Below are positions 1 to 64,000 of a stretch of 64,000 nt of DNA, piece after piece (the stretch's first letter is position 1; the number at the start of each line of letters is the position of its first letter). Origin of the DNA: Nereocystis luetkeana (taxonomy: Eukaryota > Sar > Phaeophyceae > Laminariales > Laminariaceae); the NCBI GenBank assembly GCA_031213475.1, contig JARUPZ010000026.1, forward strand, positions 3,304,823 to 3,368,822, read 5' to 3'. The notes beneath the pieces were generated by a model. It worked only from the letters and a program-made list of their open reading frames with translations. It made no database searches and was not told the origin of the DNA. The position numbers were made by a program, and so were the translations under genes.

Positions 1-364
1 GGTAGTCTTGTGATCGGCGCGGCGCTGGACATCCCTTCATCTTCTGCTTGCCGATGATGCTTCATTAGAGCGCCCACATCATCAGTGTTCGCCTCGGATA
101 TAACTCAGCGCGAAAAGATCCTGAATATGAAAAACACGCCGCGGTGAAAACCCCTTAATCGCCCATCTCTTTGCTGACGGTGCATACCGCGCCCAGCAAG
201 TAGTAGTAGCAGTGCGCGCGCAGAATTGAGCGCGAAATGAATAAAAAACAAAAAAGGCCCGAAGAGGACATCAAGCCGCCGCCCAGGGTACACGTGATAC
301 CTACTGGGCTTTATACGTTGCGGCAAAATATCGATCGATGTTCCACCCCAGGGTAATCCATATA
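1..364. other. No gene recognised at left edge
   Basis: I see no convincing exon. A short stretch near 320-360 resembles a small repeat seen again around 1800-1860 and 53855-53905 (shared CGATCGAT and CCCAGGGTAAT). The first 70 bases have one open plus-strand frame ending at a TGA, too short to judge. Confidence 0.4.
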
Positions 365-378
365 TCCCCCCCCCCCCC

Positions 379-764
379 TTAAAAAAGAACCTTTACTCCA
401 CACGGGGGAATTGATCGTATCACGTAGTGTTCAAGGCAAGGCACCCAAGAGGCAGTTACATGGTACTACAATTGTTGTCTCTGGAAATGCCTACACCGGA
501 AATTAAATTAACTAGTTGAAGCTGTCATCCATATGCAAGTCCGCCTCACAAGCGGTTCTTAGTAGGATGCAGCTCACCCTCCATGCGACTCGCCGGACAC
601 CTCACGGCGCTTCGCGCTTGGTGCAAGCAATGTCTGCGTGGTCGGTGAACACCCGACATGCCCCGTCCCGGCATTACAGGGATGCGAGGGTCTATGGTCA
701 TACGACTACGGCCATGCATGAGATCGAGTACATCTCTCCTATCGAGTACACCCCCCCCCTCTGA
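379..764 (+). mobile_element. Poly(C)-tailed SINE-like element (SINE-C), 5' truncated
   Basis: This is one of about fourteen copies of a ~520-bp dispersed sequence. Landmarks read in order: GAAGCTGTCATCCATATGCA, TAGTAGGATGCAGCTCACC, GCGCTTGGTGCAAGCAATG, CGACTACGGCCATGCATGA, then ATCGAGTACAC and a C run. This copy starts abruptly next to another C run (366-378), so its 5' part is missing. No open reading frame is conserved between copies, so it is non-autonomous. Confidence 0.75.
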
Positions 765-1215
765 ACGGCGGGATCTTTGGGACGTAATGGTGCCATATAC
801 AAGGTTCCCCTCCGGGAAGTGCCTAGGGGAGTGGCGCAAGAGCGAAAACTATAATGCTCGAATGAAATACCTGCACACCTGTTGAGAACTAACTGCCTGT
901 TGAGAACTACCTGCATCCACCCATCATGTGAAGAACACTCACACCTATTTTTGAGGACAGACTACATAGTGCTGTTAGTGGAAATAGTGTGCGATCATAT
1001 TAATATACTGCTACTGCTGTACCTGGTACATACAATAAAATAAAAGAGGGTATACCGGCAAGTGGATATTGATCTTGAACAGATGACTCGCGGCGATCAT
1101 TTCGCTGCCTGCGGCGTAAATGTAATTACCATACCATATATACCTGATACGGCTGTACGCTGACCTTTACCCGCTTCGTTTCAGTACCTGTGGGTGTGTT
1201 TTTAGGGACGGACGT
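765..1215. other. Unannotated AT-rich spacer
   Basis: There is no exon or known repeat core here. A composite TACTGCTGTACCTGGTA motif sits at about 1012-1028, one of many in the window. A near-duplicate phrase (GTTGAGAACTAACTGCCTG / GTTGAGAACTACCTGCATC) lies at 882-915. Confidence 0.4.
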
Positions 1216-1765
1216 CGCCGACGCAAGCGCCAACACTACGCGCGTCCGGGACATGTGTCCTTCGACCAGCGGAGCCACAAACTAGCCACCTTAGCGGTGG
1301 AAAGCTTTGGGCGCCTCGGGGTAGAGGGCAGCAACTTCATCGACCAGCTGGCAGCCAGCGTCGTGGGGGGGAAGGATGGTGGGTCGATGGCAAGGAAGGG
1401 GGTATTGAAGGAACGCCTGCTCCAAATCGTCTCGGTGACCACTCAGGTCGCCATTTCGAGGAGGGTGTCGAGGTTCAAGCTTCAGCTTAGGGACCGCCAA
1501 GAAGAAAGAAGGAACAGGGGAGGGAGCGACGACAGACCCACACCGATGGCGTGGGGATGGAGCTTGGATGCAGCTTAGGATTTAAGGATAGAACGTAATG
1601 AGAAGGAAGGAGCAAATACAGCAAATAGAGTAGACAAGCCGAAAGTTGGCACGGAAGGGAGGTAGACTTGGTGCATGGGTTTCCTTTTGTTTCCGAGGTT
1701 TTCTTCTTTCGGGAAAGGTATGAGTGATCCATGTTGAAGATCATGCTGCACATTGTCGGATGGCA
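1216..1765 (+). mobile_element. LINE-B 3' fragment (end of endonuclease domain plus 3' UTR)
   Basis: The first ~350 bases translate to the same protein end found at 38760-38950: KRQHYA, then GHVSFDQRSHKLATLAVESF and FIDQLAASVVGG. This is the C-terminal part of the restriction-like endonuclease domain of LINE-B. The following ~220 bases are the LINE-B 3' untranslated region, recognisable by CTTGGTGCATGGGTTTCC and GATCATGCTGCACATTGTCGG, which recur at 56110-56335, 56640-56835 and 49040-49440. The copy is 5' truncated, as is usual for LINEs. A plus-strand frame of 107 codons remains open, but there is no sign that it is used on its own. Confidence 0.75.
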
Positions 1766-2298
1766 AGAGAAATAATAATGAATGTGAAGGTGTTTACCTC
1801 CTGAGCCTTAGGGGTAAAAGACCGATCGATTACTCAGCCCAGGGTAATTCCTTCAACACCAGTTAGTTATGACCATAGTTATTAATAGTGCGAAAAGATG
1901 AGCGCTCGCGCGAAAAAACCGGCAGCACGAAAAAAAAGTACTCAGTGACGAAAACAGTACCAGGTCGTAGTACGTGTAACGGAAACGTCTGGTATACCTG
2001 GTAGGTCGTACACGTATGAAGATACACACGGTTCAGGGGGCAGCCTGCCACTCGAATGTCGCACTCTGACCTCGCACCCCATCACTGTGAACTCCCGTGA
2101 TGAGATACTAAGCAACCGTAGAAGAACTTTACACCTAGAAGAAGCGTGTGCTCGCCAGCGTCGGCATTCATCACTCGCGTCCTCCTCCAAAATAAGGAAC
2201 GCCCTTTAATATTACACAGACGGTCGATAGCGCCAAAGTTGTCATTGTGTTGGTCGCTATACTGTATCTCGAGGTGTTGGCCCCAATCGGGTGGTAAC

Positions 2299-2395
2299 TT
2301 AACCCCTTTAGAACCGCAGTCCCGTTTTGGGGACAACCCACTCAAATTCTAAGTAATTTGTCCCCACAACGGGACTGCGGTGCTAAAAGGGTTAA
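2299..2395. mobile_element. M1 foldback MITE
   Basis: The ~97-bp palindrome has arms CCTTTAGAACCGCAGTCCCG..GGGGACAA and their reverse complement around a ~20-bp spacer. It belongs to the M1 family, found at least 17 times in the window. The arms are near-perfect, so a transcript would fold into a long hairpin. Confidence 0.8.
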
Positions 2396-2435
2396 TACCC
2401 AAACGCGGTCCTTTTACTTGCATTATTTCGCTGCG

Positions 2436-3085
2436 GACACCCTCTACTACGGGGGAACCAGGACCATAAATATGCTCAAGTAAAATAACTGTAATATATA
2501 CCTGGTACATGGTAGGTGCTTTGTGTGTATACCAGGTATGTGACGGGTCCTGATTACTATGTATGGTCCGCCCGTGAAACATGGTAATCAGGACCAAATG
2601 TATGCTTAGTAAGTGCACTGCAATACGTAGGTTTTTGAGTCTGGTATGGGTCCTGATTACTATGCATCGTCCCCTGTGGAGCAAGGTAATCAGGACAAAA
2701 TATGCTTAGGTAAATTTATTGCAAAATATTGGTTTTCGTCCACATGACAGGTCCTGATTACTATGGTGCCCTGTGGAACATGGTGATCAGGACCAAATAT
2801 GCTTAGTAAAATGACTGCAACATACCTGGTATAGGTTTTTGTGTCTGTTATGGGTTCTGATCACTATGTATGGTCCCCTGTGGAACATGGTGATCAGGAC
2901 CAAAAATGCTTGGTAAAATAACTGCAATAGATACTGGTAGGTTTTTGTGTCTGTTATGGGTCCTGATTACTATGTATGGTCCCCTATGGAACATGGTAAT
3001 CAGGGCCAAATATGCTTAGGCAAAATACTGCAATATATAGGTTTTGGTGCAGATAATGGATCCTGATTACTATAGTCCACCGTAG
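2436..3085. repeat. ~103-bp tandem array of MITE-like units
   Basis: GTCCTGATTACTATG recurs at about 2552, 2652, 2754, 2859 (as TTCTGATCACTATG), 2961 and 3060, giving a period of 100-106 bp. Each unit carries an inverted pair (CCTGATTACTATG.. CATGGTAATCAGGACC) and an internal TTTTGTGTCTGTTATGGG. The design parallels the dispersed M2 MITE (inverted ends around an AT-rich core with TTTGTGTGTACC). It looks like a head-to-tail chain of a MITE relative in which neighbours share ends. Confidence 0.75.
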
Positions 3086-3289
3086 CAGAAGCGTTAGAGT
3101 TTCACTTTACACGGCAGTTACCCACACTTCATAAATATTACCAGGTACCTGGTAACTTATTGTTATATATTGCGCGGACAAGTAACGGGGCTGGCGTGCT
3201 TATTCCACAAGAATGTGTACTCGTGACGACGTGTTGTAGTTGGTCGGGTATGTATAAGGAGTTGGAACACCGCATTTCTTTTGGTCTCT

Positions 3290-3455
3290 GTTCAACACCC
3301 CCTCGCGCTCAAAATCTGCGAAAATCTGGGTATTCTCTTGAGTGTTTTCTTTTCCGATTCTCGCTTATATTTTCGTTTTTTCGCTCTCTTCCTTAGTTTT
3401 TCGATTTCGATTTCGATTTCGAATTTTCGACGTCGAACTGTTTCCATCTTGTCCT
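3290..3455. repeat. Two-copy dispersed repeat (R7)
   Basis: This block matches 24508-24695 in the same orientation. Shared landmarks are ATCTGCGAAAATCTG/ATTTGCG, TTCTCTTG, the TTTCGATTTCGATTTCG run and TTTTCGACGTCGA. It has no coding content and its nature is unknown. Confidence 0.5.
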
Positions 3456-3564
3456 AAGATGATGAAATTGGTTGAAAACGTTCGCCAGATGAATTTTTCG
3501 CCACATGCAAAGAATTGCTAAAAATTCTCGCTATATTTTTTTTTTGTAGGCGTTTGCATAGTAT

Positions 3565-3671
3565 TCCAGGGGGCCATAGTAAATAGGACCAAATCTTGGT
3601 AGTTAAAATAGCGAAATATATAGGTGTTTGTGTGTACCTTAGGTCCTATTCAATATGGTCCCCCGTAATAG
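3565..3671. mobile_element. M2 MITE
   Basis: The terminal inverted repeats GGGGGCCATAGTAAATAGG and CCTATTCAATATGGTCCCCC enclose an AT-rich core with TTTGTGTGTACC. The best preserved family members end in TATTACGGGGGACCATAGT and its complement. No coding capacity. Confidence 0.75.
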
Positions 3672-4047
3672 TGATTTTCGAGTGTGTACGAGGGAGGCGG
3701 TGAGGCGGTAAGTTATATCACCTCGTTTCTGCAGGGGCTACTACTGCTGCCTGCTGGTTCTACTGCTGCTGTTCTGTACCAGGCACGAAGATATCTGGAG
3801 GCTACCGCGGGACCGGTTCCACTCGATTGAGTGCAAGCGGGATGAATCTGTACTCACACACCTGCAAAAAGAGCTGACAAACAAAAAATTACGAAAGTTT
3901 CAAAGGTGAAAATTTTGTTTACCCCGTCAGGACCGCACTATCGGTTTAGGTCAGCGTGTGTACCAGTATAGGTGCCAGGTACCAGGGAGCGAGGCACAAG
4001 GAAGCAGAGATGGGGGGCAGGCAGGGAGGGCGGAGAGAGGAAAGACG

Positions 4048-4190
4048 GGAGGGGAGGGAGGGAGGGAGGGAGGGAGGGAGGGAGGGAGGGAGGGAGGGAG
4101 GGAGGGAGGGAGGGAGGGAGGGAGGGAGGGAGGGAGGGAGGGAGGGAGGGAGGGAGGGAGGGAGGGAGGGAGGGAGGGAGGGAGGGAGGA
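4048..4190 (+). repeat. (GGGA)n microsatellite
   Basis: About 140 bp of almost pure GGAG/GGGA tetranucleotide. It creates long spurious reading frames on both strands (Gly-Gly-Arg-Glu or Leu-Pro-Pro-Ser repeats), which I do not count as genes. Confidence 0.95.
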
Positions 4191-4309
4191 GGGACGGAGA
4201 GAAGCGGGAAGGAAGGAGGAAGGGATGGAGGAAAGCCTTTGCCACTTCTGTGCCGCTGATCGCTCGTTGCGCAGTCCCACAATAAACATACATCCAACCT
4301 ATTATACTT

Positions 4310-4557
4310 AAAAAAAGAGCTGACAAACAAAGTTGCCGCTGGCCTCGGGCGAGCGATTGCTTGCGCTCGTCCAGTCGCCCCGTTTGGGATGCTGCAAGTC
4401 AACTCTGAGAACTCCACACAGGGGGCACCCGATGAAGTGTGGTTTGGACCATGACGATCGCCTCCGCGAGGGCTTCGACCTGATGAATGCAGCATCGGCG
4501 TAGCCGTTTCGAAAGAGCTTTGTCCGTAGGTGACCATAATAAAGCGACCCTCAAGCG

Positions 4558-4620
<63 letters not shown>
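4310..4620 (+). repeat. Single unit of the 7-kb repeat, ending in (GACA)n
   Basis: This block matches 7320-7580: GGCCTCGGGCGAGCGATTGC, GGGATGCTGCAAGTCAACT, GCCTCCGCGAGGGCTTCGAC, CGTAGCCGTTTCGAAAGA, then CGGACAGACAGACAG. At 4557-4620 the GACA run has expanded to about 16 copies, while the 7.5-kb copy has only a few interrupted ones. The microsatellite therefore seems to have grown from the tail of the repeat. Confidence 0.65.
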
Positions 4621-5074
4621 CCTTTTTCTGATTCCGTTCTAGAAACCACAACAAGTGCACCACATGCGGAATTCGCTGCGGACCCAGTAGAAGGTATGTC
4701 CATGAGCAGAATAAAGAGGAACATCCGTTTTTCGGCCCGGTTATTTGCGTTTTCCAGCCACACTGCTACTACTGCATAACATCACATTCAGTTTTCGGCA
4801 GTGGACATTTGGCCTTCCCAGTAACCGAATAGCGCAGAAAATAACAGCATTATTACGAGATGGGGCCGCCATACGTTCCCCATCCAACGTGAGAGATTCT
4901 CCATCAAATCAGGTGACGCGTGTGGGAAGCTCTCCAAGGATGGATGTGTTTAGTAGGTTAGAATATTCTCGGGCAAATACCCGGGTACCCAACGTGTGTG
5001 TTATCCGAGGTATTGTTATTGCGCGGCCAAGGAACGGGGTTGGCATGCTTATTTCCACCAGTGACGAAGCAAAG

Positions 5075-5385
5075 CTAAAATAAAAAGCAGATACGTAGCA
5101 AAAAGCAAAAAATAAAGATACAGGTAGAGACCAAAAGAAAGACAGACGGGAAAAAAAAGCTAGCAGGGAAAAAAGAAATGGGAAAAAGGGACAAAAAAGG
5201 AAAGAAAAAAAGGGGCGGGGGGGAAAGACAATACAAAAGGCAGGCACTGGTGCCTACAGACACGCAAAATTGCCCGGGTGGCACCATGCTAATTCCTTGG
5301 GTCCCAAAGAAGGCAGCGCATCATGACGATGAAGATGGCCATACTCAGGCGTCAGTCTGTTGGGCAGACCGCCTCCGCCCCCCCG
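5075..5385 (+). repeat. Dispersed repeat R6, copy 1
   Basis: This block matches 60090-60475 in the same orientation: an A-rich half, then CAGGCACTGG, CAGACACGCAAA, TTGCCCGG, GGCACCATGCTA, TTGGGTCCCAAAGAA, CATCATGACGATG and GTCTGTTGGGCAGACCGCC. There is no shared open frame. The GTCTGTTGGGCAGAC segment is itself a short inverted repeat. Confidence 0.6.
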
Positions 5386-5562
5386 CCCCCCCGGGTACCA
5401 GGTAACGGCTAAAGCGGGGCCGGTTCCACCTGAGTGCGGCAGCCGCTCCCGCACCGCACTTATTATTCCACTTGAGTGCGGCAGCCGCACTTGAGTGGGA
5501 TCAATTTGTGTCTAGAGGTTTGCACCGCACTTATTACGTGAGGCCCCGCACTCCATGGAATC

Positions 5563-5655
5563 GCCCTTTTAGGACTGCAGTCCCATTTTGGGGATAAAAC
5601 ATTCAATTTCCAAGTACTGTGTCCCCAAAACGGGACTGCGGTTCTAAAAGGGTTC
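5563..5655. mobile_element. M1 foldback MITE
   Basis: Arms CCTTTTAGGACTGCAGTCCC and GGGACTGCGGTTCTAAAAGG surround a short spacer. Upstream, 5405-5520 holds a few imperfect direct repeats of GAGTGCGGCAGCCGC and CACCGCACTTATTA. Confidence 0.75.
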
Positions 5656-5859
5656 ATTCAGTGGGGACCCTCACCGTACTGAAAAATATACGGAAAAAAT
5701 ACCGAAATTTCGAAATGGTGTTCATACCGAAATACTTAAAGAATTTTGAAGACGGCATTATTACGCAACATAATATCATGAAGCTTTAACAAAAGACGGC
5801 CTTACAAGAAAAATGAAGACGGGCGCGTTGCGGTCCGAGCGCATAAAGAAGTAGAAACT

Positions 5860-6178
5860 TGTCGAGTAAAAAATACTACCGTTCGTAACACAGCAGTCCC
5901 GTTTTGGAGACAAACCACTCACTTTTCAAGTAGTTTGTCCCCGAAACGGGACAGCAGTTTCAAAGGGGTTAGCTTTTATAGAGGAGAAAGAACTCGGCGA
6001 GTAAAAATTACTATCGCTCGTAACACAGCAGTCTCGTTTTGGGGATATACGACTCAAATTTCAAGCAGCGTGTCCCCAAAATGGGACTGCGGCTCTAGAG
6101 GGGATATCTTCTATACTTCGACGTATGCAAGTAAAACCTCCGCGAGTACAAATTACTATCGCTCGTAACACCGCAGTA
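5860..6178 (+). repeat. ~135-bp tandem repeat, two units carrying an M1-like palindrome
   Basis: The phrase CGAGTAAAAATTACTATCGC..CGTAACACAGCAG occurs at about 5864, 5997 and 6138. The first two are each followed by an M1-type palindrome (5890-5971 and 6026-6103). A MITE and its flank were apparently duplicated together in tandem. Confidence 0.6.
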
Positions 6179-6489
6179 GAGTATACTCGTAACTGCCATC
6201 ACTGTTTTAGACCGCACCAGGAGCCATCCCACAGTAGGGGTGCACCAGAAGTTTCCTGAGCCCCTCACGTTAGGAGCTCAATATCTCACCCGATACAATA
6301 CTTGGAAAACATTCGTTCGTGCCACCTGACGGGCATGTGTATGCGCTAGTCCTAAAACGACTATACGCGTAAAATTTTCATCCTGACTGGTAGTTCCTCA
6401 CTTGAGGAACTCAATTGGTCAGAAACCTTTGGCCCAAAAACGTGCAACCCCTACCGTGGGGTGATTCCTATCGTTTTAGATATCAGAGT
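6179..6489. other. Unannotated spacer
   Basis: No exon or repeat match found. The only structure is a short inverted pair around 6388-6408 (TTCCTCA.. TGAGGAA). Confidence 0.35.
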
Positions 6490-7690
6490 ACCCACCAGGT
6501 ACCAGGATGGGGGCTGCCGGCAGGGCCTAGGAGGGAGGGGGGGAGGGAGGGAGGGAGGGAGGGAGCAAGGGAGGGATGGAGAGAGGGAGGGAGCCTCCGC
6601 GAGAGCTTCGACCTGATGCGTGCGGCAAGGGCGTAGCCGTTTTGCAAGAAATCACCCGTCGGTGACCAATGTTATTGTTGTGCCGCTGATCGCTTGCAGT
6701 ACATGCGGTACAAAAATGATTTTACCCAATTTTCTATTCGAAAATAGACTTGATGAACAGATTTTTCCGATGGCCTCGGGGAGCGATTGCTGACTCGACC
6801 GGTCACCCCGATTGGGCCTAGGAGGGAGGGAGACAGGGATGGTGGGAGGGAGGAAGGGAACAAGGGAGGGATGGAGAGAGGGAGGGAGCCTCCGCGAGGG
6901 ATTCGACCTGGTGCGTGCGGCATGGGCGTAGCCGTTTCGAAAGAAATCGACCGTAGGTGACCGTCGCTATTGCCGTGCCGCTTATCGCTTGCAGCACAGC
7001 AGTACAAATATGAATTATACCCAATTTTCCACTCGAAAATAGAACAGGTTTTGCCGCTGGCCTCGGGAAGCGATTGCTGCTGCTCAGCCGGTCACCCCGA
7101 TTGGACCTAGGAGGGGGGGAAACAGGAGGGGTCGGAGGGGGGGAGGGAGGGAGCAAGGGATGGATGGAGAGAGGGAGGGAGCCTCCGCGAGGGCTTCGAC
7201 CTGATGCATACGGTATGGGCGTAGCCGTTTCGAAAGAAATCGTGCGTAGGAGACCATTGCTATTGCCGTGCCGCTTACCGCTTGCAGCACAGCAGTACAA
7301 AAACGTTTTTTTCCACTTGAAAATAGACTTGACGAAGATTGTTTTCGCTGGTCTTGGGGGAGCGATTGCTGCTGCTCGACCGGTCACCCCGATTGGGATG
7401 CTGGAAGTCAACTATGATAACTCCACACACAGGGCACCCGAAGACGTATGGTTTGGACCATGACGATCGCCTCCGCGAGGGCTTCGACCTGATGCGTGCG
7501 GCATGGACGTAGCCCTTTCGAAAAGAAATTTGTCCGTAGTAGTAGGTGATCATTGATTGACCCTGATCGGACAGACAGACATTTTTTCTGACAGACAAGT
7601 TTTCTGAATACAGACAGACAAGCTTCCTGAGACAGACAGACATGTGTTCTGAATGCGTTTGAGAGACCACAACAAGCGTACCACTCATGG
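6490..7690 (+). repeat. ~290-bp tandem array, about four units
   Basis: Each unit reads: a purine tract (GGGCCTAGGAGGGAGGG...), GCCTCCGCGAGGGCTTCGAC, GGCGTAGCCGTTTCGAAAGA, TGCCGTGCCGCTTATCGCTT, a TTTTCCACTCGAAAATAGA segment, GGCCTCGG.AGCGATTGC and GGTCACCCCGATTGGG. Unit starts fall near 6520, 6815, 7105 and 7400. A lone relative is at 4310-4620. The purine tracts differ in length between units, as expected of unstable DNA. Open frames across the array come from the repeat, not from genes. Confidence 0.8.
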
Positions 7691-7893
7691 AAATATATTC
7701 GGGTAAATACTCGGGTATCCAACCTGGTTGTTATGGACATACTCGGGTAAATACCCAGATACCCAAACTGGTTGTTACTAGCATACTCGGGTAAATAACC
7801 GGGTGCTCAACCTGGTCGTTACGGGCATACACGGGCAAATACCCCGGTTCCCGGTTGTTGTGAGCATACTCGGGTAAATACCCCGGTACCTCG
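7686..7893 (+). repeat. 44-bp minisatellite
   Basis: About 4.5 units of ATACTCGGGTAAATACCCGG plus CCAACCTGGTTGTTA, period near 44 bp. ACTCGGGTA and TACCCGGGT make each unit partly self-complementary. Related single or short runs occur at 4968-5005 and 8795-8965. Confidence 0.8.
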
Positions 7894-8794
7894 AGAATAT
7901 GATGTGCCGCTCCGGACAAAAAACATTAAGCATTGACACGAAGACTAAACGGTCCTTGCAGATCCGTCGTGAGCGGTACCCTACGAAGCACACCCTTGAA
8001 ACCTGCCGTCCACTACATCAGGGGACGCGCTGTGGAAAAAAACGTAACATCAATGCTCAACTCTCGGGGCACACCGCGCGCCGCGGATGGACGCGGTGGC
8101 AATAAACAACACAAAAACGAAAAAAAAAAAACAGAACGAAGAAAAGAAAAGGAGGCGGCATACCAACAAGGACCTTCACTCTCTGGGAGCTAAGACATCT
8201 ACAACAAACTTTAATAGTACACTCACACATCCACGAGGGGCATGGGAACAGACAGTAACAACAGCACTTGAAAAAGGGAGGGGACAAGGAATTCTGGGGA
8301 GAAACTACTGTAAGAACACGTCGGCGAGGAGCTGGCTGCCCCCGGCGTGCCCGCGTCTCCCCCTTCCCCCCCCCGATACAACAGAACGCCTGTGATTTAT
8401 TCTCTCGCGTTCTAAAAAAAAAACACAACTAATAAGTTACAGACTTCAACTCACTCCCGATAATTTCTATGGTAATAGTTTACAAACTTCAATGCACAAC
8501 CGATTTATATCGAAGAACATGATACATGGCAACCCCCCCCCTTCCCCCCCCCGACACACATCACCACCGCCACCACCAGCACGCTGCGACTTCTCATTCC
8601 GAGTTGGAACCTGCTTTACTACTACTACTACTGACATGACTTCTATCACTTATCACCGCTATATGAAATGCGCCAGAAGATAAATATACTGCGCGGGTAT
8701 TTTTTCGCGGGTGGTGCCGCTTGCAAGCTGCACGGAAGAAGTGCTTTCAACTCTTGACACAACAAAAACACAAACATTCAAGCGTGTGTTGGTA
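7894..8794. other. No gene recognised
   Basis: Mixed unique-looking sequence with A-rich and C-rich tracts. The open frames at 7899-8428 overlap on both strands and show no domain, signal or splice pattern I can defend. Confidence 0.35.
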
Positions 8795-8965
8795 GAGTAT
8801 ATACTACGGGGGTAGCCGGGTAACTACCCGAGGATATACTCTGGGGTACCCGGGTATATAATTTGGGGATACCCGAGTACATTCCCGAGTTTATAATCTG
8901 AGGGTACCCGGGTACCTACCCGAGTATATACTCTGGAGGTGCCCAGGTGCCTAACCGAGTATAAA
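8795..8965 (+). repeat. Degenerate minisatellite related to the 7.7-kb array
   Basis: Four or five loose units of ACCCGGGTA..TACCCGAGTATATACTCTGG with a period around 40 bp. Confidence 0.6.
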
Positions 8966-9967
8966 ATAAAAAACAGGTTCGGTACATGGGTATCTCAAGA
9001 GTATACATCCCATACTACCAAGCACGCCCTTGCAAACTTTCTATAACTTCGGTGTCCACTTGAGTTACGCCAGCTCTCCGCACGACGGTAGAAGATAAAC
9101 ACAGGTTCATCGCGACTCGCAGGGACGGGCCGCTTCGTTTTACGGCAACCACAACCGCGGCCCGCAAAAGTTCGTCCCCTCCCCCCGACCCAAAATGTCC
9201 AGGTGCCAAGAGAAAACCGCATTTTCCCAAAAATTCTGACACACACCGGGAGCGCGCTCACTTGTTCCGCGCTGTTATTTGTTGTACATCTGCCGCTTTT
9301 CTAGGGCAGAAGAACCGGAGGGCGGGGGGCGGGGCCGGCGCGAAAAACATCTCTATCCAGGAAAAAACAACAAATCTGCTGGGGCTGCAGCTCCCGACCC
9401 TAGCCCAACATACAAACCAAAACAAATAACAAAAAAAAGCAAAGTGTACGTAACGAATACAAACAAAAATACCCGTGGGGAACTTGCCCGTAGCTCGGCG
9501 ACGGCTTGCCGCGGCTCCAAAGTAGCCGCTTTCGGGTTCTTCAAAGGCGGCCGGCCTCCCAACCTCCTGTCGCATCAGCTCGGCCGAAAAACCGAGGCGA
9601 CAAGACTCCTCTCCGCTCCCCCCCCCAGCCCCCACCCTCGCCACCTCCCCCTCGCCGCAGCCAACTGGGCGTAAGAGTCTCAAAAACACTGTCTCAGGTC
9701 GTTCCCGACGACAGGTGCACTCCCCCACGCACGCCCCCAAGTAAGCTAGCGCGCACGCAAGCACGCAGGCGAGCAGGGAACCAAGCACGTACGCAAGCAA
9801 GCATGTTACGCGCACCTCGCAGAAGGCCGGTAGAGGTGCCATGACGGTCCTTTCATACCCCTCCCGGCCAGACGGCCGATCGCGGCTACATTTACGATCA
9901 ATTCAATCCGGTACCTATAGCGCTATCCGTCAGAGATACCCTCCCCCCCCCCCCCTGCCCTCCCCCC
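8966..9967. other. No gene recognised
   Basis: A 194-codon minus-strand frame covers most of 9258-9842. It is Cys/Ala/Leu-rich at one end, shows no domain, has no splice context, and the opposite strand is also open, so I leave it as non-coding. Around 9735-9800, GCAAGCACGCAGGC-type repeats inflate the frame. Confidence 0.35.
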
Positions 9968-10036
9968 AATTGGCACTGCTGTAGGGATGCAACGATCTAT
10001 GGTCATACGACTACGATCATGCATAGCTTGAGTACA
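9968..10036 (+). mobile_element. SINE-C 3' tip
   Basis: Only the last ~65 bases of the SINE-C family remain (GTAGGGATGC, GGTCATACGACTACG, CATGCAT, GAGTACAC). Confidence 0.6.
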
Positions 10037-10082
10037 CTCCCCTCCGATGGGCCACCCACCCCACCCAGAGCTTGCCCATCGC

Positions 10083-10305
10083 GCCCCCGCCCCCCCCCCC
10101 CCCCCCCAAGCCCGACGAAAAAAAACGCGAGTATCAACCGCACCCCCCCCCCCCCCCGGTCATACAAAACCGCAAAAACCTTGCGTGCATGCGGCTAAAT
10201 GAGCATGCCGCTGAACAGGCATATGGGCCTGTTCTGCGCCTCTTTAACCGATCATCCCTGGGGAAAACCTCAAGCCCGTCGGCGGCGCCACAGCGTGATG
10301 TCTCT

Positions 10306-10355
<50 letters not shown>

Positions 10356-10360
10356 ACCGT
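10083..10360 (+). repeat. Poly-C tracts, longest about 49 C
   Basis: Three C runs lie at about 10088-10107, 10142-10157 and 10307-10355. The last is about 49 uninterrupted C. They give Pro-only frames and should not be read as protein. Long C runs in this window usually mark SINE-C or LINE-A insertion edges. No such element is recognisable right here, so these may be orphan tails. Confidence 0.85.
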
Positions 10361-10829
10361 TTTACAGGAGTGCGTAAACACAATAATCAGCCACGGATTA
10401 AAAAGAACAAAAAAACATCCCGAGTTGTCACGATAAAACCCCACTCGCTAGGATTCGCCCCGCCCCGCACCCCCACCTCACCCAACTAGCGAAAGCGAAC
10501 AAACTACCTGAAACTACGAGAGCGTCACAACATCTGCGCACACGCACACAAACAGACGTCGAACGGACATGAAAGCGAGAAAAAAAAGCATCCTTCCCCG
10601 GGCTTCAAGCTTGTTCGGGGTTGAATAGCGCCCAAGAAAAAAAGCACGCAGGAATGTTTGCTTGAGAGGCCCCCTCCCCGTCCCCCACCCCCTTTCCTCC
10701 GACCTGGACAAGCGTTTTTTACACGACAGAGACGCGATACTTGTCGAGCGGCGGCTTTCCCACAAGGCAAGCGGTCCAATACGCCGATGATCTCCCCCCC
10801 TTCCCCCCCGCCCCCCTGCGCGTGCATCC

Positions 10830-11045
10830 TTCCGGACAACAGAAAACCGAAAGCCGGTCGAGAACCAAGCGGTAACGCCGTACCATAGCGTCCTATACAC
10901 CAGTTAAGGCTCCCACCCCACCCGCCCTCCCCTCCCTCTCTTCGCCCCCCCCCCCCACCCCCCCCCCCCATGCGTGAACCCTTCCAGACAACATAAAACC
11001 GAGAGTCGGGAACCCAGCGGAAAAACAAAATAGTACAGCGTCCAA
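10830..11045 (+). repeat. ~150-bp tandem duplication
   Basis: CATCCTTCCGGACAACAGAA..ACCGAAAGCCGG..AACCAAGCGGTAA..AGCGTCC at about 10824-10892 recurs at 10976-11043 as CCTTCCAGACAACATAAAAC and following bases. C/T-rich sequence lies between the copies. Confidence 0.6.
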
Positions 11046-11670
11046 TACACAGCAAGACCGACTTCAATCGCTGATACGCGACGATCCTCGAGATTACACC
11101 GCGAGTTTCGACCATCCTACTCGCTGTTTCCAGCCGCTTTCGAGATCGCCCCGTATGTAGAGCTAACTTTTAATCGACGTTGCCGGCTGCTCGACACTTA
11201 CAATTCGCGAAAAAAAAACCATTCGAATCGCCGGTGTCGGCTGCTCGACGCCACATTTTAGGACCTACTCCAGTCGCAGGGGCATCGGTCGGCTGCTCGA
11301 TATCGCACAGCGAGTTCCAACCCCACACAGTAGATTTTGGCCTGCTGCTTAAGGTTCCGACGCGCGAATTGAAGAACCCCGACCGCTTTTGCAGTCGGTT
11401 TTCTCGAGGCGAAGCTGTCCCCGCAAGACAAAACTCCCAGTCTCTTGTCATCGAGGTGGTCGAGAGTACACCCCGAGGTTTTCGCTCCGACCGTTGCCGA
11501 CGGCTTGGGGACCGGCAGCGAAAATAGACGAGGAGGAGGAGGTCGACCGTGCTAGCGTTGCCTCGGCGTAATATTTCCTCTAGCTCCGTAGCCCTGCCGC
11601 ACGTACGTGTTACACGTGGTCGAAACGGGTGGAGCGACGGTTGAAAAGAGCACGCCGGGTATTCACGGGT
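11046..11670. other. No gene recognised; GTCGGCTGCTCGA micro-repeats
   Basis: (G/C)CGGCTGCTCGA occurs three times (about 11185, 11238 and 11290) at ~52-bp spacing. The 3' end of the 7TM-RGS gene could extend into this stretch on the minus strand, but I found no exon with a matching phase and domain. Confidence 0.4.
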
Positions 11671-11908
11671 GGGGAGGGGGGGTACTCGATAGTAGAGATG
11701 TCCTCGATATCATCAAGCATGGCTGTAGTCGTAATGACCGTAGCCCCTTGCATCCCTACAGTGCCGGGACGAAGCATGTCGGGTTTTCACCGACCAGGCA
11801 GACACCGCTTGCACCAAGCGCGAAGCGTCGCGAGGTGTCCGGCGATCCTACCAGGCACCGTTCGTGACGCGGACTTGCATATGGATGTCAGCTTCAATGA
11901 GTTAACTT
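11671..11908 (-). mobile_element. SINE-C, 5' truncated
   Basis: Read on the minus strand it runs from GAAGCTGACATCCATATGCA to GTACC and a C run (11671-11682 is poly-G on the plus strand). A further poly-G run, about 11926-11945, lies just beyond it. Confidence 0.7.
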
Positions 11909-12230
11909 AATAATGAGTTTTCACGGGGGGGGGGGGGGGGGGGGGTAGCGTACAGAGATTTTCCCCTCCTCACAAATGTGGGTGCAACTATTTAATACCT
12001 GGTACTGTAGGTATCACACAGAGGTGGGAGCCCCTCTACAGTGCGGGTTGAGCAGCCCCGGCTATCCGCTATATAGTGCCTGTGAAACGTTCGGCCCTGA
12101 TAAAACTAACCAATGCGGCAAGCGTGCGAAGTTCTGCCGGTCGGCCTCTCACAGCGCCTCTATTGCTGGCTGGCGCATACCGGCACCAAAGAGAGGGAGG
12201 GACCAGCACCGTATTTTGACCACCTCTCAC

Positions 12231-12545
12231 CTCATTTCGAGGGCCCGGCGGAAAATCGAGGGCGACCCCTTCCTCGAGCCCGCCATTGCCACCACCATTC
12301 TCGCCGACGTATGCGTGACTCTCCAGGTCGTCGTCATCGCCGTCGCCATCGTGCGTCCCGATTCTCGCCCTTCGAGTGTGGTTGAGGGCACTCAAGCTCG
12401 AGGTCCTGCCCTCCGAAGACCCGCACCGCGACTCCGACCCCCTCCCGTCCGAAGAGCCCAGGTCGGCCGGCAACATTCTTCTGAGCACCTTCAGGAGCCC
12501 CCGGGGCTCCGTCTGGATGTGGTCCTTGGCCGGGAGTTGCTTCAT
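12231..12545 (-). CDS. 7TM-RGS exon 12: C-terminal tail
   Basis: 315 bp, phase 0, acceptor GGGAAAAAACAG at 12546, donor GTGAGA at 12230. It encodes MKQLPAKDHIQTEPRGLLKV, then a Ser/Gly/Asp-rich tail including SSDGRGSESRCGSSEGRTSS and DGDGDDDD, a likely cytoplasmic region with phosphorylation sites. If the donor is not used, the frame runs on to a stop near 12069. No later exon was found, so the true C-terminus is open. A 268-codon frame on the opposite strand is its shadow. Confidence 0.6.
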
Positions 12546-12821
12546 CTGTTTTTTCCCCGGTTCGTTGGGTTTGCGTCACAGGGCGGACGGCGTGGGTGTC
12601 ACTTGTATGCTTGCCGTTGCATCTGTGCCCTACACACGCCAGAACACTCCCCAAGTTTATCATCCATCCAACCTCAAAACGAGCTTGTGGGTCGTACAAA
12701 TCAGGAATCCATGTGCCCTCGAATATCCAGATCATGGAACTGTGGGGATCGGCGACCTGTCCGAGGGTCACCACTAAAATGACATCTCTGCTCCAGGGGC
12801 AACACCACAATAGAGTGTGTC

Positions 12822-13001
12822 GGGGGGGGGGGGTGTACTCGATAGGAGATATGTACTCGATCTCATGCTTGGCCGTAGTCGTATGACCACAGACCCTCGC
12901 ATCCCTACAATGCCGGGACGGAGCATGTCGGGTTTTCACCGACCAGGCAGACATTGCTTGCACCAAGCGCGAATCGCCGTGAGGTGTCTGGCGAGTCGCA
13001 G
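12822..13001 (-). mobile_element. SINE-C, 5' truncated
   Basis: Poly-G at 12822-12833 is its C tail. The body carries the reverse complements of CGAGTACATATCTCC, CATGC and GCGCTTGGTGCAAGCAATG. It lies between exons 11 and 12. Confidence 0.75.
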
Positions 13002-13440
13002 GGGGGGGGGGGGGGTACTTACTTGCTGCTTGCCTCAGTCATTTGCCCATTGACCATTGACCACGCATCCCTTTCCAGACGGAGCACCGATCCTACTCCG
13101 AATAGAGACACCTCCAACAATTGGGTGCTCATTGCGTTGTTTCCAAATATTACATATAGTAGAAACTTTTTGCTAATCTTATCCCCTTCCTGTTTGGCCG
13201 CCTGTGGCCACCATCTGTCTCCTAGGATAGCGATCGTTTTTTCGCTCCTATCTAGTGTGGCAAACTCCTCCATGTCACATTCGTCTATTTCCCTCAGCTC
13301 CTCTTCTAACACATCCCGTTCCTCCTTGTATATTTCACATTCTCCTATTATGTGAGTTCTACTATCTATCGCTTTGCCACACGGGCACATCTGTGCATCT
13401 ATTTCCTCCTCCTCCCGGCTACTGGTATACCTCTTTTTTC
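13002..13440 (-). mobile_element. LINE-A 3' end (CCHC-type C-terminus, poly-C tail)
   Basis: On the minus strand an open frame of about 140 codons ends at 13019. It carries MCPCGKAIDSRTHIIGECEI followed by Glu/Lys-rich helices, SEKTIAILGDRWWPQ and KISKKFLLYVIFGN. A C-x-C-x8-H-x4-C cluster after the reverse transcriptase, then a short helical tail, is usual at the C-terminus of many non-LTR retrotransposons. Just after the stop come AAGTAAGTAC and a C run (plus-strand poly-G 13001-13014). A diverged copy is at 40855-41299. Confidence 0.7.
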
Positions 13441-13446
13441 TTTCTG

Positions 13447-13580
13447 GGGGGGGGGGGGGGGGGGGTGTAATCGATACCATGCATGGCCGTAGTCGTACGA
13501 CCATAACAGACCCTCGCATGGATTCCCTGTAACGCCGGAACGGACCATGTCGGGTTTTCACGGATCAGGCGGACATCGGG
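13447..13580 (-). mobile_element. SINE-C, 5' truncated
   Basis: An 18-base poly-G run, then the complement of CCATGCATGGTATCGATTAC, ending within the GGTCGGTGAAAACCCGACAT segment, about 20 bp before exon 11. Confidence 0.7.
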
Positions 13581-13601
13581 GAAGCGGAAAGCCTCACACA
13601 C

Positions 13602-13746
13602 CTGTTTGAGCCTCTCCAGCTCTTCCGCCTCTTTTTCCACGTTCGCCTCCAGCTGGCGGTAGGCCGGTGTACTCTTGAAGGCGACGCTGAAATTGGTGTC
13701 CATCATAGCCACCGCCGCTGTCATCGCCTCGTTGAAGATGTTGTAA
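13602..13746 (-). CDS. 7TM-RGS exon 11: end of RGS domain and coiled segment
   Basis: 145 bp, acceptor TCTTACCCCAG, donor GTGTGT. YNIFNEAMTAAVAMM, then NFSVAFKSTPAYRQLE, matches the classic RGS end (F-x-E-A..M..D-x-F..F-x-x-S..Y..L). EANVEKEAEELERLKQ follows, a short helix with coiled-coil character. Phase 0 out. Confidence 0.75.
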
Positions 13747-13831
13747 CTGGGGTAAGAGACAGGTGGTTGGGGGGGTGGGGGGGGGGTTGGGGTTGGTGGT
13801 GATCGGGACGAAGGGGGGTGGGGGGGGGGGG

Positions 13832-13940
13832 GCAAGGGGCATACTCATTTGTTGCTTGCCTTAGTCATTTGACCATTGACCACGCATCCCTTTCGAGACG
13901 GGGCACCGTTCCTACTCCTGATAGAGACGCATCCAACAAA
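13832..13940 (-). mobile_element. LINE-A extreme 3' end
   Basis: The last ~100 bases of LINE-A: complement of CGTCTCGAAAGGGATGCGTG, TCAAATGACTAAGGCAAGC and AACAAATGAGTATGCC followed by a C run. The coding part is limited to the final codons. Confidence 0.7.
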
Positions 13941-13942
13941 TG

Positions 13943-14108
13943 GGGGGGGGGGGGGAGGGGGGGAGAGGGGGTACTCGATATCATGCATGGCCGTAGTCGT
14001 GTAGGCCATAGACCCCCGCATCCCTACAATGCCGAGACCGAGCAACATCGAGTTTTCAGCGACCAGGCAGACAATTGCTTGCACCAAGCGTGAAGCGCCG
14101 TGAGGTGG
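13943..14108 (-). mobile_element. SINE-C, 5' truncated
   Basis: A G-rich run followed by complements of GCATGATATCGAGTACCCCC and GCGCTTCACGCTTGGTGCAA. From 14110 to 14260 the plus strand is strongly G-rich. Confidence 0.7.
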
Positions 14109-14530
14109 TCAGAAGGGCGGGGGGGGGGGCGAACGAGGAGGCGGTGGGTATGGGGGGGGGGATAGAGTGGGAGGGGGAAGAGGGTGTAAAAAGAGAGAAC
14201 GGGGGGGCGGGGAAGAGACAAGGGGGGGGCGGGGGGGGGGGGGGGAGGGCAGGGGCAGGAGAGGAAGCAAGAAGCCAAAAAGACACAGAACAAGCGAGGA
14301 GGGCAGACGTCCCGAGTACGAACACAGCGAAGGAAAACAGACTATAAATAGAATACACAAAAATGCCAAAATATGACAACAAGAACAACATGACAAAACG
14401 AAAAGGTAACACGCCAACCCGCGTTACCAAGCAGAAAAATACACGCGACAGCACTCGCGGAACTGGTGCCACAGTGATTTACATTCTTGCTCGACCTTTG
14501 CACGAAGCGTAAGAACACCCTTGGCGTTAC

Positions 14531-14581
14531 TCTCTGAACTTGGAGCAGGCGACGCCGTGCCTCTCGTCGGAAATTGAGACT
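14531..14581 (-). CDS. 7TM-RGS exon 10: RGS domain, small exon
   Basis: 51 bp, acceptor TTTCGGGAG, donor GTAACG, phase 2 in and 2 out, matching exons 9 and 11. It encodes RVSISDERHGVACSKFR(D), filling the RGS stretch between the A-x-x-x-I and F-x-E-A helices at about the expected length. Another frame here (SLNFRREARRRLLQVQ) is also open but does not fit the phases. Confidence 0.5.
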
Positions 14582-14794
14582 CTCCCGAAACAAGACCTAC
14601 TTACGCGGTGTTACGTACTGTATGCAGACACACCGGCAAAAGGAAACGTTTGTGTGTGTGCGTTTTTTTTGTTTCTTGCCTCGAGATCTCCGTAGCCAGA
14701 ATTTTACTCCGGATGTCTCCACCAATGTTGACCTCCTGCTCCGCGCCCGGTCGAATGAACCTATCAAAACGTTGATATGGCGGCGTTAACATTC

Positions 14795-15280
14795 CGGGGG
14801 AGGGGCGGGGTACACTCAGTATTATGCAGGCGGTGGTCGTATGACCATAGACCCTCGCATCTCTGCAATGGGACGGAGCACGTCGGGTTTTCACCGACCA
14901 GGCAGACATTGCTTGCACCAAGCGCGAAGCGAAACGTGAGGTGTTGGGCCAGTCGCATGAAGGGTGAGCTGCATCCTACTAATAATAACCGCTTTAGAGG
15001 CGGTTTTCATGCAAATGGATGACAGCATCAATTAATTGAGTTGCTGTTTGGTGTGGCCAATTCCAGAGACAGCAATGGGTTCACTATGTAACTGCCTCAT
15101 AGGTGTCTCACCATATACCCGGTACACACTTCGTGATACGGTCATCCCCCTTGTGCGGAGCTAAGGTGCTTCTCGCACAAATATTGATCCAACTCGACCG
15201 CTAGCCGTGGTGACAGCCAAAGAAAAACAAAACCGGTACCCTGGTTGTCTGGCTCACGCAGTCAGTGTCGTGTTTTAAAA
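14795..15280 (-). mobile_element. SINE-C, near full length
   Basis: Begins at GGGGCGGGGTACACTCAG and runs through the whole family body to ACGGTACCCTGG-like sequence (ACCGGTACCCTGGTTGTCTG). The 5' terminal ~40 bp (ATAGGTTGGGTTGGCGTC) is missing. Confidence 0.75.
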
Positions 15281-15297
15281 CTCATTTCTACTAACAA

Positions 15298-15345
15298 TAT
15301 TCGGTCCTAATAACTATGGTCCCCCGTAATAGTAACAGCCGTTGT
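15298..15345. mobile_element. M2 MITE half
   Basis: One terminus only: TCGGTCCTAATAACTATGGT followed by CCCCCGTAATAG. Confidence 0.5.
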
Positions 15346-15516
15346 CAAACACATTAGCACAACCCTGAACACAACCACACGCACACAGCACTGCCAGTCT
15401 CATACACAGACTACAACAGTATACATAACACCACCAAAGAGAAATGACCTACAATAGCAAGTACCAGGTACAGTACGTAATAAGAAAATAAAAACATGCG
15501 GCTCCCCTTTCGGAAG

Positions 15517-16047
15517 GGGGGGGTGTACTCGATAGGAGAGATGTACTCGATCTCATGCATGGCCGTAGTCGTATGACCATAGACCCTCGCATCCCTACAA
15601 TGCCGGGACGGAGCATATCGGGTTTTCACCGACCAGGCAGACATTGCTTGCACCAAGCGCGAAGCGCCGTGAGGTGTCCGGCAAGTCGCATGAAGGGTGA
15701 GCTGCATCCTACTAAAACCCGCTTTTGAGGCGGACTTGCATATGGACGACAGCTTCAATGAGTTGATTTAATTTCCGGTGTAGGCATTTCCAGAGACGGC
15801 AATGGGAGTACTATGTAACCGCCTCTTGGGTGCCTTACCTTGAACACTACGTGATACGATCATTGCCAATTGTGCGGAGTAAAGGTTCTTTACCTCGCAC
15901 AAATGATCTAAACTCGACAACCAGCTGTGGGCGACCGCCAAAAAAAAAAAAAAAAAAAACGGTACCCTGGTTGTCTAGCTCACGTAGTGAGCGGCATGTT
16001 TTACAGTGTCGTTGCCAACCGACGCCAAGCCAACCTATAAAAAATAG
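15517..16047 (-). mobile_element. SINE-C, full length, C runs at both edges
   Basis: Complete copy of ~530 bp. Read on the minus strand it starts CTATTTTTTATAGGTTGGCT, passes CGGTCGCCCACAGCTGGTTG and AAGCTGTCGTCCATATGCAA, and ends ATCGAGTACACCCCCCC. A 19-base A run at 15942-15960 is internal. The sequence beyond its 5' edge is again poly-G on the plus strand, as at 41286. Confidence 0.8.
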
Positions 16048-16330
16048 GGGGGGGGGGGGGGGGGGGGGACTTAAGGACTTCGGACTAAACAATCGTACTC
16101 AGCGGCGGGCGCGACACTGAAAAAAATACCACTATGTCCCCAAAAATAGGCAACATTTATATACCTGGTATACTCTAATATTCAATAAAGCGATGCTTAT
16201 AATTAGCGACAGGGTGGGACCGGGTACACTATACGGTAAGGATGCGAGTCATCGCACTCCCGTAGACCGATGGCTTGAAGATCGATTGCTCAACAGCCAA
16301 GAGGGCTAGGAACACCGACCGACCGACTAT

Positions 16331-16530
16331 TTACGGGGTACCATAGTAAATAGGACCAAATATTGTTCGTAAAAATACCGAAATATATAGGTGTTTGTGT
16401 GTACCGTAGGTCCTATTTAACCCTTTTAGGACCCCAGTCCCGTTTTGGGGACAAAGTACTTATAATTGGAGTGCTTTGTCCCCACATACGGGACTGCAGT
16501 GCTAAAAGGGTTAATATGGTCCCCCGTAAC
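16331..16530. mobile_element. M2 MITE with an M1 MITE inserted in it
   Basis: The M2 ends are TTACGGGGTACCATAGTAAA (16331) and AATATGGTCCCCCGTAA (16513-16529). At 16419-16513 a complete M1 palindrome (AACCCTTTTAGGACCCCAGT .. GCTAAAAGGGTT) interrupts the M2 core right after GGTCCTATTT. M1 was therefore mobile after this M2 copy landed. Confidence 0.75.
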
Positions 16531-17036
16531 AAACGTCCAAGGAAGGCTCTCGAGGACGACCCTTCCCGAAACCGTCCGCTCCTGCATCAAGTCACCCACC
16601 CTCCCCGACTGCGGAGCTCCCGAGCTTTCAAAGTTTGGGGTATCGTAGGGGGGGGTTCGATGACTCGCATAGGTAAAGGCGATGCGATGGTATCACGTAG
16701 CTATGAGAGGGGGTGCAAACGCACCGGTGCGAGAAGCTAGGCAAACACGTCTACTACGCGCGTATGATCCACGGGGCTTACTACTAGAGGTACCGAGGAT
16801 GCCGGGAGACGTGTCAAGCAAGCTATGTCGTGCGCTTGCCAAGGGTGTACCAGGTAGGGCCGAGTGTTTCACGCTGAAAACTAGCTTGGTGTCAGTCGAG
16901 GTGCGTCAAAAGAGAAAGCTGCTGCCTTGTCAAAAGGGGTGAAGGTGCTGTCTCCTGACGTACTGACGGAAACGCCCAAGTAGATCGTTTATGCATGAAG
17001 ACAACATGTAGATAAAAGGGTTAAAGATAACTGGCC
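16531..17036. other. Intronic sequence, no exon recognised
   Basis: Overlapping plus-strand frames (16363-16942) are open for 60-125 codons but have no recognisable domain and lie inside a minus-strand intron. TACCAGGTAGG occurs at about 16848. Confidence 0.35.
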
Positions 17037-17137
17037 TCTTTAACCCTTTTAGGACCGCAGTCCCGTTCTGGGGACAAAATGCTTACCAGAATTTGACTGG
17101 TTTGTCCCCAAAACGAGACTGCGCTTCTAAAAGGGCC
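17037..17137. mobile_element. M1 foldback MITE
   Basis: Arms TTTAACCCTTTTAGGACCGC and GCGCTTCTAAAAGGG around CTTACCAGAATTTGACTGG. Confidence 0.75.
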
Positions 17138-17820
17138 AATAGCCTGTGCTCAAGCCTCTTCAAGCATGGCGACTAAAACAAATACACACCAGTAAGGCTT
17201 TTTCGCTCATAATACTAGTACGTGTCAAAAATAAAATAAAATGGCCCATGCCGCCACTGCGACACAACAATCAACGCGATCACACTAAAAACAAGCAGGA
17301 CTGCGTTGTCTAGACTAGTAACAGTAGATAAAGGGCAACACCCTTACGGACGGATGCGAATAATCACGACTCGTGATTATTTTGCAAACAGGCGTCATCG
17401 TGGAGGGGATAGGTTTTGGGAAAGTTGGGCGATGATAGCTCTACAGTCGAACGCACGACTGCCACACAGTCAAGCATTAGCCGGGAATTTTACATATATA
17501 TACGACGTTGAGAAAAACACACACACGCATACACGGTTCGTTTGCTACGAATCGTGACATCAAGTGCTCTCGACTTGAAGAAAAAAACACACACACGCAC
17601 TTTAGTCCGGCAGAGCACGATCTAGGTCACGACATATATCACGATTTACGTCTTTCTTGAGTAATTTTCCGATCTCACAGGCTTCCGTTAATTTATTTTT
17701 TTTCTCTTTTTTTTTGGTCATATTTTTCGTCTTCACGACTCGTGAGCTTTCTTGTTTTCCGCGTTATATATAGGAACTCCCTGTTATCTATCTCCAAAAA
17801 GAAGCAGTGGCACACCACAC

Positions 17821-17891
17821 CTGTCAATTATCGCCGACGTCGCCGCCTGCCGCCCGAAGAAATCGGTAATCTCGTCCCGATCGAGACACGC
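17821..17891 (-). CDS. 7TM-RGS exon 9: middle of RGS domain
   Basis: 71 bp, acceptor CGTGAACAG, donor GTGTGG. It encodes ACLDRDEITDFFGRQAATSA then IID, with phase 0 in and 2 out. It aligns with the RGS helix I-x-x-F-(I/F)-x-x-(Q/G)A. A GGGA-type tract, a M2 MITE and a SINE-T fragment lie in the flanking introns. Confidence 0.62.
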
Positions 17892-18157
17892 CTGTTCACG
17901 GCAGGTAACACCACACAACACACACACCATCCACGTCACCGCACGGCCGGAGCGGGCCACAGCAAAAGCGTCCAGCCATGTACCGGGCATTGAGGAGGGG
18001 AGGGGGGGGGAGGGAGGGAGGGAGGGAGCGGAACGGAGGGGGGAGGGATCGGGAAGGAAGAATGATTATTGCGCATCACAAAGTTGGCTTCATACCGCGA
18101 AGGGTTTTTCATATCACGAAATCGGCTTGAAACCTTCTTGGGCACTGTTAATACTGT

Positions 18158-18262
18158 TACGGGAGACCATAGTGAATAGGACCAAATAGTGTTCGTAAAA
18201 ATTGCGAAATAGATGGGTTTTTGTGTGTACCGTAGTTCCTATTTAATATGGTCCCCCGTAAT
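18158..18262. mobile_element. M2 MITE
   Basis: TGTTACGGGAGACCATAGTG at one end, TAATATGGTCCCCCGTAATA at the other, core with TTTTTGTGTGTACCGTAG. Confidence 0.75.
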
Positions 18263-18478
18263 ACAGTAGATACAGGCCTTGGCCTAGGTTTTGGGGGGAG
18301 AGGACACAGTAGTTGCCCCCCTGTATATAATGCCGGTTGCCCAGTAGAGAGTGCCGGTGAAATCGCTTGGCGCGGATTGGACTACCCAGCGTGGCAACGC
18401 GCGGAGTATATAGTACCGGTAGCCGTTATAGCGTCGGTACTGTTGCGGCAATACGTAGGACGAGTGAAGAGGGGCCAC

Positions 18479-18525
18479 TTCTGCATACCTGTTACGCATC
18501 TGGCACAACATCTCATAGCGGAAGG
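18479..18525 (-). CDS. 7TM-RGS exon 8 (candidate, borders unresolved)
   Basis: The RGS fold needs 10-15 more residues between exons 7 and 9, and this is the only good candidate. The open frame reads FRYEMLCQMRNRYAE. The strongest splice signals (GGTGCTAG at 18526 and CAG/GTATGC at 18489) give a 37-bp exon whose phase does not fit its neighbours. Weaker sites (TATGAG at 18512 and GAA/GTGGCC at 18479) give a 33-bp exon in phase 0/0 that does fit. Only a transcript can decide. Confidence 0.4.
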
Positions 18526-18694
18526 CTAGCACCCACAAACAGTAGATGTATCCGACGACGCGACATGTTGATGAAAAAAAAAACACACACACACACACAC
18601 TAAAACACTTGCCTACGTACGTATAATAACCCTGTTATATGGTACCGCACGTTCCTTTTCAATTCAATTCATTTCGTTTTATTTATTTATTATA

Positions 18695-18805
18695 TTCGCC
18701 CTCCTCGTCGTAACTCAGATCAACCATTGGGTCTTCCTCCCCTCCCCCCTCCCCGCCGCTGTGCGTGCCTTCACTTTTATCGTGAGGAACGTCACCCATT
18801 TCTCC
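18695..18805 (-). mobile_element. SINE-T fragment (tRNA-derived family, body only)
   Basis: On the minus strand it matches the SINE-T body at 48290-48410: CGATAAAAGTGAAGGCACGC, GGGGAGGGGGGAGGGGAGG and TGATCTGAGTTACGA. The tRNA-like head is absent. Confidence 0.5.
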
Positions 18806-18825
18806 CCTCGTTGACTCGCGTCTAT

Positions 18826-18931
18826 TACGGGGGGCCATAGTTAATAGGACCTATGGTATACATGAAAACCTATATATTTAACTATTTTTGCTAACGATAT
18901 TTGGTCCTATTAACTATGGTCCCCCGTAATA
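18826..18931. mobile_element. M2 MITE
   Basis: Well preserved: TATTACGGGGGGCCATAGTT and AACTATGGTCCCCCGTAATA, core containing TACATGAAAACCTATATATT. It lies ~120 bp downstream of exon 7. Confidence 0.8.
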
Positions 18932-19049
18932 ATTTCGGGCATAAACATACACCAGGTATCTGAGTCTGGTTCCGAGCGATCAGGGGGAGAGCGGGCCCGA
19001 ACGGGCTGGGCGCGGACAGGCAGGGCGGCCAAGACATCCGCCTAAATAC

Positions 19050-19154
19050 CTTGTAAAAATCGGGCAGCTCCCTCGCTACCCGCAGCTCCGCGAACTTCTC
19101 GAACTCTTGGCGCAGCTGCTCCAGCGACAGCTGGTCCCTGAACGAGGACCTCAT
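19050..19154 (-). CDS. 7TM-RGS exon 7: start of RGS domain
   Basis: 105 bp, acceptor CTATTAATAG, donor GTATTT (weaker than the others), phase 0 at both ends. LEQLRQEFEKFAELRVARE and LPDFYK line up with the first RGS helices. The pattern FxxF-x8-E-x3-F(Y/W) is the same as in animal RGS proteins, where Glu-Asn-x-x-Phe lies near the G-alpha contact. Here Asn is replaced by Leu. Confidence 0.72.
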
Positions 19155-19739
19155 CTATTAATAGCGTCAAGACGAGGCAAAGAAAAAAGGAGAGAGGTGA
19201 AAAACAAACTAAACAACGAAACAAGAACAACGTCATTTTAGCATTTTAACTTACGTAACACACAGACAAAGACGGTGATGGCTGCTGACGTTTTCAACTC
19301 GGCTATTTCAGAAGGGGAATCAACGAAAAACAAACAGCTCAAGCGACAAAACACAAAAAACACAAGGGCGAATGACAGCTGACGTTTCTGTTTATGTTGG
19401 AGGGGAGAAACGAAACATCACAGGAAAAAACACGTCAAAACACAAAAAAAAAAAAAACGAAAACAGAAAGACGACGGCTGATGATGTTCTGTTTCTTTTT
19501 TTTTTTCCTAACAAAAATAACCATAAACTAACTCGGCAAACAACACAGGCAGGCGTTTACACACACGAAAACGAGCGAACCAGATAGTGTACCAACCGCC
19601 GAGAAGAGGAAGAGCGAGAGGGACCATCCTTCCTCGTCGACAATACGTGGGGAGTTCGCGAATAATTTGGTAGGAACGAAGTCTGGTTGGGTTTATTGTG
19701 GTCTGTTTCCACTATAAAATTGAGCCCCGACCCATGGGG

Positions 19740-20047
19740 CCTTACCAAGAGCTAACCCAACCGAAGAACAATCAGACAAAAAGTGGACAACAGCACCCAC
19801 TGCTGTTAACCAAAATGATCCTTTCTTCGGTTGGATTATAGCCCATAGGAGCTAACCAAATCCAAGAACAATCAGACAAAAAGTGGACAACAGCACCCAA
19901 AGCTGTTAACCAAAATGATCCTTTCTTCGGTTGGATTATAGCTCATACCTGTGGTAGGAGCTAACCCAACCCAAGAACAATCAGAAAAAAAGTGGACTAA
20001 AACACCACTTTTACCCAAATTATCCCTTGGTGGGAATGTAGCTCATA
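19740..20047 (+). repeat. ~104-bp tandem repeat, three units, inside an intron
   Basis: GAGCTAACC(C/A)AA(C/T)C, AAGAACAATCAGACAAAAAG, TGGACAACAGCACCCA, CTGTTAACCAAAATGATCC and TTTCTTCGGTTGGATTATAG repeat at about 19744, 19848 and 19957. The third unit is diverged. CCGAAGAA near each start pairs with TTCTTCGG near its end, so each unit can form a stem. Confidence 0.8.
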
Positions 20048-20374
20048 GGAATGTTCCATTGATTGGTGTATTTTTTTTTTATAGGAAACAGACCGCAAGA
20101 ACCCCAACTAAAATTGGTCTCAACGAAAACCTCCGCAAACACTCCTTTCATGATCGCTCCCATGCGGGGAACAACATATAAACGTAGACCCGCCGCGATC
20201 TCCGTAGAACAATTGCAGTTACATGCGCGCGCGCACGCACGCACGCACGCACACAACACGGCGCGTGATAAATAATGTTCTGTCTTTTCGCTTCTCACGA
20301 AAAACAAAACAAAACAACTCGGTGCAACAATTGCTGCCACAGGCGCACGCACGCAAGACGCCCGGTAGCTATTC

Positions 20375-20480
20375 ACCCTTTTAGGACTGCAGTCTCGTTT
20401 TGGGGACAATTGGGGACAAATTACTTGGAATTTGACTGCCTTGTCCCCTAAACGGGACTGGAGTTCTAAAGGGGTTAACA
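20375..20480. mobile_element. M1 foldback MITE with a 10-bp internal duplication
   Basis: Arms CACCCTTTTAGGACTGCAGT and GGAGTTCTAAAGGGGTT. The left arm contains GGGGACAATTGGGGACAAAT, a local duplication. Confidence 0.7.
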
Positions 20481-20689
20481 ATAATGCGTAATATCTCCAA
20501 GTTCACGGCAGATGCCTGTTTTGCTCACAACCGACGGAATTAATTATTTATAGTCATGGTCTCTACCGACGGAAACGAATAGTTTATGTTGCCCAGAGGC
20601 AGAGAGAAGAGAAGAACGGCCACACCCGTCCCGTCCCCCCTCCTAGCTTCGGGGCGCGTTCCGGGGTAGGAGCAGGCGGCGGTGCCGTC

Positions 20690-21086
20690 GCTCTCATGGT
20701 GGAGTTGTTGTCGGGATATCCGACGTTGCCAGAAAGCGCCCCCTTGTCGTCGTATCGGCACGGTAATGAGGTCAGAGTGCGGGGGTACACGGAGGCCCTC
20801 GGGGCACTTCGCGAAGTGGTAGCGGAAGCAGGAGACGGTCCCAGGGAAGTCGGCCTCCACTCATTGCGTATCGGCGCAACCACTACGCTAGCGGCCGGGG
20901 GGGGGGGGAAGTGCCGCAGAGGGTGATTCAGAGAGAAGGTAGATGGAAGTCCTCGGAGTCTTCCAAAACCTTCATCCGCAATAACCCAGAGGACGCGGGT
21001 ATATTGTATCTCGTAAACTAGCAGAGACGGGAAAGATAGGGCACAGGCAGCTAGGCCAGGGTGCTGTTTGGGGTCGAACACCGTAG
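20690..21086 (+). pseudogene. Tyrosine recombinase C-terminus (Crypton/DIRS-like), frameshifted
   Basis: Plus-strand translation gives GYTEALGALREVVAEAGDG, then LHSLRIGATTTLAAGG. HSLR is the His-x-x-Arg box of tyrosine recombinases. At a poly-G run (20898-20908) the frame shifts, after which VPQRVIQREGRWKSSESS and KTFIRNNPEDAG continue the family pattern. A second shift is needed to reach VSRKLAETGKIGHRQLG and a stop at 21084-21086. The expected catalytic Tyr near KTxIRNN reads Phe. Together these show a dead fragment. It lies in the intron between exons 7 and 6, on the opposite strand to the host gene. Crypton and DIRS cannot be told apart from this piece. Confidence 0.65.
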
Positions 21087-22127
21087 TGTCGATGCGACCT
21101 CGAAATTGGGGTATGTCAATGGTTTACTACCATTGGGGGTCTCGGTCGTCCGACACTACATTTGTTTGAACCCCGGCCAGTCGGCTGGGGGTTGGAACTC
21201 CCGGGTGCTGGCAGCACGATAGGCAGCGAGAGTCAGCGGCCGGTGCCGCGGCTCTCGTACCACGCCAGGGATTCCCCCCCCCGACGTCGCAGAGAATAAT
21301 AAATAACACGACAATTCGAAGGATATACAACAAATGGTATTTTTTCTTGTAAAAGTGTGAAATACGTCGGCTGTGGGTTCGACTGATTCGATTGTTGACA
21401 ATCAACTTTGCAAGCTGCGTAATATACTCGTATATATTATCTGTCTTCGTTTCTAAAAAAACAACAATGCAGCAGGCAAAAACAAAAGCGAGCGTGCAAG
21501 AAACTCGGGACGCCTTCCTGTTTCCCTCAACATATCACTCACTCTGTATCTACAGGCAAGGGCCGTTTCAATATTATTCATGTTAGGTACTTCCAACCAG
21601 TCGATATTTTTTGGGACAGCAGTGTGGTGCCCTTTTGGGCGCGCGCTTTTTTCGGCATTTTTTGTTTTCGTTTCCTGAATGAACAACGGGGCCCCTTAAC
21701 CCAAAAATTGACAGAATACCCTGTACCTTGAAAAAAAAGAGGATATAACAATACTATTAAATAGTTGTGAAAATGGATGATGATTATTATTAGAAAACTA
21801 CTCGGTGATATTTATTCGGTCAGACGAAAAACCGTCGGAATGCCATTTTTGTGTTTGTAAAATGACATTTTCGTATACCTAGGCCTCAAGGTCAAGTAAG
21901 AAGACACCGAAAAAAATGGTGTACCTCTACTGTAGCATGCGTCTCTGTCCCAACATATATATAAGGATATTCTTTATTAAATATTAGTATACAAGCGTAC
22001 CTTATACTATTAAATATGTTACATAGTGGTACCAAGTATATGAGTAAAAACAAAAGCGGGCGGGGTTTCCACGAAGACTTTTTTTGAAAGCACACACCGG
22101 TAAAACGGGAAAAACTGATCTCACCGA
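21087..22127. other. Intronic sequence, no exon recognised
   Basis: AT-rich, with scattered short matches. The phrase GTCGGAATGCCATTTTTGTG at about 21834 recurs near 53753. I see no coding signal. Confidence 0.35.
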
Positions 22128-22490
22128 AATACATAAACGCAGCCCACGCGAAATGCAGCGCTCACGCGCAAGAATGCAGCGCGCGTGCAGACAAAGAAAC
22201 GCGTTTCATACGCGCAAAATGCAGCACTCATGCGCAAAAAAGCAACATACAAATATTCACGCCCGAAACACACCTACCTACACGCGCGCAAAGCTAAAAG
22301 TATTCACGGAACGAAGATGCCGCACAAGGCGGCATACACATGCGGCAAGCAGTTCACTCGCAAATGCAGCGCACGAGCGAATAAGGTAGCATTCACGTGC
22401 CAAAAATGCAACACTGGCGTGCGGAATGCACAGCACTCACGCGCAAAATGCATCCCTCGCGCCTCAAAATCGCGAGCTCGCGCGCAAACT
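22128..22490 (+). repeat. Degenerate ~20-bp repeat, ATGCAGC(A/G)CTCACGCGCAA
   Basis: Loose direct repeats of ACGCGCAAAATGCAGCACTC-like sequence. They produce Cys/His/Arg-rich frames on the plus strand that look superficially zinc-finger-like (KCNTGVRNAQH) but lack regular spacing. Confidence 0.5.
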
Positions 22491-22800
22491 AGAGGGCCAT
22501 GCATGACAATGAGCTCCCCCCCCCCCCCGGTTCTCCGTCTCGAAAGGGATGCGTGGTCACTAGTCAAATGACTAAGGCAAGCAACGAATGCGACTCGTCC
22601 AACAACTTCACGGCGCTTCGCACTCGGTGCAGGCAATGTCTGCGTGCTCGGTGAAAACCCGATGTGCTCCGTCCCGTGTAGGATGCGAGGGTCTATGATC
22701 ATACGACTACGGCCACGCATGACAATGAGTACCCCCCCCCCAGGGTCAACGGCCATACGACTACGACCATGCATCATGGGCACCCTCCCCCCCCCTCCCC
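22485..22800 (+). mobile_element. SINE-C / LINE-A tail cluster
   Basis: Four tips lie in series, each ending in C: CATGACAATGAGCTC plus C run (to 22528); LINE-A tail CTCGAAAGGGATGCGTGG..GGCAAGCAACGAATGCGAC (22530-22602); a ~140-bp SINE-C ending ATGACAATGAGTACC and a C run (to 22741); and a ~55-bp tip ending GGGCACCCTCC. It shows directly that both families end in the same AATGAGTAC-C(n). It abuts exon 6. Confidence 0.7.
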
Positions 22801-22807
22801 CACTAAC

Positions 22808-22927
22808 CTGTGCCGGCGTTGGAAGTGTGGAAAACCCTTTGGTGTAGCTGTTGAGGTAGTCCTCGTCCCCGATCAAGTACCGGTAGATGGGGTTGGCCAC
22901 CGGAGGCCAGAACAGGACGAAAGACGC
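22808..22927 (-). CDS. 7TM-RGS exon 6: TM7 and juxtamembrane segment
   Basis: 120 bp, phase 0 at both ends, acceptor CGGGACAG, donor GTTAGT. ASFVLFWPPVANPIYRYLIG completes TM7 and carries NPIYRY, resembling the NPxxY motif of class A receptors. The polar stretch DEDYLNSYTKGFSTLPTPAQ links to the RGS domain. Confidence 0.78.
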
Positions 22928-24324
22928 CTGTCCCGAGCAAGCAAGCGAAACCACACAAACAAGCGCGCCGTCGTCGCGCACGAACCAGCAGGATTGTTTC
23001 GTGAGACGGACGGGGTTTGGGATTGGCAGCGGATTGGCACGCGGGTTGAGACTGGGGATGTCATGCATGGAGGTTGGGATTGGGGTTGGGTGGTAAAGCG
23101 GTTTGGGGTTGTCGTCGGGGTCAGGGTTAGGGGCTGGTGTCAGGGTCGGGGTTGGTGGGAGGTCGGAGTACGGATCGAGGTGTGGTCGTCAGGGGAGACC
23201 CGAGGTACATCCCCGGGTTTCCTACAGTAGTGGATATTGATCTGGGGGATACCTGGTGCTGCTGCTTTTGCTGCTGGGAATATGTCTGTTATTTGCTCTC
23301 CGGTGGTATCGTTACGTATTTTTTGCCAGTTGAGAAGCCCTTACGTTGTATTTAGGGCTCTGGGCCAGGCCTGAAAAAGCTTCCACATCTGTGCACAGAT
23401 CATCGATTCCAACTTGATCCACAGCAGCAGATCTGTCATGTCGGACATATTCCCGACATTGTATGATCTACAGTGGTTGTATTAATAGCTCATGTAGTCA
23501 GATGAGACCCACATAATCTGCTTGATCTACTCTACCACCTGGTAGTACGTGTTTCCTCAGTTGGGTCTGTACTTATATGTACAGCAGATCCTGCACAATC
23601 GCTCACAACGGTAGGTGATGATCTAGATCATCTATATCATTATCTATCTGGTCTATCTGTAGATGATCTCTCTGACCGAGTTGTGGGTTGTTCTGTGACG
23701 GGTTGGGCGTGTCCCACACAATTTTTCCGCATAACGTATTCCTAGAGCAGTGCACAAGCAGTACGTATTATTGTGGTTATTGTCTTCACTACGCAAAAAC
23801 CGGCCTTTCTCTCTTTCCTATCCAACGAAACAAATACAAGTAAACACCCAGAGTCCCTCGTGATTCTATATTATGGACATCGTACTCGTATATAGAGATA
23901 ATGAAGTTTTTCGTAGCAGACTGCCGTGAGGCAAAGAAAACTACAAATATTTCGCGCAAAAAATCAAGGTATACTTATATAACTGTAAGCAAATGAGGTG
24001 CCAAACGTACCGGGTACGAAAACCACAACGCAACAAACATCCGAACAAACGTCCGAGTCCATTTTAACGGTCACGCTTCTCGCAGCTTCCGCTTATCGTT
24101 GTTTCCTACCTGACAATATGTACCTTTTTTTCCTTTTTTCCGTTTCCTTCTTTTTTTTTCCCTCCTTCCATTTTTCCCGTTTGCCCCGCTTTGTGTATTA
24201 TCTGTATCTTCATTTTCCTTTTTCTGCCTGATTTTGATTTTTGCTTTGCTTCGTCGTCTTCCTTTTCGTTTTTTGTCAATCAGTTCCTTTTTTGTTTCCC
24301 TGGTGTTCCTACTAGCGGACTAAG

Positions 24325-24481
24325 GGTCGATCTTAACGAGGAGTGTTTTACAGTGTTTTATCAGTATTTTCCCGAAAATTCGGTATTTTCCTAGGGAACG
24401 AGGAGTGTTTTCCAGTTAGTTGTTGAAACACCGAAATTTAGGGAAAGTACTGCAAAAAAACAGTCCTCGTAAGATCGACCC
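24325..24481. mobile_element. Foldback element with GGTCGATCTTAACGAGGA ends
   Basis: GGGTCGATCTTAACGAGGAG at the left pairs with CAGTCCTCGTAAGATCGACC at the right. The interior repeats ACGAGGAGTGTTTT twice. It is single copy in the window, so I call it a MITE by structure only. Confidence 0.5.
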
Positions 24482-24507
24482 AAGTGTGTGTTTTTTTGTT
24501 ATTTTCT

Positions 24508-24695
24508 CTGTTCTACACCCCTCCCGTAGCTTGCGAATCTGCAATATATATGCGAAAATTTGCGCATTCTCTTGTGGGTTTTCTTTCTTGCTTTCTTGCT
24601 CGAAAATAACTTTTCTCTCTTTCCTTTTTGATTTTTGATTTTTTTCGATTTCGATTTCGGTTTTTCGACGTCGAGTTGCTTCTTTCATCCTGTCT
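24508..24695. repeat. Repeat R7, copy 2
   Basis: Matches 3290-3455 in the same orientation (see there). Lies in the intron between exons 6 and 5. Confidence 0.5.
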
Positions 24696-24854
24696 GCGTA
24701 TTTCTTCTGGGTAGTATGCGGTCTTCTCGTCTTCTTGGTTTCTGTGACGACTATAATAGTACAGCGTACCGCATGTACCTGATACGTATGTGCGCGGACC
24801 TCACTTTTAATTTTTGTCTGAGCTTCAGTTATCATGTTGTATTATATTCTTTGC

Positions 24855-24990
24855 TTCTATTTTTACCGGGGTATTCTTCAACTCCAGAGCTATTGAAGCC
24901 TGTCCTGCGACCACGGACGGCATCGCACTCTGCAGTGCTGTGACGATGAGTTAATATGAGAACAGCATCAACAACAACAACAACAACAAC
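24855..24990 (+). mobile_element. Short retroposon-like repeat with (CAA)n tail (R4)
   Basis: Core ACCGGGGTATTCTTCAACTC, CTGCGACCACGGAC, GATGAGTTAATATGAGAACA, then (CAACAA)n. Other copies are at 40370-40480 (plus), 34145-34275 (minus) and 59945-60060 (minus), always with the CAA/TTG run at the same end. That polarity suggests retroposition. Confidence 0.55.
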
Positions 24991-25202
24991 CTGGTATGTG
25001 CACCTACCAGGTTGTTTTTTTACGGTAGTTTTTCCATGAACCGTCCATCTTGAAAATAAGAACGAAAACAAACATGTGTATGTGATACTTCCTCTGCTGT
25101 GTGTGTGTTCTTCACATTACACCGTTATTTCTACCCGTCGACAGCTGTGCCATAGAAGTAAAGGGCCTCCATGACTAAGTAAGTAATTACACATACACAA
25201 CA

Positions 25203-25290
25203 CCCCTATAGTACTCCAGTCCCGTTTGGGGACAAACCACTCGGAGTTAGGCTAGATATGCCCCCAAAACGGGACTGCAGTACTATCCCA
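25203..25290. mobile_element. M1 foldback MITE, variant
   Basis: ATAGTACTCCAGTCCCGTTT and AAACGGGACTGCAGTACTAT arms, a variant with AGTACT outer ends. The single R5 fragment TTCTTCACATTACACCG lies upstream at 25108. Confidence 0.65.
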
Positions 25291-25615
25291 TGCGACTCGG
25301 ATTGTTTATTTTATTTTTTAATGAGTACCAGGTATCACATTTTTTGCTTTTCAACTGCTAATAACAACTGTTAATACTATTAGTACTACACTCACAGCAC
25401 CGTGGGCAACTCCATCGACGAGATGTGATCTGGCCCTCAAGTGGATAGTCTTTTTCACAGAGGAAGTACATTTATTTTGTGAAAGTCGAGCCAAAACGTA
25501 TTCAATCTTCAATCATCTCCCATTTTTTCTTCGAAGTGCCGCCGCGTGGTCACGTACGTACACGTATCCACGTACCGCCGAGCCACCCGGCCGTCTGTTT
25601 TCCCGCGGCACTCAC

Positions 25616-25732
25616 GATGACGTTGTGGTACAACACCCAGACCCTTCTGGTCTTGTGGTTGGAGTCGAGCCAGATCGCCTCCAGTGGGAAGACCACCGTC
25701 CCCGTCACGAGGACGAACACCAGTTGGAAAAC
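25616..25732 (-). CDS. 7TM-RGS exon 5: TM6 and start of TM7
   Basis: 117 bp, phase 0 at both ends, acceptor CATGTCAG, donor GTGAGT. VFQLVFVLVTGTVVFPLEAI is TM6. A short loop (LDSNHKTRR) follows, then the first turn of TM7 (VWVLYHNVI). Confidence 0.78.
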
Positions 25733-25835
25733 CTGACATGACATGAGAGAAGAGAGAAGAGAGAAGGGACAGCCGGCACCAGGATACATTATACCAGGTA
25801 TGCGAGAACGAGGGTTCTTTTCTTCGACCATACCT

Positions 25836-25985
25836 GGTATGTGTGTTCTTCACATTAAACCGTTCTTTCTACCCGTCGACATCCAGCACAACCAGTGTCC
25901 GTGCCGATTCTTCAATCCTAGAAGAGATAACAGTTCTGTGGCCACACAAAGCTGCGCACGCCACAGAGATATATACAGCAGTATA
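25836..25985 (+). repeat. Dispersed repeat R5
   Basis: GTGTTCTTCACATTAAACCG, TTTCTACCCGTCGACAT, CAGCACAACCAGTGTCCG, TCTTCAATCCTAGAAGAGAT, CACGCCACAGAGATA. Other copies: 25082-25150 (partial), 55917-56085, 60525-60675 and 60906-61060, all on the plus strand. Nature unknown. Confidence 0.6.
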
Positions 25986-26139
25986 TATACTCGTACCAGG
26001 TATGCATGTTTTTTTTTCGGAATAATTCTTCCGCTCCCACTCCCTCCCAGAGTGTTTTGTTACCCCGTTGCTTGGAAAGCCTGGCATTATTTCGTCTCCC
26101 CGAATTCGGGAAACAAATAATTACCACTATTATCACGCT

Positions 26140-26470
26140 GCTGCCGCGTGCTTGATGCACACGAGGTATGGCAACCAAGGGGAAAAAAGCCTCTTTATTT
26201 TCATAGCGGCTCGGATACGAGGGTAGGACACCTTTATTACTACTATTAATACTGCTGTATCAAATATTACTACATCACGACGGACTACTGCGGGGGGACA
26301 TATACGGCAGTAGTAGTACGAGTAATCAGAACCAAATATTGCGGGTAAACATCGAGGGAATAGATACCATGGTAGGCGGTATTCGGGCGCATCATCTGTC
26401 ATGGTGGGTTCTGAGTCACTACTCCAATAGTTGTAGTCAGTATGGCCCCTTGGAATAGATTGTGGCGGTG
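26140..26470. other. Intronic sequence with an M2-like relic
   Basis: AGTAATCAGAACCAAATATT (26318) and GGGTTCTGAGTCACTACTCC (26405) are diverged ends of the 2.4-3.1-kb unit. There is no coding signal. Confidence 0.4.
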
Positions 26471-26473
26471 AGT

Positions 26474-26830
26474 TGAACCCGTTGAGGACTGCAGTCCCGT
26501 TTTGGGGACAAAGTACTTGGAATTTGACTCGTGTGTCCCCAAAACGTTACTGCAGTCCTTTAAGTGCTGCAGTTCCGTTTGTTTGAGTGACAAACCACTC
26601 AGATTCCAAGAAGTGTGTTCACAAAACAAGCCGCTCAAATTTTAAGCAGCTTGTCCCCAAAACGGGACGGACTGCTGTCTAGTTGTAGTCCTAAAAGACA
26701 ACTCACTATTCATTCAACAGCTGACGTGCACTCTTGGTTTTGTATGAAAACAAACCACTCAAATTCTAGGGTTGAAGTTTGTCCCCCAAAAGGGACTGGC
26801 TGTGGTATAGTCCTATATAAATAGAAGGGT
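26474..26830. mobile_element. Cluster of broken M1 MITEs
   Basis: One fairly intact palindrome (26474-26562) is followed by partial arms at 26570-26690 and 26740-26820 (CAAACCACTCA.. TTGTCCCC..GGGAC..), as though M1 copies inserted into each other and decayed. Confidence 0.6.
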
Positions 26831-27153
26831 TACACACACCTCACGTATTTAATTAAAAAAACTTGACGTATTTGGGACAAACCCACTTGGAGCTACTCGT
26901 ACGAATTAATACGTACCGACGTACTGTTTATGGAACGCTTTTTTCGGCGGGAGAAGGGCTGACGTCAGAACATCAACACATCAACACAACAACCGCGGGC
27001 CCGAGGAAGCGGCAGCTCGTTCTGCTGTTTGTTGCAAGTGCAAGCGGAGCGAATGGATAAATTGATGAATTGACCCACGACGACCCGCGACCCACGACGC
27101 GTATTTTATACGTGGAAGAAGCGTGGGTGGTCGGTTGGTGAGATGTGAACGTA

Positions 27154-27250
27154 CTTGAGGGCTGCAGTCCCGTTTGTGGAACAAATCGCTCAAATTATAA
27201 GGTATTAATAGTAATTTGTCCTGAAAACGCGACTGCTGCACTGAAAGGGA
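27154..27250. mobile_element. M1 foldback MITE, diverged
   Basis: TTGAGGGCTGCAGTCCCGTT and AACGCGACTGCTGCACTGAA arms with several mismatches. Confidence 0.65.
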
Positions 27251-27439
27251 TATGCTCTGCATATATTTAGCAACCTCCTCGAGGACTACAACAGTGAAAA
27301 CAACAGCATTTTTTACAACTATAAAAAACAACAACGTCAACAGATCTAGACTGATAGAGACGCTAAAAAACAACGGCCAGAACAATCGAGTCTGTGCGCC
27401 TTTCTCAACCGTCTACAAAGTTTATGCTTCACATATTAT

Positions 27440-27745
27440 TCAGAAAAAAAAACTGACAAACAACACCTCCTGTGAGATCGAGGATCTCGTCGAAACCCAT
27501 CTATCTTTGAAAGCTGGGTACGATACTTCGATCGCGCGTACTACGTCCGTACGGGTTTTACACGGCCTCATCCAGGAAACACAGTCCGTACATAAGGAAG
27601 ACAGGAAGACGAACCTATGAAGCTGCAGAATCCGAAGGAGCGGGTCTAACACGCAGGATAAACGCACACCCTCGTAACCGCGAACTTCCAGGTTGACATT
27701 TTCGATGACGGAGGGAGTGCAAAAACGCAGAGCGATGCCGTTAAC
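27440..27745 (-). other. Unexplained open frame in the exon 4-5 intron
   Basis: About 100 minus-strand codons are open (IVNGIALRFCTPSVIENVN.. DPLLRILQLHRFVFLSS.. VVRAIEVSYPAFKDRW). Composition is protein-like and it is not one of the repeats I recognise. No splice-site pair in phase 0/0 that would insert it into the receptor's third intracellular loop is obvious. It could be a decayed gene fragment or a cassette exon. Confidence 0.25.
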
Positions 27746-27749
27746 AATA

Positions 27750-27803
27750 CGGTAGGTTTTTGTATGTACCATAGGTCCTATTAACTATGGTCCTACGTAA
27801 TAG
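27750..27803. mobile_element. M2 MITE half
   Basis: Right half only: TTTGTATGTACCATAGGTCC, TAACTATGGTCCTACGTAAT. Confidence 0.55.
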
Positions 27804-27835
27804 TCGTACCCTCGAATGCTGTTTTTAATAAGAGA

Positions 27836-28115
27836 TGATGCTGGAGTTCGAATCTCACCTCGGTCGAACTTTTGAGTTTGTTCGCAGAAACAAACGAAAA
27901 AAAAACGGACTCATCTGCTGAGAGCGCCTACTAATAGTAGCGTGGGTGGGCGCAACTCGATGCTAGTCGACGAGGGAAGAAAGGGCCGAAGAGCCTTCTC
28001 GCGATAAAAATGCCTTCCAAGGCAAAAACCGTTGGGGGGAGGACGAAGAACAGCCTGCATTGTGGCCCAAGATCTGAGTTACAACTACTGTATATAGGAA
28101 GGAGAGAGAAAAACA
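27836..28115 (+). mobile_element. SINE-T (tRNA-derived), 5' truncated
   Basis: Starts inside the tRNA-like head, with a B box GAGTTCGAATCTC at 27846, then the family body: CTGAGAGCGCC, GTGGGTGGGCGCAACTCGAT, GTCGACGAGGGAAGAAAGGG, CTTCTCGCGATAAAAAT, GATCTGAGTTACAA, GGAAGGAGAGAGAAAAA. Matches 48190-48440. Confidence 0.7.
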
Positions 28116-28246
28116 GAGCTGAGACACTATTAATAGATGGGACGGGGGGGGAAAAAACAACAGTGATAGTCCCGTCCAACGAACACACATACTAGTAGTG
28201 ACCCTCCCCCCCGTCACTCCCCATTCCGTATATAGGGAGTCCTCAC

Positions 28247-28436
28247 CTGCAGGCGGTACTCGTTCATCTGCTTTCGGACCTTGCGCATCTGGTAGACAAA
28301 AAAGAAGGCGCACACCACCGGAACGCAGCCGTACACGTAGAGCGCCGTGTCGACCGGCGCGTAAACCTCGCACCAGTTTCGGCGCTCGTTGAAGAGGGAA
28401 AGACCCTCGTCGATCGAGTAAACGAACACGGGTGTG
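28247..28436 (-). CDS. 7TM-RGS exon 4: extracellular loop 2 and TM5
   Basis: 190 bp, acceptor CCAAAAG, donor GTGAGG. One base completes a Leu codon, then 63 codons follow. The end of TM4 (TPVFVYSI) leads into a loop with Cys (NERRNWCEVYAP), then TM5 (ALYVYGCVPVVCAFFFVYQM) and a basic loop RKVRKQMNEYRLQ. Phase 0 out. The loop Cys is the expected partner of the Cys in exon 3. Confidence 0.8.
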
Positions 28437-28564
28437 CTTTTGGTATTTGCCAAACACGGTGAGAGCGCAGAATAAGAAAAAAGGGTTCATGGTAGGGAGA
28501 TGACGGTGGAGGGAGAGGACGGGGGGAGGGGGAGGGGGAAGGGAGCGGGGGTGGGGGGGAAGGA

Positions 28565-29112
28565 GGGGAGGGGTGGGGGGTGTACTCGATAGGAGATATG
28601 TACTCGCTCTCATGCATAGCCGTAGCCGTGTGACCAGACACCCTCTCGCATCCCTACAATGCCGGGATGGAGCATGTCGGGTTTTCACCGACCAGGCAGA
28701 CATTGCTTGCACCAAGCGCGAAGCATCGTGAGGTATCTGGCGAGTCGCTGAAGGGTGAGCTGCATCCTACTAAGAACCCCTTTGGAGGAGGACTTGCAAA
28801 TGGATCACAGCTTCAATGAATTGATTTAATTTCCGGTGTAGGCATTTCCAGAGACAGCAATGGGAGTACTAAGTAACTTCCTCTTGAGTGCCTTACCATG
28901 AACACTACAGTACGTGATACGATCATTCCCACTTGTACGGAGTAAAATATGTTCACCTCGCACAAACGATCTAACACGACAACCAGCTGTGACCGACCGC
29001 CGAAAAAAGAAGAAAAAAAACGGTACCCTGGTTGTCTAGCTCACGCAGTGAGCGGCATGTTTTACAGGGTCGTTGCCAACCGACGCCAACCCAACCTATG
29101 TATAATAGGGAG
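28565..29112 (-). mobile_element. SINE-C, full length
   Basis: From the C tail (plus-strand GGGGTGGGGGGTGTACTCG) to the 5' end, CTATTATACATAGGTTGGGT on the minus strand. It fills most of the intron between exons 4 and 3. Confidence 0.8.
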
Positions 29113-29309
29113 GATAAGGAGAGAGGAGGGAACGGAGAAGTACCAGGTAAGGAGGATGTTGATTAGGAGAATGACAATCCTCCTGATGGAAAAATAATGG
29201 GAAGGATGAAAAAAAAGGATAAACGAGAACGAAACTTGCAACGACAATTAGAACGATAGAGTTGTAGGAAAGGTATTTCTAGCGATGCTTCACGCTTTGT
29301 TGCACTCAC

Positions 29310-29469
29310 AGCCATGGGATCGTCAGCAGCGCCACCTGCCCCGATGATGGCCACATGTCGACCGAGTGCTTCACCAGCATCTTCCAGCTCCGGTAGACGC
29401 GCACGAGGGCCACCGATATCCACACGCCCCACGCAGTATAGTCGAACAAGCTCACAAACCCGCAGTGAG
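29310..29469 (-). CDS. 7TM-RGS exon 3: TM3 and TM4
   Basis: 160 bp, acceptor GCGCCCAG, donor GTGAGT. It begins HCGFVSLFDYTAWG, placing a Cys at the usual start of TM3, and continues to LVRVYRSWKMLVKH, the basic end of TM3 where class A receptors carry D/ERY. WPSSGQVALLTIPW starts TM4. Phases are 1 in, 2 out. Confidence 0.75.
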
Positions 29470-29539
29470 CTGGGCGCGGACGCATCAGGAGAATATGGGG
29501 GGGCGAGCAGGGAGCCAGATGACGGATACGCAGGGAGGC

Positions 29540-29600
29540 GGGCAGGCAGACAGGCAGACACGCAGGCAGGCATGCAGACACGCAACAGAACAAGCGGAAG
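29540..29600 (+). repeat. Short GCAGGCAGACAGGCAGACA microsatellite
   Basis: Imperfect (CAGG)/(CAGA) run in the intron just upstream of exon 3. It is followed by AGCAGCAGCAACAAT-type triplets to 29650. Confidence 0.7.
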
Positions 29601-29706
29601 CAGCAGCAACAATAACAGCAGCCGCGACAGCAGCAGAAGCAGCACCAGGAGCGGCAACCGTCCTACAATACGTACGAGTATAGCACGCGCAACGAAATAT
29701 ACTCAC

Positions 29707-29795
29707 CTACGAGGTCTCCATCATGACGGTTCACCGCCCCCGATGCGATCAGCGTACCGAGAAAAGCCACGACTCCCGCTAGTCCCGTTAGACAC
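29707..29795 (-). CDS. 7TM-RGS exon 2: TM2
   Basis: This 89-bp exon is too short to show as a long frame. The acceptor is ATGTTACAG and the donor is GTGAGT. One base completes the Val codon left by exon 1. The next 29 codons form a clean hydrophobic helix beginning CLTGLAGVVAFLGTLIASG and ending in the polar loop NRHDGDLV. It leaves one base for exon 3. Phase agreement at both ends is strong support. Confidence 0.75.
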
Positions 29796-29939
29796 CTGTA
29801 ACATGTTGTTGGGTATCGTTAAATATACCTGGTACCTTGTACATAGTAGTATAGCAGTAGAATTAAGCGTATCCTTTTGGAACTACAGCATTGAACTCGT
29901 TTTATAGATAGCATGTCAAGTCTAAAGTAGATGTACCGC

Positions 29940-30830
29940 TGTTAGCATATACCCGGATACTCGCGAGTATTGTCCGCCCCGCCCAAACTCGCCACGGGTA
30001 CCTGTAGTACTCAATCCTCGCGGGGTTTTTGTACACGAGTACACCCGGTATCCGCTGTTGTTTCACCCCGGAGGAACTTATCACGCCGTAAATTCCTTCC
30101 TCTGGGCAGTATTTTTCGTGCACTGTCATTTCACATCACAGAGGTACTCGCGCGTATCCGGGCTCCCGGTGTTTTACCATGGAACCCCGGGGATATCAAC
30201 CTATCACCCCGTAATCACGTCTCCCGTCTCCTGGGCAGTATTTCCAGCTGAGTATTTCCAATAAAATATCCGGGGGAAACCCATTTCAAAACGGCTCCTC
30301 CAAAACTTTGTGCAGGACGTGTGTCGTCAGTTTCATTCAACCCTGCACGTGGACCCAGACTAACCCAACCCCAGGCCCGAGCCTACCCCTAACCCCAGCC
30401 CTTTGGGGTTTGGGGGGCTTGAGGTCGGCAGGGGCAGGCACGTGGCTTCCCCGCGTGCTTTGGTTTTTCCAAAAAAACGCCGGGCGGCCGAGAGACCCGG
30501 CTTATTTAACCTATAAGACCCGCATCCTGCACAAAGCATCCTGCACAAAGAAATTTGTGCAGGGCGTTCTTTCAAACCTATACTTTTTCACATACCTCAC
30601 ATCTCCCGCGGATCGAGTCTTTCAAAACTATACTTTTTCACACACCTCACATCTCCCGCGGGTCCACGGGTACCGGCTGACAGACGGGTACATACCCTGG
30701 ACTACTACCCGGGTACGCACCCCAATCGCCGAAAATACTCGCGAATACCCGAGTCGCCCCCCCGCGCGCAAGTAGTGGCGAGTACTCGACGGAGACGACT
30801 GCAGGACAGGGTACACCGGGTACACCAACA
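29940..30830. other. Intron 1 sequence with short direct repeats
   Basis: Two ~48-bp direct copies of TCAAAACTATACTTTTTCAC..CACATCTCCCGCGG lie at 30572-30612 and 30620-30662. CATCCTGCACAAAG is doubled at 30530-30551. CTGGGCAGTATTT occurs at 30098 and 30230. No exon found. Confidence 0.5.
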
Positions 30831-32490
30831 ATGTTCTTCTACGAGTGTCACAAATCTCGTATATATTTTGTACCTGGTTACTGCAGTAGGTACGAGAGGC
30901 TATGTACCAGTACAGCAGTAGCAGTAGTCTACTATCAACACTGCCCCCACTGCTGTTGGCGTATATACTCGTACCAGGTACTCGTGCTGCTGCTGTGTAC
31001 CTGTCCACGCTTATCACGGAACTGATTACCGTCTCGAGTGCAAGTGGATGGGCACAAAAGTAAGAGAGTATCTCTGCGTCGGTTCCCTTCATGCTACTCG
31101 TACTTGTACTGCTGTGTTGGATTTGAAACAAGTTTTAGGGGATAAACTACCAGTAACATCGTAGAGCAGCACACGACAAACTGCAACAGCCAACGGCAGT
31201 ACCCCCTACGAGTGGTACTTGAAATTACTGCTTGTGGACTTGTGGATTTGTGGACTTATTTTTGGAGTGGACCAATGCGTTGGGATGGACATTTACCATC
31301 AAGAATTATCAAACAGATAAACTCCTGTTCGGTTGGTGTCGTTGGTGATGTGGTGCACGACGTACAGAAAATACCAGGTCCAAGTTTCAATGTTCAACGA
31401 GCAAACGCCGGTGTTCAATGCGCGAGGCGACGGACACACTCACACAAAGCGCAGGCACAGGAAGCAGAAGAAAACAAAGCACTCGACGAGTGCTCGGTAC
31501 TCGGTGGCTGGTATTATATTGGTAGTACGTCGTACGCAGCAGCGGTAGCAGCAGGAGGAGTCAACCGAAGTACGATAAACAAAAAAATCGGAAAAATAAT
31601 TTCGAAGTAGTTTGACGGCGCAGGCACAGCCAGGGCACACGCCACAAAGCAGTACACAGCCACTTGATTTTAGAGGCACTACCAGCGAGCAGCACCAGCG
31701 CACCAGCGCACAAATGCCCCCGACTCGTGTACAAGAAACTCGAAAAAAAACTGCGGAAAAGTGTAGATGCTGGTTATTTATGCAGGCAACGACGCGGGAT
31801 TTTGCAGGATGTGAGAACGACACTGCTGGCTGAGATTTGTACGGCCGATCGAGCAGTAGATTCGCAACGAACACACACACCGATAGTCTACATGTATGCC
31901 GCAGACACATACTTAGGGTAGCGCGACCGGTGGGGCGATGCGATGAACGGAGCTGTGCTCCACATACGCTGTGTGCTGTGCCAGCTTTTCGGGCGAGACG
32001 GCGGTTTGTCGTAGAAAAGCAGAGGCTGGATGCATCAATCAATTCGAGCAAATAAATAGGAACTACTACTGACTGCTGTGTAGGAGGAACATCTCCTGTA
32101 TAGTATGATCGTATCATACCAATAAATACAGAAGGAGCGAAACACGAGCACCGAGTATAAAACTCGACCTCCAACGACCAGGCTGTCACCATCGGCTTCT
32201 TGTACCAGGTCCGCCTGAGATATGCTCGTTGGAGAGGGGCGACCCCAGACGGGCAAGCCAGCTATTAACAGAGGCCAGAGGCATGGACGGCCCTGCTCTG
32301 CAAAACCGCGATAGGGGAATAGTGCTGTACAATAACTACCAGGGTATCGTACAACGTCATTCCCACATCGTGAAACATGCCCGAATTGCGATACCTTGGG
32401 AATACGATGAAAAACAACACACCAGCGAGCGGCATTTTACGCGAAAAAATATGAAAATCAAACAACGCACCAAGCCTTTTTATTTTTCAC
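30831..32490. other. Intron 1 sequence, no exon recognised
   Basis: Long minus-strand frames (for example 31440-32192) show no hydrophobic helix or domain in phase with exons 1 and 2. Many TACCAGGTA / ACGAGTA / CAGCAGTA words occur between 30870 and 31000. Confidence 0.35.
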
Positions 32491-32494
32491 TCAC

Positions 32495-32709
32495 ACGAGA
32501 GAGATCTGGCGAACGCAGTAGGGCGGCCACGAACGGCACTTCCAGAGGTGCCCCACCGCGAGCAGCACGAGGATCTGGTAGAACGACGTGACCCCGAGGT
32601 GGGCGTAGTCGGGGCCCTGGAGCGAGGTCCACAGGTCATCGTCGTCGGCGAAGTCCTCGCTGCTGTCAAACCTCAATCCTCGATGCCACACCAGTTCGTC
32701 TTTCCACAT
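32495..32709 (-). CDS. 7TM-RGS exon 1: N-terminus and TM1
   Basis: I place the start at the ATG at 32709 (context CTCACCATG). The frame is open further upstream to a possible splice site, so an earlier exon is not excluded. The exon encodes 71 residues plus two bases: an acidic N-terminus (SSEDF then four Asp), then a hydrophobic helix (QILVLLAVGHLW) and a basic loop KCRSWPPYCVRQ typical of intracellular loop 1. The donor is GTGAGT at 32494-32489, phase 2. There is no signal peptide, which is common for receptors with short N-termini. Confidence 0.7.
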
Positions 32710-33519
32710 GGTGAGGATATGATATTTGATAGCGTATGCCTTGGTTCTTTGGCAAGCTTTCGACGGAAAAAGCGCCCTCTCTCTCTCTCTCCCTCCCCCT
32801 CTCTCTCTGTCTCTCTATCCCCCTCTTCTCTCTTAGATACGCCTGAGAGATGCGAATACAGCCACTCTCCTTGATGCAGTCGCGGGCTCGCGAGCACCAC
32901 CTGAAAAAAAAAACCCCGACGTAGACTGGGCGGCCTTCCGTTTCCTGCGGAGGTTGAGCGTGTGGCTGGCTTCCTTTGATGACACCTGCTCTCTATGTTT
33001 GACGAATTCCGCGAAGTTTAGGTTTGTGTGTACCACGTGCGTGTGCTCGTGGTGCTCGGTTTTCAAAACAAGACAGGATGGAATCTTTGAATTTTAGTTT
33101 CAAAAGAGCTAAAAAAAAAGGCGAGGAAAAAACAAGTTGTCGTACACCTCCTGCTGCTGCAATTATTTAAGTCCGAGCCTACCAGGTACCTGGTATGCAT
33201 TTTCTCCATAATAGGTTGGTGTGTTTGTATAGATAGCACATGAAGCTGTCTGCGTACGACTCACGCACGCATATAATAGATGGGGTGCGTATAGCGTACG
33301 AGTTATTAATAGTGCATGCTCTTATGCGAGTACCTTCTTCGTTCGTCGAGTCGTCGATCTAAAAACCCTCCTAGCCCTAACGCTGTAGCCCTAGCCTAGC
33401 CCAACGTGATATACATCCTACAACCCGGACCCCTGAGGCGATCCACAGATATTATTCTGATTCTCGCTACCAGGTACCTGGTACATATTTTGGAAAAAAC
33501 AATAACGTATCTTGAGGTA

Positions 33520-33610
33520 ATAACCTTTTAAAACCGCAGTCCCGTATTGGGGACAAACCCGTCAAATTATAATTAGTTTGCCCCCAAAACGGGACTGCAT
33601 CCCTAAAAGT
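33520..33610. mobile_element. M1 foldback MITE
   Basis: AACCTTTTAAAACCGCAGTC and GACTGCATCCCTAAAAGT arms. Confidence 0.7.
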
Positions 33611-34144
33611 GATGCTACCAAAAAATAAACAAAATAAAAATAAACGTGCTATGTCCGAATATGCATCGTGCCGAAAGTTACGCCGCTTTTATGTACCTAC
33701 CTGGTAGGGTCTTGGATAATTCAATCATACATACGAGTACGTACCAAAACAAGTTGTTCTTGTGTTTGTGCTATTTTTATTTTATACGTACCATCTCTCT
33801 ATCTTCTCGTGTGCTATATCTATACTGTATACTTTCGGCGGCAAGTCAGAAGGGCGTGAGTTAGCTACATTCAATGAAAATCGACGAGCAGTGGGAATGC
33901 TGAACCCTATGCGCGACAAAAAGTAAAGGCACGCATCGGGGGGGAGAAGGGACGACACCTTTGACCACGGCTTGTCCAGAAGATCGCCGAGGGTAAAACC
34001 TCCTACGACGAGCTAGGAAAGTAAAAGCGATTCAAAAAAAGAGAAGAAAGTACATACAGCACTTACTTGATCGAGGAGAATCTTTACGTACCAGGTATAC
34101 TCGAACAGCAGCAGTAAAACGACACACATCTGTATAGAAAAGCA

Positions 34145-34275
34145 TCTATTAATATTTATCTTGTTGTTGTTGTTCTCACATGAACTCATCGCCACAACAA
34201 TACAATGCAGTCCGTGGTCGCAGGGCAAGCTCCAATAACTCTGGAGGAGGAGTGGAAGAAATACCTCGGTAAAAA
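34145..34275 (-). mobile_element. R4 repeat with (CAA)n tail
   Basis: On the plus strand: TTGTTGTTGTTGTTCTCACA, CAATGCAGTCCGTGGTCGCA, then GGAGTGGAAGAAATACCTCG. Minus-strand copy of the 24855-24990 repeat. Confidence 0.55.
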
Positions 34276-35096
34276 AATAAAACAAGCAAAGGGTAGTACA
34301 CACGATAACTGAAGCACATCTACTACACCTCAGACAAAACATAAAAAAAGGAGGTCTGCCCGCTATGGACTGCTGGCTGTGGATGATACGTACCAATCAA
34401 TGGTGTTTTTTTATTTTTGACGACGTGAACAGGATGAAAGAACAAATCACGACGAGGAGACGAGGAGGTGCGCGCGTCTCGAGTCTCGCTTGATGGATGA
34501 CTCTAGAAAAGGTACAATGTCATACCATCATCTTTTCTTGTATGAGTAGAATAGTACAAGGTATTAAACAGTAGATACCGGTGTTGATATGGAGATGCTT
34601 GAGATATAGCAGGTACGAGTACCGACCGGTATAGATAGATGCCTGAGAGACGCCATAGTAGTACTCGTACGAAAAAACATTATGTTACCTGGCGACCAAG
34701 GAAAAACAATACCGGTCGTACTTACAGCTATCCATGATCTGCGCATACATATATATATGTTCCGCACATACAAACAAGGACCAGTCAATCAATCAATCTC
34801 ATCATCAGGATCTTGTCATGAATCATCATGATGACCAAAACAAGTTGCACCCATTGTGAAGTATGTGGAATAATTCGATGGGCGGGCGACGGCGACGGGC
34901 GTATGGCCGGGCGGGGGACCACGGGCTGCTGCTATTTTTCACTACGTCACAATCTGTAGTCATGGTCTCGCACGATAAAACACTCGTACGAAGCAGTTTT
35001 TGGTCGTTGTCCGTGGTGGAGATATTTCGGAGCTCTATTTCGGATATGGATTATCATTATTTACCTACCCCGGGTTGCCTCTCCAAGTCAGAGATT

Positions 35097-35222
35097 GACG
35101 AAGAAGAGAAGGAGGAGGAGGAGAGGAGAGGAGGAGAGGAGAGGAGAGAGGAGAGGAGAGAGGAGAGGAGAGAGGAGAGGAGAGGAGAGGAGAGAGGAGA
35201 GGAGAGGAGAGGAGAGGAGAGG
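35097..35222 (+). repeat. Purine minisatellite (GAGAGGAGA)n
   Basis: Repeats of GAGAGGAGAGAGGAGAG continue for about 125 bp, giving Glu/Arg-only frames on one strand and Ser/Leu-only frames on the other. Confidence 0.9.
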
Positions 35223-35651
35223 AACAAACTGATGATGTGCGCGTGTGCTCGTAGCTCGATCACAACCTAAAAATGCTACAAACTTACTACCAGGTATTTA
35301 ATACTATACTACCACCCTCTGAGCACCTGATACAAAAACAACACAAACAGCAGTAGTAAAACTGTGCTGCTAAGCTGCTGCTGCAGCTTGCCGTACTTCT
35401 TCTGAGTGCTTGTTGGTATATAGATGTAATTGGTGGCTCGAGGTAACTGCTACTACTGCTGTATATGGATTGGAGTTGGTTGATTCAGGGCCGCTCGTAC
35501 TACCCGTACTATTTCCCCTTTCATCAACGGCATGTGTTGTGCATACAGCACCACCAGCAGTAGTACTACTCCATTTTTCGACTGCCACAGCCCACCGTGA
35601 AAGGGCCAAGTGCTCCTCCCTGCATTCATTAGCCAGTTACATATTATACCC

Positions 35652-35960
35652 CCATTGATGTCTCTGGAAGTGGCCCCACCGGAAAATAAGAACTCATTGA
35701 AACTGTCATCCACGTGCAAGTACGCCTCACAGACAAACGGCTCTTATTATTTTTTCTTATAAAAAATAGCAAGAGATGCAGTCCGCCGTTCATGCGACTC
35801 GCCGAACGCCTCACCGCGCTTCGCGCTTGGTGCAAGCAAAATACCCGCCTGGTCGGTGAAAACCCGACGTGCTCCGTTCCGGCGTTGTGGGGGTGCGAGG
35901 GTCTACGGCAATACGATTACGGCCATCATGCATGATAATATCAAGTGCACCCCCCCCCCC
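35652..35960 (+). mobile_element. SINE-C, 5' truncated
   Basis: Starts in GATGTCTCTGGAA and ends ATGATAATATCAAGTGCAC plus C run. It has an extra TTATTATTTTTTCTTATAAA insertion around 35744-35770. Confidence 0.7.
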
Positions 35961-36604
35961 CGCCTTAACTAACTAACCACACACCTATTTTTCCTATAAC
36001 ATTGAACACCCCCCCCCCCCGGCCGGATCGTCATTATTACTTCTGCTCCTCTCCGGACACCCTAGCGGTGTCGTACAGCATTACTGCAGTGCCATACCAT
36101 GTGTTCCCTGGTCTGGGTGTATTTCTGAACCCGCTGGACCTGTAATGATTGCCTTATTCCGGTCTTTTTTTGTCATTCTTTTTCCTCAGTCTGTTCGTAC
36201 CGCTAATACTGCTGTATGAATGGGGGCGGCTGGAGCGGGGGAAACGGCGGGAGGAGATAGGGCGGCGCCCCCGCTAGCAGGTGGGGGGAGGGAGAGAGGG
36301 ACAGGGAGGACGGGGGGGGCAGGAGAAGCGGGGGGAACGGCGGGACAGGGGGGAGCGGGAGGTGTGCAAGTAGCTGAGAGAACAAGCGGAGCAGGGTGAC
36401 TGTGGAGAGAGCGGGGAGCGGAGAGAGCACGGCGGACCGAGGGATCGAGAGGGATGGAGAGGACGGGAGAGGCGGGGACGGGTAGAAGGAGCGAAGCTAG
36501 CGGAGAGGGGGGGGGGTATAGGGAAAGGTAGAGGAGAAGCGGAAACCGGAGGAACGCGAACTAGTGGTGGAGAGAGAGGCATCGGGAGAGGAAGAGACAA
36601 AGAA

Positions 36605-38975
36605 GTGACGAGAGATGAGCAGAGAACGACAGGGGGCATCAGACACCAAACGGCGAGGCTCCGGCAGGAGGATCTCCCAGGTCACAGGGGAGGAGAACGA
36701 ATCGTCGACGGGCCGGACGCGTTCCCGCCAGGGTTCTGGCAGCTCTTCCTGCAGTCGAGCCTCACTGCGTTGGGGGAAAAGTGCCGGCCGGTCTGCGTGG
36801 GTATGACATGGAGGAGGCTCATCACCGCAGGGGCTATGCGACAGTGGCGACCGCGGTTGGAGGAGGTAAACCGAGAGGTGAAGCAGTTTGGGGTCGCCGT
36901 ACTCGGAGGAGTGGAGCATGTGGGATTGAGGGCTAGGATGCTACACGGGACGGGCAACTGGCTTGTTCTCGCGGACTGCTCCAACGCCTTCAACACCGTA
37001 AAAAGGATGGCGGTGCTAGAAGAGGTGGCAAAATGCGTGCCAGCGCTCACGCCTTTAGTGGCCAAGTGCTCCGGCACAAGACCAGCCGACGTGTTTTTCC
37101 GGATGGACTCAGGAGAGGCCAGGACGATCGCTTGCCTCAGCGCTGTCCAGCAAGGGGATCCCATGGGACCTGCAATGTTCTGCCTGGCGTTACGACCGGG
37201 ACTGAAGCGATTCCGGCAGGAATTCGAGAGAGAAGGAGTGGAAGCCTTCGCGCACATGGGCGATATCTCTCTCGGCCTTACAGGGATCACGGCCAACACG
37301 ATTAGAGCATTCGCCTTCCTCCGACGAGAGCTAGAGGATATCGGCATTGTGGTCAACGCCGCCAAAACAGTGGCACTACCACCAAAATGGCACGCCCCGA
37401 AGATGGAGGAGATTTCGCTCCTTGAAAGCGTTGAGGTCCGCGTCGTAGACGAAGGAGGGGTGACGGTGGTGGGTGTCCCGACCGGCACGGAAAAGTACGT
37501 GCAGGGGCGAGCAATGGAGGTAGTGAGGGATGGGGGCGCCGACCACCTTGTGCGCTGCCTCGCTAACATGCCCGACAAACAGGCGGCGGCCCTGATCACC
37601 GTTGAATCTCTCGGGCAACGGATGAGTTACCTCGAAAGGGCTCTGGACCCGGCGTTGTCCCTCGAAGCATTTAAAAAACCGACAATGGGGCGCAATGGGC
37701 GTACGAGAAAATCCTCAAACTACCGGGAGCGGCGGAGGCACAACCGTTTTTCCAGGAGGGGTGCCCGGATAGTCGGCTGACTCTCAAAACTTACCAGTAA
37801 GCCCAAGCACGCCTATCTACGCGAGCGTGAGGGTTAGGGCTGCCGTCGACAGAAGCAAGGAGAATGTCGGTATCCATCGGGAGCAGACCTCACAGGCCCG
37901 TTAGGCGATAGGTTGGGGAGGGGGCTCCCAGGATCGAGCGTCATTGCTCAGCTGGGAGACAGCTTGCGGGAGATTAGGGATACATGGGGAGTGTCACTGG
38001 GAGCGATGGCGGGCATCGCCCCCGAATCCTGGTTAGAATGCGGCCTAGGCGCAAAGGGGGGACAGGGCCCCAAGACCCCCAGAGACCGACATGCTGGCTG
38101 CATACGACGCCATAACCACGTACTCAAGCAAAGCCCAACAGAAGTTGGGCAAGTTGGTAAACCAACGTCGGCACGCAGCCCACGCCGCCTCGCTGGAGGA
38201 GCTCCCGGAGACAGCACGCCCCTCCGGACCGGGCGACCCGATCTGGGTGGAACCGAAACCAAGGCCCCCGCCAAGGCTCGCTATAGGAGCCTACAGGGGG
38301 CAGGAGCTACGGCATGCCTTCGGGCGAGACCAACGGACTCACTCCGGGTCATACCCGCAGAAGCGTTTGTGGGCATGGGAAGGCGGTTCGTTGGGATAGA
38401 GGAACACGTGGCAGTGAGGTGCCCCTGCTGCGATGCAGGGGACGTGGACACTCGTCACGCGCGCATATGTCCTAGAGCAGGGGCGCTGGTATATCAACAT
38501 CAACCGCTCGTCCACCCGATGCCCCGAAACGTTGAAGCGGCTGGGAATTCCACACCAAGTGGAAAGCGGCGAACCGTTCACCGCAGACCGAAACCTGCGG
38601 ATGGACATTGTCGTCAGGAGAGGAGGCCTACGGGATGCTCCTAATAGGGATTATAGGGAGAAGTCCATCCTGCTGGACGTCACCCATGCGGACCCTCAAG
38701 CGCAGATACACCTGCGAGGAGGCAGCGCCGATCAAGATGGATCAGCTGCTTCTACCTCTGAGGCGCGCAAGCGCCAACACTACGCTCACCCGGGGCATGT
38801 GTCCTTTGACGAACGGAGCCACAAATTTGCCACTTTAGCAGTGGAAAGCTTTGGGCGTCTAAGCTTTGGGCGTCTCGGGGTAGAGGGCAGTGTGTTCATC
38901 GACCAGCTGGCAGCTAGTGTCGTGGGGGGGAGGGATGCTGGGTCGACGGGAAGGAAAGGGCAAAAACGTTTTGTT
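36605..38975 (+). pseudogene. LINE-B retrotransposon: reverse transcriptase and restriction-like endonuclease, degenerate
   Basis: The first frame (36605-37780) holds a non-LTR reverse transcriptase: NWLVLADCSNAFNTVKRM (palm motif A), AVQQGDPMGPAMFCLAL (motif B) and AHMGDISLGL, where (Y/F)xDD would be expected. The first catalytic Asp is Gly, so the enzyme is inactive. After at least two frameshifts come GAGATACLRARPTDSLRVIP, a CCHC cluster (CPCCDAGDVDTRHARICP) and the endonuclease-like end: RMDIVVRRGG, EKSILLDVTHAD, KRQHYA, ATLAVESFG. CCHC followed by (P/M)D..D is the arrangement of RLE-type LINEs (R2/NeSL/Utopia-like). It lacks a 5' end and its 3' UTR. Relatives are at 1216, 45200-48060 and 49040-50190. 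Confidence 0.75.
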
Positions 38976-38976
38976 C

Positions 38977-39153
38977 CGCAGGACAGAGACCTTGATGCCC
39001 GTCTTGTACACAGAGGACATGCCTGATGTTCTCGAGTATTTTCTTGCCAGAGATTTCGACTTCAAACACTACCGCACCCAAAGTTTCATCCCTTTGGGTC
39101 TGACGTGCCTGCGCCTCAGGCCCGCCACGATGAGTACCTCTCTCTACCTTTGA
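38977..39153 (+). CDS. Exon-like ORF ending in a stop, unknown protein
   Basis: Directly after the LINE-B break, TTTTGTTCCGCAG resembles a splice acceptor. The open frame that follows reads TETLMPVLYTEDMPDVLEYF, LARDFDFKHYRTQSFIPLGL, TCLRLRPATMSTSLYL, then TGA. Composition is well balanced and unlike the repeats. I do not recognise the family. It could be the last exon of a plus-strand gene whose intron holds LINE-B, or a gene fragment carried along. Read from its own ATG it would be 52 residues. Confidence 0.35.
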   Translation, partial: RRTETLMPVLYTEDMPDVLEYFLARDFDFKHYRTQSFIPLGLTCLRLRPATMSTSLYL

Positions 39154-39205
39154 CAGACTGAACGAAAGCAGAAGTTTATGGGAAGGGGTTGCCTGGTGTT
39201 ATAAC

Positions 39206-39290
39206 GATTTCCCTGGGCTGGGTAGCAATCGATCGGTACTTTACTACCTATAGCTCAGTAGGTGATGCCTTCACATTTAGGACGAACGAA
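39206..39290 (-). repeat. Small repeat R8 with tRNA A-box look
   Basis: Matches 1790-1862 and 53826-53905 on the other strand (GTTACCTCCTGAGC.., CGATCGATTACYCAGCCCA). On the plus strand it includes TATAGCTCAGTAGGTGATG, resembling a tRNA D-arm, but no B box or cloverleaf follows. Confidence 0.4.
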
Positions 39291-39585
39291 ATCCTCAGGA
39301 TCCTGAATTTTGAAACCCGCCATATTCTCTGAAAAGCATATTATATCTGAAACGCGAGAAAACGGTTTTCTTTACGTCGATGGTAATAGTTTTAGTTTTA
39401 TAAAGCGTGTCACGAAAAATGTTTTTTTTCGCCGATTATTGAGGGTCCTGTGGATGGAGCATTTAGATGTTTCGGTGCACACACGCACACACACGCCGTG
39501 TTCGCCGAAACCCCCGAAAACGTTTTTTTTTCTCTAAAACACCCTAAAGAAATCGTGAAGGTACTCTCTTTTTGAGGGCAAGCTT

Positions 39586-39684
39586 AACCCTTGTAGGACC
39601 GCAGTCAGTCCAAATTTGGGGACAAAACGATTCAAATTCTAGGTAATTTGTCCCCAAAACGGGACTGCGGTCCTAAAAGGGGTA
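39586..39684. mobile_element. M1 foldback MITE
   Basis: AACCCTTGTAGGACCGCAGT and ACTGCGGTCCTAAAAGGGG arms. Confidence 0.75.
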
Positions 39685-40369
39685 ATTTATTGTGGCACTA
39701 TCAACAGATTGAAGAACCATTTCGAAAATTTGCGGTTGTTTTGAAAAACTTACAGCGTTTCACAATCATTCGGGATCCCCGCCTAAATAAAGATTTCGTT
39801 CATCCTCTAAACTTCTACCAGGTAGTTTATTTTTTTTCAGTCTGTTCTTTCGTGCGCATTGTTTGCGCATATTTCTTTCTTTGCCAGAGAGCACGATAAG
39901 ATCCAGTGTGCGTGCTCTGTTCTTGTGGTTTAGCGCGGAGGATCCGTGTGCAAGAATCTTCCCGAAATAAGCGTTACGAGATACGATATATACCTTAGAA
40001 TAGGTGTTGAGTTATGTGAACAATATATCTTGGGGTCATTCAGACTTCTGCGAAATATTGTGACCACACACTTGCAGAAGCCGACACCGTGAGTCTCGTG
40101 ATCTCCGTAAGATCCAGTATATAGTAGTAACGGAGTACCCGGCGGGATTTTTCCAGGAAATGTCAACTCAGTATTAATAGTATAATAGTATCAGGAGGAA
40201 AGTCGTGGTCCGCAGTTCGGAATACTAAATGAGAAAGAAACAACGGGCCATAAACATGTTTCGGAGAAAAACTCATGCATGTATGTGTGTATATGGCAAA
40301 GCACCCACGGGACAGTTATAGATGGGCTTCAGCTATCATGTGTGCTGTTGTTTGCTTGTTTTATTTTTC

Positions 40370-40480
40370 TTCAGAGGTATTTCTTCCACTCCAGAGTTAT
40401 TGCAGCCTGTCCATCTGCGACCACGGACTGCATTGTATTGTGGCGATGAGTTAATGTGAGAACAACAACAACAATAATAG
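40370..40480 (+). mobile_element. R4 repeat with (CAA)n tail
   Basis: CAGAGGTATTTCTTCCACTC, GACCACGGACTGCATTG, GATGAGTTAATGTGAGAACA, then (CAA)4. Second plus-strand copy. Confidence 0.55.
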
Positions 40481-40487
40481 TACACCG

Positions 40488-40772
40488 ATTGCTGTCGCCG
40501 AGAAGCGGCCATACCAGAAAATAACCAATAGTCATTGACGCTGTCATCCATATACAAGAAAATCCGCCTCAACAGCGATTCTTAGTAGGATGCAGCTCAA
40601 CCTTTATACGACACCCCCGACACCTCACGTTTCGCTTTGCGCTCGGTGCAAGCAATGTTTTCCTAGTCTGTGGAAACCCGACGTGTTCCGTCCCGGCATT
40701 GTAGGTCTGCGAGGGTCTATCGTCATACGACTACGGTCATGCATGATACTGAGTACCCCCCCCCCTCCCCCC
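40488..40772 (+). mobile_element. SINE-C, 5' truncated
   Basis: Runs from CGAGAAGCGGCCATACC into the family body and ends GCATGATACTGAGTACC plus C-rich tail. Confidence 0.75.
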
Positions 40773-40854
40773 GCCGAATAAAAACGCATTTGCATGGCCC
40801 AATGGACTTGGCGAAAACGCTGAAACTGCGCGATTTCGTGTAGGTGACCTGAAC

Positions 40855-41299
40855 CTGCCAGAAAGAAGAAAGAGGTATACCAGTAGCCGGGAGGAGGAGA
40901 AAGTAGATGCACAGATGGGCCCGTTTGGCAAAGCAGTAGAGAGTAAAACTCATCTACTACTGTAGTAGGAGAATGTGAAATGCACAAGGACGAACGGGAT
41001 GGGTTAGAGAAGGAGACGAGGGAGATAGACGAATGTGATGTGGAGAGGTTTGGTACACTAGATAGCAGCGAGAAAACGATCGCTATCCTAGGAGATAGAT
41101 GGCGGCCAAAGACGGTGAAACAGGAAAGGGATAAGATAAGCGAAAATAATCTATGTAATATATGAAAACGACGTACTGCGCGCCCGACTGTTGGAGTTGT
41201 CTCTTCTAGGAGTAGGAACGGTGCTCCGTCTCGAAAGGGATACGCGGCCTATGGTCAAATGACTAAGGCAGGCAATAAATGAGTACCCCCCCCCCCCCC
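40855..41299 (+). mobile_element. LINE-A 3' end, degenerate, poly-C tail
   Basis: Diverged copy of 13002-13440: GAGGTATACCAGTAGCCGGG, a damaged CCHC region, GAGATAGACGAATGTGATGT, AAAACGATCGCTATCCTAGG, ending GGCAATAAATGAGTACC plus 13 C. A stop interrupts it near 41163. The C run also borders the next element. Confidence 0.7.
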
Positions 41300-41816
41300 T
41301 ATTATATATAGGTTGGGTTGGCGTCGGTTGGCAATGACACTGTAAAACATGCCGCTCACTACGTGAGCTAAACAACCAGGGTACCGTTTTTTGTTTTTTC
41401 GGCGGTCGCTCACAGCTGGTTGTCGAGTTATAGATCATTTGTGCGAGATAAAGACCCTTTACTCCGCACACATGGGAATGATCGTATCACGTAGGGTTCA
41501 AGGTAAGGCACCCAAGAGGCAGTTACACAGTGCTCCCATCGCTGTCTCTGGAATTGCCAAATTAAATTAACTCATTGAAGCTGTCATCCATATGCAAGCC
41601 CGCCTCACAAGCGGTCCTTAGTAGGATGCAGCTCACCCTTCATGCGACTCGCCGGACATCTCACGGCGCTTCGCGCTTGGTGCAAGCAATGTCTGCCTGG
41701 TCGGTGAACCCATGCTCCGTCCCGGCATTGTAGGGATGCGAGGGGGTCTATGGCCATACGACTACGGCTATGCATGAGATCGAGTACATCTCTCCTATCG
41801 AGTACACCCCCCACTC
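41300..41816 (+). mobile_element. SINE-C, full length
   Basis: The best plus-strand reference copy: 5' end TATTATATATAGGTTGGGTT, then CCGCTCACTACGTGAGC, CAGCTGGTTGTCGAGTTATA, the usual body, and 3' ATCGAGTACACCCCCC. It starts immediately after the C tail of LINE-A. Confidence 0.85.
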
Positions 41817-42294
41817 TCCCCCCGCCCCCCCATCCCCTCTCCCCCCCTCCCCCCCCCGTCGATCCTCTTCCCCCCCCTCCCTCTCCCCCCCCTCCACGCC
41901 CCCCCCCCCTTGAACCTTGAATTCCCTTGTCCTGATTTTCTTGCCGACGCAATATCTTCTGCCGTTAGTTGCCTACCAGGATATCCCGACATTACCTGAC
42001 GATCATGGCGATAGGCACTGATTTGCCAACACCTGGCCGTCACAGCTAAAATTGTGCCAAACTTGTGCCGCAACTCTCGCAACAACTACGCAGGAATCGA
42101 TCTTCTTTTTTTTCCCAGTGTTTCAGGTATGAGCGCGGTGGAGTGTTACAAGTCGTTCATTCGGTGGGTACTCGGTTGAACGTTCGCCAGTAGCCCGGTG
42201 GACTATCATAATACCTTGACAACAGCTTGTGGTTGGTTACGGACGCGGTCTATGAGGACAGCTGGATAACCGAAATATGTCGGACAAAACGGAA
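41817..42294. other. C-rich tract then unannotated sequence
   Basis: 41810-41910 is a C/T-rich run that may be a decayed C tail. No exon found in the rest. Confidence 0.35.
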
Positions 42295-42475
42295 CCCGTC
42301 ATAGCACCATTGCTTTTGCACCTCCTCCGGTGAACGAGGTTGTTGTGTGACACGATTTCCGCCTGCGGCGTGAGATTCGGCTGCCCGTCATAGCACCATT
42401 GTTTTTGCACCTCCTCCGGTGCACGAGGTTGTTGTGTGACAGGATTTCCGCCTGCGGCGTGAGGTTCGGCTGCCG
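42295..42475 (+). repeat. 89-bp tandem duplication
   Basis: CCCGTCATAGCACCATTG..CACCTCCTCCGGTG..CGAGGTTGTTGTGTGACA..CCGCCTGCGGCGTGAG at 42295 and again at 42384, about 95% alike, so a recent duplication. The surrounding DNA has no recognised gene. Confidence 0.85.
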
Positions 42476-42479
42476 AGAT

Positions 42480-43490
42480 ATACGTGAGATGTAGCCCGAG
42501 GGAGGCAAGCACTGTCAATCGGGGCGACCTCTTGGCTGCATGAAGCTTCAGCTCCGGAGAGAGTACTATTAATAAAACGATCGTGCTCCAGGCCCGTTTG
42601 TGACGTTATATTGGTCGAGGGTCTCCATGTTTCGGTTCGGTTTGCTCGAGCTGTTGCTGGTACAACAGCACGCTCTCCTCGCAGTTTCGCTCACTCCTGT
42701 TCTTCTCCATTTCCACGTGGACACCACTCAATTTTGGACTTGCACGGCCATTTTTCTCACACGTTCTCCGGAGCTGAAGCTCATATAGCTAGTCCGTTAG
42801 CCCCGACTAACAGTGCTCATCTCCTGCGGGCTGCCTGGTGCAACTCAGCTGCCGATCCTCGCACGCTACAGGCGGGGATTCCGCCAATGGGTCACGAGCC
42901 TGTTTTTTCGAAAGGATTGCATCTCAGCTTATTTTGTAACCGTGTATGAACAAGTTGAAATAGATCGTGCTACTGCGGAAGCTAAGGATCATATCCCTAC
43001 GACACCCGGCTCCCGTCTGACACGCTCACAAAAAAGCCTACGTACGATACAACGCCGAATATCATATCAATTCATGATCACCTGCACGAGATTGATTCGT
43101 TTCACCTACGAGGCACACGATATTCCCGGATGAGCATCATATTTGCCTTTCTCAGAATTCGAAGGTATGTGTAAGAAGGATGTCCTTACGGAACGAGAGC
43201 GGCGCTACAGTAGTAAGTAGTACTTTGGGCTCTCCCTCGCCTCCCTGCCTCTCGACGAGACCAGCACTACAGCAGTTTACACTCCCAGCCCCCTCCCCCC
43301 TCCCCGCCCACCGCGCCCTCTCCCTCTCTCTCCCCTCCCTCCCCCCCTCTCCCTCTCCCCCGCCCCCTCTTTCTCCATATTTAGTTGTAACCGTCGTTGC
43401 TGGATTCCCTGACCCTAAACGAAGTCCTCTCCCGGTTCTGCGTATGATTGAACGTACGTATGGAAGGGATAGAACCATCGCAAAAATGCT
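42480..43490. other. No gene recognised
   Basis: Two plus-strand frames (42611-42949, 42813-43133) are open for over 100 codons but overlap each other and show no domain. A C/T-rich simple tract spans 43285-43375. Confidence 0.35.
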
Positions 43491-43492
43491 AT

Positions 43493-44815
43493 TTTGTTAT
43501 GATACTGCTTTGTATGAGGCTGAAAGCCCGGGAATTACCTGGGTTCTGGCACTGGGATCGTATTTGTAGTACTTGGAAGTGTATCTTAGGTGGAAAACCA
43601 GGGGTTTTCCAGATAGGCACTATCGTGGTCTCAGTCTCCGTCGTGCACGAGGGGCTCAGTGTTCTCAGAGAAGCACACTCCCCCCCACACACACCGCAAC
43701 GGTGGCCACCGACGACTTGCGTCCGACGAACAGCTGCCGCCACTGGCTCCGCGCCGCCTGCAGTTGATTATGGCTTCGGGCCCGGCGGGGCCCCTAGACC
43801 ATCCGCCCGGCGTGCTATCACCCCGCCGCGAGCCCCACGGCCGCGACCGACCGCGCCAGTCGTATTGACCCCGGCTCCTGCCGCTTCGTTGGTCCCGACG
43901 GTACCCATCCCGTCCGAACGCGACCGCGCCGAGCCCGTGGGAACCCCTCTTTTACGGCTTCCGCTGCCAACTGACGCACCGCCCGTCCCCACGAATGACT
44001 TCGACGCAGAAGCAGCTGGCTCCACGCTCTCAGCGGAGCCAGGTGGCTTGGACGGCATTGGGCACGAAAGCAGGCGAGATAAACGCCCCTCTCCCAAACC
44101 ACGCACCGCGCGGTATCACGCGTGTCGCGCCGTGCCACCACAGCCCGTTGTCGCCCTTGTTCCAAAACTGGGCCCCGCTGGGAAGCACGGTGTTGCGGTA
44201 TCAGCGGAAACCGCCCGCCGCCGGGCGCAGGCGCTCATGGTGGCCGAGAATGAGGCATCAGCGGCCGCAGATTCGTCTACGTTACGCTGGACCCCCCTTG
44301 CAAAGGCGCTAGCCAAGTGAATTTGCAGACGCCAAGAGCCTCGTACAGCTCGCGTCGAAGTCGTATAGCACGCCGGAGAAAGAGGTCCCGGGTCGTCCAA
44401 AAATCGACCCCTTGCCGTTCAGAGGTGTGGGAGTGGGTTTTGAGAAGCCGCATCTTCGACTCATGTTCTAGTTCGTGGAATCGGGGTTTCCATGAGTTTA
44501 TCATAATTCTGCATATACGGCTCATCAGAGTGGGCTAGTGTTATGATACTGCTTTGTGTGAGGCTGAAAGCCCGGAAATTACCTGGATTCTAGCACTGGG
44601 ATCGTATTTGTAGTACTTGGAAGGCGTATCTTAGGTGGAAAATCAGGGGTTTTCCAGAGAGGCACTAGCGTGGTTTCAGTCTCCGTCGTGCACGAAAGGA
44701 ATAAAGTGGCCCTTCTATCTCTAAGCGAACATCAACGTGAGTACCAACGAGTGCCGGCTTAATAAGCGCACCTGTCCAGGGATACAAGGTGTCCCGCTCT
44801 CGGTGATCTTAACAC
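43493..44815 (+). mobile_element. Terminal-repeat element (R3) around a Pro/Ala-rich frame
   Basis: A sequence starting GTTATGATACTGCTTTGT, with GAGGCTGAAAGCCCG, GCACTGGGATCGTATTTGTA, CTTAGGTGGAAAA and CTCCGTCGTGCACGA, occurs at 43493-43680 and again, in the same direction, at 44541-44815. The ~850 bp between has LTR-like flanks. Minus-strand copies of the repeat plus its upstream 100 bp (ATTCTGCATATACGGCTCAT) are at 52195-52640 and 53110-53440. It may be a small terminal-repeat retrotransposon. I saw no primer-binding site. Confidence 0.5.
43736..44320 (+). CDS. Pro/Ala/Arg-rich open frame inside the R3 element
   Basis: About 195 codons are open and end at a TGA at 44318-44320. The middle is Pro/Ala-rich (TPAPAASLVPTVPIPSERDR), with VSAETARRRAQALMVAENEA near the end. 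Its last codons (STLRWTPLAKALAK) have a counterpart at 53118-53150, so the frame belongs to the repeat. It may be a gag-like or ORF1-like remnant. No zinc knuckle or enzyme motif is visible. Confidence 0.3.
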   Translation, partial: AATGSAPPAVDYGFGPGGAPRPSARRAITPPRAPRPRPTAPVVLTPAPAASLVPTVPIPSERDRAEPVGTPLLRLPLPTDAPPVPTNDFDAEAAGSTLSAEPGGLDGIGHESRRDKRPSPKPRTARYHACRAVPPQPVVALVPKLGPAGKHGVAVSAETARRRAQALMVAENEASAAADSSTLRWTPLAKALAK

Positions 44816-45179
44816 TTTCCGATATGCATGTACTTTGTATGTGCACAAAGGGCTCGCCAGATATTGAAGTCGTACTGCATGAAAACGAGCTGTACAAAAG
44901 CGAGTTCGCACTGGTAGGGAAGATTGAACGCAGGACGTCTGGGGTTCGTACTACCTGTACATATTGTAATAGTTATTCTGATTATTATTATGTTTGCTAT
45001 TGTTATCATCTTTATGATCATTATCATCCTTCTTATTATTATCATTCCATTTGCCATTTGATAATATGCAGCGCTTATTCTAATAATACCACCCACACAT
45101 AAAAGGGTAACTACTGCTGCAAAATCCGATTAAACATGGAAGGTGCTATCAATCAGACCTGAATAGTCGACAAAAAATT

Positions 45180-48060
45180 ATACCAGGTACCAATAATGCA
45201 GTCCTCCCAATCTATGACAGCCCCCCTAATGAATGACTCTACTGACGCCTCACCGATGTTCAGATCTGAAAGGGTGACATTTTCTAATGCCTTACCAATT
45301 AAAATCTAACCGAGGGGACGAATTCACCAAAAACATTGTTCCCCCTCATGGAGATATCGGCGCAGTCATTGCACAAAGATGCTGTGCAACGACCGGCCTA
45401 CGAAACCCCCAAGCCATCCATTCTCAAACTAATTTCCTCCACCATCCTAGGCAGACAATCTCCAATCCTTTGCGAGCCCGCTTTTCTGTCCAACTCTTAT
45501 AATTGTCTGCTCAGCATCCATGCGCCAACCCCACGCCATCGGCATCAGCCCCCCCCCTGTTCTTCCCTCCTCTCTCTCGTCCCTCGACGGTCCCGGAATG
45601 TGAGCTTGAACCGGTGAACTCGGCGTGAGATAGAAAAGCCTGAGAGGTCCCCGAAACTGTCTGTAAAAGGCGTTCCTTGCGATCGCCTTTCTTGGTCATT
45701 GCCCCCGCATCCCTTCCTCCGACCACGCTCGTCGCCAGCTGATCCATGAACTCGCTCCCTTTCCTTCCATAGAGCCGGTAGCTGTGAGGTTGGCCGCTTG
45801 TTCTTCCGGCGTTCGTGGCAGCATCCGCGCGACTTGTTTCGCCCCCCTATCTGGCATGATCGTTATTACGCTCTCTATCGGGAGCTCGTCAGTGCCGACG
45901 GATACCCCCACCTTTATCCGTTCCTGGTTCGCGATGCGGGCGCCCACTCCTGCCAAGCGTGATACACCTTCCGGCGTAGGCACGTGTCCCTTCCGGGCCA
46001 AGGCAACCGTCTTGCCCGGGTCGAGGAGTATGCCCCTCGCTGTCAACCCTCGCTCGAGGGAGGGCACCACTCCCACCGTCCCGGGTCATATCTCGTCGGC
46101 CGCGACAATGATGTCGTCGAGGTTATGTACAGGCTTCGGCCCCATGCGACTCGCATTCTTCCCGAGCCCTCGCAAGCACCGGACGCAGCGGCAGGCAGAA
46201 CAGAGTTGGTCCCATGGCGTCTGCTTGTTGCACCCCACGAGAGCGTTCAAGCGTAGGTCATTTCTCCCGAGTACACCTGGAAGAACACTCTGAGGAGGGC
46301 CGAGTTGAACGCGTTGGGCGCGTCTGTCTGGACAGTCCAGTTGCCCGCCTCATGATGTATTCGGGTACGTAAACGCTACATGCTCCACCCCCCCCTTCCA
46401 ACACCCCAACCCCTTACTGCCTTGCTTCGAGATTGATCTCCTCCATACGCGGTCTCCACTCCCTCGTAGTCCCTGCCGCAATAAGATGCCTCGACATCAT
46501 CTCCCCACAAACCGGGCGGCATTGTTTCCCCCAGGGCCGTGAGGTTCGACTGCAGGAAGAGGTCCCCAAACCCCGGCGGGAAAGCGTCAGGTTCCCCCAC
46601 GATCCTCCTCCAGAGGGCTTCGATGCCGGCGCCGAAGTGTTCTTGGCCAAATTGGGTCCTGGTGGAGGAATGTAGGTGCCCAAAGCACAGGCCACCACTA
46701 CCCGCTGCTGATAGTGCATTGCGAGAGTTTGATGTCCTCGAAAGCCGCCTGAGGGTTCAACTCTTCTTCCGGGCTCCACGGTTGGCCACTCCCTTCCTTT
46801 GCGTCGGTCAAACTTGCCACCCTGACCGCCGCCGCTGCTTCTTGTACGGAGTTTCGGTCTTGTTTCGGGTTTTTCGCCTCGCTATTGTCCATGTGGCTTC
46901 ATTGCCAAGCGCGCGCGGTTCCGCTAGAATGCCACGCGCTGCTTCTGTTTCCCCCCCTTAGTGCCGGCACGCTGATGCGACCCTCTCGAACTTGGCCGCG
47001 TCGGTTGCCTCGTGTGCCGGCCCCCGGGGAATGTGTCAGCGTGCATTCGGTGTACTTCATGAGCCACGGGAGAATCGCGGTCAGGTCCCCGCGTTCGGCG
47101 GACTTGGACCTCGCGTCCGACGCATTCGTCAGTCCTGAGAGTGCAGTAGGGCTGGGAGGATGTGCCACAGCTTGAGCGCACGCGCAAAGAAAATTCGGGG
47201 TGTTCGGTGCTCCCGCTCGGTCGGCCCGTTCGATTGGTGCGCCCCCTAAGCGCGGTAGACGAGACCGAGCGAGCGAGTGATAACCTTAGCGTGAGCAGTT
47301 GGTTGCCAGGTTTGGCTGCTGCACTTTGACGACCGTGATGGACCGCGCTTGGGGATCGATGAAAGGACAACTCTGTCTAAACAATCTGCCACCCCCAAAC
47401 TGTCTTGGTCCAGCCCCTGGCGGTGTCCCCCTTTCGTCCTCTTCGGGCCCTACCCCTTAGGAAAACGGCTGCATCTCGAAGACCGGGGTCGTGACCCTGT
47501 ACGGTGGCATTAAGGGCCGGCCTCCTATCTCCCACGGCTAGCCGCGCAGCCACGCTCGCCGGAAGGCGAGCGGATCTTGTGTCTCCCTCCTTTGAGCCCG
47601 CAAGCTTCTAGTTCCCACCGGTACGGATCTCGCCTGGATGACGTGGTTTTCGTCCCCGCGCGCGGTGGCCTTACCGCGCAGTGCCCCAGGTTAACCGCTC
47701 CGGTGCAGACCCCGCACGGTCTGCGTTCATGGTTCCCACCCAGGGAGGCGCGCAGCCTAGATCTTCCCCCCTGAGTCTCTGCAGCATCCCACGTACACTT
47801 ACTTCCGTCTGGTGGCTGACCCTCCGGGCGGTCAGACCCGCTGCTTCCCCCCGCGGGAGCTCTCCCTCCGCGTCCTCGCCTCTGTGGTGGCTCTCCCTCC
47901 GCGTCCTCGCTTCTGCGGGCCCAGTTGTCGGTCATTGGGGGTGGAGCACTGCCCCCCCTCCTCCGGCGCTGCGTTCCCCGCCCCGGCCGGTACCTCTCCC
48001 GGCACCGGCGCCTCTCGTCCTCGCCCCTTCTAGTCACCCCCTCCCCCCCCCTCCCCCAAT
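45180..48060 (-). pseudogene. LINE-B copy on the minus strand, heavily broken
   Basis: Reading down the minus strand: a GC-rich 5' part (48060-47400) with tandem CTCCCTCCGCGTCCTCGC; a segment with ALSGLTNASDARSKSAERGD and LTAILPWLMKYTECTL; EAAAAVRVASLTDAKEGSG; a region homologous to the start of the 36.6-kb copy (FPPGFGDLFLQSNLTALGE, TREWRPRMEEINLEA); reverse-transcriptase remnants (GILLDPGKTVALARKGHV); and the end MDQLATSVVGGRDAG. Several frameshifts and a deletion of palm motifs A-B make it non-functional. It carries more 5' sequence than the other copies and so best shows the element's front half. Confidence 0.6.
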
Positions 48061-48124
48061 CTGATGCAGAAGTCGCAGTTTCCGGTGCTGCTAGAGTGGC
48101 CCTAGTCGGGCCAAGGTATATATA

Positions 48125-48459
48125 GCCGGTCGCCCCGGTGGTTCAAGTGGTTAACCTCGAATTCTACTTGTTTGAGTCTTGGGTTCGAGCCCCAGGTGGG
48201 TCGGACTTTGACTTTATTTGCAAAAATAAAAAAGGATTCAATTGTTGAGAGCGCCTTGCAGCGTGGGTAGGCACAATTCGATGCGAGTCGACGAGGGAAG
48301 AAAAGGCTGAAATCTTCTCGCGATAAAAATTAAGGCACGTACCGTAGCGGGAAGGGGGGAGAAGAGCCTGCTATGTGACCCCGGATCTGAGTTACGAGTT
48401 GGAAGGAGAGAGAGAAGAAGATGTGCGAAGATAATGAATGGGATGAGCAAAAAAAAAAA
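48125..48459 (+). mobile_element. SINE-T: tRNA-derived SINE with poly(A) tail, full length
   Basis: The head has an A box (TGGTTCAAGTGG, 48140) and a B box (GGTTCGAGCCC, 48183) with tRNA spacing, so RNA polymerase III could start here. The ~250-bp body (GAGAGCGCC, GTCGACGAGGGAAGAAAAGG, CTTCTCGCGATAAAAAT, GATCTGAGTTACGAG, GAATGGGATGAGC) ends in ten A. Other copies: 27836, 54990, 59765 (minus, with poly-T) and 18695 (minus). The acceptor stem is too mismatched for a working tRNA. Confidence 0.75.
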
Positions 48460-49039
48460 TGTACTCGTGGCGGGCTTGAATCTTAATACATGTTGGCGCC
48501 AGGGGGTATATTGTGTCTAGTCCGTGAGGCCGGAAATATCCCCCCCCCCCCCCCAGCAGTCGCATCAGGTACAGTTTCCTCTCAAAGATGAGTACGACTT
48601 GGTTATGTTGTTCTGACATCTGGCAACACCGTCAAATGGGCAGTCTCCATGCCCTCCCCTCTCTCTATCGGTTGAAATTAGATACTATACGCGCCTTGCC
48701 GCTAAACATCGAAAAAATATGTGTTCTCCATTCGCTTCGTAATGGGTGGCACACTTTTCAGAAAAGATAACCTAATTCGGATTCAGACAGCCCTTGGAAA
48801 TACGACCAGGGACGAACGTTTCAAGTTCATTTTTTTCTACGAGTTGATGGGGACTATGGGCAGAACAACGGATGATTACTCGTAGGTCGTTTTTTTCGCC
48901 TTAGTCAGGGATGTCCCCACAGTAAGTTTTCCAAGGGAGGCGAAACGATGTACCTCGTCAATACGGTCAAGGGTAAATATGTGTTTTTTTTTCACGAACA
49001 CATACCGTACATCTAAGTACGAGTATCATTACTGCGTTT
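48460..49039. other. No gene recognised
   Basis: Contains a 14-base C run at 48541-48554. Plus-strand 48588-48770 is open for 60 codons without recognisable features. Confidence 0.35.
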
Positions 49040-50190
49040 CCCATCCAACAGCGTGTAGCATGAGCTTCAACGTTGATCACTCATGAACCTCCCCCGAAAG
49101 AAGAAAAGCAAAGGAAACCAGAACGAAAAAAAAACTACTGGACTACGTACAGTAGACTATTGGATTCCAACAGCCTATTCGCCTACAGTTCGTATACTAT
49201 TGGACTGCAATAGCCTATTGAGCTACAGTAGCTTCAACGTTGATCACCCTCATAAGCATTTCACGGAAGAAAAAAGGGAAATCTACGCACGAAATCTGAC
49301 TCCTTTCTAAGTCTACGTCCTGCTTCACCTCTATCAATTTCAATTTACTTTCCGTATTCCTTCCTACTCATCACACGCTCATAGATTTACCTTGTATTCT
49401 TAATAACCTAAGCCCCCGCCCAGGCTTTCTCCCCGCGCCATCAGTATGGGTCTGTCATCCCCCCCCCCCCCCGGGCACCTTCTCGCTTCCTGGCGATCCC
49501 TCGAAATGGCGGCCTGTGTGGTCACCAAGACGATTTAGGGCAGGCGTTCCTTCACAGCCCTCGTCCTTGTCATCACCCCCCCCCTTCCAACCCGACATGC
49601 TCCGTCCCGGCATTGTAGGGATGCGAGGGTCTATGGTCATACGACTACGGCCATGCATGAGATCGAGTACATCTCTCCTATCGACCCCCCCCCCCCCCCC
49701 CCCCTCATGGCGTGTGTAACCAGCTGGTCGGTGAATATGCCGCCCCCTACCCCGAGGCGCCTCAATATTTCCACCACGAAGGTGGTAAATCATGGCCCCG
49801 TTCGTCGAAGGAAATGTGTCGTGGAAGAACGTAGGTTTGGCGCTTGCGCGCCTCGGAAGTAGAGGCTGCTGCTACGTCTTGGTCAGCACTGCCTCCTCGC
49901 AGATGTGCCCGAGCTTGCGAGTCGGCATGAGTGACGTCCAGGAGGATGGACTTCTCTCTGTACTTTCGGTTCGGAGCGTGCCGGAGACCGCCTCTCCTCA
50001 CGACGATGTCCATCTGCAGATTCCTATCCGCCGCGAAGGATTCCCCGCTCTCATCTCGGTGAGGAATCCCAAGTTGTTTCCACGTGGCGGAGGTCTCGTG
50101 GAGAAGCGGCTGGTGTTGGTTCACCTGCGCCCCGGCTCTGGAGTAGATGCGTGCGTGTTGGATGTAACACATTGACTGCATTGCAGCAGG
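49040..50190 (-). pseudogene. LINE-B copy on the minus strand, split by a SINE-C
   Basis: From 50190 down: THARIYSRAGA.. and RMDIVVRRGG-type endonuclease sequence (MDIVVRRGGLRHAPNRKYRE, KSILLDVTHADSQA) to about 49721; the SINE-C at 49586-49720; then the C-terminal part again (49575-49470, matching 1400-1470); and the 3' UTR (49440-49040), which itself holds a small duplication (GTAGCTTCAACGTTGATCAC). It overlaps a C run at 49458-49471. Non-functional. Confidence 0.65.
49586..49720 (+). mobile_element. SINE-C inserted in LINE-B
   Basis: 5'-truncated copy from CCCGACATGCTCCGTCCCGG to ATCTCTCCTATCGACC and a ~19-base C run. It lies within the LINE-B endonuclease region, which resumes on both sides. 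Confidence 0.7.
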
Positions 50191-50509
50191 GGGGCGTCAT
50201 TGCTATATGATCTTCAATCCCCATGGAGCGCCTTCCAAATTACCACGATACTGATAGGAGATAAACATTTTCGTCCAAATTGGATTATATCGGTGCGATT
50301 TTGGCCATACTTGTTTAAGGCTGCATTTTGAGTTGGATTCTCTTTTCCTCACAGCTTGTTTCCTTGACTTCAAAGAGCGGATACCCACTTTTCCCTCCTC
50401 CTCTGGGCGTCGATCCTTCTTGCCTCTGTGGGCCACGAACACACTGGTTTATCTAAAAACAATTGAATGTGTTTGTTCGTTAGCGCTGTTATGACTATAT
50501 CACACCCAG

Positions 50510-51530
50510 GATAGATCAGCTCACGGTAGCTCGAGCTAGCTCTTTAAGGACGCTATCGGAGCTGCATGAGCTACACATGTTTCCCCCGGCTTGAGCTATG
50601 GGCGGTAGCTATTTTGCACACGTTTTCGACGCTTGAACTATAGGCAATAGCTCATCTGCACATATGATCAAAGCTTGAGCTATAGGCGGTAGTTCATCTG
50701 CACATACTTTCAAAGCTTGAGCTATAGGGGATAGTGGCTCATGAGCTGTATAAGTGGCCAATACATGTACGCAGAAGGTATCAATACAAACAACCATATA
50801 CCTGATATACTTGCACATACTAGGTACAGCAGTAGTATGGGATTTTACATGAGATTGGATCTGCTTTTGCTCCGAATATACGATAGGTCGACACCCAACA
50901 TAATTTGAATTGTCATCTACAGCAGCTGTCAGCCGTCACCATCCGTACCACAAGAGGCGCTCGAACAGAACAGAACACAACACCCACGCACCGCACAGCA
51001 ACACCATAGTATGCCCACGGCCCAGGGTAGCAGCTCTAGCGGCGCTTCGGCCGTAGACCAGACTGGCGGCGGGCAGCAACCGGATCCATCGATGGATGTG
51101 GACCCCACCAGTTACACACATTTTCCCAGGTTGAGCTATAGGAGCTACATGAGCTAGCTCATCTGCCCCCGTGATGAGCTATATGAGCTACATGAGCTAG
51201 CTCATCTGCCCCCGACATGAGCTATACGAGCTACATGAGCTATACATGTTTCCCCCGGCTTGAGCTATAGGCGGTAGCTCATCCGCAGATGTTTTCAAAG
51301 TTTGGGCTATACACAATAGCTCATCTGCACATATATGTCCTGGAGTGAGCTATAGGAGTTACATGAGCTAGCTCATCTGCCCCCGAGATGAGATATCGGA
51401 GCTACAAGAGCTACACATGTTTCCCCCGGCTTGAGTTATAGGTGGTAGCTCATCCGCACATGTGTTCGAAGCTTGAGCTACCCACGATAGAAGCTCACGA
51501 GCTGTCCGGGGTGTGGACTATACACAAACG
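50510..51530 (+). repeat. ~44-bp minisatellite, GAGCTATAGGCGGTAGCTCAT
   Basis: Two blocks (50520-50745 and 51120-51500) of units built from (C/T)TTGAGCTATAGGCGGTAGC, TCATCTGCACATGTTTTC and AAAGC. AGCT palindromes are dense, so units are self-complementary. Alternative units read GAGCTACATGAGCTAGCTCA. The two blocks flank a non-repetitive island at 50750-51115. Confidence 0.8.
51011..51115 (+). CDS. Candidate first exon in the minisatellite gap, unknown protein
   Basis: From an ATG at 51011 the frame reads MPTAQGSSSSGASAVDQTGG, GQQPDPSMDVDPTSYTH, with coding-like codon use and a CA-rich leader before it. A donor could be at CACCA/GTTACA (about 51110), but this is weak. I cannot connect it to another exon. 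Confidence 0.25.
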
Positions 51531-52194
51531 TCACTCGGAAAAAATCTGCCGGAATGACCATACAACATTATTTTTTCAGGTTGAATTTGTTCTCGGGAAA
51601 GAGAGAGGGAGAGAGAGAGAAACACGTCCAGCGGTTGTTGACACAACGGAAACTATTCTGCAGACGAAAGAAGAGCACACGGCAGGGTCGGCGGAGTACC
51701 TGGCTGGTAACAATCATATTTCGCTGTCAATAATGAGGCTGAAGCATGCCTTTAACCGCCGTGAATATCAGAGAGTTTTTTCCTGAAAAATTCCATAAAG
51801 TCCAGGGTTTTGTTTCTCGCCATTATTTATCCTCCAATTTTTCCTGATTTCCCCCCCCCCCAATATGTGGACTTTAAAATATGTAGCCTGATATTGGTCC
51901 CTTCTTTAATTTTCGCATCGTATCGTGATAAAAATTACATTTTTTCCCCAAAGTTGAAATTTCCGGGGAAAAAAAACTCCTTAAGGTACTCCTCAAAGAA
52001 TCCCTGAAGGGCCTTTTCTGGCAGAGCTTGCCGGAAAGTTTTTTCCGTGTCTGCTGCTGTAGCTTGCCTTTCGTTTCCGTCAGGCGACGAAATGGCGTGT
52101 CGAAACGGCTTTGCAGGCGATTGGAAACAACCGGCTAAAAATAGCGCCGTCAGACGGCGACTCTCAAAATCAGCGTAGAGGGTAGTAGTGTCTG
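51531..52194. other. No gene recognised
   Basis: The plus-strand 114-codon frame at 51442-51786 starts in the minisatellite. No domain is seen. Confidence 0.35.
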
Positions 52195-52640
52195 CTGCTC
52201 TTGGCCCTTGCCTGGAGGCATGCCTATGATAAGATCAGCAGGCGGAACACTTTGTATCCCTGGACCGGTCTGCCTATTAAGTCGGTACCCGTTGGTACTC
52301 ACGTGCGTTACTTGGTTAGAGATAAGAAGAAAAACAGCTGTATTCCTTTCGTGCACGGTGGAGACTTGCGGCCGAGCTCGCGCCTTTCCGGAAAACACCT
52401 GGTTTTCCACCTAAGATACGCCTTCCAAGTGCTACAAATACGATCCCAGTGCCTGAACCCAGGTAATTACCGGCTTTCAACCTCATTCCAGGCAGTATCA
52501 TAACACTAGCCCACTATGATGAGCCGTATATGCAGAATTATGAAAAACTCATGGAAACCCCGATTCCACGAACTGGAACATGAGTCGAAGATGCAGCTCC
52601 TCAAAACCCACTCCCACACCTCTGAACGGCAAGGCAACGA
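52195..52640 (-). mobile_element. R3 element copy, 3' part
   Basis: On the minus strand: CCCACTCCCACACC-complement, ATTCTGCATATACGGCTCAT, GTTATGATACTGCC, then the R3 repeat to GATCTTATCATAGGC. Matches 44400-44815. Confidence 0.6.
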
Positions 52641-53109
52641 AGCTGGGGAAGTACGTATAAAACAAATAAAGGAAGATCTAGCCTTAAGGGGCAGGAAAAA
52701 ATCGTCCCCGAAGGCCATCGCCATGGCACCCGCAACGGGGGGGGGAAGATGAGGAAGATGCATGGAAAAGCGAAAGGTGAATACCAAAAACAAAAACAAA
52801 AATGACACGGAAGACACCAAGAACCACCTAAACCCAGACCACATCTCTGGAAGCGCAAATGAGTGGCCCGATTACCCAGACCAGCCCCGACACTGAGCGG
52901 GGGGGGGGTAGGCAGGAAAAAACACGCATAAACCATCCCCAATCAAGCCCAAGAAGAAACAAACAAACCAGAAACATACCTAGCGAAAAAACCCGACCCG
53001 AAAACTCGGAAATCGTCAACTAGTAGAAAAACCACCCCCCAAAGTCCAGGAACACGCCAAGAAAAAAAAGAAACGAGTGCAGCCGAGAAGCGAAAGTCAG
53101 CTATCCACG
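52641..53109. other. No gene recognised
   Basis: A-rich on the plus strand. Opposing frames of 78-113 codons are open without motifs. Confidence 0.3.
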
Positions 53110-53440
53110 GCGGCACCTCTAGATTCGCCTACGTTACGCTGGACCCCCCGTGCGTACGCTGCCGTCGACGCTGCTCGTCAAGATCAGCAGGCGGAACGCT
53201 TTGTATCCCTGAACAGCTCTGCCTATTAAGTCGGTCACGTGTGTTGTTTTGCTTAGAGATATAATAAAATCAGCTGTATTCCTTTCGTGCACGGTGGAGA
53301 CTGAGATCAAGCTCGTGCCTTTCAGGGAAAAAACCTGGTTTTCCACCTCAGACACGCCTTCCAAGTACTACAAATACGATCCCAGTGCCTGAACCCAGTT
53401 AATAACCGGGCTTTCAACCTCATTCAAGGCAGAATCATAA
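53110..53440 (-). mobile_element. R3 element copy, partial
   Basis: Holds the end of the Pro/Ala-rich frame (complement of CGCCTACGTTACGCTGGACC) and then the R3 repeat. The 100-bp linker seen in the other copies is absent, so this copy has an internal deletion. Confidence 0.55.
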
Positions 53441-54068
53441 CACCTACTGTAAAACATTCCCGGGACCACGGACTTCATGCCTATCTTGGTTTTTTTCTGA
53501 AGGCACGGGCAGACACGCGCAAAGGACCTTTCAGGCTCTTGAGCATAACGCCGGTTCGCCCAAAATCCCAACACTAGGGGAGAGGGGGTATAGAATGAAG
53601 CTATTAATAATAATGGTGTATACTAAACAGATATTTACCCCTTGGAACATAACCACTCGAAATTAGTATAGGACGCGTCCTACGATAGAGGTACGAAGCA
53701 CATTTCCGCCATTTGTTTTTTTCTGAATGACGGGGCTGTTGAACCCAAACTCGTCGGAATGCCAATCTTGTTTCGAAAAATGTCATTTTTGTTATACTTG
53801 GGCCATGGGATTATTCACCGGGATGCAATGAGAAGGTGTTACCTACTGAGCTATTATAGGGGTAAAAGATCGATCGATTACCCAGCCCAAGGCAATCCTT
53901 ATGACACTCTCCCCCCCTCTCTCGTAGGGGTAAACGACCGATCGTAACAGCAATTTGATTTTCGGGTGAGGAGCCAAAGAAAATTTTAGGGTGAACCTCT
54001 TACCGTAGGACGCCTCATAGGATGTGTGCGTTGGGGGGCTCAACAGGTTCTGGCGCTTCTCAGGCATT

Positions 54069-54356
54069 GTTTAACCCCTTTAGAACCGCAGTCCCGTTTA
54101 GGGGACAACCCACTCGAATTCTAAGTAATTTGTCCCCAAAACGGGACTGCGGTTCTAAAAGGGTTAACCTATCCAGGACTGCAGCCCCGTTTTGGGGACG
54201 AATCACTTTTAGACTGGTTTGTCCCGAGAACGGGACTGCGGTGCATGGTGCTAAACGGGTTAACCCCTTTAGAACCGCAGTCCCGTTTTGGGGACAAAGC
54301 GCTTGAAATTTGACTGGTTTGTCCCCACAACGGGACTGCGGTTCTAAAAGGGTTAA
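54069..54356. mobile_element. Three M1 foldback MITEs in tandem
   Basis: Palindromes at 54069-54166, 54167-54261 and 54262-54356 lie end to end, each with GACTGC(A/G)G(T/C)CCCGTTT-type arms. Outer ends are TTAACCC(C/T)TTT / AAAAGGGTTAA. Three back-to-back hairpins of ~40-bp stems make this a striking inverted-repeat block. Confidence 0.85.
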
Positions 54357-54652
54357 GAGTTAAGACGTTTGTTCAAACACATAGTATAGTCAGGTTTCAG
54401 TGATGGCGCTTCAGGCATTTGCGATTGATTGTGCCGGTACAATGCGACGTTTTCTGGCCGCGGTGCGCCTCTCTGATATACACAAGTGTCATACGTAGCG
54501 CCTAAAAGTTGGGCCTATGCGAGCAGTATAGTGTGTACGAGTACGTACGTAGGTAGCACGTACTGGTAGCCAGTTTTCTAAGCTTTCGGCTTGTTTCTGC
54601 CTGAAAGCCAACCGTCAGACAGGGGAAAAAAGGTTGAAAGTGTCAAACAGAA

Positions 54653-54724
54653 ATCCATGCCGGGGCTCGAACCCGGAATCTTCTGCTTCGTAGGCAGACG
54701 CCTTATCCATTGGGCCACACGGAC
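54653..54724 (-). tRNA. tRNA-Arg (anticodon ACG)
   Basis: 72 nt. Acceptor GTCCGTG pairs with CATGGAT (one G-U at the first pair, one inside). D-arm GCCCAATGGATAAGGC, anticodon stem TCTGC/GCAGA with loop CTACGAA, T-arm CCGGGTTCGAGCCCCGG. A and B boxes are intact. The downstream T run is not immediate (TTTTTT about 25 nt on). It reads CGU codons. An identical gene lies 1.85 kb away. Confidence 0.9.
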
Positions 54725-54857
54725 TGCTGCACATACCGTGCAAGGCGCCGGGCCTGTATTCCGAAAGTCGAAACATATACGGCAGAGTCGGCGTTTTCGT
54801 TTTACTTTCCCATCCCGTTTACCGGCATTTTCTTCGCCCTTCTTGCGCCTGCTCCAT

Positions 54858-54970
54858 CACGGGAGGGCCATAGTAAATAGGACCTATGAAATACACAAAA
54901 ACCTATATATTAACTTATTTTTACTATTAATAACAATATTTGGTCCTGTTTACTATGGTCCCCCGTAATA
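54858..54970. mobile_element. M2 MITE
   Basis: CACGGGAGGGCCATAGTAAA and TTTACTATGGTCCCCCGTAA ends. Confidence 0.75.
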
Positions 54971-54989
54971 GGTGTAACGAATAATCCGG

Positions 54990-55275
54990 GGTCACATACA
55001 GTAGTAGCGCCTTTTCGACGCGAACCGACGAGGGGAAGAGAAGGCTGAAGCCTTCTCGAGGTACACGTGCCAGGCGCGAACCTTTGTATAGTGGGGAGGG
55101 AGGGGAGGAGAGTCTGCTATTTCGGGGGACCATAGCAAATAGGACCGATTTATAGTTAGTAAAAACAGGGAAAATACCAGGTGCTGTGTACAGTTTTTTT
55201 TTTGTGTGTACCGTAGGGGTCCTATTTGCTATGGTTCCCCGTGACAGGTGAGCCCGGATTTGAGCTGCGACTACA
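54990..55275 (+). mobile_element. SINE-T body interrupted by an M2 MITE
   Basis: AGCGCC, CGACGAGGGGAAGAGAAGGC, CCTTCTCG and GAGTCTGCTAT belong to SINE-T. At 55119-55249 an M2 element (TTCGGGGGACCATAGC .. GCTATGGTTCCCCGTGA) intervenes, then the SINE resumes with GAGCCCGGATTTGAGCTGCG. M2 therefore moved after this SINE landed. Confidence 0.65.
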
Positions 55276-55297
55276 TATACATGCCAGTACATAGCTA

Positions 55298-55412
55298 TTA
55301 CGGGGGGGCATAGTTAACAGGACCTATGGTATACATAAAAACCTATACCTGGTATGTTTAACAATTTTTACTAACAATATTTGGTCCTGTTAACTATGGC
55401 CCCCCGTAATAG
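55298..55412. mobile_element. M2 MITE
   Basis: ATTACGGGGGGGCATAGTTA and TAACTATGGCCCCCCGTAAT ends; core holds TACACCTGG-like TATACCTGGTATG. Confidence 0.8.
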
Positions 55413-55469
55413 GAGGGAGAGAGCTCACGATAAGGGCGAAAAAAATAAATGGCAAGAACAAGAAAAAAA

Positions 55470-55800
55470 GGTACGTACGTACGTACGTACGTATGTACAT
55501 ACGTAGTACGTATGTAGACCAGCGTAGACTCTTCTTTCCCCCTCCCCGCCATGGTAGGGCTCGACGGCGCGTGAGCTGCGTTCCTATCGCGACGAGAAGA
55601 GTTCGACACTTTCTCCCCCGTCTTTGACTCGCGTCGGAAGGTGTGCCTGTAACCACACGCTACGATAATAATATTTAGTAGTCGCCCTCGACAGTTGGTG
55701 TGATCATACACACGCGTAGATAATGTCAAACTCCATACATACAGATACACACGCGTAGATAATGTCAAACTCCATACATACAGAGACACGAACCCCATGA
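55470..55800. repeat. Short tandem repeats (ACGT)n and a 43-bp duplication
   Basis: (TACG)n at 55470-55515. GATAATGTCAAACTCCATAC preceded by ACACGCGTA is doubled at about 55709-55740 and 55750-55782. Confidence 0.7.
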
Positions 55801-55825
55801 TGGCCTCTCCACTTTATTAATAATA

Positions 55826-55850
55826 CTGCTGCTGCTGCTGCTGCTGCTGT
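55826..55850 (+). repeat. (CTG)n trinucleotide run
   Basis: About eight CTG in a row after TTAATAATACTG. Confidence 0.9.
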
Positions 55851-55916
55851 GTTGTTCGAGGTTAGCCACTAGACCACCGGGACAGGCGACACGGAAGGTT
55901 GCTTGGCGGGCACAGG

Positions 55917-56085
55917 ACTGCTGTGTGTGTTGTTCACGATACACCGTGTTCCTTCTATATACCCGTCGACATACAGCACAAAAACCAGTGTCCGCGCAGG
56001 TTCTTCAATCCTACCAGGTAGAGAGTTACAAGTTCTGCTATCATCACAAAACTGCGCCACAGCAGTAGAGATATTACTACATTAT
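55917..56085 (+). repeat. Dispersed repeat R5
   Basis: GTGTGTGTTGTTCACGATAC, ACCCGTCGACATACAGCACA, TTCTTCAATCCTACCAGGTA, CGCCACAGCAGTAGAGATA. TACCAGGTA here replaces the AGAAGAG of the other copies. Confidence 0.6.
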
Positions 56086-56109
56086 TAATATTTCTCTAGC
56101 CATCTATCT

Positions 56110-56335
56110 GACAATGTGCAGGATGATCTTCAACATTGATCACTCATAAATTTCCCGAAAGAAGAAAACCTCGGAAACAAAAGAAGGAAACCCATGCACC
56201 AAGTCTACCTCCCTTCTGTGCCAACTTTCGGATTGTCTACTCCATTTGCTGTCCTTGCTCCTCCCTTCTCATTACGTTCTATTCTTAAATCCTAAGCTGC
56301 ATCCAAGCTCCATCCCCACGCCATCGGTGCGGGTC
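56110..56335 (-). mobile_element. LINE-B 3' UTR fragment
   Basis: Complement of 1560-1760, with AAGCTGCATCCAAGCTCCAT and CATGCACCAAGTCTACCTCC on the plus strand. Confidence 0.7.
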
Positions 56336-56504
56336 TGAATCAGAGTAGACAATGCAATGCCATGTCCTCTGGCGACTGGCAGCCTTGCTGCTGTGAGGAT
56401 TGGGGCTGAAGGGATTACTTTAAGGCATGCGCGTTTCTGACTTCGTTATATATGCAAACCGTTAAAAAGAGACAGGGAAAAGGGGTGGAAAATGCAAAAC
56501 AGAA

Positions 56505-56576
56505 ATCCATGCCGGGGCTCGAACCCGGAATCTTCTGCTTCGTAGGCAGACGCCTTATCCATTGGGCCACACGGAC
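56505..56576 (-). tRNA. tRNA-Arg (anticodon ACG), second copy
   Basis: Identical over all 72 nt to 54653-54724. Flanks are also partly alike (ACAGAAATCC; AGGGGAAAAA vs GGGAAAAGGGG), which points to a local duplication or conversion rather than independent genes. Confidence 0.9.
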
Positions 56577-56639
56577 TGTGACTGACGAAACACTTGCCCC
56601 GCGATTATTCCAAACCATAAAATCAGAGTAGAAGTAACG

Positions 56640-56835
56640 AGTACATATTGAGATGGAGGAGGGAACAAAAGCAACACATAAGAGTATCGAAGATAAAATA
56701 TAAAATAAGTAGACACAGAAGGTAGATAGACTTGGTGTGTAGGTTTCCTTCGTTTACGGTGATTTCTCTTCTTTCAGGAATGTTTTGATTGATCAACGTG
56801 AAAGCTCATGCTACACATTGTCGGATGACAAGCCT
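56640..56835 (+). mobile_element. LINE-B 3' UTR fragment, diverged
   Basis: GTAGATAGACTTGGTGTGTA, CTCTTCTTTCAGGAATG and CATGCTACACATTGTCGGAT match 1655-1765. Confidence 0.6.
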
Positions 56836-57126
56836 TATATTAATAATAATAATACTAATAATAATATCACTGATCGGAATCTAAGGTGTATAACGCCAAT
56901 TAAGGAGGTGCAGTGTACACATATTCTCGAAAAATGGCACTTTTTGTATAGAATACTGGTTCAGGTATTCGGTCGGACTGAACAGGTATTCGGCCGACTG
57001 TGGGGTGACTGGAAGACGGAGACAATGTGAGCAAAACACCTATACCCTGGTACGGTGGGTAATCCTTCGATCGTCTCCATTTTGTATCTGCTCTATGCAA
57101 GTAGCTCAGCCTACGACATAATAATT

Positions 57127-57181
57127 AGCGTGTGAGGCATATATGTATACTACGCCATAACCAGCTAGACCACCAGGGCTC
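57127..57181 (-). pseudogene. Broken tRNA-Val, 5' half with an insertion
   Basis: On the minus strand TGGTGGTCTAGCTGGTTATG and GCCTCACACGC match the intact tRNA-Val at 57951-58023, but about 10 extra bases (GTATACATAT) sit between D-arm and anticodon. The T-arm and 3' acceptor are gone. Confidence 0.65.
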
Positions 57182-57489
57182 GATATAATCAAGGCGTCCA
57201 AAACAACTCATCGCTTACAACACACAAACAATGCATCTATCTATGTCGATCGCCAAGTTGTTTCACAAGCTTCTCTGTTGATACATGTTCTACTGTCTCG
57301 TACGGGATAGAACTGCTGTGTACCCAGCAAGGTAGTTATCGCCACGGAGCTTGTGACTCTCTACGCATATCAACACATCATTCATGCGAAGGACGTCGAT
57401 CAGGCGATTCCGGAATCTGTGGACGCCGCTGAGTAGATAGGGTCAGCCATATAATCTGCCGCAAGCTCCGCAAAGGTATTCGGAGTATA

Positions 57490-57800
57490 GCACAGTGACT
57501 GGATTGTGGGGACCACTGCGGCTAAAAATGGGGGCAAGTGACACCGGGGGGTCATTCTCGGAGCAGCGGAATGTTTATGGACAGATGGTACTGTTGGTAC
57601 AGTGGGAATGTTTATGGACAGATGGTACAGGGAAGAGGGGAGGAAGGTGCGCCAAGCAAAGGCAGCTGCAGCAGAGAGCGCCACGAGAAAAGAGCAAGTG
57701 GCGGCAATGGGAAGTGGAGGGGAGGGGCGCGGCATCAGTATCAGTGCTTCAATACTGCAATAGTATGAGACTGTCGACGAGAGTGAGAAGGAGATGGTAA
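57490..57800. other. Unannotated sequence before tRNA-Val
   Basis: A perfect direct repeat GGAATGTTTATGGACAGATG lies at 57568 and 57606. Both strands are open for over 75 codons but no motif appears. (GGT)n runs occupy 57825-57915. Confidence 0.35.
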
Positions 57801-57950
57801 ATTGTGCGGCAAGGTTGAAATATATGGTGGTGAATGGTGGTGGTGGCGGTAGCGGTGGTGTGGGGGTAGTGGTGGTGGTGTGTGTCGGCGGCGTGGTGGC
57901 TTGTGGTGGTGGTGACATGGTGATATTATAGCGCGAAAAAGACAAAAAGT

Positions 57951-58023
57951 ACTCCGGGCGGGGCTCGAACCCGCGACCTTATGCGTGTGAGGCATACGTC
58001 ATAACCAGCTAGACCACCGGAGC
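57951..58023 (-). tRNA. tRNA-Val (anticodon CAC)
   Basis: 73 nt. Acceptor GCTCCGG with CCGGAGT (G-U first pair), D-arm GTCTAGCTGGTTATGAC, anticodon stem TATGC/GCATA with loop CTCACAC, T-arm GCGGGTTCGAGCCCCGC. A TTTTT follows within five bases of the 3' end, a good polymerase III terminator. It reads GUG codons. Confidence 0.92.
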
Positions 58024-58218
58024 TTGACAATGCTTGCAATACACACGATGTATGACACACACCGTCGACAGCAAGAACCCCACCAAGCTCCCGGGCAAAA
58101 ACTCCCGCAAAAACTTCAACTCTGCAGACAGACAAAACTTTGTCTTCACAACGACCGCGGGAAGGTGGGACGGTGCCCGGGCAAACACAAGCAGAACGGG
58201 GGTCTCCTTTCCGTAGAT

Positions 58219-58342
58219 GAATCAAGTGTTCGTCCACTTGCACAGCAACGAATTAGTGGTCAATCTAACCGCTGCAACCAGCGCCAGCCGTCGCAGCTAT
58301 ACCTGCGAGAATGCGCTACTAAAATACCCGAAACCTGGCACA
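58219..58342 (+). CDS. Candidate small exon, unknown protein
   Basis: After TCTCCTTTCCGTAG, a fair acceptor, the frame reads MNQVFVHLHSNELVVNLTAA, TSASRRSYTCENALLKYPKP, GT and stops. The alternating hydrophobic pattern at the start resembles paired beta strands, but I cannot assign a fold. An overlapping frame (58024-58395) is also open, so support is weak. Confidence 0.22.
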
Positions 58343-58826
58343 TAGGTAACATGCTAGGGATTGGTTTAATAAAAAAATACCAGGTACAGCAGTAGTAGAG
58401 GATTTGCAACGGATAACCGAAGATATATATATATATATATGCAGATAGCTGACAAAGATATCGGAGTGAAGGCGTTGTGAGTTTGACCGACAAATTGAGC
58501 GATACCGAAGTCTACTTCTCACCCTCAAACATAAGGAGCTCTGCCATAAGTCGGCCACACATGTCCAACAACCTCCTGGAATGGCGTTGCCCGAGGAGTC
58601 ACCGTAAATGCCCTGGGGACAGCATTTACCACCTGCGCCGGGCTGAGGATCAACAGGGCGATATTTTGTAGCAAGGTTGTGTCGGCCACGTCACACTTAA
58701 AAACCGGGAGTATTTTGTTGGTGTCCCCGCTTGGCGAAAGCTACAAGATTGAACTGTGAAACCCTTCTTAACCACAAGTTTTCTGCTCGTGCGCTGCAGG
58801 AGACTCTTCCGACGCACAGGGTAACC

Positions 58827-58998
58827 ATGGCTCCCACGTATAGAACGGCAATCGTGCTCCTGGGTGTGCTTTTGAACCTGCCGGTGCAGGCCTTTAGCTT
58901 TGCGGCCGTGCCCACGCTGGCCGGAAAAGGCAGACATCAGGGGTTCCTCCAGAGTGATGTCATCACACGGATAGCAACGCCGAACAGGGCTGGATTCG
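58827..58998 (+). CDS. First exon of a plastid-targeted protein
   Basis: The ATG at 58827 (context TAACCATGG) starts MAPTYRTAIVLLGVLLNLPV, a signal peptide, then QAFSFAAVPTLAGKG. Phe at the signal cleavage site (A-F-S-F-A) followed by a basic, hydroxylated stretch is the bipartite plastid presequence of stramenopile and cryptophyte algae. The exon ends at GTGAGA (58999), phase 1, after 57 codons, just as the transit peptide would end. The mature protein must be encoded downstream, possibly beyond the window. I did not find its exons with confidence. Confidence 0.6.
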
Positions 58999-59031
58999 GT
59001 GAGAGCTCATGTTTTTCGCAACCAAGCCTGC

Positions 59032-59055
59032 ACTGCTGCTGCTGCTGCTGCTGCT
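59032..59055 (+). repeat. (CTG)n trinucleotide run
   Basis: Seven to eight CTG shortly after the donor of the plastid exon. Confidence 0.85.
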
Positions 59056-59764
59056 CCATGTACAACTTGCCACATAGCACGTGCCACTCGTACCTAGTGA
59101 TTGATGTATGTTATGCGTGTACACCGTGCACGGTGAATTTGAGCTCGATAACTCGCTCCTTCCTGCCTGCTGCAGCTTGGTCCAACGCCATGCCATACCT
59201 TCGCCTTCGGTGGCTTTATCATGAACTACCTACAACAAGCAGTAGCAGCACGCGCTGCTAGGTTGCCGCTCTATTACATGAGCACATGAGCACATGAGCA
59301 TGTTACGCCTGATGCTGGCACGAGCAAACGGGTGCAGCCAGCGCGGGCCGTGCGAGGGCTCGGTCGGCTTTGCACATGGCACGCAACTCAAATGATGTAC
59401 GCATATATGCCGATGCCGAGAAAGCTACAGCAGTAGTGCATTGCTTTTGAAACTGGGATGGAGAGTGTGGCGGTTTAAACGGAAGAAGCGGCGTGTTTAG
59501 ATAACGCTGCTGCTGCCTCGAGTCTCAAGGCTCAAGGCGACCGGGAGGGCGGTGTGCGGTGTAGGCCGGGCTCGTGATGGTCCGGCACACGCGTGCAAGG
59601 TCGGTGTGTGTGATGTGTGGTGTGTGTTGTGTGATGTGTCGCTGTAGCCATGTGCCATGTCTGTGCTTGATGTTTTGGTTCTTGATACTTGGTACCTGGT
59701 ACATTACTGAAGGGTACCTTAGCTGTTGGAGTATGTGGGTACTGGTTCGTATCTGGTTCACTTG

Positions 59765-59902
59765 GATTTTTTTTTTTTTTTTTTTGCTCATCCCATTCAT
59801 TATCTTCGCCCATCTTCTTCTCTCTCTCCTTCCAACTCGTAACTCAGATCCGAGATCACATAGCGCAGGCTCTTCTCCCCCCTTCCCGCTACGGTACGTG
59901 CT
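59765..59902 (-). mobile_element. SINE-T, 5' truncated, poly(A) tail
   Basis: On the plus strand a ~20-base T run, then GCTCATCCCATTCATTATCT, TCGTAACTCAGATC and CTTCCCGCTACGGTACGTGC, the reverse complement of the last 130 bp of SINE-T at 48330-48459. The poly(A) end confirms the family's 3' terminus. Confidence 0.75.
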
Positions 59903-59944
59903 ACACAAATCTGACTGCTACGTACGTACTGATGTATCAATATT

Positions 59945-60060
59945 ATAGTTGTTGTTGTTGTTGTTCTCACATTAACTCACAATTCAATGCAGTCCGTGGT
60001 CGCAGGACAGGCTCCAATAACTCTGGAGTGGAAGAAATACCTCAAGTAAAAACAGAGGCA
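59945..60060 (-). mobile_element. R4 repeat with (CAA)n tail
   Basis: TTGTTGTTGTTGTTCTCACA, AATGCAGTCCGTGGTCGCAG, GGAGTGGAAGAAATACCTCA on the plus strand. Confidence 0.55.
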
Positions 60061-60089
60061 AAACACAAAAAACAAGCATACGCACTCCA

Positions 60090-60475
60090 CCACTGCGGAC
60101 ACCAGGGAAGCAAAAAGGAGACTATTAATAGCAGACAAAAACCTAAAAAAAAAAGAAGATGAAGCTAAGCAAAAGAAAAACAAAAACAAAACTAAAACAG
60201 AAGCAGATAGCAAAACGCAAAAAAAAGGCAAAACGGACCATACTAACAAAGACACAAAGAGGTACAAACGGGAATGAAAGAAAAATGAAAGGGACAAAAA
60301 AGCGATAATCACGGGCGGGGGGGAAAGAAAATACCAAAGGCAGGCACTGGAGCATACAGACACGCAAAGTTGCCCAGATGGCACCATGCTAGTTACTTGG
60401 GTCCCAAAGAAAGGAGTGCATCATGACGATGATGGCCATAACCAGGCTTCAGTCTGTTGGGCAGACCGCCTCCCC
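60090..60475 (+). repeat. Dispersed repeat R6, copy 2
   Basis: See 5075-5385. Same orientation, ends with CAGTCTGTTGGGCAGACCGC. Confidence 0.6.
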
Positions 60476-60524
60476 TCCCCCCCCCCGCCATTCCCCCTAT
60501 AGTGTGGATAGGTGACGGCGGTGT

Positions 60525-60675
60525 GGGTGTTCTTCGTTTTGAACCGTTCTTTCTACCCGGTGGCATCCAGCACAACAACAACAGTGTCCGTACTGACTTC
60601 GTCAATCCTAGAGAGATACAAGCTTTGTTTGTAGTCATGAAAGTAAGACACAGAGATATACTACAGTACGTTGTA
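60525..60675 (+). repeat. Dispersed repeat R5
   Basis: Contains AACCGTTCTTTCTACCCGG, CATCCAGCACAAC and GTCAATCCTAGAGAGATACA. Confidence 0.6.
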
Positions 60676-60905
60676 AAGCTGTAGCTGCTTGGCTGCCGGC
60701 TGTGCGTGTACTATTAATACTGCTGTACCTGGTAGCTATCACTGACAAGTCAGTTGTGTTGTACAGACAATGACCCGAGCAGAGTACGTACGAGTACAGC
60801 TCTCGGTTCCGGGGTTTAACTTACAAGCAAATACAACGCTGGTCGGGAATATAAGGACCATTTATATCCAAATATCAATATTCAACGAATATTGTATTTC
60901 CGTCC

Positions 60906-61060
60906 AGAGTGTGTGTGTGTGTGTTCTTCACATTAAACCGTTCTTTCTACCCGTCGACATCCAGCACAACCAGTGTCCGTGCCGATTCTTCAATCCTAGA
61001 AGAGATACAAGTTCTGTGGTCACAAAGCTACGCCACAGAGATACTACGTTGCCACGTGTG
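60906..61060 (+). repeat. Dispersed repeat R5
   Basis: Best preserved copy with the 25836 one: GTGTTCTTCACATTAAACCG, CCAGCACAACCAGTGTCCGT, CTTCAATCCTAGAAGAGATA. Confidence 0.65.
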
Positions 61061-61503
61061 CAGTGTGAACTGCAGTGGGCAATGCAAAGCCATGTCATCA
61101 TACTAGATACGACAGGCACGACATACGCAATCTATGAAATAGTGAAACGAAAAGAAACAATCAAAGAGAAAACAAAAACAAGGTAGACAAATCGAAAAAG
61201 AATAAGAAGAAAAATGAAAGCAAAATCTAAGAGAAACAATCTGTCGTGCCCCCCCCCCCGCAGCCGAGGTGGCCAACACTTGAAAAAGAACGAGCTGGAA
61301 AAAAGAAGAAATAACAAAAAACACCACTGCTTGTGAACAGAGTAAGACAAAGAACCAAGGAGAAAGTAACAAGGAAAAATAACAAAGGGGAAATAACAGG
61401 CAGACCAAAGCCCAAAGCACCTTCCAGGTGGCGGCAGCAGCTTGTGGTACGAGTAGTATAGCCAGGTCCTCCCTGCTAATCCGCCTGGTACCTTGCTACC
61501 CAG

Positions 61504-61578
61504 ACTGCCGTCTCCGCCCTGCGTTCGTCAACTATGCCCAGCCCCTTGGCGTCAGACATTACGAGCCGAGCAGAGCAG
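61504..61578 (+). CDS. Candidate internal exon, unknown protein
   Basis: 75 bp between TTGCTACCCAG and CAG/GTTCGT, phase 0 at both ends: TAVSALRSSTMPSPLASDIT, SRAEQ. It is on the strand of the plastid exon, but the phase (needs 1) does not join it directly. Confidence 0.2.
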
Positions 61579-61732
61579 GTTCGTCTTCCAACCACGCCAC
61601 ACGGCTCCTTGAGTACGGCTTATCAATCAGAAAAGGAAGAGGAAGAGAAAAAATGAAATGAAAATCACGGAGAGTCAGCGCAAGAAAGAAAAAAAAAGAG
61701 TGATACCAGGTATCACGAGGCAAAACTATAGT

Positions 61733-61820
61733 ATTACGGGGGACCATGTTAGTAAAAATGGTAAAATATATACCAGGTAGGTTTTTAAGTATACCATACA
61801 TGGTAGGTCCCCCGTAATAG
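61733..61820. mobile_element. M2 MITE, internally deleted
   Basis: ATTACGGGGGACCATGTTAG and CATGGTAGGTCCCCCGTAAT ends. A relative of the 2.4-3.1-kb unit follows to 61925 (GGGTCCTGATCACGATGG). Confidence 0.65.
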
Positions 61821-62100
61821 TAAGGATCAAACATGCCCAGCACAAACATGCTCAGTATAACTGGCACATACCCTGGTATATGTTTTTGTGTACGTGATGG
61901 GTCCTGATCACGATGGCCCCTTGTAAAACCGCGTATCACTCTATTTATAGTAGTACTTTGTTGTTTCGCAGCAGCGCAGCAGTAGTAGTCTTCGTACTAC
62001 GTACTGAATTCGCTGCTGTTGGAAGGCGTGTGCTCCAATCTCGTCCGACGCTGTAGATTCCACACCAACTAACGGCTCTCTTCTCAACCGGAGTTTAAGA

Positions 62101-62124
62101 TGGACAATCCTGCGCGGCCCGAGG
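62101..62124 (+). CDS. Candidate tiny first coding exon
   Basis: TTTAAGATGGACAATCC opens eight codons (MDNPARPE) ended by GTACGT, a strong donor. The upstream ~70 bases could be leader. Nothing downstream is clearly its continuation. Confidence 0.2.
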
Positions 62125-62288
62125 TACGTATGGCGCGAAACATGAATTGAAACACAACCTGTATCCCAGCGATAGGGCATGCCTTTAACCCTTTATGGGT
62201 GGTTTTTCAGTGCCCTCAAGGATCCCATTCAGCCAGAAACGTGTTTGCCAAAATGTAGTGCCCCTATCTTGGCACACCTCGCAGGTTA

Positions 62289-62397
62289 AGAGTAAACCCT
62301 TTTTAGTACTGCTGTCCCGTTTTGGGGATAAAGTACTGTACTTACAACTTGAGTGGTTTGTCCCCAAAACGGGACTTCTGTTTGCCCTGAAATGGTT
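62289..62397. mobile_element. M1 foldback MITE, variant
   Basis: AACCCTTTTTAGTACTGCTG, TCCCGTTTTGGGGATAAAG and TTGTCCCCAAAACGGGACTT. Outer arms are decayed. Confidence 0.65.
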
Positions 62398-62801
62398 ACG
62401 CCCTTTTTTGGTGCTCTGTACCGAAACATAAAATTTGACTCTAATTCCAAGTGTTTTATTCCTAAACCGAGAGTGAGTGCGGTTTTTACGGGGTTGACGA
62501 GGCGTGTTACTTTTTCACCGTATGCTCGCGTTCGTGATGACTCGTCATCGCCCGATCTGATGGGGTCCGTGGTCGCAAGACAGACCCATCAGTCCAGGAG
62601 AGAATATATTATAACAGTAAAATGTTTGAGAAAAAGTGTTTCTGCGAATGTTCTTTTCTCCCGCAAAAAAAAGTGATTTCCATTCCCATCGTGATATTAG
62701 TGTGTTTATCGAGAAAGGCAAACCTAATCCTGCAGGCGGCGCCTCTGAAACTGATCAGGCAAGTGGGATGGATGTGCACCAAACCAAAGAAAGAGCTAAA
62801 C

Positions 62802-63011
62802 TCAAAAAAACAGCGTACGAGTAGCAACGGCAGAGCCCAGCAACGGTGGCGGCGCCAGAGTTGATCGCAGTGCCGTCGCCGCTACCCACGGTCGCAAGAA
62901 GCTAGTGGCAACTTCGTATCGGCAGCTGGTGGCGGCATCCGTTTGAGCAACATAAATAAACGGCATCATCAGCCCTAGAACCAGCAGCAGCAATAACTTC
63001 CATGTTTGCAT
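62802..63011 (-). CDS. Candidate secreted-protein start (signal peptide)
   Basis: From an ATG at 63011 on the minus strand: MQTWKLLLLLVLGLMMPFIY, VAQTDAATSCRYEVATSFLR, a textbook signal peptide with a likely cut near TDA/AT. The frame runs about 70 codons to a stop at 62802. A donor at CGTGG/GTAGCG (about 62899) would shorten it. The upstream CTG/CCG run (63040-63200) would lie in the leader. No family recognised. Confidence 0.35.
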   Translation of the reverse strand: MQTWKLLLLLVLGLMMPFIYVAQTDAATSCRYEVATSFLRPWVAATALRSTLAPPPLLGSAVATRTLFF

Positions 63012-63039
63012 TTTACGATTTTGGGACCGACTATTATTT

Positions 63040-63200
63040 TCGTCGTGTGCTGCTGCTGCTGCTGCTGCGCTCGGCCTGTACTCGCCATCACGCCGGCACG
63101 CTCCGCTCCGAGCCCGCCCGACGCCCGGCATAGAGACCGTGGCGACGCGCCGCTGCCGCCGCCGCTGCCGCCGCCGCCGCTGCTGCTGCTGCCGCTGCTG
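63040..63200. repeat. GC-rich trinucleotide runs
   Basis: (GCT)n at 63047-63070 and mixed CCG/CTG at 63148-63200, giving poly-Ala, poly-Gln/Arg or poly-Cys frames depending on strand. Confidence 0.85.
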
Positions 63201-63539
63201 CGACCGCAGTGTGGTGGAGTTGAAATGCTCCACGAGCTGTCATGCTGTCGCGCCCTACAAGCAAGGCGGTACGAGCACGAGTACGACGAGTACTCGTAGT
63301 CCTTTCGGAATGACGCATCGAAGCTTTCATTCAGTAAACATCTTGCGCATAGGAAAACGCGGAAAAGGGGCCAGGGGATGAAGGGAAAAGAACGTTCGAT
63401 ACGATATATCGATATCCAACACCATATACATAACGCCTGCATAACAAACTGCGCTCATTCTCTTTGACCTCTTCGTTTTTTTTTTTTAAATCGGTCGTGC
63501 CGCCTATAACGACAAGCAGCACGAGGCCGTGACAGCGCG

Positions 63540-63755
63540 ATGAAGGCCGCCTTCGCAACCGCCTGTGGTGGTGGTGGCGGCGGCGGTGCCGGCAGGACCT
63601 TGACCTCCACCTTGACGAAGCGGGGCCTCGTCCCGTCCTGGCAACGGAGGCGTTTTGGTGGTTCGAGGCTGCGTGTGCTGGGGGACGGCGGAGGGTGCGA
63701 CAGCGAGGAAGAGTGCGAGATCGTTTACGACGACGAAGAAGGTGTGGCCGTGTGA
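63540..63755 (+). CDS. Candidate ORF with acidic C-terminus, unknown
   Basis: 71 codons: MKAAFATACGGGGGGGAGRT, LTSTLTKRGLVPSWQRRRFG, then CDSEEECEIVYDDEEGVAV and stop. The Trp/Arg-rich middle and acidic end look protein-like. The front is a (GGT/GGC) run. It could be a last exon, since the frame is open upstream of the ATG for a short way. No family assigned. Confidence 0.3.
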   Translation: MKAAFATACGGGGGGGAGRTLTSTLTKRGLVPSWQRRRFGGSRLRVLGDGGGCDSEEECEIVYDDEEGVAV

Positions 63756-63810
63756 TGTGTGATGTGTGATGTGTGATGTGTGATGACGTGTGATGTGTGA
63801 TGTGTGATGC
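63752..63810 (+). repeat. (TGTGTGATG)n minisatellite
   Basis: Six to seven units of GTGATGTGTGAT directly after the stop of the preceding frame. Confidence 0.85.
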
Positions 63811-63876
63811 TGCGACCGAACGCGGTGTTTTGGTGCTGTACGTAGGAGGGGCCACAACAGCGGTGCGTGCTCCTTT

Positions 63877-63978
63877 TAACCCTTTAAGGGCGGCATCCCC
63901 GTCGTATTGGGGAGACTAGCTGCTTACACTTTGAGTGGCTTGTCCCCACGGCGGAGCTGCCGTACTCAACATGGTTGA
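63877..63978. mobile_element. M1 foldback MITE, diverged
   Basis: AACCCTTTAAGGGCGGCATC and the right arm TTGTCCCCACGGCGGAGCTG are weakly paired, the most decayed copy. Confidence 0.5.
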
Positions 63979-64000
63979 GACCCCCCCCGTGACAAGCTGT

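Follow-up and report, generated by a model that had tools for sequence, protein, structure and literature searches.

Does the minus strand of this window (the whole stretch of DNA analysed, 64,000 nucleotides) encode one protein in which seven transmembrane (TM) segments are followed by an RGS domain, and how would such a protein act on G-alpha? We consider it probable that the locus is one gene, whose 7TM protein carries an RGS domain in the cytosol and ends in a Ser-rich tail, an AtRGS1-like, membrane-held GAP that brakes G-alpha. 7TM-RGS proteins are regulators of self-activating G proteins in plants and some protists. If algal, the locus offers a concrete gene, along with candidate G-alpha loci, for asking whether G signalling in complex algae runs the plant way (brake release) or the animal way (accelerator).

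Gene model

Eleven minus-strand exons (32709-12231) join into a 536-aa open frame without a stop (Table 1). The gene spans 20 kb, with introns of 237-3653 nt (n=10, from exon coordinates). All ten junctions are in phase, nine introns being GT-AG and one GC-AG, and the eleven-exon assembly is very likely a real gene. The original prediction held that phases match at every junction except around exon 8; the agreement elsewhere stands, and the exception disappears once an 81-nt exon (14760-14680) preceding the GC-AG intron is added as the missing piece. A search for this exon restricted to GT donors and an RGS-like pattern gave no result, and it was recovered from a listing of all open frames.

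Table 1. Exons of the joined gene model (window coordinates) and the protein parts assigned to them
Exon	Position	Strand	Residues	Content and basis
1	32495..32709	-	1-71	Start ATG, N-terminal ectodomain, TM1; CACCATG context, upstream in-frame stop, donor GTGAGT, hydropathy peak 38-56
2	29707..29795	-	72-101	TM2; phase 2 in, phase 1 out
3	29310..29469	-	102-154	Cys104, TM3, intracellular loop 2, TM4 start
4	28247..28436	-	155-218	TM4 end, loop 2 with Cys177, TM5, intracellular loop 3
5	25616..25732	-	219-257	TM6, TM7 start
6	22808..22927	-	258-297	Remaining TM7 including NPIYRY, linker start; donor GTTAGT, phase 0
7	19050..19154	-	298-332	RGS N-terminal helices, Glu326 at catalytic-interface Glu position
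8	17821..17891	-	333-355	RGS middle helices
9	14680..14760	-	356-382	RGS stretch FIRPGAEQEVNIGGDIRSKIL; then GC-AG intron; brings back Pfam RGS match
10	13602..13746	-	383-431	RGS C-terminal helices, FNEA...Y..L
11	12231..12545	-	432-536	C-terminal tail, Ser-rich and acidic

Two other forms of this region were considered. Exon 8 can be joined straight to exon 10 with the phases agreeing, but the RGS domain then loses one helix and the Pfam RGS match is gone, and the direct join was rejected for these reasons; its best Pfam line is Tospov_NS-S_N at 20-20.7 bits, under that family's cut-off of 25. Ending exon 9 at a second GC would make the loop longer, and this end was left unused. Elsewhere in the model, the ATG immediately 3' of the exon 7 acceptor AG is a possible separate start, and exon 11 has two possible 3' ends, by splicing at GTGAGA or by read-through as far as the stop codon 12069-12071.

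G+C at codon positions 1, 2 and 3 is 0.59, 0.42 and 0.80, with position 3 the highest in ten of the eleven exons. The one departure is exon 2, which is without coding bias; the bias of exon 9 lies under the null 95th percentile and that of exon 8 is borderline.

RGS domain

Running the joined exons against Pfam RGS (PF00615) was the check proposed at the outset and, with exon 9 included, the full model matches at 30.4 bits against a gathering cut-off of 23.9 (E 5.7e-7, profile 2-117 of 117). The gene model minus exon 9 shows no RGS in Pfam, and none of nine decoy exons brings the score up to the RGS cut-off. A short exon beside a GC-AG intron can thus conceal an RGS domain from Pfam, as seen here. 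The minus strand carries both signatures first read from the sequence, FEKF..E..F and FNEA...Y..L. This assignment is further supported by an intron-aware RGS scan of the region, which reaches 35.5 bits where the best of 200 dinucleotide shuffles gives 21.4. A point against the model is that masking exon 10 brings this home-made scan down only to 35.1 bits. PDB matches at E<=1 comprise nine sequences, each of them RGS16, RGS9, RGS18 or RGS5. No match was found in NCBIfam at E<=1, and a search of viral contigs for relatives gave five pattern matches, none of them confirmed.

At the catalytic interface, Glu326 falls opposite the second Glu in the SEEN motif of RGS16, the G-alpha-contacting Glu of the E-N pair, and the Asn of that pair is replaced here by Leu327. 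AtRGS1 carries Thr at this position, so active RGS domains do not all keep the Asn. The AtRGS1 residue matching Glu326, Glu320, is described as needed for GAP activity (PMC12017998).

Seven-transmembrane part

The joined 536-aa frame has seven hydropathy peaks, as anticipated from the letters of the sequence, and the expected Cys pair (C104 at the start of TM3 and C177 in loop 2) and the NPIYRY of TM7 (in exon 6) were likewise found. Seven TM segments and then an RGS domain, the 7TM-RGS architecture, thus follow each other in one predicted protein. The inside loops carry 2, 3 and 5 Lys+Arg residues and the outside loops 1, 2 and 3; together with the acidic N-terminus, these charges fit an N-out orientation.

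The class-A-like character claimed for the 7TM part did not hold. Pfam does not list 7tm_1 (PF00001) at E<=10. Judged by DRY, NPxxY and CWxP, the diagnostic motifs of class A, TM3 ends in VRVY rather than DRY, TM7 has NPIYR rather than NPxxY, and TM6 is without CWxP. The sole receptor family that Pfam lists is class C 7tm_3 (PF00003), at 19.4 bits for the 7TM part (E 9e-4), below the cut-off of 33.5; this match is absent from all ten reversed or block-shuffled controls. Against the PDB, the 7TM part gives no match at E<=10.

G-alpha and other RGS genes in the genome

The 465-Mb genome has no fewer than four G-alpha loci in which DVGGQ, and with it the catalytic Gln, is present, and the switch I Gly is kept in all three of the four where that stretch was seen. 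A repeat taken from the window had no match among viral or prokaryote contigs. One stretch, at another locus, passed E 0.001 in a six-frame RGS search of the genome, a count that is a lower bound because the search goes exon by exon. Another RGS gene in the genome is preceded, on its own strand, by TM-like exons. In a provisional model of that gene, its TM1-2 resembles that of the present gene (z 3.4; 4 of 500 shuffles equally good), and its TM3-4 and TM5-6 show no resemblance (z -0.3 and 0.3).

Alternative readings of the locus

It is highly improbable that the locus is a decayed or chance collection of exon-like pieces without a working gene. The introns are long and repeat-bearing, exons 2, 8 and 9 have little or no coding bias and one donor is GC, but 536 codons run without a stop across junctions that are all in phase. 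The original prediction judged such agreement hard to get by chance, and this is borne out by third-position G+C (0.80), by an RGS match over the gathering score (E 5.7e-7), by the decoys (0/9) and by the shuffles (0/200). We regard as very unlikely a reading with two adjoining genes, in which exons 1-6 form a 7TM receptor gene and exons 7-11 a soluble RGS gene starting from the ATG at 19154. Exon 7 does open exactly with that ATG, preceded by an in-frame TAG, the Pfam RGS match begins four residues on, and, of all ten introns, none is longer than the 3653 nt separating exon 6 from exon 7. However, the second-longest is 3060 nt, exon 6 ends with a strong phase-0 donor past which the frame is open for 167 codons, and the exon 7 acceptor is in-frame at phase 0. 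It would also be a rare coincidence for an RGS gene to follow a 7TM gene that has no evident 3' end, since just one other RGS stretch (a lower bound) reaches E 0.001 in the genome. The pattern of junctions is consistent with all exons being joined in one transcript, which would fuse the 7TM and RGS halves.

How the fused protein would work is a separate matter. The mechanism first proposed, sensing a ligand and switching off its own G-alpha, is possible; spelled out as a bifunctional receptor, whose 7TM part is a ligand-driven GEF activating G-alpha and whose fused RGS domain shortens the pulse, it seems to us unlikely. The seven TM segments, the Cys pair and the sub-threshold 7tm_3 match would suit it, and among fungal proteins A. 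fumigatus GprK is reported to be fully functional only with its two halves together, and binding to G-alpha is described for the 7TM half of MoRgs7 (PMC10794492). Against it, the 7TM part is without class A activation motifs, the RGS domain alone restored an A. oryzae class VI phenotype according to the same source, and plant G-alphas are described as self-charging, with no need of a GEF (PMC3386157). In contrast to this mechanism, the signal in the plant relative that has been studied is said to relieve GAP activity.

Proposed function

For the AtRGS1-like brake that we favour, the N-terminus would lie outside the cell and the RGS domain beneath the membrane, where it would speed GTP hydrolysis by a G-alpha. 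By analogy with the partners of AtRGS1 and of some Naegleria 7TM-RGS proteins, that G-alpha probably loads GTP readily unaided and is kept off by the 7TM-RGS protein. An outside signal would then lift the brake, either through a change in the 7TM part or through phosphorylation of the tail and subsequent loss of the protein from the membrane.

A more specific and unlikely proposal is that this lineage made its own fusion of a class-C-like 7TM to RGS, independent of the 7TM-RGS families of plants and fungi, and so gained a brake, gated by a signal, on G-alphas that activate themselves. If true, in a brown alga this would make the gene a candidate pheromone or sugar sensor of that group. Expression of six G-alphas, together with some putative GPCRs, is reported for Ectocarpus gametes, and a GPCR as the ectocarpene receptor is a suggestion only in that study (PMC3879662).

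Comparison with known 7TM-RGS systems

The protein is of a kind already familiar in signalling. The 7TM-RGS design occurs in plants, in fungi and in some protists, and the original prediction rightly pointed to all three for comparison. De Mendoza et al. 2014 and Bradford et al. 2013 reportedly surveyed RGS proteins across protists and may already include algal 7TM-RGS genes. Among the literature matches listed, which leave subscription papers mostly uncovered and are no proof that such genes are unreported, none concerns a 7TM-RGS from brown algae or other stramenopiles. A comparison that includes 7TM-RGS proteins of some non-plant eukaryotes is given in PMC12017998.

By description, the fungal class VI GPCRs (GprK, GprR; MoRgs7) share the N-terminal 7TM and C-terminal RGS, and GAP activity is reported as demonstrated for A. 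oryzae members (PMC10794492). The same order is described for the 28-member 7TM RGS family of the protist Naegleria fowleri, said to act on several G-alphas, some self-activating (PMC9283941); several members carry EGF-like, lectin or GPS parts outside, whereas the ectodomain here is short and acidic. Diatom class C-like GPCRs are reported to resemble class C 7tm_3 best, which here too is the sole receptor family, below cut-off; unlike the present protein, they come with no mention of an RGS domain in the accessible text of PMC3727952.

With AtRGS1 and plant 7TM-RGS proteins the present protein has in common a 7TM part, cytosolic linker, RGS domain and Ser-bearing tail, the catalytic-interface Glu, and Cys at the start of TM3 and in loop 2. 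For the 7TM part, the similarity to AtRGS1 stays below significance (z 1.7 overall; 0.4, 2.6 and 1.4 for TM1-2, TM3-4 and TM5-6). The present protein also differs from AtRGS1 in that TM1 is preceded by about 37 aa, the linker is shorter and the acidic tail is longer. The RGS part, in contrast, matches AtRGS1 at 28% over 102 aa, with z 13.7.

RGS domain and gene model

Exons called from splice sites, by eye and by script, form an eleven-exon gene model on the minus strand whose joined sequence of 1608 nt gives 536 stop-free codons, with phase agreement at 10 of 10 junctions in the splice-site reading. Nine of the ten introns are GT-AG, the exception being the GC-AG intron after exon 9 (AG/GCAAGA). 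Exon 1 opens with an ATG whose context is CACCATG and which an in-frame stop precedes. At the 3' end, either exon 11 is spliced on at GTGAGA or the frame stays open for another 53 codons until the stop at 12069-12071.

The weak spot originally placed around exon 8 is explained by exon 9; exons 8 and 10 agree in phase even when it is skipped. When exon 8 is joined straight to exon 10, Pfam gives no RGS line for the protein, and the RGS part without exon 9 likewise finds none against the PDB. The open piece between these exons reads FIRPGAEQEVNIGGDIRSKIL, the missing RGS helix. With it included, the predicted RGS domain is borne out by Pfam, both for the whole protein (E 5.7e-7, 30.4 bits against a cut-off of 23.9, profile positions 2-117) and for the RGS part alone (E 2.7e-8, 34.7 bits). 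Because exon 9 was picked for its RGS-like look, this choice was tested with nine decoys drawn at random from 179 candidates of the same 4-kb stretch, none overlapping exon 9. Eight gave no RGS line and one gave 15.5 bits, below cut-off, versus 34.7 with exon 9; by themselves, exons 7, 8 and 10 thus give no more than a faint RGS signal.

Independently of the manual exon choice, 7.5 kb were searched with a custom intron-aware scan whose profile was built from four RGS sequences (RGS16, RGS9, a provisional sequence of plant AtRGS1, and a second gene of this genome on contig C7) and no window sequence. The RGS region scored 35.5 bits, compared with at most 19.7 in 14 other window segments (two minus-strand segments overlapping the region omitted) and a maximum of 21.4 in 200 dinucleotide shuffles. 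Masking exons 7, 8, 9 and 10 singly left 28.5, 32.1, 24.0 and 35.1 bits. Exon 10 therefore contributes little in this small profile, although the Pfam alignment includes it and reaches the end of the profile.

The reading frame shows a coding bias: its G+C is 0.59 at the first codon position, 0.42 at the second and 0.80 at the third, which is the richest in every exon except exon 2. With stop-free intron pieces of the closest tested length as the null, eight exons exceed the 95th percentile, exon 8 is borderline, and exons 9 and 2 are not above it. Window-wide, all nine stretches with bias >=0.45 (low-complexity stretches omitted) overlap exons of this gene, six in its orientation and three antisense to it.

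Coordinates of gene exons and other features in the window
Feature	Position	Strand	Basis
Exon 1	32709-32495	-	splice sites
Exon 2	29795-29707	-	splice sites
Exon 3	29469-29310	-	splice sites
Exon 4	28436-28247	-	splice sites
Exon 5	25732-25616	-	splice sites
Exon 6	22927-22808	-	splice sites
Exon 7	19154-19050	-	splice sites
Exon 8	17891-17821	-	splice sites
Exon 9	14760-14680	-	open piece in 4-kb stretch between exons 8 and 10
Exon 10	13746-13602	-	splice sites
Exon 11	12545-12231	-	splice sites
Reverse transcriptase frame	36374-37780	+	Pfam RVT_1
Piece resembling that frame	46250-46375	-	by eye
29-base repeat	11791, 12940, 14895, 15630, 28689	+	<=3 mismatches
29-base repeat	616, 41675	-	<=3 mismatches
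Inverted-repeat motifs	16420-16510, 17041-17135, 20375-20480, 25205-25290, 26480-26680, 33525-33610, elsewhere in window		by eye
Three tRNA genes	54650-58023	-	

Topology and ancestry of the 7TM part

Seven 19-residue Kyte-Doolittle peaks exceed 1.2, and Cys104 at the start of TM3 and Cys177 in loop 2 provide the expected pair, in line with the prediction. The loop K+R counts (2, 3, 5 inside; 1, 2, 3 outside) and the acidic N-terminus (10 D+E versus 3 K+R) fit an N-terminus outside and an RGS domain inside.

Class A receptors are marked by DRY, NPxxY and CWxP motifs. The suggested class-A-like character is not upheld, as all three are absent and Pfam shows no 7tm_1 line. The best of seven Pfam families listed for the 7TM part is 7tm_3 (class C; E 9e-4, below its cut-off), and the remaining six (E 0.02-1.9) include no receptor family. 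Ten control copies, one reversed and nine block-shuffled, matched no receptor family at all (best line E 0.022). The provisional AtRGS1 sequence, in which six residues match the numbering in PMC12017998, serves as a lead rather than a test. It has no 7tm_3 line in Pfam, and its 7TM part is not significantly similar to the one here (z 1.7); the RGS parts are 28% identical across 102 residues, with z 13.7.

G-alpha and further RGS genes

Searching the genome to which the window belongs (465,085,209 bases, 1987 contigs) for G-alpha turned up 21 stretches with E<=1, of which five are above cut-off. Sixteen group into four loci (C12, C28, C8 and C22), all with DVGGQ; the other five are weak, single and unassigned (E 0.006-0.7). 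Switch I, seen in three loci, reads RVRTSG (C28), RIRSSG (C12) and RVITSG (C8). All three keep the Gly whose change causes RGS insensitivity, according to PMC9283941.

The six-frame RGS search, which missed the window gene's own domain, split over four exons, returned one stretch passing E 0.001, on C7, which scored E 9.8e-9 in a separate search. In this RGS gene (L001, L023-L025; C7:12.680-12.710 Mb) the stretch is preceded, in the same orientation, by exons resembling TM1-2, TM3-4 and TM5-6, so the genome probably holds at least two 7TM-RGS genes. The partial C7 model resembles the window gene in TM1-2 only. A Ser-rich tail-like piece lies downstream of its RGS stretch. Separately, two loci on C19 about 250 kb apart (L013, L014, L016; 8.795-8.797 and 9.047 Mb) have common class C-like 7TM exons (7tm_3 E 4.2e-5 and 6.5e-4, both below cut-off) and may represent a class C receptor gene pair.

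Repeats and tRNAs

The reverse transcriptase frame spans 468 aa (RVT_1 E 9e-10). Seven copies of a 29-base repeat (0 expected by chance), four within the gene's introns and one ~0.4 kb beyond its last exon, look like part of an interspersed element. Inverted-repeat motifs near CTGCAGTCCCGTTTTGGGGACAAA and ATGGTCCCCCGTAATA recur in introns and flanks and look like small DNA transposons. The tRNA genes are two tRNA-Arg(ACG) and one tRNA-Val(CAC).

Comparison with known 7TM-RGS systems

RGS domains accelerate GTP hydrolysis by G-alpha. Glu326 aligns with AtRGS1 Glu320 and the second Glu of RGS16; the residue after this catalytic-position Glu is Leu here, whereas it is Asn in RGS16 and Thr in the provisional AtRGS1 sequence. 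By analogy, the window protein is most likely a membrane-held GAP with signal-set braking. The putative GAP, held at the membrane, would speed GTP hydrolysis by a G-alpha that may be self-activating, and a signal, perhaps a ligand, would set the strength of braking.

The literature searched, available in part, yielded no report of a 7TM-RGS protein in brown algae or other stramenopiles; a four-diatom survey (PMC3727952) describes class C-like receptors and a single complete RGS domain. In plants, a self-charging G-alpha is held off by a 7TM-RGS protein, with sugar and tail phosphorylation lifting the brake via endocytosis (PMC3386157, PMC3718340). Naegleria 7TM-RGS proteins target both fast and slow G-alphas (PMC9283941). 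In A. oryzae the RGS half is sufficient by itself, whereas two other fungi required both halves for full function (PMC10794492). Since the 7TM-RGS architecture is already established, the window protein adds a further member rather than a new kind.
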